From a virus: a stretch of 41,964 nucleotides of DNA. Positions 1 through 41,964 of this stretch are shown in pieces. Location: the IMG/VR virus record IMGVR_UViG_3300009104_000043, positions 1-41,964 of that record; one strand, written 5' to 3'. Numbering within the stretch: position 1 is the stretch's first letter; every line of letters begins with the position of its first letter. A model generated the notes under the pieces. It saw only the letters and a program-made list of their open reading frames with translations. It made no database searches and was not told the DNA's origin. Position numbers and translations under genes: made by a program.

Positions 1-531
1 CCTTTAACAAATGACTATCATTATGGAGTAGATAAATCTGAATCGTTTTATAAATATGTATCAACAAATTTTCATCATAATGAAAAGCAGATTACAAAAT
101 TATTACAAAATGTTATGACAGATAATGATAAAGGAGCTATTTCAGTAGACAAACAAGTAGAGAGATGGTTGATACAAAGTTATTCTCAATCAAGACAAAT
201 AAAAAATATAATAACACAAATAACTATTCCCGGTGATCATAATAGAGTTGTTGGAGAAATAATAGAATTGAAATATCCTTCAAATTATTATCCAGATAAA
301 GAACATTCTTTTTATTCAGGACTTTATTTAATAACGAAAATTGTACATGCAGTTACAGACAGTACTTATTTGACAACAATGGAATTAGCGAAAGATACAT
401 TGTTTACTAGACTTTATAGAAAATATTCTGTTCAAGAACAGTTAGGAGAAGAAGGAGGAGATTACAGTAATACAGGAGATTCGGAATTTGAGAATCCTAA
501 AATGGGAATGGATACGGAGGTAGCACTTTGA
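1..531 (+). CDS. Baseplate hub protein, gp27-like, C-terminal part (5' end outside window)
   Basis: The reading frame is open from base 1, so the gene begins upstream and only its last 176 codons are seen; the ATG at 115 is internal. The visible part has the C-terminal pattern of gp27 / late-control-D hub proteins: a segment GDHNRVVGEIIELKYPS (bases 232-282), then SGLYLITKIVHAVTDSTYLT (319-378) and an acidic tail. In T4, gp27 trimerises and joins the gp5 spike to the tail tube. Here it lies directly before gp5 and shares the bases TTGA with it, which fits a hub-spike operon. T4 has gp53 at this place, but the visible residues do not resemble gp53. The family call rests on a short segment and on context. 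Confidence 0.6.
   Translation, partial: PLTNDYHYGVDKSESFYKYVSTNFHHNEKQITKLLQNVMTDNDKGAISVDKQVERWLIQSYSQSRQIKNIITQITIPGDHNRVVGEIIELKYPSNYYPDKEHSFYSGLYLITKIVHAVTDSTYLTTMELAKDTLFTRLYRKYSVQEQLGEEGGDYSNTGDSEFENPKMGMDTEVAL
516..520 (+). promoter_or_regulatory. Shine-Dalgarno GGAGG deciding a TTG start for gp5
   Basis: GGAGG ends 7 bases before a TTG codon at 528-530. The TTG overlaps the TGA stop of the hub gene (TTGA, 528-531). This makes TTG the likely start rather than the later in-frame ATG (residue 16). Confidence 0.6.
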
Positions 532-2588
532 GTAGTTCAAATTTTTTAAATGCTAATGATGCAAAAGATTTTATGGGATCTGAAGGTTTTGTTTGGTTTT
601 ATGGTGTTGTAGAAGATAGAAAAGATCCTCTTTTTCTTGGAAGAGTTAAAGTACGATGTATTGGATTTCATACAGATGATAAGACATTAATACCAACAGA
701 TGATCTTCCTTGGGCCGAAGTTATTCAACCAGTAACATCAGCCGCAATATCTGGAATTGGAACTTCTCCTACTGGATTAGTAGAGGGTACTCATGTGCTT
801 GGATTTTTTAGAGATGGGGCAGAAGCACAAGAACCAGTTATTTTAGGAACATCTGGCGGTATACCCGAAAATATTTCAAATCCTGATAGGGGTTTTAATG
901 ATTCTAGATCAATTGAAGAAAGAAAAAATGCTCCTTATCCCCCTCTTGCTATTGATAGATTTAATTCGGGTATTCCTGCAAAAGTTATAGAACATTCTCA
1001 ATGTTTTGAGTCAACAACTTATGAATTTGTTGGAGAAACTCCGTTAAAAGGAGGAAAAATATGGTATGGAAAAAATACTGAAGCGGATTGGGAGGATCTT
1101 CCTCCATCAACTAAAATTCAAGCAAACATTTATAAAAATCCCGAATCTGCAGGACCAGACACTAAACCCGAAAAAGCAAATAATACACCTTTATTTACTT
1201 CTCAGATTTTTTCTAGAAATCCAGATGAAAGTAGAATAATATTTGATGGAGAAGGTATTCCAATTATGTCTTTACCATCAACAACTTTGACGAGTTTAAA
1301 TAGAATAAAATTTTTAAAATATTTCGAAGAAGGTTCTCCCGCACCATATTCTTCTGCTCATCCTCAATCTCAAATTCAATTGAAGGCTCATAGAATTGCA
1401 GGAAGTTTGGCCGCAACTCAGATAAATTTACATAGAGGAGTTTCTAAGGCGGGTGAATCAGGAATTGGATATAAGGGAGAATGGGGATCACCACCAGATG
1501 CATTTAATCCTGAATATCCTTATAATCATGTTACATATTCTGAAAGCGGACATTTATTTGAATTAGATGATACTCCAGGTGGTGAAAGAGTTAGATTATT
1601 GCATAGAACTCAAAGTTTTCTTGAATTTTTACCAGATGGTTCTAGAGTTGATAATGTTGTTGGTAAGTCTTATTTTCTTGCAGATACAGATGTGCATTCT
1701 CATATTTATGGTGATGAAATAAAACATGTTAAAGGTTCAATGAATCATGTTTATAATTCTAGAAGTGCGGGACCTAATAATATATTTTTTGGTGGAACAG
1801 GAGATGTGAATACAACAGTTAAATCAGGAAATTATAATATTCATTTATTAGATGGTGACATGATTGTAAATGCAAGACATTTCAAAGTTATTGGAACATC
1901 AAGAGAAACATCATCATTTCAGCTTCAAAAAATGACAGAGGAACTTGGAGATTCAGGAAAACCCCTGAAACAAATAGCTGAAAGTATGGGAATTGAGACT
2001 GGAGATTTTGAATTAGTATGTTCAAATTATGGACCTGCTATTACTGGAAGTTCTAAAACAACTGTAGGACAAGATTTTGAATTATCAGTATTAGGTAGTT
2101 CAACTGAACATGTTGATGCAACTTGGCCTGGTGTTGGTATGAAAAAATCGTGTAGATATCAAGCAGTCACCATTGAATCTCAAAATCCATTGAGGGGTGT
2201 TGGGGGAGTTATACTGAATAGTGGAATTGGTGGAATAAATTCACAGTTAAAATTAGATGGAAGTGGAATGGATCTTAGTACTGTATTAGGTAGTATTAAT
2301 GTAGATGCACCCATAGGAAATATTAAATTTAAAGCAGGAACAAATTTTTCTCTTGATACTAATACAGAAATAGAACTTAAAAATCAAAAAGGTAATATCA
2401 AAATAGATACTACAGGACTTATTACTGTGAAAGGAATGGCTTCCGATATTCATACTCTATTGAAAAAATTATCAATGGCATTACAAAACATGACTCATCC
2501 AACTCCTGCTGGACCAAGTGGTGTAGCAACGAATATGAGTGAAATTATGCAATTTGATGCAGAAATAGATAAGGTGTTTCAACCATGA
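528..2588 (+). CDS. gp5: Baseplate central spike, gp5-like, no lysozyme domain seen
   Basis: This 686-residue protein should form the trimeric spike at the tip of the tail tube. Residues about 22-110 carry the gp5/VgrG OB-fold (FYGVVEDRKDPLFLGRVKVR, then PWAEVIQPVT and GTHVLGFFRDG). Residues about 331-375 hold the VgrG/gp5-type segment SGHLFELDDTPGGERVRLLH. From about 385 onward the glycine- and asparagine-rich short strands (for example GDMIVNARHF, GNIKFKAGTNFSLDTNTEIE) fit the C-terminal triple-stranded beta-helix. T4 gp5 has a lysozyme between OB-fold and helix; residues 115-330 here show no lysozyme motif I recognise. The TTG start is backed by GGAGG 7 bases upstream. The gene overlaps the hub gene and the next small gene by 4 bases each, suggesting translational coupling. 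Confidence 0.88.
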   Translation: MSSSNFLNANDAKDFMGSEGFVWFYGVVEDRKDPLFLGRVKVRCIGFHTDDKTLIPTDDLPWAEVIQPVTSAAISGIGTSPTGLVEGTHVLGFFRDGAEAQEPVILGTSGGIPENISNPDRGFNDSRSIEERKNAPYPPLAIDRFNSGIPAKVIEHSQCFESTTYEFVGETPLKGGKIWYGKNTEADWEDLPPSTKIQANIYKNPESAGPDTKPEKANNTPLFTSQIFSRNPDESRIIFDGEGIPIMSLPSTTLTSLNRIKFLKYFEEGSPAPYSSAHPQSQIQLKAHRIAGSLAATQINLHRGVSKAGESGIGYKGEWGSPPDAFNPEYPYNHVTYSESGHLFELDDTPGGERVRLLHRTQSFLEFLPDGSRVDNVVGKSYFLADTDVHSHIYGDEIKHVKGSMNHVYNSRSAGPNNIFFGGTGDVNTTVKSGNYNIHLLDGDMIVNARHFKVIGTSRETSSFQLQKMTEELGDSGKPLKQIAESMGIETGDFELVCSNYGPAITGSSKTTVGQDFELSVLGSSTEHVDATWPGVGMKKSCRYQAVTIESQNPLRGVGGVILNSGIGGINSQLKLDGSGMDLSTVLGSINVDAPIGNIKFKAGTNFSLDTNTEIELKNQKGNIKIDTTGLITVKGMASDIHTLLKKLSMALQNMTHPTPAGPSGVATNMSEIMQFDAEIDKVFQP

Positions 2589-2755
2589 GTAAAAAAGAAG
2601 AAATTATTTTAGAACAAAAACCATTAGGTAATGGTAACATGATAGAAGTTTTAGAAAGAGTTTTAAATTTCAATAATGATTATTTAAAGTTTTTAAAAAG
2701 CGAATTAGAAATTGCTAAAGAAAAGCGACTAGAAGAAATGAGTAAAAATGGCTGA
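2585..2755 (+). CDS. Small coiled-coil protein (56 aa)
   Basis: A short gene starts in the ATGA overlap with the gp5 stop and ends with TGA at 2753-2755, 8 bases inside the next gene. The 56-residue product begins MSKKEEIILEQKP and is rich in Glu, Lys and Leu; the second half (VLERVLNFNNDYLKFLKSEL, then EIAKEKRLEEM) is predicted helical with heptad-like spacing. It bridges two structural genes with overlaps on both sides, the usual sign of a real phage gene. The function is unknown. A small tail-assembly helper or chaperone is possible by position only. Confidence 0.6.
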   Translation: MSKKEEIILEQKPLGNGNMIEVLERVLNFNNDYLKFLKSELEIAKEKRLEEMSKNG

Positions 2756-5700
2756 ATCAGAAAATCAAGTTATTTTAAAACAGTTAGAAAATGCTCCTTT
2801 TTCTGGTGATGCAGGAGTTGCTTTAAATGCATTTTTATCAGGATTAAAAACTTTTGGTTATAATTTTTCAGAAATTTGTGATACATTAATTCAATTTTTT
2901 ACAACAACAAAGGCATTTTTAGAAGCATTTAAAAATCCTCTTGCCGGCCCTTTACTTGAAACTATTGATTCTTTAATAGAAGCATTGGAAGAATTACAAA
3001 ATTTAGGATTCGGTAATGTTAATGTTTGGCCATGGGAGCAAGGTGTTTATCCTGCTCAAGTGGATACTACAAAATTAGATGAATCAATACTTGGACTTGT
3101 TGCCGCTCTGCAAGGAATAGCACCTGATAAAGTAGGTCTTCATGAGCAAGGAAGAAGATTTATAAAAACGGAAAATGGAGAAACTTTACTTACACCACAG
3201 CAACATTTTAAAGTAGAAGGAAAAAGTTTAGAACAATATCAGACAAAAAAATACATTTATGATACGTTGTTGGGTATTCGTAATTTTTTCAATCCAGAAA
3301 CATGGGCAGGATCTCAAACTCCTTTTTATTTAGAATCAACATCATCTGCTGGTATAATTGCTGATTATACAAAAGATACTCTTGAAAAAGTTATAAAAAA
3401 AACACAAGAACAATATTTTGTTAGAGAATTAACACCTCAACAATGTGTAAATAAAATTATAGGATCTTTATCGGGAGGCGCTCCTGATGGTAATAGACCA
3501 ACCGGATCTGGGCCTTACAAAGCATATATGTTGATGTTTGCTCTTCCAACAATAAATGGAGTGATTCAGGTTGTACAATCATTTGTTGATTATTTTGCCG
3601 CGGCTCTTGGTGATGAACTATTGATCCATTTGGCAAAAATGTCTAATGGTATTTTTGATGACAAAGAAATAACAATTTCATTAGGAGAACCATTAACGAA
3701 AAAAAGATTCACTTTAGATGAGATGAAAAAGAACTCAGAGTGGTTTTATGAACTTGGAGATTTTATACCAAAAAAAATAAAAGATGGAACATATAAATTA
3801 GGAAATAAAACAATTAATATGTTTAAGCCCGGTGATAGAATTATACAAGAGGGAGGAATATTAGGATTACATAATTTTTCTGCTGAAGTTGTTGAACATT
3901 ATCCAATAGTTATAGAAAATGGTATGATTTTACAAAATAAAGTTAGAGTAAAAGGATGTAGAGGAGAATATTTAAACATAAGTCAAAAGTCTCTTAATTC
4001 GTCTACAGTACCAATTATTAGATCAATTGCAAAAGAAGAAATTGCCCCAAAAGATTTAGCGATTTTTAGATCAGATACATTAGAAAAACCAGTTCAAAGA
4101 ATGGGCACTCCATTTTGGGCAACAATGAAAGAAGGAGATGCTCTATTAAAAGAAATCATACCTAATGATTCAATGGGTCAGTTAATTAGAACATCAACCC
4201 ACGCCAGTTCACATCAAGATTTTAATACAACCCTTAATATATTGTTGGGTAGTAATGATAGTGAAGCTATTGTAAGATCATATGAAAATTTTTTCTCAAA
4301 TCTTAAAAAGGGAATGATAGTTGATCACAAATATTTACGAATTGGAGATTTGTCAGATAGTGATTTTTCTAAAGGACAATGGTTTAAAGATACTCAATTT
4401 AGATTTAATTATGGTAAACTAACAGAAATTGTTCCAGATTTAGGCATACATTGGCGTCTTGCTAATATTATAATTGACGGCGAAGTTATAGAAAATATGA
4501 GTTCTATCGGAAGAGAACATCTTTTTGTTTATCCAGAACCCGAAGAAGTGGGTACCACAATATCAAGACCTACTGCAATGAAAAAAATTGAACTTCAATT
4601 AGGTTTTTTAAATTATGATGGATCATACGATACAGATTTCAGTTTTCATTTTACTAAATGGGAACTAAAAGATATTATAGCTCCTCCAAATGGTGAGATA
4701 AAATCATGGCAAACAAAAATACCTGGAGAAGGAGGTGTAGCTGAAGCACCCAACATACCATTTCAAGGAATAATTGAAACAAAAAATACTACACCTAATT
4801 GGAATTATTTAACAATTTCAGATTTATTTCCAATATATGGAGGAACTATAGAAGAAGCAGTTGGTATGGTGAAAAAATTTAAAAAAGTAGTTGAAGGATT
4901 AATAGGATCAATAGATGAGTGGATAAAATCTTTAGAAAGACAAATAAAAGCAATTCAAAGATTGAATGATCAAATTCAACAATTAATTGCATTTTTTTCG
5001 CAAGGATTAAATGCGACCGGACTTTATTCAGCATCATTTAGTGGAGATGGAGTAAAAGAGTTTAAACAGCAACTACAAAATTTAAAACTGGTACAGACTT
5101 CTCCAAATAGAGTAAATGAAATAAGTTTAGACACAATTGAAAAGGAAGTTGTAATAAAAGATCCTTTTACTGGATTAGATAAAAAAGTTAAGAGAAAACA
5201 ATTAAGACCTACTATAGTAGAACAAACTATAGAACCCGATGGTATTCCAAAAGAATTAACTGAACTTGATAATTTAAAATATTCTGGAGCTATTGTATTT
5301 TTTGCTCAAGGTCCTGATATAGATAAATTTGATACGTTTATGAATAATTTTAATGGATTAGCGACTATCGGAAAAGGATTTCTTGCAAATTTATTGGGTA
5401 CAGATAGTACCATTGCTAATCGAATATGTCCACGGGTACATGAAATTCAAGGACAAGATCCCGATGGTAATTTTACAAATATAGAAACTTTGGGTGAAAT
5501 TGATTCAGAAGGAACTATACGAGTTATTTTTACAAATGAAGCTGATGGATTAAATAAAAAAGATAGAGAAAATATTAATGCTCAGGCCGAAAGACCTGTA
5601 GATTTTTCTCCAAAAATCCAGACTAATAGTATTGTACTTACAAATGTTGATAATGAATCTTTTCAAACAAAAAACGATTCAATTATATTATTTCAAGGAA

Positions 5701-6020
5701 TATTTGAAGAAATTGAGAAAGAAAACGGACAAACAACGACTGACTTTTCTGCTGATTCAGCTTTTCACCAATTTGAGTCTCGACCAAAAACAAGTATGGT
5801 GGGAAGTTCGCAGGCTGATGAGAATGGAAATTTTGAAAAACAATATTTTAATGTTGATCTCAAATCTAAAAACCCATTAAAGAGATCAAAACAAAAATAT
5901 AAAATTATTGTACAAACAAGTATTGTAAATCGTGAAGGACAATCGTTAAAAAGTAGACATGCTCTTGAAACTGGATTTTCTATAATTCCTGTAACAGTAG
6001 AGAGTGGAAGGTTGATTTAA
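2748..6020 (+). CDS. Large structural protein of unknown function (1090 aa)
   Basis: I do not recognise this protein. It starts with a helical region (residues about 25-85, with hydrophobic stretches such as ALNAFLSGLKTFGYNF). A clear amphipathic, coiled-coil-like segment lies at about 705-751 (MVKKFKKVVEGLIGSIDEWI then KSLERQIKAIQRLNDQIQQL). The last part (about 840-1090) is beta-rich and polar. There is no signal peptide. The gene overlaps the 56-aa gene by 8 bases and the next gene by 1 base (TAATG), so it belongs to the hub/baseplate operon. By position between gp5 and gp25 it is likely a baseplate or tail-tip component; this is inference. Confidence 0.7.
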   Translation: MAESENQVILKQLENAPFSGDAGVALNAFLSGLKTFGYNFSEICDTLIQFFTTTKAFLEAFKNPLAGPLLETIDSLIEALEELQNLGFGNVNVWPWEQGVYPAQVDTTKLDESILGLVAALQGIAPDKVGLHEQGRRFIKTENGETLLTPQQHFKVEGKSLEQYQTKKYIYDTLLGIRNFFNPETWAGSQTPFYLESTSSAGIIADYTKDTLEKVIKKTQEQYFVRELTPQQCVNKIIGSLSGGAPDGNRPTGSGPYKAYMLMFALPTINGVIQVVQSFVDYFAAALGDELLIHLAKMSNGIFDDKEITISLGEPLTKKRFTLDEMKKNSEWFYELGDFIPKKIKDGTYKLGNKTINMFKPGDRIIQEGGILGLHNFSAEVVEHYPIVIENGMILQNKVRVKGCRGEYLNISQKSLNSSTVPIIRSIAKEEIAPKDLAIFRSDTLEKPVQRMGTPFWATMKEGDALLKEIIPNDSMGQLIRTSTHASSHQDFNTTLNILLGSNDSEAIVRSYENFFSNLKKGMIVDHKYLRIGDLSDSDFSKGQWFKDTQFRFNYGKLTEIVPDLGIHWRLANIIIDGEVIENMSSIGREHLFVYPEPEEVGTTISRPTAMKKIELQLGFLNYDGSYDTDFSFHFTKWELKDIIAPPNGEIKSWQTKIPGEGGVAEAPNIPFQGIIETKNTTPNWNYLTISDLFPIYGGTIEEAVGMVKKFKKVVEGLIGSIDEWIKSLERQIKAIQRLNDQIQQLIAFFSQGLNATGLYSASFSGDGVKEFKQQLQNLKLVQTSPNRVNEISLDTIEKEVVIKDPFTGLDKKVKRKQLRPTIVEQTIEPDGIPKELTELDNLKYSGAIVFFAQGPDIDKFDTFMNNFNGLATIGKGFLANLLGTDSTIANRICPRVHEIQGQDPDGNFTNIETLGEIDSEGTIRVIFTNEADGLNKKDRENINAQAERPVDFSPKIQTNSIVLTNVDNESFQTKNDSIILFQGIFEEIEKENGQTTTDFSADSAFHQFESRPKTSMVGSSQADENGNFEKQYFNVDLKSKNPLKRSKQKYKIIVQTSIVNREGQSLKSRHALETGFSIIPVTVESGRLI

Positions 6021-9000
6021 TGGCAAATAATTCGATTTCTAGAACAGGAACATTTACATCTAGCGGAAGTGCTGGAGGCTCAGGAACATATGATTATTCA
6101 GGAACGTCTGGTTATTCTGGAATAGATTATTATTCTAATGATGATTTTAAAAATGGTTCTATTTTTAATGATATTGATGATAAAATACGGATAAAATTTT
6201 CAGAAGAAGTTGATGATTCTTCTGTAACTGTTTTTAATAATGATATTGAACTATCTATCGATGATCAAAATAAAAAAGGAACTATTGGATTAACACATAT
6301 TGTTTCTTCGACTCTAGGAGCAACGACTGATGATAATAATTTAAAAGCCCTGAAATTAACTTCAAAACCTACAATATTAGCAACTGATGATCATTCTGCT
6401 ACTGCAAATCAAGAAATTGTAGAAATGGTATCTGCTCCTACTACAGAAAATAATCAAACTTTTGAATTTATACCAAAAGCAAATTTATCATCTAATACAA
6501 CTTATTTTTTAAGAATGGATCCTGATAATATATTTGATGCAACTGGAGCGGGTATTAATTACACTATTGAAAAGGGATTTGTTACTGATAATTCACAAAG
6601 TTTTGTAACTACAAATGATTATTATGATGGATTTTCAATGCAAATTGAACCTGTTAGTTTAATCGGAGAAGAAAATGAACCCAATTCTGATGGTGTAACT
6701 GAACCTCAACCCACTTCTTTGACTTTGTATAGATCAGGAGGAACGGTTTCTTCAGCAACTATTTTGAATATTTTATCTATAGAGGGAACAGTATTAAAAT
6801 ATCAATTAGATCCCACTTCATATCAAATGAATGTTGCTTATACTGCTACAAATCCTATAGTAATTTCAAATATAAACCATGAATTAGAAGATAATGATAA
6901 AATAGAAGTTTATGATGTAGTAAGCGGAGATGCAGTTAGAACGGGAACATATACAGTAACAGAACTTACTTCAGATACATTTTCTATTCCTGTAGATGGT
7001 ACAGGAAGTGATGCTGGTAGATTAAATTATTATAGAAATGCTAATAAAAATGATTTATTTAAATGGAGTCAAATAGATTCTGATCTTAAAAAAACAGTTG
7101 AGGGAGGAACAGTACCGTGGGAATGGTGTGTAAGAAAAAAAGCATTGTCTGTGCCTAAAAAAAGTCAAATAACCTTAGATGACACTTTCTTACAGTTTAA
7201 AATTCAAACTAAATCAACAAGTGATGGTCTAGATGATGGAACAGTCTCAGGAAGAATAGGAAAAATAATAAAATTTAATGAAGCTACAAATATTATATCA
7301 TTTGTTGCTGTTGACACTTCAGAACATGGTGGGAAAATAACAACTTCTGCTTTTGTTAATAATTCTATAGTTGATATTTCAACTTCTACTAATGACGTTA
7401 GATTTCATATAAAAGCAAATACTTCTCCTGATCATAATGTACATCCTTTTCATACTTTTGCACCTAAAGTAGTTTCTACTTTTCCTGAAGATGGGACATC
7501 GTTTCCAAGAAAACTAACAATTACACAAATTACAAGAAGTGGACATCGGGCTATTGTATCTACAAATCAACCTCATAATTTATTTAAAGATGATTTTATA
7601 AAAATTGTAGATTCTACTCAAGACATTTATAATAAAACAACAAAAGTATTGTTTGTTCCAACATCAAATACTTTTCATTATGATTTGGGTGCAAGTAATG
7701 ATTTTTCAAATGTACAGAGTCCTGCTCCTGGAAAACCAAAACTTCAAATTAGTAATGATGATGGTACTACTTATGCAGAAAGATATAATGCTATATTTGT
7801 AAATTTTAGTCAATCTATGAATACAAGCACTATTATTGTTGCAAATAATACTCATTTAATTTCAGCAAATGGATCAACGGGAGATTTTGTAACAACATCT
7901 TCATTTGCTTATGAGAAAGATTCTGCTTCAAGTACAATACAATTATCAGATGATGGGTTTGAAACAATTGAAAATTGTGTTTCAGTAACAGCAAGTGCAG
8001 GCAATTCTGTTTTTGCAATTGTTCCTAAAGTTCTTAAAGCAAGACATGATTATAATATAAAAGTTAAAACAGATGTTCAAGATTTGGGAAAAACAAATAG
8101 TCTTTATCAGTTTACAACGACTGAAGGAATTACTACTGGAATAAAAGTTGTAGATCCACAGACGGGTCAAGAGACAGTATATTCGAAAGATGAAGATCCT
8201 CCAAAAATCAAAAAAATATCTCTGGCAGGACATGTTTTAGAAAGTTCTGATTTATCTGAAATAACTTCTCCTGATAGCTATCAATCTCTTGCTATTAATC
8301 CTGGTGCTATAACGGTTCAATTTTCCGAAACTATGAAAATAAATTCAGTAACTACTGCAACATCTAATACAAATCCTACAGGCACAGTACAGATGTCTTG
8401 CGATGATTTTAGTACAGTTGTTCAAATGACATCTACAAGTCCAGTTGTATCATTAACTGATGTAGAGAATGATACATTTACTTTTACTCCTGTGGCAAAT
8501 TTATCTGCAAATGCAGTTTATACTTTAAAAATCTTAAAAGATGTTACTGATGATTCACCAGAAGAAAATCGAATGGTACAAGATAATGTAAGTTCTATAA
8601 AAGTTCTTACCACAAATTCTGTTCCTGCATCCTCTGATAATTATTATAGTGCAGGAGAAATTATATCTGGAGTTAGAACATTAACGATTAAAGCAAATAC
8701 AGGTACACCAACTATAGGAGTAACTGCTGGATCTACGTTTTTGGGTTTAACATCAAAAGGTAAAGGTAAGGTTTTAGATTTTACTGAAGATTCGGGAGCA
8801 ATAACATCTATTAGATATACAGAATTAGCTGGTAATGATGGATCTATTAGACCTTTGAGTCCTGGTGAAATTTGTAAAGTAAGTGATACTGTTAATTTTA
8901 CAATTGATAATGTTGCAATAACTGATCCCCCAGAAGGAAATGTTGTTTCTTTTACTTCAGGAACAAAAAAATTAATTTATAGAGATAATAGATTAACTAA

Positions 9001-10009
9001 TGAATTTGTATCTGGAAGTGCAAGTGCAGAGAGAATTTTTGGAAGAACATCGGGGGGAGAAGTTTTTGCAAGTAGTTCTGGTAGTGAAGGAATAGTAGGA
9101 GAAGGAGTTAAAACCACTACAACTACAATTACACCAAATGCACATTTCTATTCTCCTGGAGGTGTCCAACTTCCTTCTCCTGCTGGTGGTCCTCAAGTTG
9201 GAGTGGGAGTAAGATCAAATCTTACTTTTCATTTTAATCAAACAATGGATCCTGAAAGTTTTGATTTTAATGCAATTGATTCAATCACAAGAGATCGATA
9301 TAATATTATACTTTCGTATGATAGTAATTTTCAAAATACAATACCATTAAGTACGACCTTTACAAGTTCAAATAATGATACTGCATTTGAGTTTCAACCG
9401 AAAATCTTAGCAAATTCAGTTTTGACTTTAACACAAGGTATGCAACTTTATGTTAAAATACCTCGCAATGATGCTATCGTTGCAGACAATCTAAAAAATA
9501 AAGGAGACATGAATGTATCAATGACATGGGATGCGGTTGGATATGGAAGTAATACTGAAACTTCAGGAACTTTCGGTGGTATGGCTTCATTTATTCTTCA
9601 TACTGCTGTTGTTTTTACGGAGGATGGGCAAGAAGTAGAATTAGGAAGAAATACGGAAACAGGCGCAGGACGGATGCCAAATATCTCTTCAATAATAGCT
9701 CCAGGAACTCCTATTATTCTTCATTTTAATGAAGTTCCTGATCTGTCAACCTTTTCTTTTGGTTTGGGAGATGAAATAGAATTATCAACAACTAATGATT
9801 TTACTTCTGCTGTATCTTTAGGGAATGGATCATTGACAAGAGTTGGTGAATTTGGAACACAAATAATGATTACACTTGGATCGAATTTAACTGATGGACA
9901 ACGATATTATTTGAGAGTCAATAATGGGGGAGCAAGTGAAGGTGGGGAATCATTTGAGGGAGTAGTATCCTCTCAAACGAATTGTAATTCATTTACAATT
10001 AAATCTTAA
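6020..10009 (+). CDS. Virion protein with about five SbsA/Big_5-type Ig-like domains (1329 aa)
   Basis: The start ATG shares its A with the preceding TAA. Residues 1-35 are a Gly/Ser/Tyr-rich linker (for example TYDYSGTSGYSGIDYYS). The rest carries repeats of the bacterial Ig-like SbsA/Big_5 pattern: a strand such as ITVQFSETM, then FTFTPVANLSANAVYTLKI. I place modules at about 55-175, 590-690, 760-850, 1065-1155 and 1230-1305; the third is the best match. Two other segments (about 280-335 and 500-560) match a phage module with the core HxLxxxD. Such Ig-like proteins decorate phage tails and capsids and may bind cell-surface sugars. Position suggests baseplate decoration. Its exact role is unknown. 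Confidence 0.72.
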   Translation: MANNSISRTGTFTSSGSAGGSGTYDYSGTSGYSGIDYYSNDDFKNGSIFNDIDDKIRIKFSEEVDDSSVTVFNNDIELSIDDQNKKGTIGLTHIVSSTLGATTDDNNLKALKLTSKPTILATDDHSATANQEIVEMVSAPTTENNQTFEFIPKANLSSNTTYFLRMDPDNIFDATGAGINYTIEKGFVTDNSQSFVTTNDYYDGFSMQIEPVSLIGEENEPNSDGVTEPQPTSLTLYRSGGTVSSATILNILSIEGTVLKYQLDPTSYQMNVAYTATNPIVISNINHELEDNDKIEVYDVVSGDAVRTGTYTVTELTSDTFSIPVDGTGSDAGRLNYYRNANKNDLFKWSQIDSDLKKTVEGGTVPWEWCVRKKALSVPKKSQITLDDTFLQFKIQTKSTSDGLDDGTVSGRIGKIIKFNEATNIISFVAVDTSEHGGKITTSAFVNNSIVDISTSTNDVRFHIKANTSPDHNVHPFHTFAPKVVSTFPEDGTSFPRKLTITQITRSGHRAIVSTNQPHNLFKDDFIKIVDSTQDIYNKTTKVLFVPTSNTFHYDLGASNDFSNVQSPAPGKPKLQISNDDGTTYAERYNAIFVNFSQSMNTSTIIVANNTHLISANGSTGDFVTTSSFAYEKDSASSTIQLSDDGFETIENCVSVTASAGNSVFAIVPKVLKARHDYNIKVKTDVQDLGKTNSLYQFTTTEGITTGIKVVDPQTGQETVYSKDEDPPKIKKISLAGHVLESSDLSEITSPDSYQSLAINPGAITVQFSETMKINSVTTATSNTNPTGTVQMSCDDFSTVVQMTSTSPVVSLTDVENDTFTFTPVANLSANAVYTLKILKDVTDDSPEENRMVQDNVSSIKVLTTNSVPASSDNYYSAGEIISGVRTLTIKANTGTPTIGVTAGSTFLGLTSKGKGKVLDFTEDSGAITSIRYTELAGNDGSIRPLSPGEICKVSDTVNFTIDNVAITDPPEGNVVSFTSGTKKLIYRDNRLTNEFVSGSASAERIFGRTSGGEVFASSSGSEGIVGEGVKTTTTTITPNAHFYSPGGVQLPSPAGGPQVGVGVRSNLTFHFNQTMDPESFDFNAIDSITRDRYNIILSYDSNFQNTIPLSTTFTSSNNDTAFEFQPKILANSVLTLTQGMQLYVKIPRNDAIVADNLKNKGDMNVSMTWDAVGYGSNTETSGTFGGMASFILHTAVVFTEDGQEVELGRNTETGAGRMPNISSIIAPGTPIILHFNEVPDLSTFSFGLGDEIELSTTNDFTSAVSLGNGSLTRVGEFGTQIMITLGSNLTDGQRYYLRVNNGGASEGGESFEGVVSSQTNCNSFTIKS

Positions 10010-10024
10010 AGGAGAAATATTATT

Positions 10025-10261
10025 ATGCCAATGGTTAAAACTACTTTAGTAAACGGAATACTGGATGCACTTGCTACGGGGTCCGCCGCTGGATCAGAAA
10101 TGGAAGTAGCAAATAAATTAGCTGATGCAATAGATGCTTATATAAAGTCTGCAGATGTTACTACTACAGTAACTACTACTGTAAATGGAGTTGTGGCCTC
10201 GGCACCGGGCCCCATAACTGGTGGTGCTGGAACAGGAACAGGAAAAGGAACTCTATCATAG
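10025..10261 (+). CDS. Small conserved-looking virion-associated protein (78 aa)
   Basis: An AAGGAGA sequence just after the upstream stop supports the ATG at 10025. The N-terminal half (residues 1-40) is a predicted helix ending ANKLADAIDAYIKSADV. The C-terminal half is Thr/Val/Gly-rich with a GTGTGKGTLS tail. Small proteins of this layout (ADAIDAYIKSA followed by a Gly/Thr tail) occur in several tailed-phage structural clusters as far as I recall, without a known function. It is the last gene before a putative late promoter that drives gp25. Confidence 0.6.
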   Translation: MPMVKTTLVNGILDALATGSAAGSEMEVANKLADAIDAYIKSADVTTTVTTTVNGVVASAPGPITGGAGTGTGKGTLS

Positions 10262-10269
10262 AAAGTTAG

Positions 10270-10277
10270 TATAAATA
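10270..10277 (+). promoter_or_regulatory. T4-type late promoter TATAAATA, 5 bases before the gp25 ATG
   Basis: A perfect TATAAATA is followed by AACAT and then ATG at 10283. In T4 this element sits at about -13 to -6, so the transcript would start at or next to the ATG. The same spacing recurs at three other genes in this window. No Shine-Dalgarno sequence is seen before gp25. Confidence 0.6.
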
Positions 10278-10282
10278 AACAT

Positions 10283-10759
10283 ATGGCTACAAACGCAACA
10301 CAAGAAGATGTCTATACTTTTGATCAGGATCAGCTTAATTTAGAAGATGATGAAGCAATTCGTTATCTAACTTTAATGACTCCTAGGGATTTAACTATAC
10401 AGTTTACTAAAAATCCTAATACAGATGATCTTGCTTTAAAAACAGGATCTAATGCAGTAAGAGAGTCTATAAAAAATTTGATTTTAACTAAAAAAGGAGA
10501 AAGGCTGTTTCAACCTGCTCTCGGCTCAAATATAACGGAATTGTTATTTGAACCAGGAGATGTAATTACTGAAAAATTAATTGAAGATGAAATTAGAACG
10601 GTAATGGAAAATTTTGAAGATAGAGCAGAAATAATAGATGTAATTGTTAATGATGATAGGGCGGGAGATGGTTATCGTGTTAAAGTAATTTTTTCTGTCA
10701 TTAATGAAAATGCTCCGTCTGTATTTGAAACATTTTTATCAAGAACAAGAGGTACTTAA
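10283..10759 (+). CDS. gp25: Baseplate wedge subunit gp25
   Basis: The 158-residue protein has the GPW/gp25 fold typical of contractile-tail baseplates. Diagnostic parts are the strand DLTIQFTKNPNTDDLALKTG (residues about 36-55), the helix SNAVRESIKNLILTKKGER, then LFQPALGSNITELLFEP, which is the family hallmark, and a C-terminal strand after EIIDVIVNDDR. gp25 is the most conserved wedge protein; it helps gp6 attach and starts sheath assembly. Its length is a little above T4 gp25 (132 residues), mostly through a longer N-terminus. It is followed immediately by gp6. The upstream TATAAATA lies exactly 5 bases from ATG. Confidence 0.95.
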   Translation: MATNATQEDVYTFDQDQLNLEDDEAIRYLTLMTPRDLTIQFTKNPNTDDLALKTGSNAVRESIKNLILTKKGERLFQPALGSNITELLFEPGDVITEKLIEDEIRTVMENFEDRAEIIDVIVNDDRAGDGYRVKVIFSVINENAPSVFETFLSRTRGT

Positions 10760-12625
10760 ATGGCAGAAGCTACTAAATTACGAGTTTCAGAATTAGATTT
10801 TGATCAAATAAAAAATAATTTTAAAAGTTTTCTTAAAGAACAAGATATTTTTAGAGATTATGATAAAGATGGTTCTGCAATTTCTCAAATTTTAGATATT
10901 TTAGCATATAACACACATTATAATGCTTTTTATTTAAATATGGTAGCAAATGAAATGTTTATTGATTCCGCCACTACTAGAAATGCTATAATATCTTTAT
11001 CTAAATTATTAGGATATACTCCTAAATCAAGAACTGGAGCAAAAGCAAATGTGAACATTTCAATAACGCCTGATGATGCTCCTTCAAATATTACTATAGC
11101 AAAAAATACAAAATTTAATTCTGTTATAAATGGAGTTAATTATACTTTTCTTACTGATAAGTCATATTCAACAACTGCAAATGCTGATAATTCAGTGGTT
11201 ACTATTCCAAATGTTTCGTTAGTTCAAGGAGATTCATTAACGTATAGATATACTGCTAATACGCAAGATTCTTCTCAGAGATTTACTATTCCTAATAGAG
11301 GAGTTGATCATTCAACAGTTACAATTTCTATCAAAGAAAATTCTTTTACTACGGCTTTATCGCCATATACTTTAGCTACTGATTTGCTTGAAGTTGATTC
11401 AACATCAAATGTGTTTTTTATAGAAGAGGGATCAGATTTTAATACAGAAATAAAATTTGGAGACGGTATTTTAGGAAGAAAATTAAAATCTGGAAATATT
11501 GTTATTATTGATTATAATATTTGTGAAGGAGTAATGGGAAATGGTGCAAATAATTTTACAGTTTCAACAACTGTTGGAGGATATTCAACCGCCACTCTTT
11601 CTATTAATAATAAAGCAGAAGGTGGTTCAGATGAGGAAACTATTAATTCTATAAGATTTAATGCTCCTAGACATTATAATACACAAAATAGAGCAGTAAC
11701 AAAAGATGATTATAAAAGAATAGTTTTAAGAGATTATCCATTGGCAGAATCAATAGTTGTATATGGAGGAGAAGAAGCGGATCCTCCAGAATATGGAAAA
11801 GTTTTTATAGGTATAAAACCTAAATCGGGACTTTATTTAACAGATTCAGTAAAAACAAATATTAAAGATAATATTCTTAAAAAATATAATGTTGCATCTA
11901 TAACACCAGAATTTGTTGATCTTGATTACATTTATGTTTTATTAACAACAACTGTTAATTTTGATTCAAGAAAAACAACAAAAACATCACAAACATTAAG
12001 AAGTAATATTATAAGTTCTATTAACACATATGTTTCTGAAGACCTTTATAAATTTGAACAAACATTTAGATTATCAAAGTTGCAAACAAAAATTGATGAA
12101 ACTGATTCTTCTATTTTAGGTAATGATAGTGCTATTAGATTGAAAAAAATATTTACACCAACATTAGATACAAAATTATCTTATACTTTAAAATATAATA
12201 ATGCAATTTATCATCCTCATTCTGGTCATGCTCCTGCTTTAACTTCTACTTCATTTTCTATAAATGATGAAAAAAATATTTTAAGGGATGATTGTAAAAT
12301 TAAAGATAAAGATGGTGTATTAATAGTTTATAGAACAGATAATGAAGGAAAAGAATGGACTGTTAGAGAAAATGTTGGTTCTATTGATTATATAATAGGA
12401 AAAGTAATATTAAATGCTTTTGATCCTGTATCATATACAGGTAATGACATTAGTGTAACAGTTATACCTGTTTTGGGAGATGTTGCATCTTTAAGAGAGC
12501 AATTAATAACAATTCAAGAAGTTGATATTAATTTAAAAATGAATGATGCTTCATTAGTTACAAAACAAGATCAAGTTACAACAGCCGAAACCACAACATC
12601 TCAAACTACTGCAATAAATTATTAA
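10760..12625 (+). CDS. gp6: Baseplate wedge subunit gp6 (baseplate J-like)
   Basis: The 621-residue protein matches T4 gp6 / baseplate J proteins. The N-terminus has the conserved block DKDGSAISQILDILAYNTHY (about residues 36-55) followed by ANEMFIDSATTRNAIISLSK and LLGYTPKS. The middle holds FGDGILGRKLKSGNIVIIDY and the RFNAPRHYNTQNRAVTKDDY block (about 300-319) shared with gpJ proteins. gp6 dimers link the wedges into the iris-like ring that opens during infection. The gene starts right after the gp25 stop, with GAGGT upstream. T4 gp6 is 660 residues, so the length is normal. Confidence 0.93.
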   Translation: MAEATKLRVSELDFDQIKNNFKSFLKEQDIFRDYDKDGSAISQILDILAYNTHYNAFYLNMVANEMFIDSATTRNAIISLSKLLGYTPKSRTGAKANVNISITPDDAPSNITIAKNTKFNSVINGVNYTFLTDKSYSTTANADNSVVTIPNVSLVQGDSLTYRYTANTQDSSQRFTIPNRGVDHSTVTISIKENSFTTALSPYTLATDLLEVDSTSNVFFIEEGSDFNTEIKFGDGILGRKLKSGNIVIIDYNICEGVMGNGANNFTVSTTVGGYSTATLSINNKAEGGSDEETINSIRFNAPRHYNTQNRAVTKDDYKRIVLRDYPLAESIVVYGGEEADPPEYGKVFIGIKPKSGLYLTDSVKTNIKDNILKKYNVASITPEFVDLDYIYVLLTTTVNFDSRKTTKTSQTLRSNIISSINTYVSEDLYKFEQTFRLSKLQTKIDETDSSILGNDSAIRLKKIFTPTLDTKLSYTLKYNNAIYHPHSGHAPALTSTSFSINDEKNILRDDCKIKDKDGVLIVYRTDNEGKEWTVRENVGSIDYIIGKVILNAFDPVSYTGNDISVTVIPVLGDVASLREQLITIQEVDINLKMNDASLVTKQDQVTTAETTTSQTTAINY

Positions 12626-12626
12626 A

Positions 12627-15600
12627 ATGTCAGAATACGATTTTTTAAAAGATACAGATAATATAAAATTAGTAAGTAAGATATCAAATTTAGTTGAGAG
12701 TCAATTACCAGAATTTATTAAAGATGAAGGTGGAAATTTTGCTGAATTTTTGAAGTTTTATTATAAGTGGATGGAGACACATGAATTAACTATTTCAGAT
12801 GTGGTTCAAGATGAATATCATATTATTTTAGAAAGTGAACAGGGATCTTGTATTTTAGAAACAGGATCGGATCTTATATTAGAAAATGATAGAACAAATA
12901 AAAGTGCTTATGAAAAAGATGAAATTATAACAGGAGCAACTTCAGGAGCAACTGGTGTTGTTGATAGAAATACAAATACATCATCGAGTAAAATTTATGT
13001 AACTGAAGTAACAAAAACAGACTTTCAAGAAGGTGAAATAATAAAAGGTACTAATAATCGTACACTTGGTGTTGTAACTAGCTTTCAAAAAAATCCTCTT
13101 TTTGCATCAAGAACATTATTAAAATCAAGAGATATTGATAGTACTACAACATCTATGATGAATTATTTTGCTAAAGAATTTTTGACAAATTTTCCGTTAA
13201 GTTTAAGTGCAGATAAATCTCTTTTAATAAAACATATATCCGACATTTATAGATCAAAAGGAACAAGTACTTCATATGATTTTTTATTTAAATCATTATA
13301 TGATATACAAAATCTTACTTTTTATACCCCAAAAGTAGATTTACTTAAACCCTCTTCTGGTAATTGGAGACAAGATAAATCTATCAGAATTATTACTGAT
13401 GATCTTGCATCTTCATTTGAAAGTCATTCTATTACAGGAAGTCAATCAGGTGCAACTGCAATTGTAAATCGTGTTGATGAATTTGCGGCTGGAGTTTTTG
13501 ATATAACAGAATTATTTTTAACAAATATTAAAGGAACATTTATTGTAGGAGAAACAATTACTTCAAATGAAGTTGATGGAGTATCTGGTAGTGGAATAGC
13601 CCAAGGATTGATATCTGAAATTATTATTAATGTTGCGGGATCGGATTATAAAATAAATGATCAACTTGTATTTTCTGGTGGAGGGGGAGTTGGAGCAACA
13701 GCAAAAGTGGGGGAGATTGGATCTGGTACATTATCTAATTTTACTATATTTGATGGGGGAGATGGATATCTTGAAGATAAACAATTGACAGTAAATAATT
13801 TTGCTACAATGGGGACTGGATTTGCTGGAAAAATTAAAGAAGTAGTTGATACTTTTACATTTTCAAAAAATGAAGACATAATAGGAAATTTTACTTCAGT
13901 TGTATTTGATGATCTTGCATATGAAATGAGTGGTGATGCATCAGCAAATAGTCAGGATAGATTAATTGATGCATTGGGTTTTTCAAAGTTAGATGCGGGA
14001 CACATTTCTAATGTTGAAACAACTGCTTCTGGTGCTGGTTATGAAGCTATTCCCAGAATAACAATTTCAGAACCAACAACTGAAGATTTTGAAGATGCAT
14101 CGGTTCAAATTTTGAACTTAAATCCAGATCCGGATTCTCTTGCTACAACGAATGCAATTACAGATTTTTTTGATCCTGGTGAAAAAATAACTTCTAATAG
14201 TGGTACTAAAATAGGAACATTTTTTGGTACTGTGTCTACAGATGATACTATTAACGATCCATCTAGAATAAGAGTAAAAACTATAAAATTTTTAGATACG
14301 AATGTAACTCAAAAAATTCCAATTGCACAAAGAAATGATTTAATTGTAAATAATTCTACTTATTTGTCAACTACAAAACCATCAATTTATCACTTAAAAT
14401 TTGTTACTGGTGGTACTGGCTCTACTAATACAATAAAATATAGACGAGGTATTGATGCAAGAGAATCGTTTAATAATGCAAATAATACTGCAAAAGCAGA
14501 TTGGTATCCTACATCAGGAGGAGAATCTGTAACGGGTGATTATCAAACATTAAGTTTTGGTATTTCATCACTTACTAGGGTTAGTACACTTGCAACTGCA
14601 ACCACATATGGAAAACATGGATTGGAAGATGGTCAAATAGTTGCTATAACAGGAGCAAGCCCTGCTGGTTATAATGGAACTGCGACAATCACAGTATCAA
14701 GTCCAACTACTTTTACATATACTGTGGGAGGTTCTTTAACAACTCCTGCCACAGGAACTATATTATATAATGAAAATGTCTCTGTAAAATTTACATTGCC
14801 TTTTGGACATAGTACTGATGATGAATATGCTTTTTCTACTATTGATTTTGTTTCTACTGAAGTTATTACTGGTGCTAATTCGGGAGCGGTTGCAACTGTA
14901 AATACTGGTGTTGCTTTTTCTGCTGGAGGAGATTTAGGAAATAATGCAGTGGTTGGAGTTGCTTCAGGAGATGCTGGTTCGGGTTCGATTAAGTCTATTG
15001 AAATTCAAGATCCAGGAGTAGGATTTACATCAGTTCCTACAATAACATTACCTGGTCTTGGGGGAGAAAATGCAAATTTAACTGCAAAAATTGGTGCAAT
15101 GAGAACAGAAACAGGAATATATCTTGATGAAAATGGACGAGTAAGTTCTAATAAAAAACTTATTGATAGTGATTTTTATCAAGATTATTCTTATTCATTA
15201 ATTGCTAATAAACAACTTAATGAATATCAAGAAATTGTTTTTAAATTATTACATCCTATAGGAACAAAACTTTTTGGAGAATATACTCCTGATTCTGCTG
15301 AATTGAATATGGGGTTTGATAGTAGATTACAATTTGAAGATGGAGATTTAGCATTAAAAGAAGATGGTGATGATCTTTTAATGGAAGATCAAACAGATCC
15401 GAGACATCAAGTAATATTTAATAATAATCAAGATTTGGGAACAGGAACTATTACTTTAACTGGCAATTCAGATGTGATAGTAGGAAATTCCACAAATTTT
15501 TCAACAACATATGCTGAAGGAGATCATATTGTTGTTGACAATGAACAGTCTTTTGAAGTTTCATATGGTGAATTGAGATTAGAGAATTATTTATCAGGTA

Positions 15601-16799
15601 CTATATCAACGTCCTCATCAAATGTTATTTCTATTATAGGATTGGAAACTTCTTATCCTATTACTTCAACTGTTCCTAATAATTATAGTGCTAATGCTAA
15701 TTTTGTTGCAAATAGTGTAGTTACACAAATAAATTCTACGACAGGTGAAAAAGTAACAGGTATTGTTTTTAAACATGAATTAGATACATCAAATAATAAC
15801 ATATTAATGTTACATTCTTGCAATGGAATATTTGATACTTCAAGTAATGCAAATTCTACAGTTGGAAATAATTCATTATTAAGTATAGAAACATATAATA
15901 TGATTTTAGAAGGAAGTTCTGCAGATTTAACAGGTGATATGGTATTAGAATCAGATGGAACATCAGTTATTGCATTGGAAGATAGTGTATATAAAAATAA
16001 TGAATCAGTTACGACAGCAAGATTTCAATATGTAAAATCTAATGTGATTTTTGGTGTTACATCAGATTTTCAAGCAGATTTTAGAATAAATGATAGACTT
16101 AAATTAATAACAACTCAACAAGATACAAAAGTTATTGAAATAATTAATTCGACATGTTTAATAGGAAATACTGCAATAAGTACAGATACAAGTTTTAATA
16201 TAATTTTAGAAGAAGATTCGGATGGTTATCCAGGTAATTTCCTTATGGAAGATGGTGATAATTATATTCACAATATGATTAATCCAACTTCAGCTAAGTT
16301 TGATAATGAAGATATACAATTCTATAATTTACTTGAAGCAAATGTAAGAGGAACAACTACTGCAAATGGTATACTTACAGGAAACACTTCTTTAGTAGGA
16401 GTAAATTCTTATTTTACTGAAGATTTATTAGTAAATGATGTTATCACATTATCTTCTAATACATCTCAAAAAGCAAAAGTTTTAACAGTAGCAGGACAAA
16501 CTTTAACTTTAAATAGAGCATTAGGCGATGGAACAGAAGGACAAACTATAACCCTACATACACTTAGAAACTTTGATTTAGAAAGAAGTAAAAATACTAT
16601 ATCTTTGTCAACTCCATATGATGCTTCAAATAATTTTATGAATTTGACAATTAATTCGACTGCAACGGGATTATTACTTCTTGAAGATGGAATTGGTACT
16701 GCCAATGCAGGATATGTTGGTACTACTTCAACTGAAGGAAGTTTTAAATTTGAAGTATTGTCAACGTTTGATAATCAAACTCCTAAGTTTATACAATAA
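12627..16799 (+). CDS. Baseplate wedge protein, gp7-like by position (1390 aa)
   Basis: This gene sits between gp6 and gp8, where T4 has gene 7 (1032 residues). The N-terminus (VESQLPEFIKDEGGNFAEFL then KFYYKWMETHE, residues about 22-52) and the segment around 170-240 (helical, ending SLYDIQNLTFYTPKVDLLKP) look like marine T4-like baseplate proteins. The rest is a string of beta modules: FxxGExIxGxTSGA repeats (about 100-125, 135-150, 270-325), an HGLEDGQIVAITG module (about 655-715), several LxLEDG motifs (about 65-90, 902-924, 1092-1120, 1191-1214, 1348-1363) and GTxxFxxxxxxGDxI modules (about 940-975, 1245-1310). A gp7 role is inferred from order; the sequence similarity I can see to T4 gp7 itself is weak. 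Confidence 0.6.
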   Translation: MSEYDFLKDTDNIKLVSKISNLVESQLPEFIKDEGGNFAEFLKFYYKWMETHELTISDVVQDEYHIILESEQGSCILETGSDLILENDRTNKSAYEKDEIITGATSGATGVVDRNTNTSSSKIYVTEVTKTDFQEGEIIKGTNNRTLGVVTSFQKNPLFASRTLLKSRDIDSTTTSMMNYFAKEFLTNFPLSLSADKSLLIKHISDIYRSKGTSTSYDFLFKSLYDIQNLTFYTPKVDLLKPSSGNWRQDKSIRIITDDLASSFESHSITGSQSGATAIVNRVDEFAAGVFDITELFLTNIKGTFIVGETITSNEVDGVSGSGIAQGLISEIIINVAGSDYKINDQLVFSGGGGVGATAKVGEIGSGTLSNFTIFDGGDGYLEDKQLTVNNFATMGTGFAGKIKEVVDTFTFSKNEDIIGNFTSVVFDDLAYEMSGDASANSQDRLIDALGFSKLDAGHISNVETTASGAGYEAIPRITISEPTTEDFEDASVQILNLNPDPDSLATTNAITDFFDPGEKITSNSGTKIGTFFGTVSTDDTINDPSRIRVKTIKFLDTNVTQKIPIAQRNDLIVNNSTYLSTTKPSIYHLKFVTGGTGSTNTIKYRRGIDARESFNNANNTAKADWYPTSGGESVTGDYQTLSFGISSLTRVSTLATATTYGKHGLEDGQIVAITGASPAGYNGTATITVSSPTTFTYTVGGSLTTPATGTILYNENVSVKFTLPFGHSTDDEYAFSTIDFVSTEVITGANSGAVATVNTGVAFSAGGDLGNNAVVGVASGDAGSGSIKSIEIQDPGVGFTSVPTITLPGLGGENANLTAKIGAMRTETGIYLDENGRVSSNKKLIDSDFYQDYSYSLIANKQLNEYQEIVFKLLHPIGTKLFGEYTPDSAELNMGFDSRLQFEDGDLALKEDGDDLLMEDQTDPRHQVIFNNNQDLGTGTITLTGNSDVIVGNSTNFSTTYAEGDHIVVDNEQSFEVSYGELRLENYLSGTISTSSSNVISIIGLETSYPITSTVPNNYSANANFVANSVVTQINSTTGEKVTGIVFKHELDTSNNNILMLHSCNGIFDTSSNANSTVGNNSLLSIETYNMILEGSSADLTGDMVLESDGTSVIALEDSVYKNNESVTTARFQYVKSNVIFGVTSDFQADFRINDRLKLITTQQDTKVIEIINSTCLIGNTAISTDTSFNIILEEDSDGYPGNFLMEDGDNYIHNMINPTSAKFDNEDIQFYNLLEANVRGTTTANGILTGNTSLVGVNSYFTEDLLVNDVITLSSNTSQKAKVLTVAGQTLTLNRALGDGTEGQTITLHTLRNFDLERSKNTISLSTPYDASNNFMNLTINSTATGLLLLEDGIGTANAGYVGTTSTEGSFKFEVLSTFDNQTPKFIQ

Positions 16800-16816
16800 T
16801 AAAAATTTTTTATTAA

Positions 16817-16824
16817 TATAAATA
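16817..16824 (+). promoter_or_regulatory. T4-type late promoter TATAAATA, 5 bases before the gp8 ATG
   Basis: TATAAATA is followed by AAGAT and the ATG at 16830. The sequence around it (TATAAATAAAGATATGGCTA) is nearly the same as that before gp25 (TATAAATAAACATATGGCTA). No Shine-Dalgarno sequence is present in the 30-base gap after the upstream stop. Confidence 0.6.
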
Positions 16825-16829
16825 AAGAT

Positions 16830-18611
16830 ATGGCTAGACTGGTAACGACAAAATTTAAAATACATAACGCAGAGCAATTTATTGAATCTCTCAGCGAAAC
16901 TTCAGCAACAAATTTATACTTGTTTGTGGGAAGAGTTCAAGAATGGGATGATGAAAATTCACCCCCTGCTCCAAATGAAGCCGTAGCGAATACTTTGTAT
17001 AGTTATTGGGATCAAATGGTCGCCGCAAAAAAAGTTACTTCTGCAGATGTTAAACATGTTATTACAAGAAGAAATTGGGAATCGAATACTTCATATACTG
17101 CTTATTCCCATACAAATGCAGATCAGGTAGCAAATAGTTTTTATGTTGTTACAGAAGATTTTAATGTATATAAATGTTTGCAGAATAATTTATCAAATGG
17201 GGCTTCAACAATTAAACCAACTGGTACAGGTTCAGCGGTTATTGAAATTACTGATGGATATAAATGGAAGTATATGTATACAATTTCTTCTCACGATACT
17301 TTAAAATTTACAACATCTGAATATATTCCTGTACAAAAAAGCGTAGATTCTAGACAGATTGCAGTTGAAGATGCCGCTACTGATGGACAAATAGACATTA
17401 TTAATAAAACATCAAATGGTGATTTTAAAGTTGAATTTACAGCCGCTCCAGAAAATGCTGTTGGTGATTCTCAAGATTTTATTTCTAGTGAAACTTTAAT
17501 AGGCCAAACATCAAATAGTTATGGAACACTTGTTAGTTTTACTTCTGGTGCTAATAATTTAACTTATGCGCCTAGTACAGGAAATACAAAATTTGTTGAT
17601 GGTGAAGTTGTTTTAGGTGCAACATCTAATGCAAGAGCAACAATCTCTGCTACTCCAATATCAACATATGAATTTGATACTGGACTTTTTGCAAGTGTAA
17701 CTAATTCTACTGTAATGCAATTATCTACAAGTGCAAATAATAGTGTAGATGGTTTATATGTAAATTCAACCGTTTTTGTGGTAAATAATGCAGGGCAAGG
17801 AGAACAAACCACGATTACACAATACGATTCTTTACTTAGACAAATAACTGTAGATCCTGCTTTTACTGTTACACCAACTACTGTTTCTGGTTACGAAGTA
17901 GCACCATCGATTACATTAAATGGAGATGGAAGTGATTTTAAAGGAAGAACAAGAGGGAATTCTTCTCATGGACTAACAGAAATAGCTGTAACAGAAAAAG
18001 GAATAAATTTTACTATAGCAACACCATCTATTGTTGCTAATTCTTCTCATGGTACAGGAGCAAATTCTGAAGTTATTATTGGACCTGTAGGAGGACATGG
18101 TAAACATGCTATTGAGGAATTGGGTGGAAATAGAGTTATGGTTGATTCTCGTATTTCTGGAAATGAATCAGGAAAATTTACAACGTCTAATGATTTTAGA
18201 CAAGTAGGTTTATTAAGAGATCCTTTACAAACTGCAAATACTCTTGCATTTTTTACAGAATCTTTATCTGATCAATCTACAACAATAACAGTTGGAAGTG
18301 TTACTGGATCTTTTCAAGCAGACGAAAAAGTTTATACGGGAACATCTTTAGCAAATAGTACTGCTAATGGAGTTGTTGTAGATTTTCTAAATAATAATAC
18401 ACTAAGAATAAATGAAGTCAAAGGTACTTTTCAAGATGGTAATGTTGTGATTGGAGCGAATTCTAGTTCATCAGCAATAATTTCTGCAAATGGTGTTACT
18501 CAACCAGGAATGAAACCTTATAGTGGTGATGTACTTTATATTGAAAACAGAGAAAAAATTACTAGATTGCAGAATCAAGTAGAAGACTTTAAGATTGTAT
18601 TGGAGTTTTAA
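16830..18611 (+). CDS. gp8: Baseplate wedge subunit gp8 (enlarged)
   Basis: The N-terminal part matches T4 gp8: VTTKFKIHNAEQFIESL, LYLFVGRVQEWDDENSPPAP, the tryptophan block VKHVITRRNWESNTSY (about residues 73-88) and ITDGYKWKYMYTISSHD (about 144-160). The C-terminus GDVLYIENREKITRLQNQVE plus DFKIVLEF lines up with the T4 end EMIYMENRPP...INILFTF. gp8 forms dimers that bind gp7 and gp10 in the wedge. T4 gp8 has 334 residues; the 593 here come from an insertion at about 210-430 and another at about 490-560, both made of GExIxGxTSxA-type beta modules. Transcription may be boosted by its own late promoter. Confidence 0.85.
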   Translation: MARLVTTKFKIHNAEQFIESLSETSATNLYLFVGRVQEWDDENSPPAPNEAVANTLYSYWDQMVAAKKVTSADVKHVITRRNWESNTSYTAYSHTNADQVANSFYVVTEDFNVYKCLQNNLSNGASTIKPTGTGSAVIEITDGYKWKYMYTISSHDTLKFTTSEYIPVQKSVDSRQIAVEDAATDGQIDIINKTSNGDFKVEFTAAPENAVGDSQDFISSETLIGQTSNSYGTLVSFTSGANNLTYAPSTGNTKFVDGEVVLGATSNARATISATPISTYEFDTGLFASVTNSTVMQLSTSANNSVDGLYVNSTVFVVNNAGQGEQTTITQYDSLLRQITVDPAFTVTPTTVSGYEVAPSITLNGDGSDFKGRTRGNSSHGLTEIAVTEKGINFTIATPSIVANSSHGTGANSEVIIGPVGGHGKHAIEELGGNRVMVDSRISGNESGKFTTSNDFRQVGLLRDPLQTANTLAFFTESLSDQSTTITVGSVTGSFQADEKVYTGTSLANSTANGVVVDFLNNNTLRINEVKGTFQDGNVVIGANSSSSAIISANGVTQPGMKPYSGDVLYIENREKITRLQNQVEDFKIVLEF

Positions 18612-18614
18612 CAA

Positions 18615-21600
18615 ATGCCTAAATTAACACAAGATTTTAATATATCGCCTTATTATGATGATTTTAATGAAGTAAATAAATTTTATAAGGTTTTATATCG
18701 TCCTGGATATTCTGTTCAGGCAAGAGAATTAAATCAAATACAATCTATTCTTCAAAATCAGTTAGAAAAAACAGGAGATACCCTTTATCAAGATGGCTCT
18801 AGAGTTTTAGGAGCAGAATTAATTTTAAATAATAAGATTAATTCTTTGAAATTAAAACCAACTTATTCTGATATTGCAATTATTTCATCAAATTTTAATG
18901 GTAGAATTATTCAAGGACAAACATCTGGAGCAAAAGCAGAAGTTGTAGTAAGTAAAGGTTTTTCGACTGATAATTTAGATATTTTAATGATAAATTATGT
19001 CGATGATACTACATTTTTAGATAACGAAACAATTAATACTGTTGATACTGGAACAACATATTTTGCAACTGTTGCTGGAGAAGATGATGGATTAATAGGA
19101 GCAACTACGGAAACATCTTTGGCTTCTGGTTTGGGTTCTGTAATTAGTGTTAACGAAGGACTATTTTACATTGGTGGGTATTTTGTACATGTTTCTCCTC
19201 AAACTCTTGTTTTAGATACTGAGAATAATAATCCTTCTATAAGAATAGGATTATCAATTACAGAAACTATTGTTTCAAGTATTGAAGATTCTACACTTTT
19301 AGACAATGCAATAGGAACTCCTAACTATTCTGCACCTGGAGCAAATAGATATAAAATTGATTTAGAATTATCATCAAAAACTTATTTTGAATCTGGTAAA
19401 GCAATAGCATCATCAGGTGTTACTTTTTCTGTAAACACTAAAGATAATAGATCAGGAACAGTAAATATAACAACAACTACTGATCATAATTTGTTTGTAG
19501 GTGATGTTATAGTTGTATCTGGTGTTACTGAAACAGAATATAATGGAAAATATACAATTTCAGCAGTTGGATCTACTACAACATTTTCTTATCTAATACA
19601 AGGCAAACCATCAACACCTGCTACTGGAACACCTGTATATGTAAAAGGAGTAACTGATCCAATTATTAAAAGTTCGGATTCTAATTTTATTGAATTATTG
19701 AGATTAGAAAATGGTGAAAAGATTGAAGAAGTAAAGTTTCCTATTATGGGAAATATAGAAAAAACTTTAGCAAGACGAACATTTGATGCTTCGGGAGATT
19801 TTACAGTTAGGCCATTTTCCCTTGATGTTATTGATCATAAAATACAAGGAACTGCAAGTGAGAGAACGACAACAAATACAAGCACAACTGTTACTGCTAA
19901 TGGTGCAAACTTTATAGCAGATGTTAATGTTGGTGATACCATATTCTTTTCAGGAAATACTTCAAAAACTGCCGCTGTTACATCAATAGGAAATACTACA
20001 TCTTTAACATTAACAACTGGAACAGCTTTAGGAGATGGAAGTAATAATCAAAGAATAGGTGTATCTACAAAATTATCTGCAGAATTAAGTCCTGGAAAAG
20101 CATATATTAAGGGATTTGAACACGAAACTATAAATCCAACATTTGTAAATTTAAATAAAGCAAGAAGTACAGAAGCAGTTTCCGCAGAAAAACAAGGAGT
20201 TGAATTTGGACCATATGCAAAAGTAACAGATGTTATTTGTGATACTGCTTTTTCTTTGGGAGTAAATTCTGCAACTATTAATTCAACATCTGGCGGAACT
20301 GGTGCTGATTTGTTAGATTTACATATGGTTAAATGGCCATCGACTGAAATATGTCATGGAACAGTAACCACAAGCGAAAAAATTACATTTACATCAAATG
20401 GAGCAATTGCTAAAGTTGGTATTGATAATACTTCAGCCGCAAAAATAGCAAATACAAAAATAGGTACAGCAAGATTAAGACAACTTGATTTTAGAGCAGG
20501 AAGATCATCTACGGTAGATACTGAATATGGTGGTGGAGCTGATGCTAATGGTACTTATCATATAAAATTTCCTGCAATATATGATGCTCATTTATTTGAT
20601 TTTCGATTTGATAAAGCAACTGGAACTGTAGGTGGTGGAGTAGCAAATACGACACTCATACAATTAAAAACATCAGGTGACCAATCTTTTCCAACAATGA
20701 ATTGTTTGTATGGTGCAACTATAACTGTTAATACATCATATTTGGGCGTAAATACTTCTGATACTAGAAAAATAATTAGTTGGTCAGGAGCAAATAACCA
20801 TATAGATGTAGGTTATGATCCTGATAATGATGGATCTGCTGAAGCCGCTAATTATCATGCAGAATTAGATAGTGCATTAACACAACCAACTCAAGATACT
20901 TCTACTTATTCTATAAATTTTGGAGTTAAAGATATTCGTTCTGCGGTTCAAACAACAACTACCGTTTTTAATAAAGCAATGAATGTTGATATTAGCGGTA
21001 AAAATGATTTAACTGAAACAGGAAATACTATTATATTTGATAATAATGATGATCAAAGATCACTATTGTTTCCTTATCAAAATAAAACCGTTGCGGGTTT
21101 AACAAAAGCATCTTATAAATTAAAAAGAGCATTTACAGCAACACTTACTGGTAATTCAGCATCTATTACTGCTTCGGAAGCGGGAGAATTGTTTTATCCA
21201 GCAACTGGAGCAGGAAATGTTACTGCCGCGGTTGCAGATGCTAATTATCTAGTTTGGACTGTAAATAATTATGCAGACGGAAGCTCCGCTGGAGATGGTG
21301 TAGGAGAATATATTGAATTTAGTAATACTTCTGGATCTTCATTAGGAGACGGTAGATATATTTCATTAAATGCTACTGGAGATCAATTAACAATTAATGT
21401 AGAGTCAGATGTTGTTGGCGCAAGAGATTATACAGGTAATACAATACATGTTATTGCTACAATGATGTATAAGGCGGCAGGAGCAACAAGAACGAATGGT
21501 GGTATTGGTACAAAAACTTTAGTAACAGGAAATACTACAGTTGCTAATATAGTTTCTGGTTCATCAAATACGGTTCAGGCTGATTCTGGACAAATTTATT

Positions 21601-24600
21601 TTGGTAATACAACGTGCTTTATAAATGCTCAACCCAAAATAGCTAATAGTTTAAAATTATCAGATGTTAAAAAATTAGTTGCTGTTGTAGATTCTTTAGA
21701 TGAAGGAGAAGAAGTTACAAATACAATGTTAACTACGGCTATAGCCAATACTGCAAATGCACATAATATTACAAGTAAATTTATATTTGATAATGGTCAA
21801 AGAGACAATTATTATGACTATGCTAGTATAACTTTAAAAACAGGAGAAGCAAAACCAGTTGGTAAGGTAATAGCAGTAGTTGATTATTATAATCATACTG
21901 GTTATGGTCCATTTACAGTTGATTCTTATATTTGGTCTGGTTCTGGAAATACAGCATATAGTGATATTCCATCATATACAAGTCCAATTACTGGAGCAAA
22001 AGTTGAATTAAGAGATATGATTGATTTTAGACCTAAGAGATTGGGATATGAAACATCTGATGGTACTAATGCTCAAGATAATGATATTACAGCAACAGCA
22101 AATGTATTTAATGAAAAAGCAATGCCTGATTATGATTATACATTTGATGCGGATTATTCCTATTATATTCCTAGAAAAGATAAAATTGTATTGAATAGAG
22201 ATAGAACATTTAATGTAATTGAAGGAATATCAGATAAATCACCACAATTACCGGTAGATGATGATGATTCGATGACTTTGTATAATCTTGAAATTCCTGC
22301 ATATACTTTCAATGCAGATGATGTAAAAGTAAATTATGTTGACAATAAAAGATTTACAATGAGAGATGTTGGTAAACTTGAAAGAAGAATTGAAAATCTC
22401 GAATATTATGTTTCTCTTAGTTTGCTAGAAAAAGAAGCCGATGGATTAGTTATTACAGATGCTAATAATAATGATAGATTTAAAAATGGAATTCTTGTAG
22501 ATCCATTTGCAGGACATAATATTGGAGATGTTTTTGATGATGATTTTAATGCATCAATTGATTATGATAAAAAAATATTAAGACCGTCTTTTAGTACTGA
22601 TTTACATTCATTAAATTTTAATGCTAATAGTAATGAAGGTCAGGCTTTTTCGACATTAGTTAATAATTCAGGCGTTTTAACTCTTCCATTTGCGGCAAAT
22701 ACATTTATAGCAATGCCTCTTACAGGATCAAATGAAAATAAAAATACTCAAAAAACTTTTCAGATAAATCCTTTTTCTGTTCAGAATTATATGGGTCAAA
22801 TGAAATTGGATCCATATAGTGATATATGGTATGATCAAAGCAGTCAAGTACAAGTAAAAGTTAATATCGAAGGACAATATGATAATTGGGTTTCGGGTAT
22901 TTTAACAAATAAAGGACATGGTACTCATTGGAATGATTGGGAAGAAATTTGGTCTGGATCTCAAATCAATAATGAGGTTAAGGAAGGAATTAGAGATACT
23001 GGAGATATATCAAATAATAATAGAAAAGCAAAAACAACAGATCAAACCAAAACATTAACTGGACTAAGTTCTGGAAGTGTACCAGAAAAAATTATTAAAA
23101 CTGTTGGAAATAAAACAGTTAATTTAAGTGTAGTTCCAAAAGTAAGATCACAATCAGTAACTTTTGTTGCTAAAGGATTAAAACCAGGTAAAAATGTCTA
23201 TGCTTATTTTGGTGATCGAAATGTATCAGCTAATGTAAAACAAGCATGTATTGTGAGTTTGTCAAATGTAAGTACGTCTAATGTATTTCGAACAACTCCA
23301 GGAAATTTTGAACAAGTTACAATTCAAGGTTCTGGAGTAAACGCAAGTAATACTGCTAAAATTATTTACATGAGTGATAGAAATAATCAGAATAGTTGTA
23401 CTGTTTTACTTACAGATTTATCTGCTCAAACTGCTTTTACTATTGGATCGGTAGTTAAAGGAGATGCTACTGAAGCGAATGGGTCTATTTCTGCAATTAC
23501 ACATTATAGTGTTGATGATACGGAGCTAACAGTTTCTACCGAAGGTGTTGTTGGAGGAGTTTTTAATATTCAGCCAGATACATTTACGGGAGGACAAAAT
23601 CTTTTTAGACTAACGGATGAACCAGATAATATTTCTAATATTACAACATCAGTTGCAGAAGAAATATTTCATTCTACAGGAACAATTGATACTAAAAATG
23701 AAATGGGTTTAGTTTCTCTTAGACCATTTGTTTCTAGACGAGAAAATATTAAAGAAGAAAGAATTACAAGAGCAACTTCTGATGGAAGACAATCCAAATC
23801 TACTGATTTTATGAATCCAATGGCACAAACTTTTTTGATTGATAAAAATCAATATCCTTCAGGCATTTTCATTAATTCTGTAACTTTATTTTTTAATGCA
23901 AAAGACACATCAGTAGGAAATAAAACTCCTGTAACTTTGCAATTAAGACCTATGGTTAATGGAATGCCGAGTACATCATTAATTATACCAGGAAGTGAAG
24001 TTATTTTAACTCCTGGAAGAATTACTGCAAATACAAGTACTCCTGTAGCAAATACAAGTGGAGGATTTCCTGCTGGCTTTTTAGGAAATTCTGATACTGC
24101 AAATAAGAGTGCTACGGATTTTGGGTCAAGAACAATGTTTAAATTTGATCATCCTATTTTTCTTTCTCCAGATGAATATGCAATTTGTGTTTTAACTAAT
24201 AGTAGTTCATATAAAATTTATGGATTTGAATATGGTGCTTTTCATACTGGAACTTCTAGAAAAATAACAAAACAACCATATATTGGAAATTTTTTCAAAC
24301 CTTCTAATGTGGGAGATTGGAAAGAAGTAATAGATCAAGGAATAATGTTTCAATTAGATAGATGTGAATTTATATCAGCTAATGCATATGCTAGATTAGA
24401 TAATTCTGATGTTTCAAGTGGAAATGCAAGTTCAAATACAACTATGGATGCATTTAAAGTGATAACAGAATCACTTAATTTTGCAAATACTTATACAAGT
24501 TTTGATTATTATGCAACAGATTTGGCTGGAGCAACAAAAGGTTCTGAGGTAAGATTTAAAGAAAACAAAAATGTTGATTTCAAAAAACAAAAGCAAATTA

Positions 24601-25532
24601 CATATCCTCAGGCCGCAAATAATAGTTTTACAATTAATGTTTATTTTGAATCTGCAAATACTTTAATATCCCCAGTAATTGATGAACAAAGAACTGGTAT
24701 TATTAGTATTGAAAATCTTATTAACGATGGAAGTTTGTCAAATTCTGATATTGTTTTATCTAATACTGGATCGGGTTACTTTCAAACTGAAGTAGGTAGT
24801 GCAACAAGCAATGCGGCTTCAGATGGTAATACAAGTGTATTTGTAGTATCTGCTCCTGATATTGGATCAAATACTGCTACATTAGCCGCTAATGTTCATG
24901 CAAATGGTATTATTAATCAAGTTGTTGTTAAAAGTGGTGGTTCAGGATATATTTCTACACCAACTATTACTAATTATGATGTTACGGGATCGTCCGATCC
25001 TGCTACTAATGTACGAATGACAACGGCCGCGGCTATTAGTATTGTTGGTGAAGGCGCTAATAATACTACAACTTTATCTACAACAAATGTGATATCATTT
25101 TCTTCTGGCGGTAATTTAAAAGCTAGATATATTTCACGAAGGGTTACATTAGAAGAAAATTTTGATGCAATGGATCTTAAAGTGTATATGGATGCATATA
25201 AACCTAGAGGATCTAATATTCATGCTTATTATAAAGTTCTTTCTAGTGATGATTCAGAGTCTTTTGATGATAAGTCATGGATTCTTATGAATCAACAGAC
25301 TGCAAGCGGTACTTATTCTATGAATGAAAATGATTTTAAACGATTTGAATTTAAAACATATGATGAAAAAATTTCTTATTTAGCCACTAGTGGTGCAAAG
25401 TATGAAAGATTTAGAACATTTGCAATTAAAATAGTTATGACTTTAGATAGAACATCACAGGATTCTTTTATAGGAATTCCTAAAATATCTAATTTACGAG
25501 CAATAGCTCTTGATAGTGAAGGGACTCCTTGA
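18615..25532 (+). CDS. Giant DUF4815-type tail/baseplate fibre-like protein (2305 aa)
   Basis: The N-terminus is the DUF4815 signature: PYYDDFNEVNKFYKVLYRPG, then YSVQARELNQIQSILQNQLE and DGSRVLGAELI (residues about 12-70). Further blocks known from this family are IPRKDKIVLNRDRTFNVIEG (about 1185), FSVQNYMGQMKLDPYSDIWY (about 1386), NPMAQTFLIDKNQYPSGIFI (about 1734), MFKFDHPIFLSPDEYAICVL (about 1840) and RRVTLEENFDAMDLKVYMDA (about 2175). Inserted modules include a HNLFVGDVIVVSGV unit (about 275-346) and a TANGANFIADVNVGDTIFFS unit (about 420-482). It lies where T4 has gp9-gp12, so it is probably a peripheral baseplate or side-fibre protein. GGAG precedes the ATG. It is the largest gene in the window. 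Confidence 0.8.
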   Translation: MPKLTQDFNISPYYDDFNEVNKFYKVLYRPGYSVQARELNQIQSILQNQLEKTGDTLYQDGSRVLGAELILNNKINSLKLKPTYSDIAIISSNFNGRIIQGQTSGAKAEVVVSKGFSTDNLDILMINYVDDTTFLDNETINTVDTGTTYFATVAGEDDGLIGATTETSLASGLGSVISVNEGLFYIGGYFVHVSPQTLVLDTENNNPSIRIGLSITETIVSSIEDSTLLDNAIGTPNYSAPGANRYKIDLELSSKTYFESGKAIASSGVTFSVNTKDNRSGTVNITTTTDHNLFVGDVIVVSGVTETEYNGKYTISAVGSTTTFSYLIQGKPSTPATGTPVYVKGVTDPIIKSSDSNFIELLRLENGEKIEEVKFPIMGNIEKTLARRTFDASGDFTVRPFSLDVIDHKIQGTASERTTTNTSTTVTANGANFIADVNVGDTIFFSGNTSKTAAVTSIGNTTSLTLTTGTALGDGSNNQRIGVSTKLSAELSPGKAYIKGFEHETINPTFVNLNKARSTEAVSAEKQGVEFGPYAKVTDVICDTAFSLGVNSATINSTSGGTGADLLDLHMVKWPSTEICHGTVTTSEKITFTSNGAIAKVGIDNTSAAKIANTKIGTARLRQLDFRAGRSSTVDTEYGGGADANGTYHIKFPAIYDAHLFDFRFDKATGTVGGGVANTTLIQLKTSGDQSFPTMNCLYGATITVNTSYLGVNTSDTRKIISWSGANNHIDVGYDPDNDGSAEAANYHAELDSALTQPTQDTSTYSINFGVKDIRSAVQTTTTVFNKAMNVDISGKNDLTETGNTIIFDNNDDQRSLLFPYQNKTVAGLTKASYKLKRAFTATLTGNSASITASEAGELFYPATGAGNVTAAVADANYLVWTVNNYADGSSAGDGVGEYIEFSNTSGSSLGDGRYISLNATGDQLTINVESDVVGARDYTGNTIHVIATMMYKAAGATRTNGGIGTKTLVTGNTTVANIVSGSSNTVQADSGQIYFGNTTCFINAQPKIANSLKLSDVKKLVAVVDSLDEGEEVTNTMLTTAIANTANAHNITSKFIFDNGQRDNYYDYASITLKTGEAKPVGKVIAVVDYYNHTGYGPFTVDSYIWSGSGNTAYSDIPSYTSPITGAKVELRDMIDFRPKRLGYETSDGTNAQDNDITATANVFNEKAMPDYDYTFDADYSYYIPRKDKIVLNRDRTFNVIEGISDKSPQLPVDDDDSMTLYNLEIPAYTFNADDVKVNYVDNKRFTMRDVGKLERRIENLEYYVSLSLLEKEADGLVITDANNNDRFKNGILVDPFAGHNIGDVFDDDFNASIDYDKKILRPSFSTDLHSLNFNANSNEGQAFSTLVNNSGVLTLPFAANTFIAMPLTGSNENKNTQKTFQINPFSVQNYMGQMKLDPYSDIWYDQSSQVQVKVNIEGQYDNWVSGILTNKGHGTHWNDWEEIWSGSQINNEVKEGIRDTGDISNNNRKAKTTDQTKTLTGLSSGSVPEKIIKTVGNKTVNLSVVPKVRSQSVTFVAKGLKPGKNVYAYFGDRNVSANVKQACIVSLSNVSTSNVFRTTPGNFEQVTIQGSGVNASNTAKIIYMSDRNNQNSCTVLLTDLSAQTAFTIGSVVKGDATEANGSISAITHYSVDDTELTVSTEGVVGGVFNIQPDTFTGGQNLFRLTDEPDNISNITTSVAEEIFHSTGTIDTKNEMGLVSLRPFVSRRENIKEERITRATSDGRQSKSTDFMNPMAQTFLIDKNQYPSGIFINSVTLFFNAKDTSVGNKTPVTLQLRPMVNGMPSTSLIIPGSEVILTPGRITANTSTPVANTSGGFPAGFLGNSDTANKSATDFGSRTMFKFDHPIFLSPDEYAICVLTNSSSYKIYGFEYGAFHTGTSRKITKQPYIGNFFKPSNVGDWKEVIDQGIMFQLDRCEFISANAYARLDNSDVSSGNASSNTTMDAFKVITESLNFANTYTSFDYYATDLAGATKGSEVRFKENKNVDFKKQKQITYPQAANNSFTINVYFESANTLISPVIDEQRTGIISIENLINDGSLSNSDIVLSNTGSGYFQTEVGSATSNAASDGNTSVFVVSAPDIGSNTATLAANVHANGIINQVVVKSGGSGYISTPTITNYDVTGSSDPATNVRMTTAAAISIVGEGANNTTTLSTTNVISFSSGGNLKARYISRRVTLEENFDAMDLKVYMDAYKPRGSNIHAYYKVLSSDDSESFDDKSWILMNQQTASGTYSMNENDFKRFEFKTYDEKISYLATSGAKYERFRTFAIKIVMTLDRTSQDSFIGIPKISNLRAIALDSEGTP
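25519..25524 (+). promoter_or_regulatory. Shine-Dalgarno-like AAGGGA before a TTG start
   Basis: AAGGGA lies 4 bases upstream of a TTG that overlaps the preceding TGA stop (TTGA, 25529-25532). The layout is the same as at gp5, and no ATG is available near the start of this small gene. Confidence 0.4.
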
Positions 25533-25759
25533 TAGTAAAAACAGATAATCCACAATATCATAGAGATACATTTTCTAATGCTATTATTGCAACTGATAAA
25601 CAGGCTTTATTAAAACATAGACAGAAAATATCACAAACAAATATTATAAAATTTAATGCAAATGAAATAAATATTCTAAAAACAGAAGTTAATATTATTA
25701 AAAAAGACATTAATAAAATTTTAGAATTGTTAAGTAAGGACAAAGATGGCAATATCTGA
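25529..25759 (+). CDS. Small coiled-coil protein (76 aa)
   Basis: The gene starts at TTG inside the stop of the giant protein and ends 14 bases inside the following gene. The product has a polar N-terminus (residues 1-20) containing DTFSNAIIATDKQALLKHRQ and a C-terminal helix with clear heptads (INILKTEVNIIKKDINKILE, about 48-67). Small proteins of this layout often sit next to the DUF4815-type gene in marine T4-like phages, in my recollection, with no assigned role. A fibre-associated or assembly-helper role is possible. Confidence 0.6.
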   Translation: MIVKTDNPQYHRDTFSNAIIATDKQALLKHRQKISQTNIIKFNANEINILKTEVNIIKKDINKILELLSKDKDGNI

Positions 25760-27500
25760 TACTAGCATTACCGATGTAGCTTTAACTAGTACGTTTGAAC
25801 AATGGCGCTTGAAAACAAATCAAGTTATCACAGTATTAAATGAGCATTCAGATGATGATCCTGTTACTAATTTAGTTTCTGCTAATTCAAAGGGCGGATT
25901 TACAATTAATTCAATCTCTGCAACAGGTGTTCTTACAGGAGCAAATGTAACTGGTACTAGATTATTGTTTAGTGGATCTCCTGAAATAAATTTTACTGGA
26001 GCAACTATTACTGATTTGGGAACTGCCGAGAAATTTGCATTAGTTGAAAGTGCTGGAGCAACTGTAACAGGTGCTAGTCCCGATAGTAAAATCGAAAGAT
26101 GTCAAATTAATGAAGTTGAGATTAATTTAAATGGTAAAAATTTAAATGCAAATGGATCTTCTACGATTAATTTTAATGGAGCAACGGTTTCTGATTTAGG
26201 AACAGTTTCACAAGTTACAATTAATGAAGGAACAATTAATGATGCAAATGTAAATATCACAGATGATAATGGTGCAAAAATTGTTACAATATCTGCGGCG
26301 GGTCCTCATCCATTGTCTGGCGCAACTTTTGGTAATGGTACATTTAATAATGCAGTTTCAGTTGGTGGATTTACACATTCTGCAAATATATCTATTAATG
26401 CTGACTCATCTTTTGTAGCTAATGTTGGAGCTATTTTTGGTTCAGATGTGGGTACTTCTAATGTAGCTATTGGTGATTTTCCAGAATATACCGTGGGGGG
26501 TGGACCGATTTCTCCTACTTCATCTAGAGGAAGACTGCATATAAGATCAGATTTTGCAGATGCAGGAACAACAAATCCTACTGCCGCCGAATCAACTGCG
26601 GATGAATTGGTATTAGAAAATGAAAATGATGTAGGAATGACATTTTTATCTGATATTGCATCTAATGCACATATTATGTTTGGTGATTCCGAAGATGCTG
26701 ACGTTGGAGGAATTGTATATAATCATGATACAGATAGTATGCATATTGTTACTGGTACCGCTAATACGGCTGTATTCGGAGATGAATTTGGCGGTTATAT
26801 GCAAATTGTGGGTGGAGATACAATTGGGGCTCAATCGGGTAAATTACATGTAAATGTAGGATCGACTGATGGTACAACAGGAATTTGGGTAGATTTAAAT
26901 GATGCGGATCAACAAGGAATTCGTGTTGATGCGAATACGGCTGGCTGTACTGCAAATGTTTTTGAATTGCGGGCCAATGTGACCACGGGTCATGCGATGA
27001 CATTAATTCATGGATTGGGAACAGGAACTTCCCATGCTATGACAGGTTCTATGCTTGCTATAACAGATAATAATAGTTCTACTGATTCTAGAGCAATTGT
27101 TGATATAAATCAAGATACAACAGGTGCTAGTGGATCAATAGGATTACAAGTTAAAACAGATGGTGGTTCAGGAATTTTTGTTGTACAAAATGCAGATAAA
27201 GCAGGATTAAATGTTGAATCTTCTGCCGCTCATACTTCTTCATTGGGTGTTTTTAAATCAGCTAGTACTACCTCGACTGGTGCAACTTTACATGTTCAAG
27301 GAAATTCTAGCACAGGAGGAACAAAAGTTGTTCAATTTGCAAATTCATCTGCCGATATTATGTCTGCAAGAGCAAATGGAGTAACTTCTTGTAGTCGTAT
27401 TGAATGTGCGGCTTTTTTAACTACAGAACATCCTACTGATGCAATACATCTATTAGGAGTGAGAGATGTAGGCGGAACAGTTGTAAACTTAGCAACATAA
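25746..27500 (+). CDS. Tail-fibre-like virion protein (584 aa)
   Basis: AAGGA upstream and the overlap with the previous gene support the ATG at 25746. The N-terminal block STFEQWRLKTNQVITVLNEH (residues about 14-33) is common in phage structural proteins. Residues about 75-190 hold repeats of the form INFxGATIxDLGT, suggesting a beta-helix or beta-prism shaft. The segment HIMFGDSEDADVGGIVYNHD (about 304-323) is typical of marine phage fibre proteins. The C-terminal 250 residues are Gly/Ser/Thr-rich short strands. It is probably a fibre or baseplate-attached adhesin. The receptor-binding tip cannot be identified by eye. Confidence 0.65.
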   Translation: MAISDTSITDVALTSTFEQWRLKTNQVITVLNEHSDDDPVTNLVSANSKGGFTINSISATGVLTGANVTGTRLLFSGSPEINFTGATITDLGTAEKFALVESAGATVTGASPDSKIERCQINEVEINLNGKNLNANGSSTINFNGATVSDLGTVSQVTINEGTINDANVNITDDNGAKIVTISAAGPHPLSGATFGNGTFNNAVSVGGFTHSANISINADSSFVANVGAIFGSDVGTSNVAIGDFPEYTVGGGPISPTSSRGRLHIRSDFADAGTTNPTAAESTADELVLENENDVGMTFLSDIASNAHIMFGDSEDADVGGIVYNHDTDSMHIVTGTANTAVFGDEFGGYMQIVGGDTIGAQSGKLHVNVGSTDGTTGIWVDLNDADQQGIRVDANTAGCTANVFELRANVTTGHAMTLIHGLGTGTSHAMTGSMLAITDNNSSTDSRAIVDINQDTTGASGSIGLQVKTDGGSGIFVVQNADKAGLNVESSAAHTSSLGVFKSASTTSTGATLHVQGNSSTGGTKVVQFANSSADIMSARANGVTSCSRIECAAFLTTEHPTDAIHLLGVRDVGGTVVNLAT

Positions 27501-27507
27501 GATAAAA

Positions 27508-28518
27508 ATGGCAAAACCTAGTACAAGAGAAGAATTAAAACAATATTGCCTTAGAACTTTAGGAAAACCAGTTATTGAAATAAATGTAGAAGATGATCAA
27601 CTGGAAGATCGAATAGACGAAGGCTTGCAATTTTTTCAGGAATATCATTTTGATGGTGTTGAAAGAATGTATAACATTCATCGAATTACGGGTTCAACTG
27701 TTAAAATTGCTTCAAACACAGGCGCCTTTACAGTAGGCGAGAAAATAACTGGTGGAACATCAAATGCAACCGCAAAAGTAGTTTCTTCAAATACTACAGT
27801 TATTACATTTAAGAGCCATAAAGATACAGATGATATTGCAAATAATGATACAACATCTAGTTTTTCAAATGGTGAAACAATAACAGGAAGTACAAGTGGA
27901 TCTACTGCAGTAGCCGAGACTGATGCATCATTAGTTACTTTTGGTGATGTAGATAATCATTATATTACATTAAGTGATTCCATAATTGGTGTGACAGGTA
28001 TTTTTGATATACAAGATACTGGTGGGGCACAGACATCAAGTGATTTGTTTTCGTTTAGATATCAGTTTCATTTAAATGAAATGCCATATCTTACTGCTAC
28101 TTCTATAATAAATTATAAAATGTCAATGCAACATTTACAATTGTTGAATGATATGTTTGTGGGAAAGAAGCCTTTACGATTTAATAGACATCAAAATCGA
28201 TTATATTTAGATATAGATTGGGATAATGATGATCTTGAAGTAGATGAATATGTTGTTGCAGAGTGTTATAGAATAATTGAACCTGCAACATTTACAGATG
28301 TATATAATGATATGTTTTTAAAGAAATATGTTACGGCTCTTTTTAAAAGACAATGGGGAGCCAATTTAATAAAATATGAAGGAGTTCAACTTCCAGGAGG
28401 AACGACACTAAATGGAAGAACAATGTTTGAAGAAGCAATAACAGAATTAAGAGAAACAGAAGAACAAGTATCTCTTAAATACGAATTACCAGTTGACTTT
28501 ATGGTTGGTCCAGGATAA
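27508..28518 (+). CDS. gp13: Neck protein gp13 with inserted beta module
   Basis: The N-terminus LKQYCLRTLGKPVIEINVED through LQFFQEYHFDGVERMY (residues about 10-55) lines up with T4 gp13 (ILRRLGAPIINVELTPDQ ... GEYHFDGVNKGF). The C-terminal half (about 190-336) includes QHLQLLNDMFVGKKPLRFNR and is also neck-like. Residues about 61-150 are an insert with two copies of the FxxGExITGxTSxxTA module (GEKITGGTSNATAKVV and GETITGSTSGSTAVAE). gp13 completes the head after DNA packaging and forms the neck with gp14. No clear Shine-Dalgarno sequence precedes it. The stop overlaps the gp14 ATG (TAATG). Confidence 0.9.
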   Translation: MAKPSTREELKQYCLRTLGKPVIEINVEDDQLEDRIDEGLQFFQEYHFDGVERMYNIHRITGSTVKIASNTGAFTVGEKITGGTSNATAKVVSSNTTVITFKSHKDTDDIANNDTTSSFSNGETITGSTSGSTAVAETDASLVTFGDVDNHYITLSDSIIGVTGIFDIQDTGGAQTSSDLFSFRYQFHLNEMPYLTATSIINYKMSMQHLQLLNDMFVGKKPLRFNRHQNRLYLDIDWDNDDLEVDEYVVAECYRIIEPATFTDVYNDMFLKKYVTALFKRQWGANLIKYEGVQLPGGTTLNGRTMFEEAITELRETEEQVSLKYELPVDFMVGPG

Positions 28519-29378
28519 TGCCTACTAATTCTTATTTTAATCACTTACAAAATGCCTCAGAACAAAATTTACATCAAGATTTAATTATAGAATCGATAAA
28601 AAATTTTGGCATAGACAACTATTACCTTCCAAGACAATATATGAATGAGGATCTTCTTTATGGAGAAGATACTATTTCACAATTTAATCAATCTCATTTA
28701 ATAGAAATGTATGTCAAGTCTGTTGACGGATTTGAAGGAGAAGGTGATTTTATTTCAAGATTTGGATTAGAAATAAGAGATCAGGTTATTTTTTCTGTGG
28801 CGAGAAGAAGATGGGAAAATTTAGGAACCGGTTATGATAGACCAAGAGAAGGTGATGTAATATTTCTCCCATTAAATAAAAAACTTTATGAAATTAGATT
28901 TGTTGAACATGAATCAATGTTTTATCAATTCGGAAAATTACCAATATTTGATTTAACATGTGAATTGTTTCAATACGATGATCAAAGAATTGATACGGGT
29001 ATTGAAGACATAGATGAAGTAGAAGATAAATATGCTTATTCAATAGAAGTAACTCTTGATTCAGGAGGTTCAGGAAATTATGTAGAAGATGAATATGTAT
29101 TTGTTGGTAGTACTGAAAGTTCTGCCAATACAAAAGGAAGAGTAATATCTTGGAATTCTACTGATAGAGTATTGAAACTAACAGATTTGAGGGGAACCTT
29201 TACATTAAGTCAAAATGTAGTTGGAAATACAAGTGGTGCTTATTATACAGTTGGTACTACTCCTGATACACAAACATTTGTTAATGATACTACTGCAAAT
29301 AATATAACTATTGAAACTGAAGCAGATTCTATTATTGATTTTTCAGAATCAAATCCGTTTAGTGAAGGCAATATTTAA
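28518..29378 (+). CDS. gp14: Neck protein gp14 with C-terminal beta module
   Basis: The 286-residue protein follows gp13 with a TAATG overlap. Its core (LIIESIKNFGIDNYYLPRQY, about 22-41; DFISRFGLEIRDQVIFSVAR, about 77-96; EGDVIFLPLNKKLYEIRFVE, about 111-130; PIFDLTCELFQYDDQRIDTG, about 142-161) matches the neck gp14 family. T4 gp14 has 256 residues. Residues about 188-247 add a module (FVGSTESSANTKGRVISWNS ... VVGNTSGAYYTVGTT) of the type also found in gp13 and gp8. The stop codon overlaps, within the palindrome TTAA, the stop of the reverse-strand gene that follows. Confidence 0.88.
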   Translation: MPTNSYFNHLQNASEQNLHQDLIIESIKNFGIDNYYLPRQYMNEDLLYGEDTISQFNQSHLIEMYVKSVDGFEGEGDFISRFGLEIRDQVIFSVARRRWENLGTGYDRPREGDVIFLPLNKKLYEIRFVEHESMFYQFGKLPIFDLTCELFQYDDQRIDTGIEDIDEVEDKYAYSIEVTLDSGGSGNYVEDEYVFVGSTESSANTKGRVISWNSTDRVLKLTDLRGTFTLSQNVVGNTSGAYYTVGTTPDTQTFVNDTTANNITIETEADSIIDFSESNPFSEGNI

Positions 29379-29725
29379 GTTGTAGATTCTGGAAGAATTG
29401 TAATCATTCCCTCAACTACTCTTTCCTTTGTTACCTCATCCGATTGAGTGTATTCAACATCATATACATATAATCCTGAAGACATATTTGCTGTTTGAGT
29501 AGCATTAGCGGTTATGGTCACATTACTGCCCGATATTGCCGTTGTGAAAGACATTATCCAGGAAGTATTAGTAGTTGTGTGGTTCTTTTTCATTTTAGAA
29601 GCACAAGTACCAGTACTTATAGTTACATTTGAATTGTTTGCATCTTTAGCAGTAAAAACTTTTTCAAAGTTACTACCTTGATACATTGTTAAATTTTCGC
29701 CTTGGGTTTTTATTGATAGTGCCAT
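29375..29725 (-). CDS. Reverse-strand Ig/BppU-like beta protein (116 aa), accessory
   Basis: This gene is encoded against the structural operon between gp14 and gp15. The product starts MALSIKTQGENLTMYQGSNF, continues FEKVFTAKDANNSNVTIS, and ends GLYVYDVEYTQSDEVTKERV then VEGMITILPES. The pattern (polar start, alternating strands, SGxYxYDVE near the end, EGxxTI at the C-terminus) is that of small phage beta-sandwich proteins related to the N-terminal domain of DUF2479/BppU baseplate proteins. A TATAAATA lies exactly 5 bases upstream of its ATG, so it probably has its own late promoter. Its stop overlaps the gp14 stop. It may be a virion decoration or an accessory gene. Function not established. 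Confidence 0.7.
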   Translation of the reverse strand: MALSIKTQGENLTMYQGSNFEKVFTAKDANNSNVTISTGTCASKMKKNHTTTNTSWIMSFTTAISGSNVTITANATQTANMSSGLYVYDVEYTQSDEVTKERVVEGMITILPESTT

Positions 29726-29730
29726 AAGAC

Positions 29731-29738
29731 TATTTATA
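29731..29738 (-). promoter_or_regulatory. Late promoter TATAAATA on the reverse strand, 5 bases before ATG
   Basis: The plus strand reads TATTTATA, so the reverse strand has TATAAATA, then GTCTT, then ATG at 29725. The spacing equals that at gp25, gp8 and the HNH gene. It points away from gp15, whose own ATG lies 35 bases to the right. Confidence 0.6.
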
Positions 29739-29772
29739 CAACTAAATAATATTACAATCTTTATGGAGTATT

Positions 29773-30705
29773 ATGTTAGGACAAACTTTTTATCATCAAA
29801 CAATAAGAAAATATGTTGCGTTGTTTGGTACGCTATTTAATGATATTAATATTGAAAAAAAGGATTCGGGTGGTAATGTTTTATCTCGACAAAAAGTACC
29901 AATAGCTTATGGACCAAAACAAAAATTTCTTACAAGAATAAATCAAGATGCTAGTTTAGATAGACAAGTTGCTATTCAACTTCCTAGAATGGGATTTGAA
30001 ATGACTGGTATGGCTTATGATCCCGTTAGAAAATTAAATACAATAGGCTCGTTGACACATAAAGAAACGATAAATGGAAATCGTAATGTTAAGAAGATGT
30101 ATAATCCTTCTCCATATATTTTTGATTTTTCTTTATATGCATTTGTAGAAAATGCTGAAGATGGTACTCAGATATTAGAACAAATTCTTCCGTTTTTTAC
30201 TCCAGAATTTAATGTGACTGTTAATATTATAACAGATATGGGTCTTTCAATAGATATTCCAATTATTATTCAAAGTGCAACAAGTGAAGATTCTTATGAG
30301 GGAGAATTTTCTGCTAGAAGAACAATTATTTGGACAATATCTTTTATGATGAAAGGATTTATATATCCCGATATTAAGACTGGTCAATCAATAATTAAAA
30401 CAATTGAAGTAGCATTTAAAGAAGTTTCTGAAGCTAGTCCAACTGATGATCATAATGAAATATTATTAGAAACTTCTACTCCTTTTTCAGAAGATCAATT
30501 TCTATTGGAAACAGGAAGTCTTCTTTTAACTGAGGATAGTACAACTGAACTCGGTCAGGATAATATAATTAGTAAAATTACAATTATACCTGAAGGAGGA
30601 GCAAATACATATATTATTCCAGGAGATGATTTTGATGCAAATACTACAATAACAGTTTATAGTCCACCAGTAGATTATAATGAAGCAACAGGCGTATACG
30701 AGTAA
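29773..30705 (+). CDS. gp15: Tail completion / sheath terminator gp15
   Basis: The start MLGQTFYHQTIRKYVALFGT then LFNDINIEKK matches T4 gp15 (MFGYFYNSSFRRYATLMGDL). Further matches are VPIAYGPKQKFLTRINQD, the YNPSPYIFDFSLYAFVENAE block (about 113-132), EQILPFFTPEFNVTVN and GEFSARRTIIWTISFMMKGF (about 177-196). gp15 forms the hexameric ring that caps tube and sheath and contacts the neck. T4 gp15 has 272 residues. The extra C-terminus here (about 225-310) carries LLETSTPFSEDQFLLETGSL followed by LLTEDS, a motif shared with the gp7-like protein. GGAG lies 5 bases before the ATG. Confidence 0.92.
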   Translation: MLGQTFYHQTIRKYVALFGTLFNDINIEKKDSGGNVLSRQKVPIAYGPKQKFLTRINQDASLDRQVAIQLPRMGFEMTGMAYDPVRKLNTIGSLTHKETINGNRNVKKMYNPSPYIFDFSLYAFVENAEDGTQILEQILPFFTPEFNVTVNIITDMGLSIDIPIIIQSATSEDSYEGEFSARRTIIWTISFMMKGFIYPDIKTGQSIIKTIEVAFKEVSEASPTDDHNEILLETSTPFSEDQFLLETGSLLLTEDSTTELGQDNIISKITIIPEGGANTYIIPGDDFDANTTITVYSPPVDYNEATGVYE

Positions 30706-30713
30706 GGTAAGTT

Positions 30714-31118
30714 ATGATAAAAGATTTTGAAGATAAATTAAATGAAATTCTAGAAATGCCTTCTGGCTCTATTGTTAAAAAACCCATTGAAAGAAAAGTT
30801 GTTGCATCTAATCCAGATGATTTAAATACTGATTATAAGTATGTTCGTGAAAATATATACAATATTATTGAAAGAGGACATGATGCTATTGAAGACTTAT
30901 TACAAGATGCAAGAGACAGTGGTAATGCTAGAATGTTTGAAGTTGTTGGACAATTAATTAAAACTGTGGGTGAACAAAATCAAAATTTAATGAATGTTCA
31001 TAAACAAGTAAAAGATATCAAACAAGAAAACAGTACAGGACCTAATTCAGTAACAAATGCATTATTTGTTGGTAGTACTGCAGAACTCCAAAAAATGTTA
31101 AAAGATAAAAAAGAATAG
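30714..31118 (+). CDS. gp16: Terminase small subunit gp16
   Basis: The 134-residue protein has the layout of T4 gp16, the small DNA-packaging subunit (164 residues in T4): a short N-terminal DFEDKLNEIL, then NTDYKYVRENIYNIIERGHD (about 39-58) and a long central helix region (AIEDLLQDARDSGNARMFEV ... GQLIKTVGEQNQNLMNVHKQ) that forms coiled coils in this family. The C-terminus includes NALFVGSTAELQKML, a family-typical tail thought to contact the large subunit. It should regulate gp17 and help start packaging on concatemeric DNA. An AAGG lies upstream. The gene is followed, unlike in T4, by an unrelated gene before gp17. Confidence 0.9.
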   Translation: MIKDFEDKLNEILEMPSGSIVKKPIERKVVASNPDDLNTDYKYVRENIYNIIERGHDAIEDLLQDARDSGNARMFEVVGQLIKTVGEQNQNLMNVHKQVKDIKQENSTGPNSVTNALFVGSTAELQKMLKDKKE

Positions 31119-32539
31119 TGGCACATTTAGGACAAATCGATAGAAGATTTCCAGGACAAGTGGTTTTCACACGATATGTTACAGAAAATGCTGACTGGAA
31201 AAAATTAAAGCTGAGAATAGAAAATGGTCAGGTTGCCGAAATGTTCGAAGAAACTAATGATGTATTAAACAGTATGAACGTTACTATTCAACCAAGAACA
31301 GAAATAAAATTACTTTCGGAGAAATATAAAGAGTTTGAAAGAAGAAAGTATGCTAATATTGAATATCAGAGAAAAAAAGGATATGTATTAATTTCAAAAA
31401 TAAGAAAACCTACAGATAATCTTAATTCAGAAAGACCACAAAAATTACAAATATTAGCAGAAGATTTTACAGAAAAAGGCAACAATGAAAAAATAACAGT
31501 ACTTTCGAAAAAAGATGTTCCAGTAAAATTATTTAATTCTTATGAAGATTTAAAAAAAAGTATTGTTTGGGGTTTAGATAATAAAATACGTAACAATGAT
31601 TATGTTATAGAAAAAATAAAAGCATATTTGGATAAAGATGATTTATCTGAGATTGATTTGAATGGTATTGATGATAGTCATATTGATGAATTGGGCGTAT
31701 ATTTTGGTGAGATTTTAATAGGAATATTAGCATTTAAAAATCAGTTATCAAATACTTGTTCTCCTTCTGATATGTTTGGTATTAATTTGAAATCTTTTAG
31801 TATACCGACTGATCCTGCATTTAAACTTGTTGATAGTAGTTTGATGTTTGATTCAACTACTGTTAGCATATCGAGTAAATATGATAAGGGCTCCGCCGCA
31901 TCATTTATGTCGAATGTTCTTCCTTATGGAATGAAATATTATACTGGTTATAAAGATTGTTTTTTTAAAAAAATGTGTCGAATCGCATCTAATATGGGAT
32001 ATACATCAGAACAAGTAGGAGCGAGTAGATTTAAATTTTCAAAAAATATTACATTTGAAGTTGGATTAAGGACAATATTAAAAATAAAAAAAGCAGATGT
32101 AAAAAATACAAATCATTCTGTTTATGAAAGTATTCGGAAAGTTGCAATGAATCAAGTACTTACTCCAAAAGAAAATAAAGAACTTGATGATGTAATAGAA
32201 GCAATAGAAGAATATTTTATAAAGAGAAAAATTTTTGACGGAAGAGAACAGGTTATACAAACAATAAGAGGTAATTATCCTTATACAATTACTTCTTTTT
32301 TTAATTATTCTGTAGCGAGTGTATTAAATAATGATCGTACATCAAGAAAATATGTTCATGAAATAATTGGTGGTAAAGATTTTTATCAAGCAAATTTAAA
32401 TAAATCTAAGTGGAGAAAAGGTATTATTGATATAAAAATGGTTTCTCCTAAATCTGCTACATTAAAAATATTAGGATCAATGTCAGGTGCTACAGATTTT
32501 ACTGCAAAACAAGGTTTAGTAAATTACGAGTTAAAATAA
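31118..32539 (+). CDS. Unrecognised 473-aa protein between terminase subunits; possible PD-(D/E)XK-like nuclease fold
   Basis: The gene starts at GTG overlapping the gp16 TAG (TAGTG) and ends overlapping the gp17 ATG (TAATG), so it is in a tight packaging operon. I do not recognise the family with certainty. The first 130 residues are Lys/Glu-rich (KLLSEKYKEFERRKYANIEY). The middle has a helix GVYFGEILIGILAF (E198), then KLVDSSLMFDSTTVSISSKY (D239, K254) followed by DKGSAAS. The order Glu-helix, Asp, strand with xxK resembles the restriction-endonuclease-like (PD-(D/E)XK) core, although the acidic residue before xK is Ser here. The C-terminus (about 420-473) is basic. A DNA-acting packaging accessory is a guess. 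Confidence 0.7.
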   Translation: MAHLGQIDRRFPGQVVFTRYVTENADWKKLKLRIENGQVAEMFEETNDVLNSMNVTIQPRTEIKLLSEKYKEFERRKYANIEYQRKKGYVLISKIRKPTDNLNSERPQKLQILAEDFTEKGNNEKITVLSKKDVPVKLFNSYEDLKKSIVWGLDNKIRNNDYVIEKIKAYLDKDDLSEIDLNGIDDSHIDELGVYFGEILIGILAFKNQLSNTCSPSDMFGINLKSFSIPTDPAFKLVDSSLMFDSTTVSISSKYDKGSAASFMSNVLPYGMKYYTGYKDCFFKKMCRIASNMGYTSEQVGASRFKFSKNITFEVGLRTILKIKKADVKNTNHSVYESIRKVAMNQVLTPKENKELDDVIEAIEEYFIKRKIFDGREQVIQTIRGNYPYTITSFFNYSVASVLNNDRTSRKYVHEIIGGKDFYQANLNKSKWRKGIIDIKMVSPKSATLKILGSMSGATDFTAKQGLVNYELK

Positions 32540-34182
32540 TGGCCAGAGATACTTACGCAGGAAATCCTCTTCTTAAAGGGGCATATACTCCAGTAGAGTA
32601 TGATAAAGAAACTTTAGAAGAATATATTAGATGTTCCAAAGATCCAATATATTTTGCAAAAACATATATGAAAATTGTTCATGTAGATCATGGTTTAATG
32701 CCCTTTGATTTGTATGATTATCAAGAAGAAATGGTTGATACATTTCATAATAATCGTTTTGTTATTTGTAAGATGCCCAGACAAACTGGAAAATCAACAA
32801 CGATTTGTGCTTATCTATTACATTATGCTCTTTTTAATGAACAATCTAATATTGCTATATTAGCGAATAAGGGTTCTACTTCAAGAGAAATTCTTCAAAG
32901 ATTGAAAACTGCATATGAACATTTGCCAAAATGGTTACAACAAGGTGTAGTTGTTTGGAATAGAGGTAATATTGAATTAGAAAATGGTAGTAAAATTATA
33001 TCTGCTTCAACTTCTTCTTCTGCGGTTCGTGGATCATCTTTTAATATTATTTTCATGGATGAGTTTGCACATATTGATCCACCAAGTTTAGCAGAAGATT
33101 TCTTTACTTCTGTATATCCTACTATTTCTTCTGGTAGTACTACTAAAGTTTTTATTGTTTCAACTCCAAAAGGATTGAACATGTTTTACAAAATGTGGAT
33201 TGATGCTGAAGAGAAAAGAAGTGATTATGTTCCGATAGAAGTACATTGGTCTCAGACACCAGGAAGAGATCAAAAATGGAGAGAAGAAACGATAAGAAAT
33301 ACAAGTGAATTACAATTTTCACAAGAATATGAATGTGATTTTATTGGATCACAAAATACATTAATATCAGCGGCAAAACTTAGAACCATGCCTTATAAAC
33401 CACCTATTACAACGAAAGAGTTCTTAGATGTTTATGTTGATCCAGATCCTAAACATTCATATGTGTGTATAGTTGATGTTGCGAGAGGAAGAGGACAAGA
33501 TTATTCTGCATTTTCAATTATAGATGTTTCTCAATTTCCATATGAACAAGTTGCAAAATACAGAGATCCAAATATTTCACCCATGTTATTGCCAAATGTT
33601 GTTGATAATGTGTGTAGATATTATAATTCTGCATATGTTTTAGTTGAAATAAATGATATTGGTGGTCAAGTAGCGGATATTTTACATCATGATTTAGAGT
33701 ATCCTAATATTTTTCAAACGAGTGTTTTGGGTAGATCGGGACAAACCTTAGGAGGAGGATTCGGAAAAAGTTCACAATTAGGAATTAGAACTACAAAAGA
33801 AGTTAAAAGAAAGGGGTGTTCTAGTTGTAAAGATTTAATAGAAGGAGATAAATTACTTGTTTGGGATTTAGATACTATTACTGAAATGACAACATATATT
33901 GCTAAAGGATCGAGTTACGAAGCAGAAGAGGGTTATCATGATGACTTGATGACAACCTTAATTTTATTTGGTTGGTTAGTAAATCAAAAATATTTTACAG
34001 AAATTACTGATTTAGATTTACGTGAAAAAATGTTTAAAGAGCAATTAGAAGAAGCAGAAGCACAATTGATACCTTTTGGGTATATAAATGATGGAAGAGA
34101 TTCTTATGAACCAGAAACCGTAGAAATGGGTGGTGAAAAATGGGTAGTAGATGAAAAGTATTCTACGGAGTATCTACATTAA
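32539..34182 (+). CDS. gp17: Terminase large subunit gp17 (packaging ATPase/nuclease)
   Basis: This 547-residue protein pumps DNA into the prohead through the portal and cuts it. The ATPase half shows the Walker A motif PRQTGKST (residues 80-87), Walker B IIFMDE (170-175, catalytic E175) and the coupling motif STPKG (208-212). The nuclease half has the acidic residues of the T4 gp17 RNase-H-like site: D313 in IVDVARGRGQDYSAF, E370 in VLVEINDIGG and D468/D469 in GYHDDLMTTL. T4 gp17 has 610 residues, so the core is complete. The TAATG overlap couples it to the 473-aa gene. Its last 20 bases overlap the end of the reverse-strand HNH gene. Confidence 0.97.
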   Translation: MARDTYAGNPLLKGAYTPVEYDKETLEEYIRCSKDPIYFAKTYMKIVHVDHGLMPFDLYDYQEEMVDTFHNNRFVICKMPRQTGKSTTICAYLLHYALFNEQSNIAILANKGSTSREILQRLKTAYEHLPKWLQQGVVVWNRGNIELENGSKIISASTSSSAVRGSSFNIIFMDEFAHIDPPSLAEDFFTSVYPTISSGSTTKVFIVSTPKGLNMFYKMWIDAEEKRSDYVPIEVHWSQTPGRDQKWREETIRNTSELQFSQEYECDFIGSQNTLISAAKLRTMPYKPPITTKEFLDVYVDPDPKHSYVCIVDVARGRGQDYSAFSIIDVSQFPYEQVAKYRDPNISPMLLPNVVDNVCRYYNSAYVLVEINDIGGQVADILHHDLEYPNIFQTSVLGRSGQTLGGGFGKSSQLGIRTTKEVKRKGCSSCKDLIEGDKLLVWDLDTITEMTTYIAKGSSYEAEEGYHDDLMTTLILFGWLVNQKYFTEITDLDLREKMFKEQLEEAEAQLIPFGYINDGRDSYEPETVEMGGEKWVVDEKYSTEYLH

Positions 34183-34585
34183 TACGATGAATATTTTTTG
34201 GTTCTTTGATTTGATCAATTAATTTGTCTATGTCGTGTTTTAAATCGGGTCTTAATTTTTTTAATTTTTGTAAATACCTTATAGATTCATTAAATATCAT
34301 TTCAGGATTAATTCTTAATTCGTAAAATTTATTTCTTGTTTCGCTTTTTGTGGTTAAATATAAATGCTCTGGTTTTACGCAATATGTATTATTACATGAT
34401 TGATGAACTATTTTATTTTGTTCAATAGGCCCGTTATAGGCAATATACGCAAATCTATGTGCAGGAATTGATTTTCCATCATATGAAAACATACCATAAC
34501 CCTGCTTTGTTTTACTTGCAGTCCAGAACCAACAATCATTTGTTCTTAAAATTTTTTTTTCAAATCTTTCAATAGCCTTCTTCAT
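34163..34585 (-). CDS. HNH homing-type endonuclease (reverse strand)
   Basis: The 140-residue product has the HNH layout of free-standing phage homing enzymes: CWFWTASKTKQGYGMFSYDG (residues 18-37), HRFAY (43-47), then HQSCNNTYCVKPEHLYLTTK (61-80) with H61, N65/N66 and H74 as the HNH residues and C64/C69 as possible metal ligands. It is opposite in direction to all neighbours and sits between gp17 and gp18, overlapping the gp17 stop by 20 bases. Such genes spread by cutting homologous sites in related phages. I see no intron structure in gp17 or gp18, so it appears free-standing. TATAAATA lies 5 bases before its ATG. Confidence 0.9.
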   Translation of the reverse strand: MKKAIERFEKKILRTNDCWFWTASKTKQGYGMFSYDGKSIPAHRFAYIAYNGPIEQNKIVHQSCNNTYCVKPEHLYLTTKSETRNKFYELRINPEMIFNESIRYLQKLKKLRPDLKHDIDKLIDQIKEPKNIHRINVDTP

Positions 34586-34590
34586 CTTAT

Positions 34591-34598
34591 TATTTATA
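34591..34598 (-). promoter_or_regulatory. Late promoter TATAAATA on the reverse strand, 5 bases before the HNH ATG
   Basis: The plus strand reads TATTTATA; the reverse strand has TATAAATA, ATAAG, ATG. There is no Shine-Dalgarno sequence. It forms a divergent pair with the gp18 promoter 38 bases away. Confidence 0.55.
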
Positions 34599-34635
34599 TT
34601 ACAATAAATAAAAACACCTCCAAAATCAGCTAAAA

Positions 34636-34643
34636 TATAAATA
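34636..34643 (+). promoter_or_regulatory. Late promoter TATAAATA for gp18
   Basis: TATAAATA lies 43 bases before the gp18 ATG. If transcription begins about 6 bases downstream of the element, the mRNA has a leader of about 38 bases containing GGGAGAGA just before ATG. This is the ordinary T4-like arrangement, expected for an abundant protein such as the sheath. Confidence 0.65.
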
Positions 34644-34686
34644 TATTGGAAGCATTTTTATTCAAAATATTTTAGGGAGAGATAAT

Positions 34687-37002
34687 ATGGCCTTTCAAGT
34701 CAGTCCAGGAGTAGCCGTAGCAGAAATCGACTTAACTACTAGAGTACCCATTCCTTCTATTTCGGATGGTGCTATAGCTGGTAATTTAACATGGGGTCCC
34801 TTGGAGGAGGCTACATTAATTACTTCAGAAGATGAGTTAGTATCTGTATTCGGCAAACCAAATGGAAACACTTATAAAACATTTTTTAGTGCCTCAAGTT
34901 TTTTGAGTTATTCTAATAAATTAAGAGTTGTTAGAGCGGCTAATACATCAACCGCTAAAAATGCAGTATCAGGTGGTACTGCAATATTGATTCGAAATGA
35001 TAAAGAATATCAGAATACTTACGAATCTACAACAACTTCAGGAACAAGTTTCACAGCAAAATATCCAGGAACCCTTGGAAATTCATTGAGGGTTTCTCTT
35101 TGTGTTGCAGATAGAGCAAATACAAAAGTTAACGAAAATGATAGTACTGTTACTTTAGCAGGTAATACAGATTTTCAGCTTTCTGGTAATTGTTCAAATA
35201 GTGATACTGGAGCTGGTATTACAGGAACTGGTACATTATTTGATACAGAATTAAGAGTTGGAGATGTAGTTGTTCATGGTTCTAATGCTGGAATAGTAAC
35301 TGCAATTACTTCTAATACTGTATGTTCAATATCAAGAGCTAATGGCGGAATTGAAACTACAGGTCTTGGAGACGGTAGTGCAATGACTGATGCAACTCTT
35401 GTACGAAAAAAGAGGTCTGCTTTTGAAGAACCTGCTGTAAATATGCAGGGTTCTATCTCAGCATCGGCAGATGGTAATGAAATTACAGGAGTAAATTCTA
35501 ACTTTACTCGACAAATTCATAGTGGAGATATCATCATGTGTAATGATGATACAGGTGTTCCAATTGAACGAAGTATATCAGGAATTACAAATACAACTCA
35601 TATGACTGTTTCTTCTGCTTTTGATAGAGCAATAACTACACAGGGTACCTGGTCAAGAAAATGGGCATATCGAGATTCTTTTGAGAAGGCTCCTCTTACC
35701 ACCCCATATGCTTATAACGAAACTGGTTCAAAAGATGTTGGAGATGAAATTCATGTTATAGTAGTAGATGAAGATGGAGAAATTTTAGGAGCAAAAGATA
35801 AAAGAGGAAACAAAACTACTAGAAATTTTCAAGTTATTGATCAATATGAGGGATTATCAGTAGCAAATGGAGCTACAGGTACTACTGGAGACACTTTATA
35901 TTACAAAGATGCAATAAACAATAGTTCCAAGTATATTAGATGGACAGATCACTCTGCAATGGGAGATTCTCCTTTAGATGCTGGATCTAATAAAATTACT
36001 CTTGATTGGGGAAATACTCTTACAAAAGGAAATACAAGTGCTAGATTTCCTGGAGCATTTAGTGGCGCAAGTTCAAATGGTATTGTGGAAGCTAGTTTTA
36101 CTGGTGGAGTTGATGGATTTAGTTCTTCGGCTTCAGATGAAATTACTGCTTATAGTTATTTTAAAGATCCTGCAAAAATAGATGTTTCTTTAATAATTTC
36201 AGGTGAAGCATCGAATACTTTGTGTACATATTTGATTAATGAAATAGCAGAAACTAGAAAAGATTGTGTTGTATTTGTTTCTCCTGAAGAAGCAGATGTT
36301 GTTAATAAAGAAGGTAGTGAAGTAACAAACGCAGTTGCTAGAAGGAATGCATTACCAAGTACAAGTTATGCTGTTATGGATGGAAATTACAAATATATGT
36401 TTGACAGATACAGTTCCGTTTATAGATGGGTTCCAATGAATGGTGATGTTGCTGGAATTTGTGCCCAAGCAGACAATGTTAATCCTTATGTTTCTCCTGC
36501 AGGATTTACAAGAGGAAATGTAAAGAATGTGGGACATTTAGCATTTGTACCAAATAATGCTGAAAGAGATGATTTATACATAAATGGAATTAATCCAATA
36601 GCATCATTTCCTGGAAAAGGAAAAATCTTATTTGGTGATAAAACTATGTTAGGAAGACCATCATCTTTCGATAGAATTAATGTACGTAGACTTTTCATTA
36701 TTTTAGAAAAAGCTATAGCAAATGCGGCTGAAAATTTATTGTTTGAATTCAATGATGAATTTACACGATTAAATTTTATTTCTATAATAGAGCCTTTTTT
36801 AAGAGATGTTCAAGCATCGAGAGGTATAGAAGCATTTCAAATAGTGTGTGATGGTTCAAATAATACGTCTGCTGTTATAAATAGAAATGAGTTTAGAGGA
36901 GACATTTTCATTAAACCTACTAAATCTATTAACTTCATAGGATTAAACTTTGTTGCCGTGGCTTCTGGAGTAGAATTTTCTGAAGTCGTTAACGCAATTT
37001 AA
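34687..37002 (+). CDS. gp18: Tail sheath protein gp18 with two inserted beta modules
   Basis: The 771-residue protein starts MAFQVSPGVAVAEIDLTTRV and contains the sheath blocks DGAIAGNLTWGPLEEATLIT (about 28-47) and, in the C-terminal half, FTRGNVKNVGHLAFVPN, GINPIASFPGKGKILFGDKT and SFDRINVRRLFIILEKAIAN, followed by LFEFNDEFTRLNFISIIEPF. These are hallmarks of T4-type sheath. Sheath rings contract to drive the tube into the cell. T4 gp18 has 659 residues. The surplus lies at about 160-240 and 252-324, two successive units of the type ITGTGTLFDTELRVGDVVVH and ITGVNSNFTRQIHSGDIIMC, likely exposed on the sheath surface. A good Shine-Dalgarno (GGGAGAGA) precedes the ATG. Confidence 0.96.
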   Translation: MAFQVSPGVAVAEIDLTTRVPIPSISDGAIAGNLTWGPLEEATLITSEDELVSVFGKPNGNTYKTFFSASSFLSYSNKLRVVRAANTSTAKNAVSGGTAILIRNDKEYQNTYESTTTSGTSFTAKYPGTLGNSLRVSLCVADRANTKVNENDSTVTLAGNTDFQLSGNCSNSDTGAGITGTGTLFDTELRVGDVVVHGSNAGIVTAITSNTVCSISRANGGIETTGLGDGSAMTDATLVRKKRSAFEEPAVNMQGSISASADGNEITGVNSNFTRQIHSGDIIMCNDDTGVPIERSISGITNTTHMTVSSAFDRAITTQGTWSRKWAYRDSFEKAPLTTPYAYNETGSKDVGDEIHVIVVDEDGEILGAKDKRGNKTTRNFQVIDQYEGLSVANGATGTTGDTLYYKDAINNSSKYIRWTDHSAMGDSPLDAGSNKITLDWGNTLTKGNTSARFPGAFSGASSNGIVEASFTGGVDGFSSSASDEITAYSYFKDPAKIDVSLIISGEASNTLCTYLINEIAETRKDCVVFVSPEEADVVNKEGSEVTNAVARRNALPSTSYAVMDGNYKYMFDRYSSVYRWVPMNGDVAGICAQADNVNPYVSPAGFTRGNVKNVGHLAFVPNNAERDDLYINGINPIASFPGKGKILFGDKTMLGRPSSFDRINVRRLFIILEKAIANAAENLLFEFNDEFTRLNFISIIEPFLRDVQASRGIEAFQIVCDGSNNTSAVINRNEFRGDIFIKPTKSINFIGLNFVAVASGVEFSEVVNAI

Positions 37003-37014
37003 GGAGATAAGTAA

Positions 37015-37614
37015 ATGGCATTCGACATAACATCTTTTAGACATGCAATGACCTATGATGGTCAACGGCCTAATCTATTTAAAGTTCAAATACCTAATAA
37101 GGGGAATCTTTTTAATGGAACTGGTTTAGAATTGTTTGCTAAAGCGACATCAATACCTGGTGCTACAATTGGAACAGTTATAGTGCCTTATTTTGGTAGA
37201 GAAGTTAAAATGGCAGGAAATAGAACTTTTCCAGAATGGACAATAACAGTCATTAATGATGAAAATTTTTCAATAAGATCACAGTTTGAAAATTGGATGC
37301 ATAGAATTAATGATCATTCTTCAAATAAAAGGACTGCTGGTTCTGAAGGAACTCGGTATACAAATTTAGCAACTGTTCATCAATATAGTAAAGGTGGGGC
37401 AAGTGATGTGGTCACAGCAAGCTATTCCTTTGTTAATGTATTTCCGACTGATCTTTCAGAAATTACTTTAGATTGGGGAGACAATGATACTGTTGAAGAA
37501 TATACTGTAACTTTTTCATATGATTATTGGACCCGTAAAAAAGGAGGCTTATCCGGTGGTACTGGAGAAATAGCTGATGATATCGTAACTACAGGTGGTC
37601 CTGCTGGAACATAA
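37015..37614 (+). CDS. gp19: Tail tube protein gp19
   Basis: The 199-residue protein has the T4 gp19 pattern: TSFRHAMTYDGQRPNLFKVQ (about 6-25), GLELFAKATSIPGATIGTVI (about 37-56), VPYFGREVKMAGNRTFPEWT (about 57-76), then FENWMHRINDHSSN and a C-terminal block VNVFPTDLSEITLDWGDNDT followed by VEEYTVTFSYDYW. Hexameric rings of gp19 stack to make the rigid tube through which DNA is injected. T4 gp19 has 163 residues; the extra length is a Gly/Thr-rich C-terminal tail. AAGGAGAT lies 5-6 bases before the ATG, directly after gp18, so both are probably made from the same late mRNA. Confidence 0.94.
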   Translation: MAFDITSFRHAMTYDGQRPNLFKVQIPNKGNLFNGTGLELFAKATSIPGATIGTVIVPYFGREVKMAGNRTFPEWTITVINDENFSIRSQFENWMHRINDHSSNKRTAGSEGTRYTNLATVHQYSKGGASDVVTASYSFVNVFPTDLSEITLDWGDNDTVEEYTVTFSYDYWTRKKGGLSGGTGEIADDIVTTGGPAGT

Positions 37615-37642
37615 ACCATCAAAAACATAATTTTCTGATTTT

Positions 37643-37694
37643 GCGAGTGAATAAATATAAATTAGTACAGTACTATTATAATTATTTAACTCGC
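37643..37694 (+). repeat. Imperfect inverted repeat around the gp20 late promoter
   Basis: GCGAGT at 37643-37648 pairs with ACTCGC at 37689-37694, and flanking AT-rich bases (GAATAAAT against ATTATTTA) extend the stem with small mismatches. Inside lies a perfect hairpin AGTAC-A-GTACT at 37664-37674. The element fills the gp19-gp20 gap and contains the putative promoter. It might act in termination, mRNA processing or promoter control. Confidence 0.45.
37656..37663 (+). promoter_or_regulatory. Probable late promoter (TATAAATT) for gp20
   Basis: TATAAATT, one base from the T4 late consensus, overlaps an AATAAATA at 37650-37657. It lies 45 bases before the gp20 ATG, similar to the spacing at gp18. 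AGGAA follows close to the ATG as a ribosome binding site. Confidence 0.45.
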
Positions 37695-37708
37695 ATTCAG
37701 GAAATTAC

Positions 37709-39391
37709 ATGCCTATTGAACTATTCGGTTTTTCAATCGGAAAAAAAGAACAAAAGAACGTAAAAGTTCAAACTTTTGCGGAAGCAGAATATGAAGATGG
37801 AGCATTGTCCGTAGCATCAGGTGGTGTTTATGGAACATATGTTGATACAGAAGGTGCTATAAAAAGCGAGTCTGAATTGATAAACAGATATCGTGATATG
37901 GGTCTTCAAGCAGAAGTAGAGAACGCCATCGATGACATTGTTAATGAAGCAATTGTAACATCAAAAGACAAACCCGTTGTACGAATTAATGTAGATAATT
38001 TAAATGTCTCTGAACCCATTAGAGACAAAATAAGAGCAGAATTCAAATCAATAAGTAGACTTTTAGATTTACAGAATTTGGGATCTGATGTTTTCAAAAG
38101 ATGGTACATTGATGGTAGAGTTTATTATCATGTTATCGTTGATGAGAATAATTTAGAAAAAGGTATTCATGAATTAAGAATATTAGATCCTAGAAAAATA
38201 AAGAAAATACGTGAAAAGAAAAAAGAAAAACAGCCTGACGGTAAAACAAAAACCTCTGTTTTAGAATATTATGTTTATAATCAAAAAGGGATTTATCAAT
38301 CTCAAGGACAAGTAATTGGAACTGCATTTACAAGTGCCGCCAGTGGTTTAAAGATATCTCCCGATTCGATTGTATATACACACTCAGGACTAATGAATGC
38401 TACACGTTCATTAGTCTTATCCTACCTACACAAAGCAATCAAACCATTAAATCAACTGAGAATGATTGAAGACTCTCTGGTAATTTATCGTATTTCACGG
38501 GCTCCAGAGAGAAGAATTTTTTATGTTGATGTTGGTAATTTACCAAAATTAAAAGCAGAACAATATATGCGTGATTTAATGACACGATACAAAAACAAAC
38601 TTGTATATGATGCAAACACCGGTGAAGTTAGAGATGATAGAAAACACATGTCAATGCTTGAAGATTATTGGATGCCGAGAAGAGAAGGTGGAAGAGGAAC
38701 AGAAATTTCTACCCTACCTGGTGGTTCAAATCTTGGGGATATTGAAGATGTATTATATTTTCAGAAAAAACTTTACAAATCACTAGGTGTTCCTATTTCA
38801 AGACTTGAATCAGAAGCAAATTATACAATTGGTCGTGCTACAGAAATATCAAGGGATGAAGTTAAATTTACACGTTTTGTTAATAAACTTCAAAGCAGAT
38901 TCAGTTTAATGTTTGATGAGATTATGGAAAGACAATTAACACTCAAAGGCATAATGTCTAGAGAAGATTGGAAAAATGTTAAGAATGAAATATTTTATGA
39001 ATTTGAAAACGATAGTCATTTTGCAGAAATAAAGCATAATGAACTTTTTCAAGATAGATTAAACATTTTAAGAGATTTACAAGATTATGCTGGAAAATAT
39101 TTTTCACATGAATATATAAGAAAGCATATTTTGATGATGACTGATGATGAAGTTAAAACTAATGATGAACAGATGCAAAAAGAGTTAGACGATCCTAGAT
39201 TTTCGGGAGAGGAAGAAATGCAATTTAATTCTGTAGAAGTAGATACGAACAATAAACAAGATATTAATGAAGATATTGATAAAAAAATTGAGGAGAAATT
39301 TGAAGTTGCGAAAAAGGAAAATGAAATTAAAGATAAAGTAAATGATATTCTTTTTTCTGTTTTAGAAGATGATGAAAAATTTGTAAGTTAA
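37709..39391 (+). CDS. gp20: Portal vertex protein gp20
   Basis: The 560-residue protein (T4 gp20: 524) has clear portal blocks: YRDMGLQAEVENAIDDIVNE (about 61-80), RWYIDGRVYYHVIVDENN (about 131-148), RISRAPERRIFYVDVGNLPK (about 262-281), the block around YWMPRREGGRGTEISTLPGG (about 320-339) and LYKSLGVPISRLESEANYTI (about 355-374). It forms the dodecameric ring at the head vertex that nucleates the prohead, docks gp17 and later joins the neck. The last 80 residues are acidic with a Lys/Glu coiled-coil tail (IDKKIEEKFEVAKKENEIKD). T4 follows gene 20 with prohead core genes; here a fibre gene follows. Confidence 0.96.
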   Translation: MPIELFGFSIGKKEQKNVKVQTFAEAEYEDGALSVASGGVYGTYVDTEGAIKSESELINRYRDMGLQAEVENAIDDIVNEAIVTSKDKPVVRINVDNLNVSEPIRDKIRAEFKSISRLLDLQNLGSDVFKRWYIDGRVYYHVIVDENNLEKGIHELRILDPRKIKKIREKKKEKQPDGKTKTSVLEYYVYNQKGIYQSQGQVIGTAFTSAASGLKISPDSIVYTHSGLMNATRSLVLSYLHKAIKPLNQLRMIEDSLVIYRISRAPERRIFYVDVGNLPKLKAEQYMRDLMTRYKNKLVYDANTGEVRDDRKHMSMLEDYWMPRREGGRGTEISTLPGGSNLGDIEDVLYFQKKLYKSLGVPISRLESEANYTIGRATEISRDEVKFTRFVNKLQSRFSLMFDEIMERQLTLKGIMSREDWKNVKNEIFYEFENDSHFAEIKHNELFQDRLNILRDLQDYAGKYFSHEYIRKHILMMTDDEVKTNDEQMQKELDDPRFSGEEEMQFNSVEVDTNNKQDINEDIDKKIEEKFEVAKKENEIKDKVNDILFSVLEDDEKFVS

Positions 39392-39437
39392 AAATTTATA
39401 AATTGATTCTGGTGAAGATTTAGGTGCAGAGATATAA

Positions 39438-41964
39438 ATGAAAGACGATCAAAAAGAACCACAAGACTTAGATTTAAGTAAAGTTTTAGCTACTGCTCTT
39501 GCTTATACTAAAAAAACACTTAAAAAGACTAAAGAAGAACTTGTTGTAGGTATAAAAGAAATTTTAGATCCTGTAACTGGTGAAAAAGTCAGAGTTCTTG
39601 AAATCAAAGGTACTGAAGGTTCCAAGGGCGAAAAGGGTGAAAGAGGAGAGCAAGGAGATCCTGGCCCGAAAGGTGAACGGGGAGAAGACGGGAGAATTGG
39701 GCCTCAAGGTGTTCAAGGACCTCGGGGAGAGCAAGGAGAGACTGGACCTGAAGGACCTCAAGGGGAAAAGGGAGATCCTGGTGATGATGCTGAAGTAACT
39801 AGACTTGAAATTGAAATAGAAGGCATCAAAAAAGTTGTTAAAGATGTTAGTACAAAAGCAACCCAAACTGCACAAAAAGTAGCAGGAGGAAGTGGTTGGG
39901 GTGAAGGAGGCGGTGGAGGAGGAGCCTCTGGCGTAGATGGAACGCATGGATCATCTGGTTCTGCAGGAACTTCTGGAACTGATGGAGTAGATACTGCTTC
40001 ATCGGGAACTTCTGGTGTTGATGGATCATTTTTAGGCACTCATGGTTCTTCTGGATCTGCTGGTAGTTCTGGAGGAACAGGAAGTCATGGATCTTCTGGT
40101 TCTGCAGGAAGTGCTGGAAGTTCTGGATCATCTGGCTCTGCAGGAACATCTGGTACTGCAGGATCATCTGGATTAACATATGCTTCTTCTGGATCATCTG
40201 GCTCTGCAGGAACATCTGGTCGTGATGGTGGATCTTATATTCACATTCAATCTTCAGCCGCACTTGTCTGGTTAATACCCCATACTTTAAATACTAGACC
40301 ATTAAACATATTAGTAGTAGATACTGATTATAATGTAATCTATCCCGAATCCATTCAATTTATTGATTCAAATTATGTAAAAATAGTTTTTAATTCTGCA
40401 CAAGCAGGATATGCTTCATTGACTTTTGGAGAAGGCACTTCTGGAACTGCAGGAAGTGCAGGATCATCTGGATGGACTTATGCTTCATCTGGTTCTTCTG
40501 GAAGTGCTGGAAGTGCTGGAAGTGCTGGATCTGCTGGTACTTCAGGAAGTGCTGGCTCTGCAGGAAGTGCTGGATCTGCGGGAACATCTGGCTCTGCAGG
40601 AACTTCTGGAACGTCTGGTGCAGATGGTCCACAAGGAAATACTGGTGCTGGAGGAACTTCGGGTACATCTGGGACTACTGGTACACATGGAAGTTCTGGT
40701 TCATCTGGAACAGGAGGAACATCTGGAACGTCTGGTGCAGATGGAATAGAGGGAGATACAGGACCTCAAGGAACTGGAGGAAGTTCTGGTTCTGCAGGAT
40801 CTGCAGGAAGTGCTGGATCGTCTGGTTCATCTGGAGAAGATGGGACTTCAGGATCATCTGGTTCTGCTGGATCAGATGGAACTTCAGGTAGTTCTGGATC
40901 TGCTGGAACTGCAGGAAGTGCTGGATCATCTGGATTATCTGGTACTTCTGGTACTTCTGGAACTGCAGGATCATCTGGTATAGATGGTGGTTTTGGGGGA
41001 GCTTCATTTTCATATGTTTATAATACTACACAAGGTACAGATGATCCAGGAACAGGGAAATTAGCATTTACATTAACATCTGGTACTTTTACAACTCCTG
41101 ATCAAGCTAATAGATTAAGAATAAGTGATACGGATCAAGATGGAACAATAATTGATACTTTTTTACAAACAATTAATGATGTTGCTTTTAGTGATCCTAA
41201 GGGTCATATACGAATTTATGATAAAAATGATCCAGATGAATTTATGTTATATGGTATCAATGAATTTGATACTGTAAATCCTTCATGGTATTATATAAAA
41301 GTTTCATATTTAGATTCTTCATTAACTGATTTTCAAAATGCAACTGAACTTGTTGCATCATTTGCAAGAACAGGTGATTCTGGAACTTCTGGAACTGCTG
41401 GATCATCTGGAAGTGCTGGCTCTGCAGGAACATCTGGAACTGCTGGATCATCTGGAATAACATATGCTTCATCTGGAAGTGCAGGATCATCTGGATGGAC
41501 TTATGCTTCATCTGGAAGTTCTGGAGGAACAGGAAGTCATGGATCTTCTGGTTCTGCAGGAAGTGCTGGAAGTACTGGTTCTTCTGGTTCTACAGGAAGT
41601 GCTGGATCATCTGGACAAGATGGTGGTTCGTATATTCATGTTCAAGATCCAGCAAGTACTGTTTGGACAATAAATCACCATTTAGGTGTTAGACCTTTAA
41701 ATACTACAGTTGTAAATACTGATTATGATGTAATTTATCCAGAAACAATTCGATTTACAGATTCTTTTACTGTTAAATTAGTCTTTTCTTCTGCAGTAGC
41801 GGGTTGGTGTGCATTAACTTTGGAGAAGGATCTTCTGGAACTGCTGGTTCTTCTGGTACATCTGGCTCTGCAGGAAGTGCTGGATCTGCAGGAAGTGCTG
41901 GTAGTGCAGGGAGTGCTGGCTCCGCTGGTTCTGCAGGTAGTGCTGGCTCTGCAGGATCATCTGG
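39438..41964 (+). CDS. Collagen-like, repeat-rich fibre protein (3' end outside window; frame disturbed at about 41821)
   Basis: An in-frame TAA lies directly before the ATG, fixing the earliest start. Residues 1-57 are Lys-rich and helical. Residues about 58-117 are some 20 Gly-X-Y triplets ([18 protein letters not shown]), a collagen-like triple helix. A short coiled coil follows (about 118-150). Then come long Ser/Gly/Ala/Thr repeats (SGSAGTSG type) broken by three globular units: GGSYIHIQ...SLTF (about 265-330), a unique domain (about 519-645) and GGSYIHVQ...CALTL (about 732-794), a second copy of the first. Compared with copy 1 (ACTTTTGGAGAAGG), copy 2 reads ACTTTGGAGAAGG, one T short, so the SGSAG pattern continues in another frame after 41821. 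It is likely a trimeric host-contact fibre; there is no signal peptide. Confidence 0.8.
40065..40121 (+). repeat. 57-base direct repeat, copy 1 (copy 2 at 41517-41573)
   Basis: The two stretches in the fibre gene are identical over 57 bases and encode the same [18 protein letters not shown] peptide. Their distance (1452 bases) spans the central unique domain. Such repeats allow deletion or exchange of fibre domains. Confidence 0.85.
40452..40492 (+). repeat. 41-base direct repeat, copy 1 (copy 2 at 41475-41515)
   Basis: The two copies are identical and encode [14 protein letters not shown]. Each stands inside an SGSAG tract. Together with the 57-base repeat they show segmental duplication within the gene. 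Confidence 0.85.
41475..41573 (+). repeat. Second copies of the 41- and 57-base repeats, adjacent
   Basis: Bases 41475-41515 match 40452-40492, and 41517-41573 match 40065-40121. The two repeat types are one base apart here but about 330 bases apart and in reverse order in the first half of the gene, which points to rearrangement rather than a single tandem duplication. Confidence 0.8.

Follow-up and report, generated by a model that had tools for sequence, protein, structure and literature searches.

Clade-wide elimination of the word GCWGC from uncultured T4-like phages, probably under restriction by their hosts

Near-total loss (compositional bias < 0.1) of a palindromic site of orthodox Type II enzymes is known from dsDNA phages surveyed by Rusinov et al. 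2018, in which GCWGC was included and 66% of genomes fell below 1 (PMC6286503). The loss of GCWGC from the T4-like phages described here is of the same kind, and is best read as the known strategy of restriction-site avoidance in an extreme and stable form; unlike that survey's cases, it belongs to an uncultured clade in which its gain and probable reversal can be mapped and in which hypermodification of GpC is predicted to coexist with it. The new elements are this coexistence and the stability of the trait throughout a clade in which a reversal is mapped. GANTC-depleted pelagiphages offer a parallel, in that marine phage groups cluster by the methylation or restriction word that they have lost, but the word is another one, is discussed with host GANTC methylation, and is depleted mainly in podoviruses of the Autographivirinae (PMC9516812). 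HTVC008M, Mosig and Melnitz (Kyanoviridae; phages of Pelagibacter and Methylophilales) share with the present phages a T4-like structural module, gp6 proteins about 40% identical, and strong avoidance, but the words that they avoid are others, and their GCWGC frequency is about normal. TseI and ApeKI are known Type IIP enzymes that cut GCWGC (PMC4926085); they and BbvI (Type IIS, GCAGC) recognise exactly the missing word, and no homologue of them has been tied to the phage's host. A literature search on GCAGC avoidance and on T4-like phages of SAR202 returned nothing on point.

The stretch analysed (the window) is the complete 41,964-nucleotide IMG/VR record IMGVR_UViG_3300009104_000043, and its genes make up the structural module of a marine T4-like myovirus that has not been cultured, a marine habitat of the clade being probable from that of its relatives. 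The nearest cultured relatives found are HTVC008M (gp6, about 40% identity) and cyanophages (portal, about 53%), and IMG/VR relatives reach 99-100% identity in portal and terminase. The genes named are:

528..2588, plus strand: gp5-like baseplate hub subunit and tail lysozyme (PHROG 430, E 3e-84)
10283..10759, plus strand: gp25-like baseplate wedge subunit (PHROG 261; named through HTVC008M homology in relatives)
10760..12625, plus strand: gp6-like baseplate wedge subunit (PHROG 219, E 1e-171; 40% identity to Pelagibacter phage HTVC008M)
16830..18611, plus strand: gp8-like baseplate wedge subunit (PHROG 438; HTVC008M homology in relatives)
18615..25532, plus strand: VrlC-like giant structural protein of 2305 aa (the relatives' copy is homologous to HTVC008M VrlC)
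28518..29378, plus strand: gp14-like head closure protein (PHROG 460)
29773..30705, plus strand: gp3-like tail sheath stabiliser (PHROG 227)
30714..31118, plus strand: gp16-like terminase small subunit (PHROG 445)
32539..34182, plus strand: gp17 terminase large subunit (PHROG 5989), marker for the terL tree
34163..34585, minus strand: HNH_3 endonuclease between terL and the sheath gene (Pfam PF13392, E 6.6e-9)
34687..37002, plus strand: gp18-like tail sheath (PHROG 23)
37015..37614, plus strand: gp19-like tail tube (PHROG 45)
37709..39391, plus strand: gp20-like portal protein (PHROG 213, E 1e-203), the query with which relatives were gathered

Neither GCAGC nor GCTGC occurs on either strand of positions 1..41964, confirming the central observation of an earlier sequence-only reading. 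The two words are reverse complements and make up one double-strand site, GCWGC, so that the site sets of BbvI and of TseI/ApeKI are identical. Expected numbers of the site are 21.5 +/- 4.8 by dinucleotide shuffling of the window, 26.6 +/- 2.1 (z -12.7) by synonymous-codon shuffling of its 22 closed genes, and 32.2 by a maximal-order Markov model of the window, compared with which the earlier estimate of 15-20 was slightly low. The comparison of 5-mers with Markov and codon-shuffled expectations that the same reading had proposed places GCWGC as the most depleted of all 5-mers against codon shuffling; the most enriched is GCSGC, with 31 sites in the window and 30 in the closed genes (4.9 expected). 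The enrichment can be seen at junctions such as these:

741..745, plus strand: recoded Ala-Ala junction GCCGC, in frame, in the gp5 gene
3597..3604, plus strand: Ala-Ala-Ala run GCC GCG GC., with two consecutive GCS first codons
25026..25033, plus strand: second Ala-Ala-Ala run, GCC GCG GC.

The first codon of an Ala-Ala pair is GCC or GCG in 30/30 cases within the closed genes, and in 31/31 once ORFs that cross the ends are added, compared with 86% GCA or GCT among all alanine codons of the closed genes (GCA 389, GCT 258, GCC 54, GCG 52). The switch of codon requires a following GC, because alanines that precede other G-initial codons are still 81% GCA or GCT. The earlier statements that GCCGC and GCGGC are common, that about 30 Ala-Ala junctions all begin with GCC or GCG, and that single alanines are mostly GCA or GCT thus hold, and the junction positions listed with them are correct to about 2 bases.

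Because about 93-96% of the expected GCWGC sites (about 96% in the window) are in-frame Ala-Ala pairs, the window alone is compatible with a codon-pair or translational bias against GCA or GCT before alanine, and the avoiders' Ala-Ala dipeptides, at O/E 0.66-0.76, agree with such a bias. Off-frame GCWGC is also absent, however (0 sites compared with 25.5 expected in eight pooled contigs, which share some homologous genes and are therefore not independent samples), while controls do carry off-frame sites; no GCWGC was seen in short intergenic stretches, and words one mismatch away from it have O/E of 0.64-1.34. What is avoided is the DNA word, whatever the reading frame. Codon-pair bias, disfavoured by the off-frame zeros, is rejected on these together with the absence of other restriction palindromes, and a sister subclade with similar alanine codon usage codes Ala-Ala normally; its probability is negligible. 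When glycine-rich proteins are dropped, Ala-Ala dipeptides compared with a local-shuffle expectation have O/E of 0.76 and 0.66 in avoiders and 1.08 in the sister, lending weak support to a protein-level trace of the avoidance, weak because Melnitz, a non-avoider, is also at 0.71.

The avoidance extends across the clade, as a repetition of the count in related phages, another check suggested by the sequence-only reading, made clear. A contig of 161,038 bases (L377; G047:C1), whose DNA matches the window at 83-93% identity along most of the window, has no GCWGC where 111.9 +/- 4.6 sites are expected, and 124/124 of its Ala-Ala pairs are GCS-first; it probably falls short of a complete genome, because it has neither a terminal repeat nor a primase or reductase match (matches that G024 has). 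Further contigs of the clade likewise have no site (observed/expected, among others: G001 0/55, G002 0/50, G024 0/59, G037 0/35, G012 0/31), and 50 portal loci, near-copies included, have 5 sites compared with 398 expected, the five being at three distinct places, two in collagen-like repeat sequence. Outer members also avoid the word (G042 3/68, G045 0/23). The sister subclade has GCWGC at expectation (for example, 16/15 and 29/30), and homologous Ala-Ala pairs, small in number, are GCS in the clade; the sister and HTVC008M mostly have GCW at these pairs. Quick maximum-likelihood trees of gp44 and terL place all avoiders in one clade (SH-aLRT 98-100), and two changes suffice on each. One gain at the base and one probable reversal in the sister subclade, the reading adopted here, would fit both trees; two independent gains would cost the same number of changes on both. 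Three rows of the gp44 tree (L214-L216) are intermediate, and avoidance of AGCT and of GATC requires more changes within the two trees than that of GCWGC.

Other words are missing as well. The 161-kb contig lacks AGATCT (0/55), CAGCTG (0/49), AAGCTT (0/41), ACTAGT (0/34) and CGWCG (0/16), and is poor in CCGG (15/99) and AGCT (167/430); the expectations for CAGCTG and AAGCTT are somewhat inflated because both contain AGCT, itself reduced. Several Type II systems would between them leave losses of this kind, as expected of a history of restriction. Elsewhere, GATC is totally absent alongside GCWGC (L112-L114, L211-L213, L369), or, in other lineages, AGCT is totally absent instead (L064, L029, L046, L187, L192, L201-L210). 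HTVC008M (L153, L173, L174) has its own list (TCGA 2/211, TCAAGA 0/109, CGCG 0/32, with CASTG, GATC and GANTC low), and the part of the Mosig genome counted has ACGT at 0/84; in SAR11, a restriction-modification system has been reported in only one of >100 genomes (PMC7029224).

A GCWGC nuclease encoded by the phage itself, degrading host DNA and obliging the phage to avoid the word in order to spare itself, would suit a trait that is linked to the clade and more stable than avoidance of AGCT or GATC, and an HNH endonuclease gene does adjoin terL in the window. This gene is present in GCWGC-normal relatives too, at 62-79% identity for the copies of the sister and about 40% for those of the outgroup; it is unlikely to be the cause because avoiders and non-avoiders alike possess it, and it was rejected as the cutter. 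No Type II restriction enzyme was found when Pfam and PADLOC were run on many unassigned ORFs from the 161-kb contig and from part of G024, a weak negative, as profiles often miss enzymes of this type and the contigs may all be incomplete. Several unrelated palindromes, moreover, are absent together, and a nuclease of the phage's own is a very improbable cause.

Outside the window, the inner clade has genes that bear on the same word. SpCmoX of Synechococcus phage S-B43 places a carboxymethyl group on the cytosine of GpC, and SpCmoY attaches glycine; host CmoA can supply the Cx-SAM, a phage CmoA being usual and not obligatory (PMC12783734, PDB 8YF3). Inner-clade contigs that span the stretch from gp46 to the peptidase (L154, L179, L180, L181, L187, L192, C1) possess a C5-methylase homologous to CmoX, about 52% identical to SpCmoX, and, as in S-B43, beside it a CmoY-like Asn-synthase homologue, in an ORF that overlaps CmoX upstream and is 45-47% identical to SpCmoY. 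Two locations assigned by homology are:

L154, 7868-9124 and 9088-9924, minus strand: CmoX/CmoY pair
L397, 10103-11362, plus strand: CmoX/CmoY pair

The three CmoX homologues checked retain the SPPC motif, R350 and the remaining listed residues that contact Cx-SAM. Unlike S-B43, the phages yielded no blastp match to CmoA in C1, G001 and G024, which are incomplete contigs. The inner-clade phages are thus predicted, from homology, to hypermodify GpC through CmoX and CmoY, by carboxymethylation of cytosine and amide ligation. Since GCWGC contains two GpC steps, a modification-sensitive enzyme should be blocked there by such modification, and possible reasons why avoidance persists despite CmoX are incomplete modification, another specificity of the modifying enzymes, or a restriction enzyme that is tolerant of modification or dependent on it.

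CmoX is disfavoured as the cause of the avoidance. PF00145 was not found in the fragments of the outer avoiders G042 and G045, nor was CmoX seen in outer-group loci that cover the region from the peptidase to gp44, and in the CmoX-bearing cyanophages S-B43 and S-CRM01 GCWGC is normal over the sequence read (41 kb for S-B43). Because there are outer avoiders in which CmoX was not detected and CmoX-bearing cyanophages in which GCWGC is normal, CmoX appears to be neither necessary nor sufficient. An intrinsic clash between neighbouring modified GpC steps was rejected on the same cyanophages, and Melnitz, which has a 38% identical C5 methylase, is also GCWGC-normal.

Mutational loss, in which cytosine modification at GCWGC raises the rate of C-to-T change and erodes the sites, could draw on the CmoX-type C5 modification predicted in part of the clade, but most contigs have exactly zero sites, GCSGC with the same GpC steps is up about sixfold in the 161-kb contig, and CmoX is undetected in some avoiders and coexists with GCWGC in the cyanophages; this explanation is scarcely credible. 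A modification-dependent enzyme of the host is a further rival explanation. Enzymes of the BisI type cut GCNGC with two to four modified cytosines, and some members prefer GCWGC (PMC4926085). An enzyme of this type might attack GpC steps that the phage itself has modified: each GCWGC would have two of them, with four modified cytosines, the inner-clade CmoX retains SPPC, R350 and the Cx-SAM contacts and has its CmoY homologue adjacent, SpCmoX is known to modify GpC (PMC12783734), and persistence of the avoidance beside GpC modification would be accounted for. This reading is nevertheless improbable, given the outer avoiders and loci in which no such methylase was found and the GCWGC-normal, CmoX-bearing S-B43 and S-CRM01, and given the excess of GCSGC, which BisI recognises as well, although these records are fragments and other cytosine modifications may occur.

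The preferred explanation, to which a probability of roughly 0.8 may be assigned, is that GCWGC was eliminated by long purifying selection exerted by an orthodox Type II enzyme of BbvI/TseI/ApeKI specificity common among the hosts. The word is a self-complementary site of the palindromic orthodox Type II kind, and its O/E against a codon-preserving null is below 0.1, the value used to recognise Type II avoidance, in the window (0/27), in the 161-kb contig (0/112) and in the portal loci (5/398). Any GCWGC arising by mutation would be a target for cleavage and would be removed; Ala-Ala pairs, the main source of the word, would persist only where GCC or GCG is the first codon; and the sister subclade may have moved to hosts without the enzyme, upon which sites would have returned, so that its normal frequency would be a reversal. 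Long selection against the word, which the sequence-only reading had proposed, is strongly supported by total or near-total absence over several hundred expected sites, by the off-frame zeros, by a history that can be read as one gain and one reversal, and by the absence of other palindromes. Its attribution to a host GCWGC enzyme as the simplest reading is the best inference available, and leaves out the predicted CmoX/CmoY pair: selection by a host enzyme is less easily accepted because predicted GpC modification should hinder a modification-sensitive enzyme and relax it, yet no site has returned. Why GpC modification did not relieve the need for avoidance is thus a question that these phages raise. 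One tentative answer, itself rather unlikely, is that GpC modification is tolerated or required by the host enzyme, so that the inner clade still purges GCWGC, in a second round of the arms race in which modification gave no protection at this word and only elimination of the sequence protects.

These phages provide an unusually clean natural record of conflict between phage and restriction, with its trace in codon choice, namely the use of rare alanine codons in Ala-Ala pairs. Taken together, the missing words GCWGC, AGATCT, CAGCTG, AAGCTT and ACTAGT make a fingerprint that might, through the restriction systems of the hosts, help in identifying the hosts of uncultured marine phages; prediction of the host from the one word alone, as had been hoped, is not yet possible. 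A scan of genomes, one per species, found one copy, on a contig in the bin of a Chloroflexi metagenome-assembled genome. Binning of phage contigs is unreliable. Other sampled contigs of the bin have about 38-46% GC and normal GCWGC; no PF01555 methylase was found in this genome, its sole PF00145 match is the phage's own gene, and terL was not found in 39 of its relatives. The search for a host GCWGC enzyme that the sequence-only reading had recommended identified no host carrying such a methylase or endonuclease, and no methylase candidate in this genome. In the same order, PF01555 matches are often numerous, with as many as 22 in one genome, hinting at many modification systems, and freshwater Chloroflexi methylate GCWGC (PMC6329791). 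These points are no more than suggestive of a Chloroflexi host. A second phage-like contig in the bin (L387, G047:C8) has GCWGC at 34/35, CCGG at 0/17 and a distant terminase match (24%).

The first 32 kb of the 161-kb contig (G047:C1:1-32000; L380 and the first 12 kb of L392) contain a long run of radical-SAM and SPASM ORFs (13 of 39 scanned proteins, and another 3 in other parts of the contig), which is unexpected for a T4-like phage.
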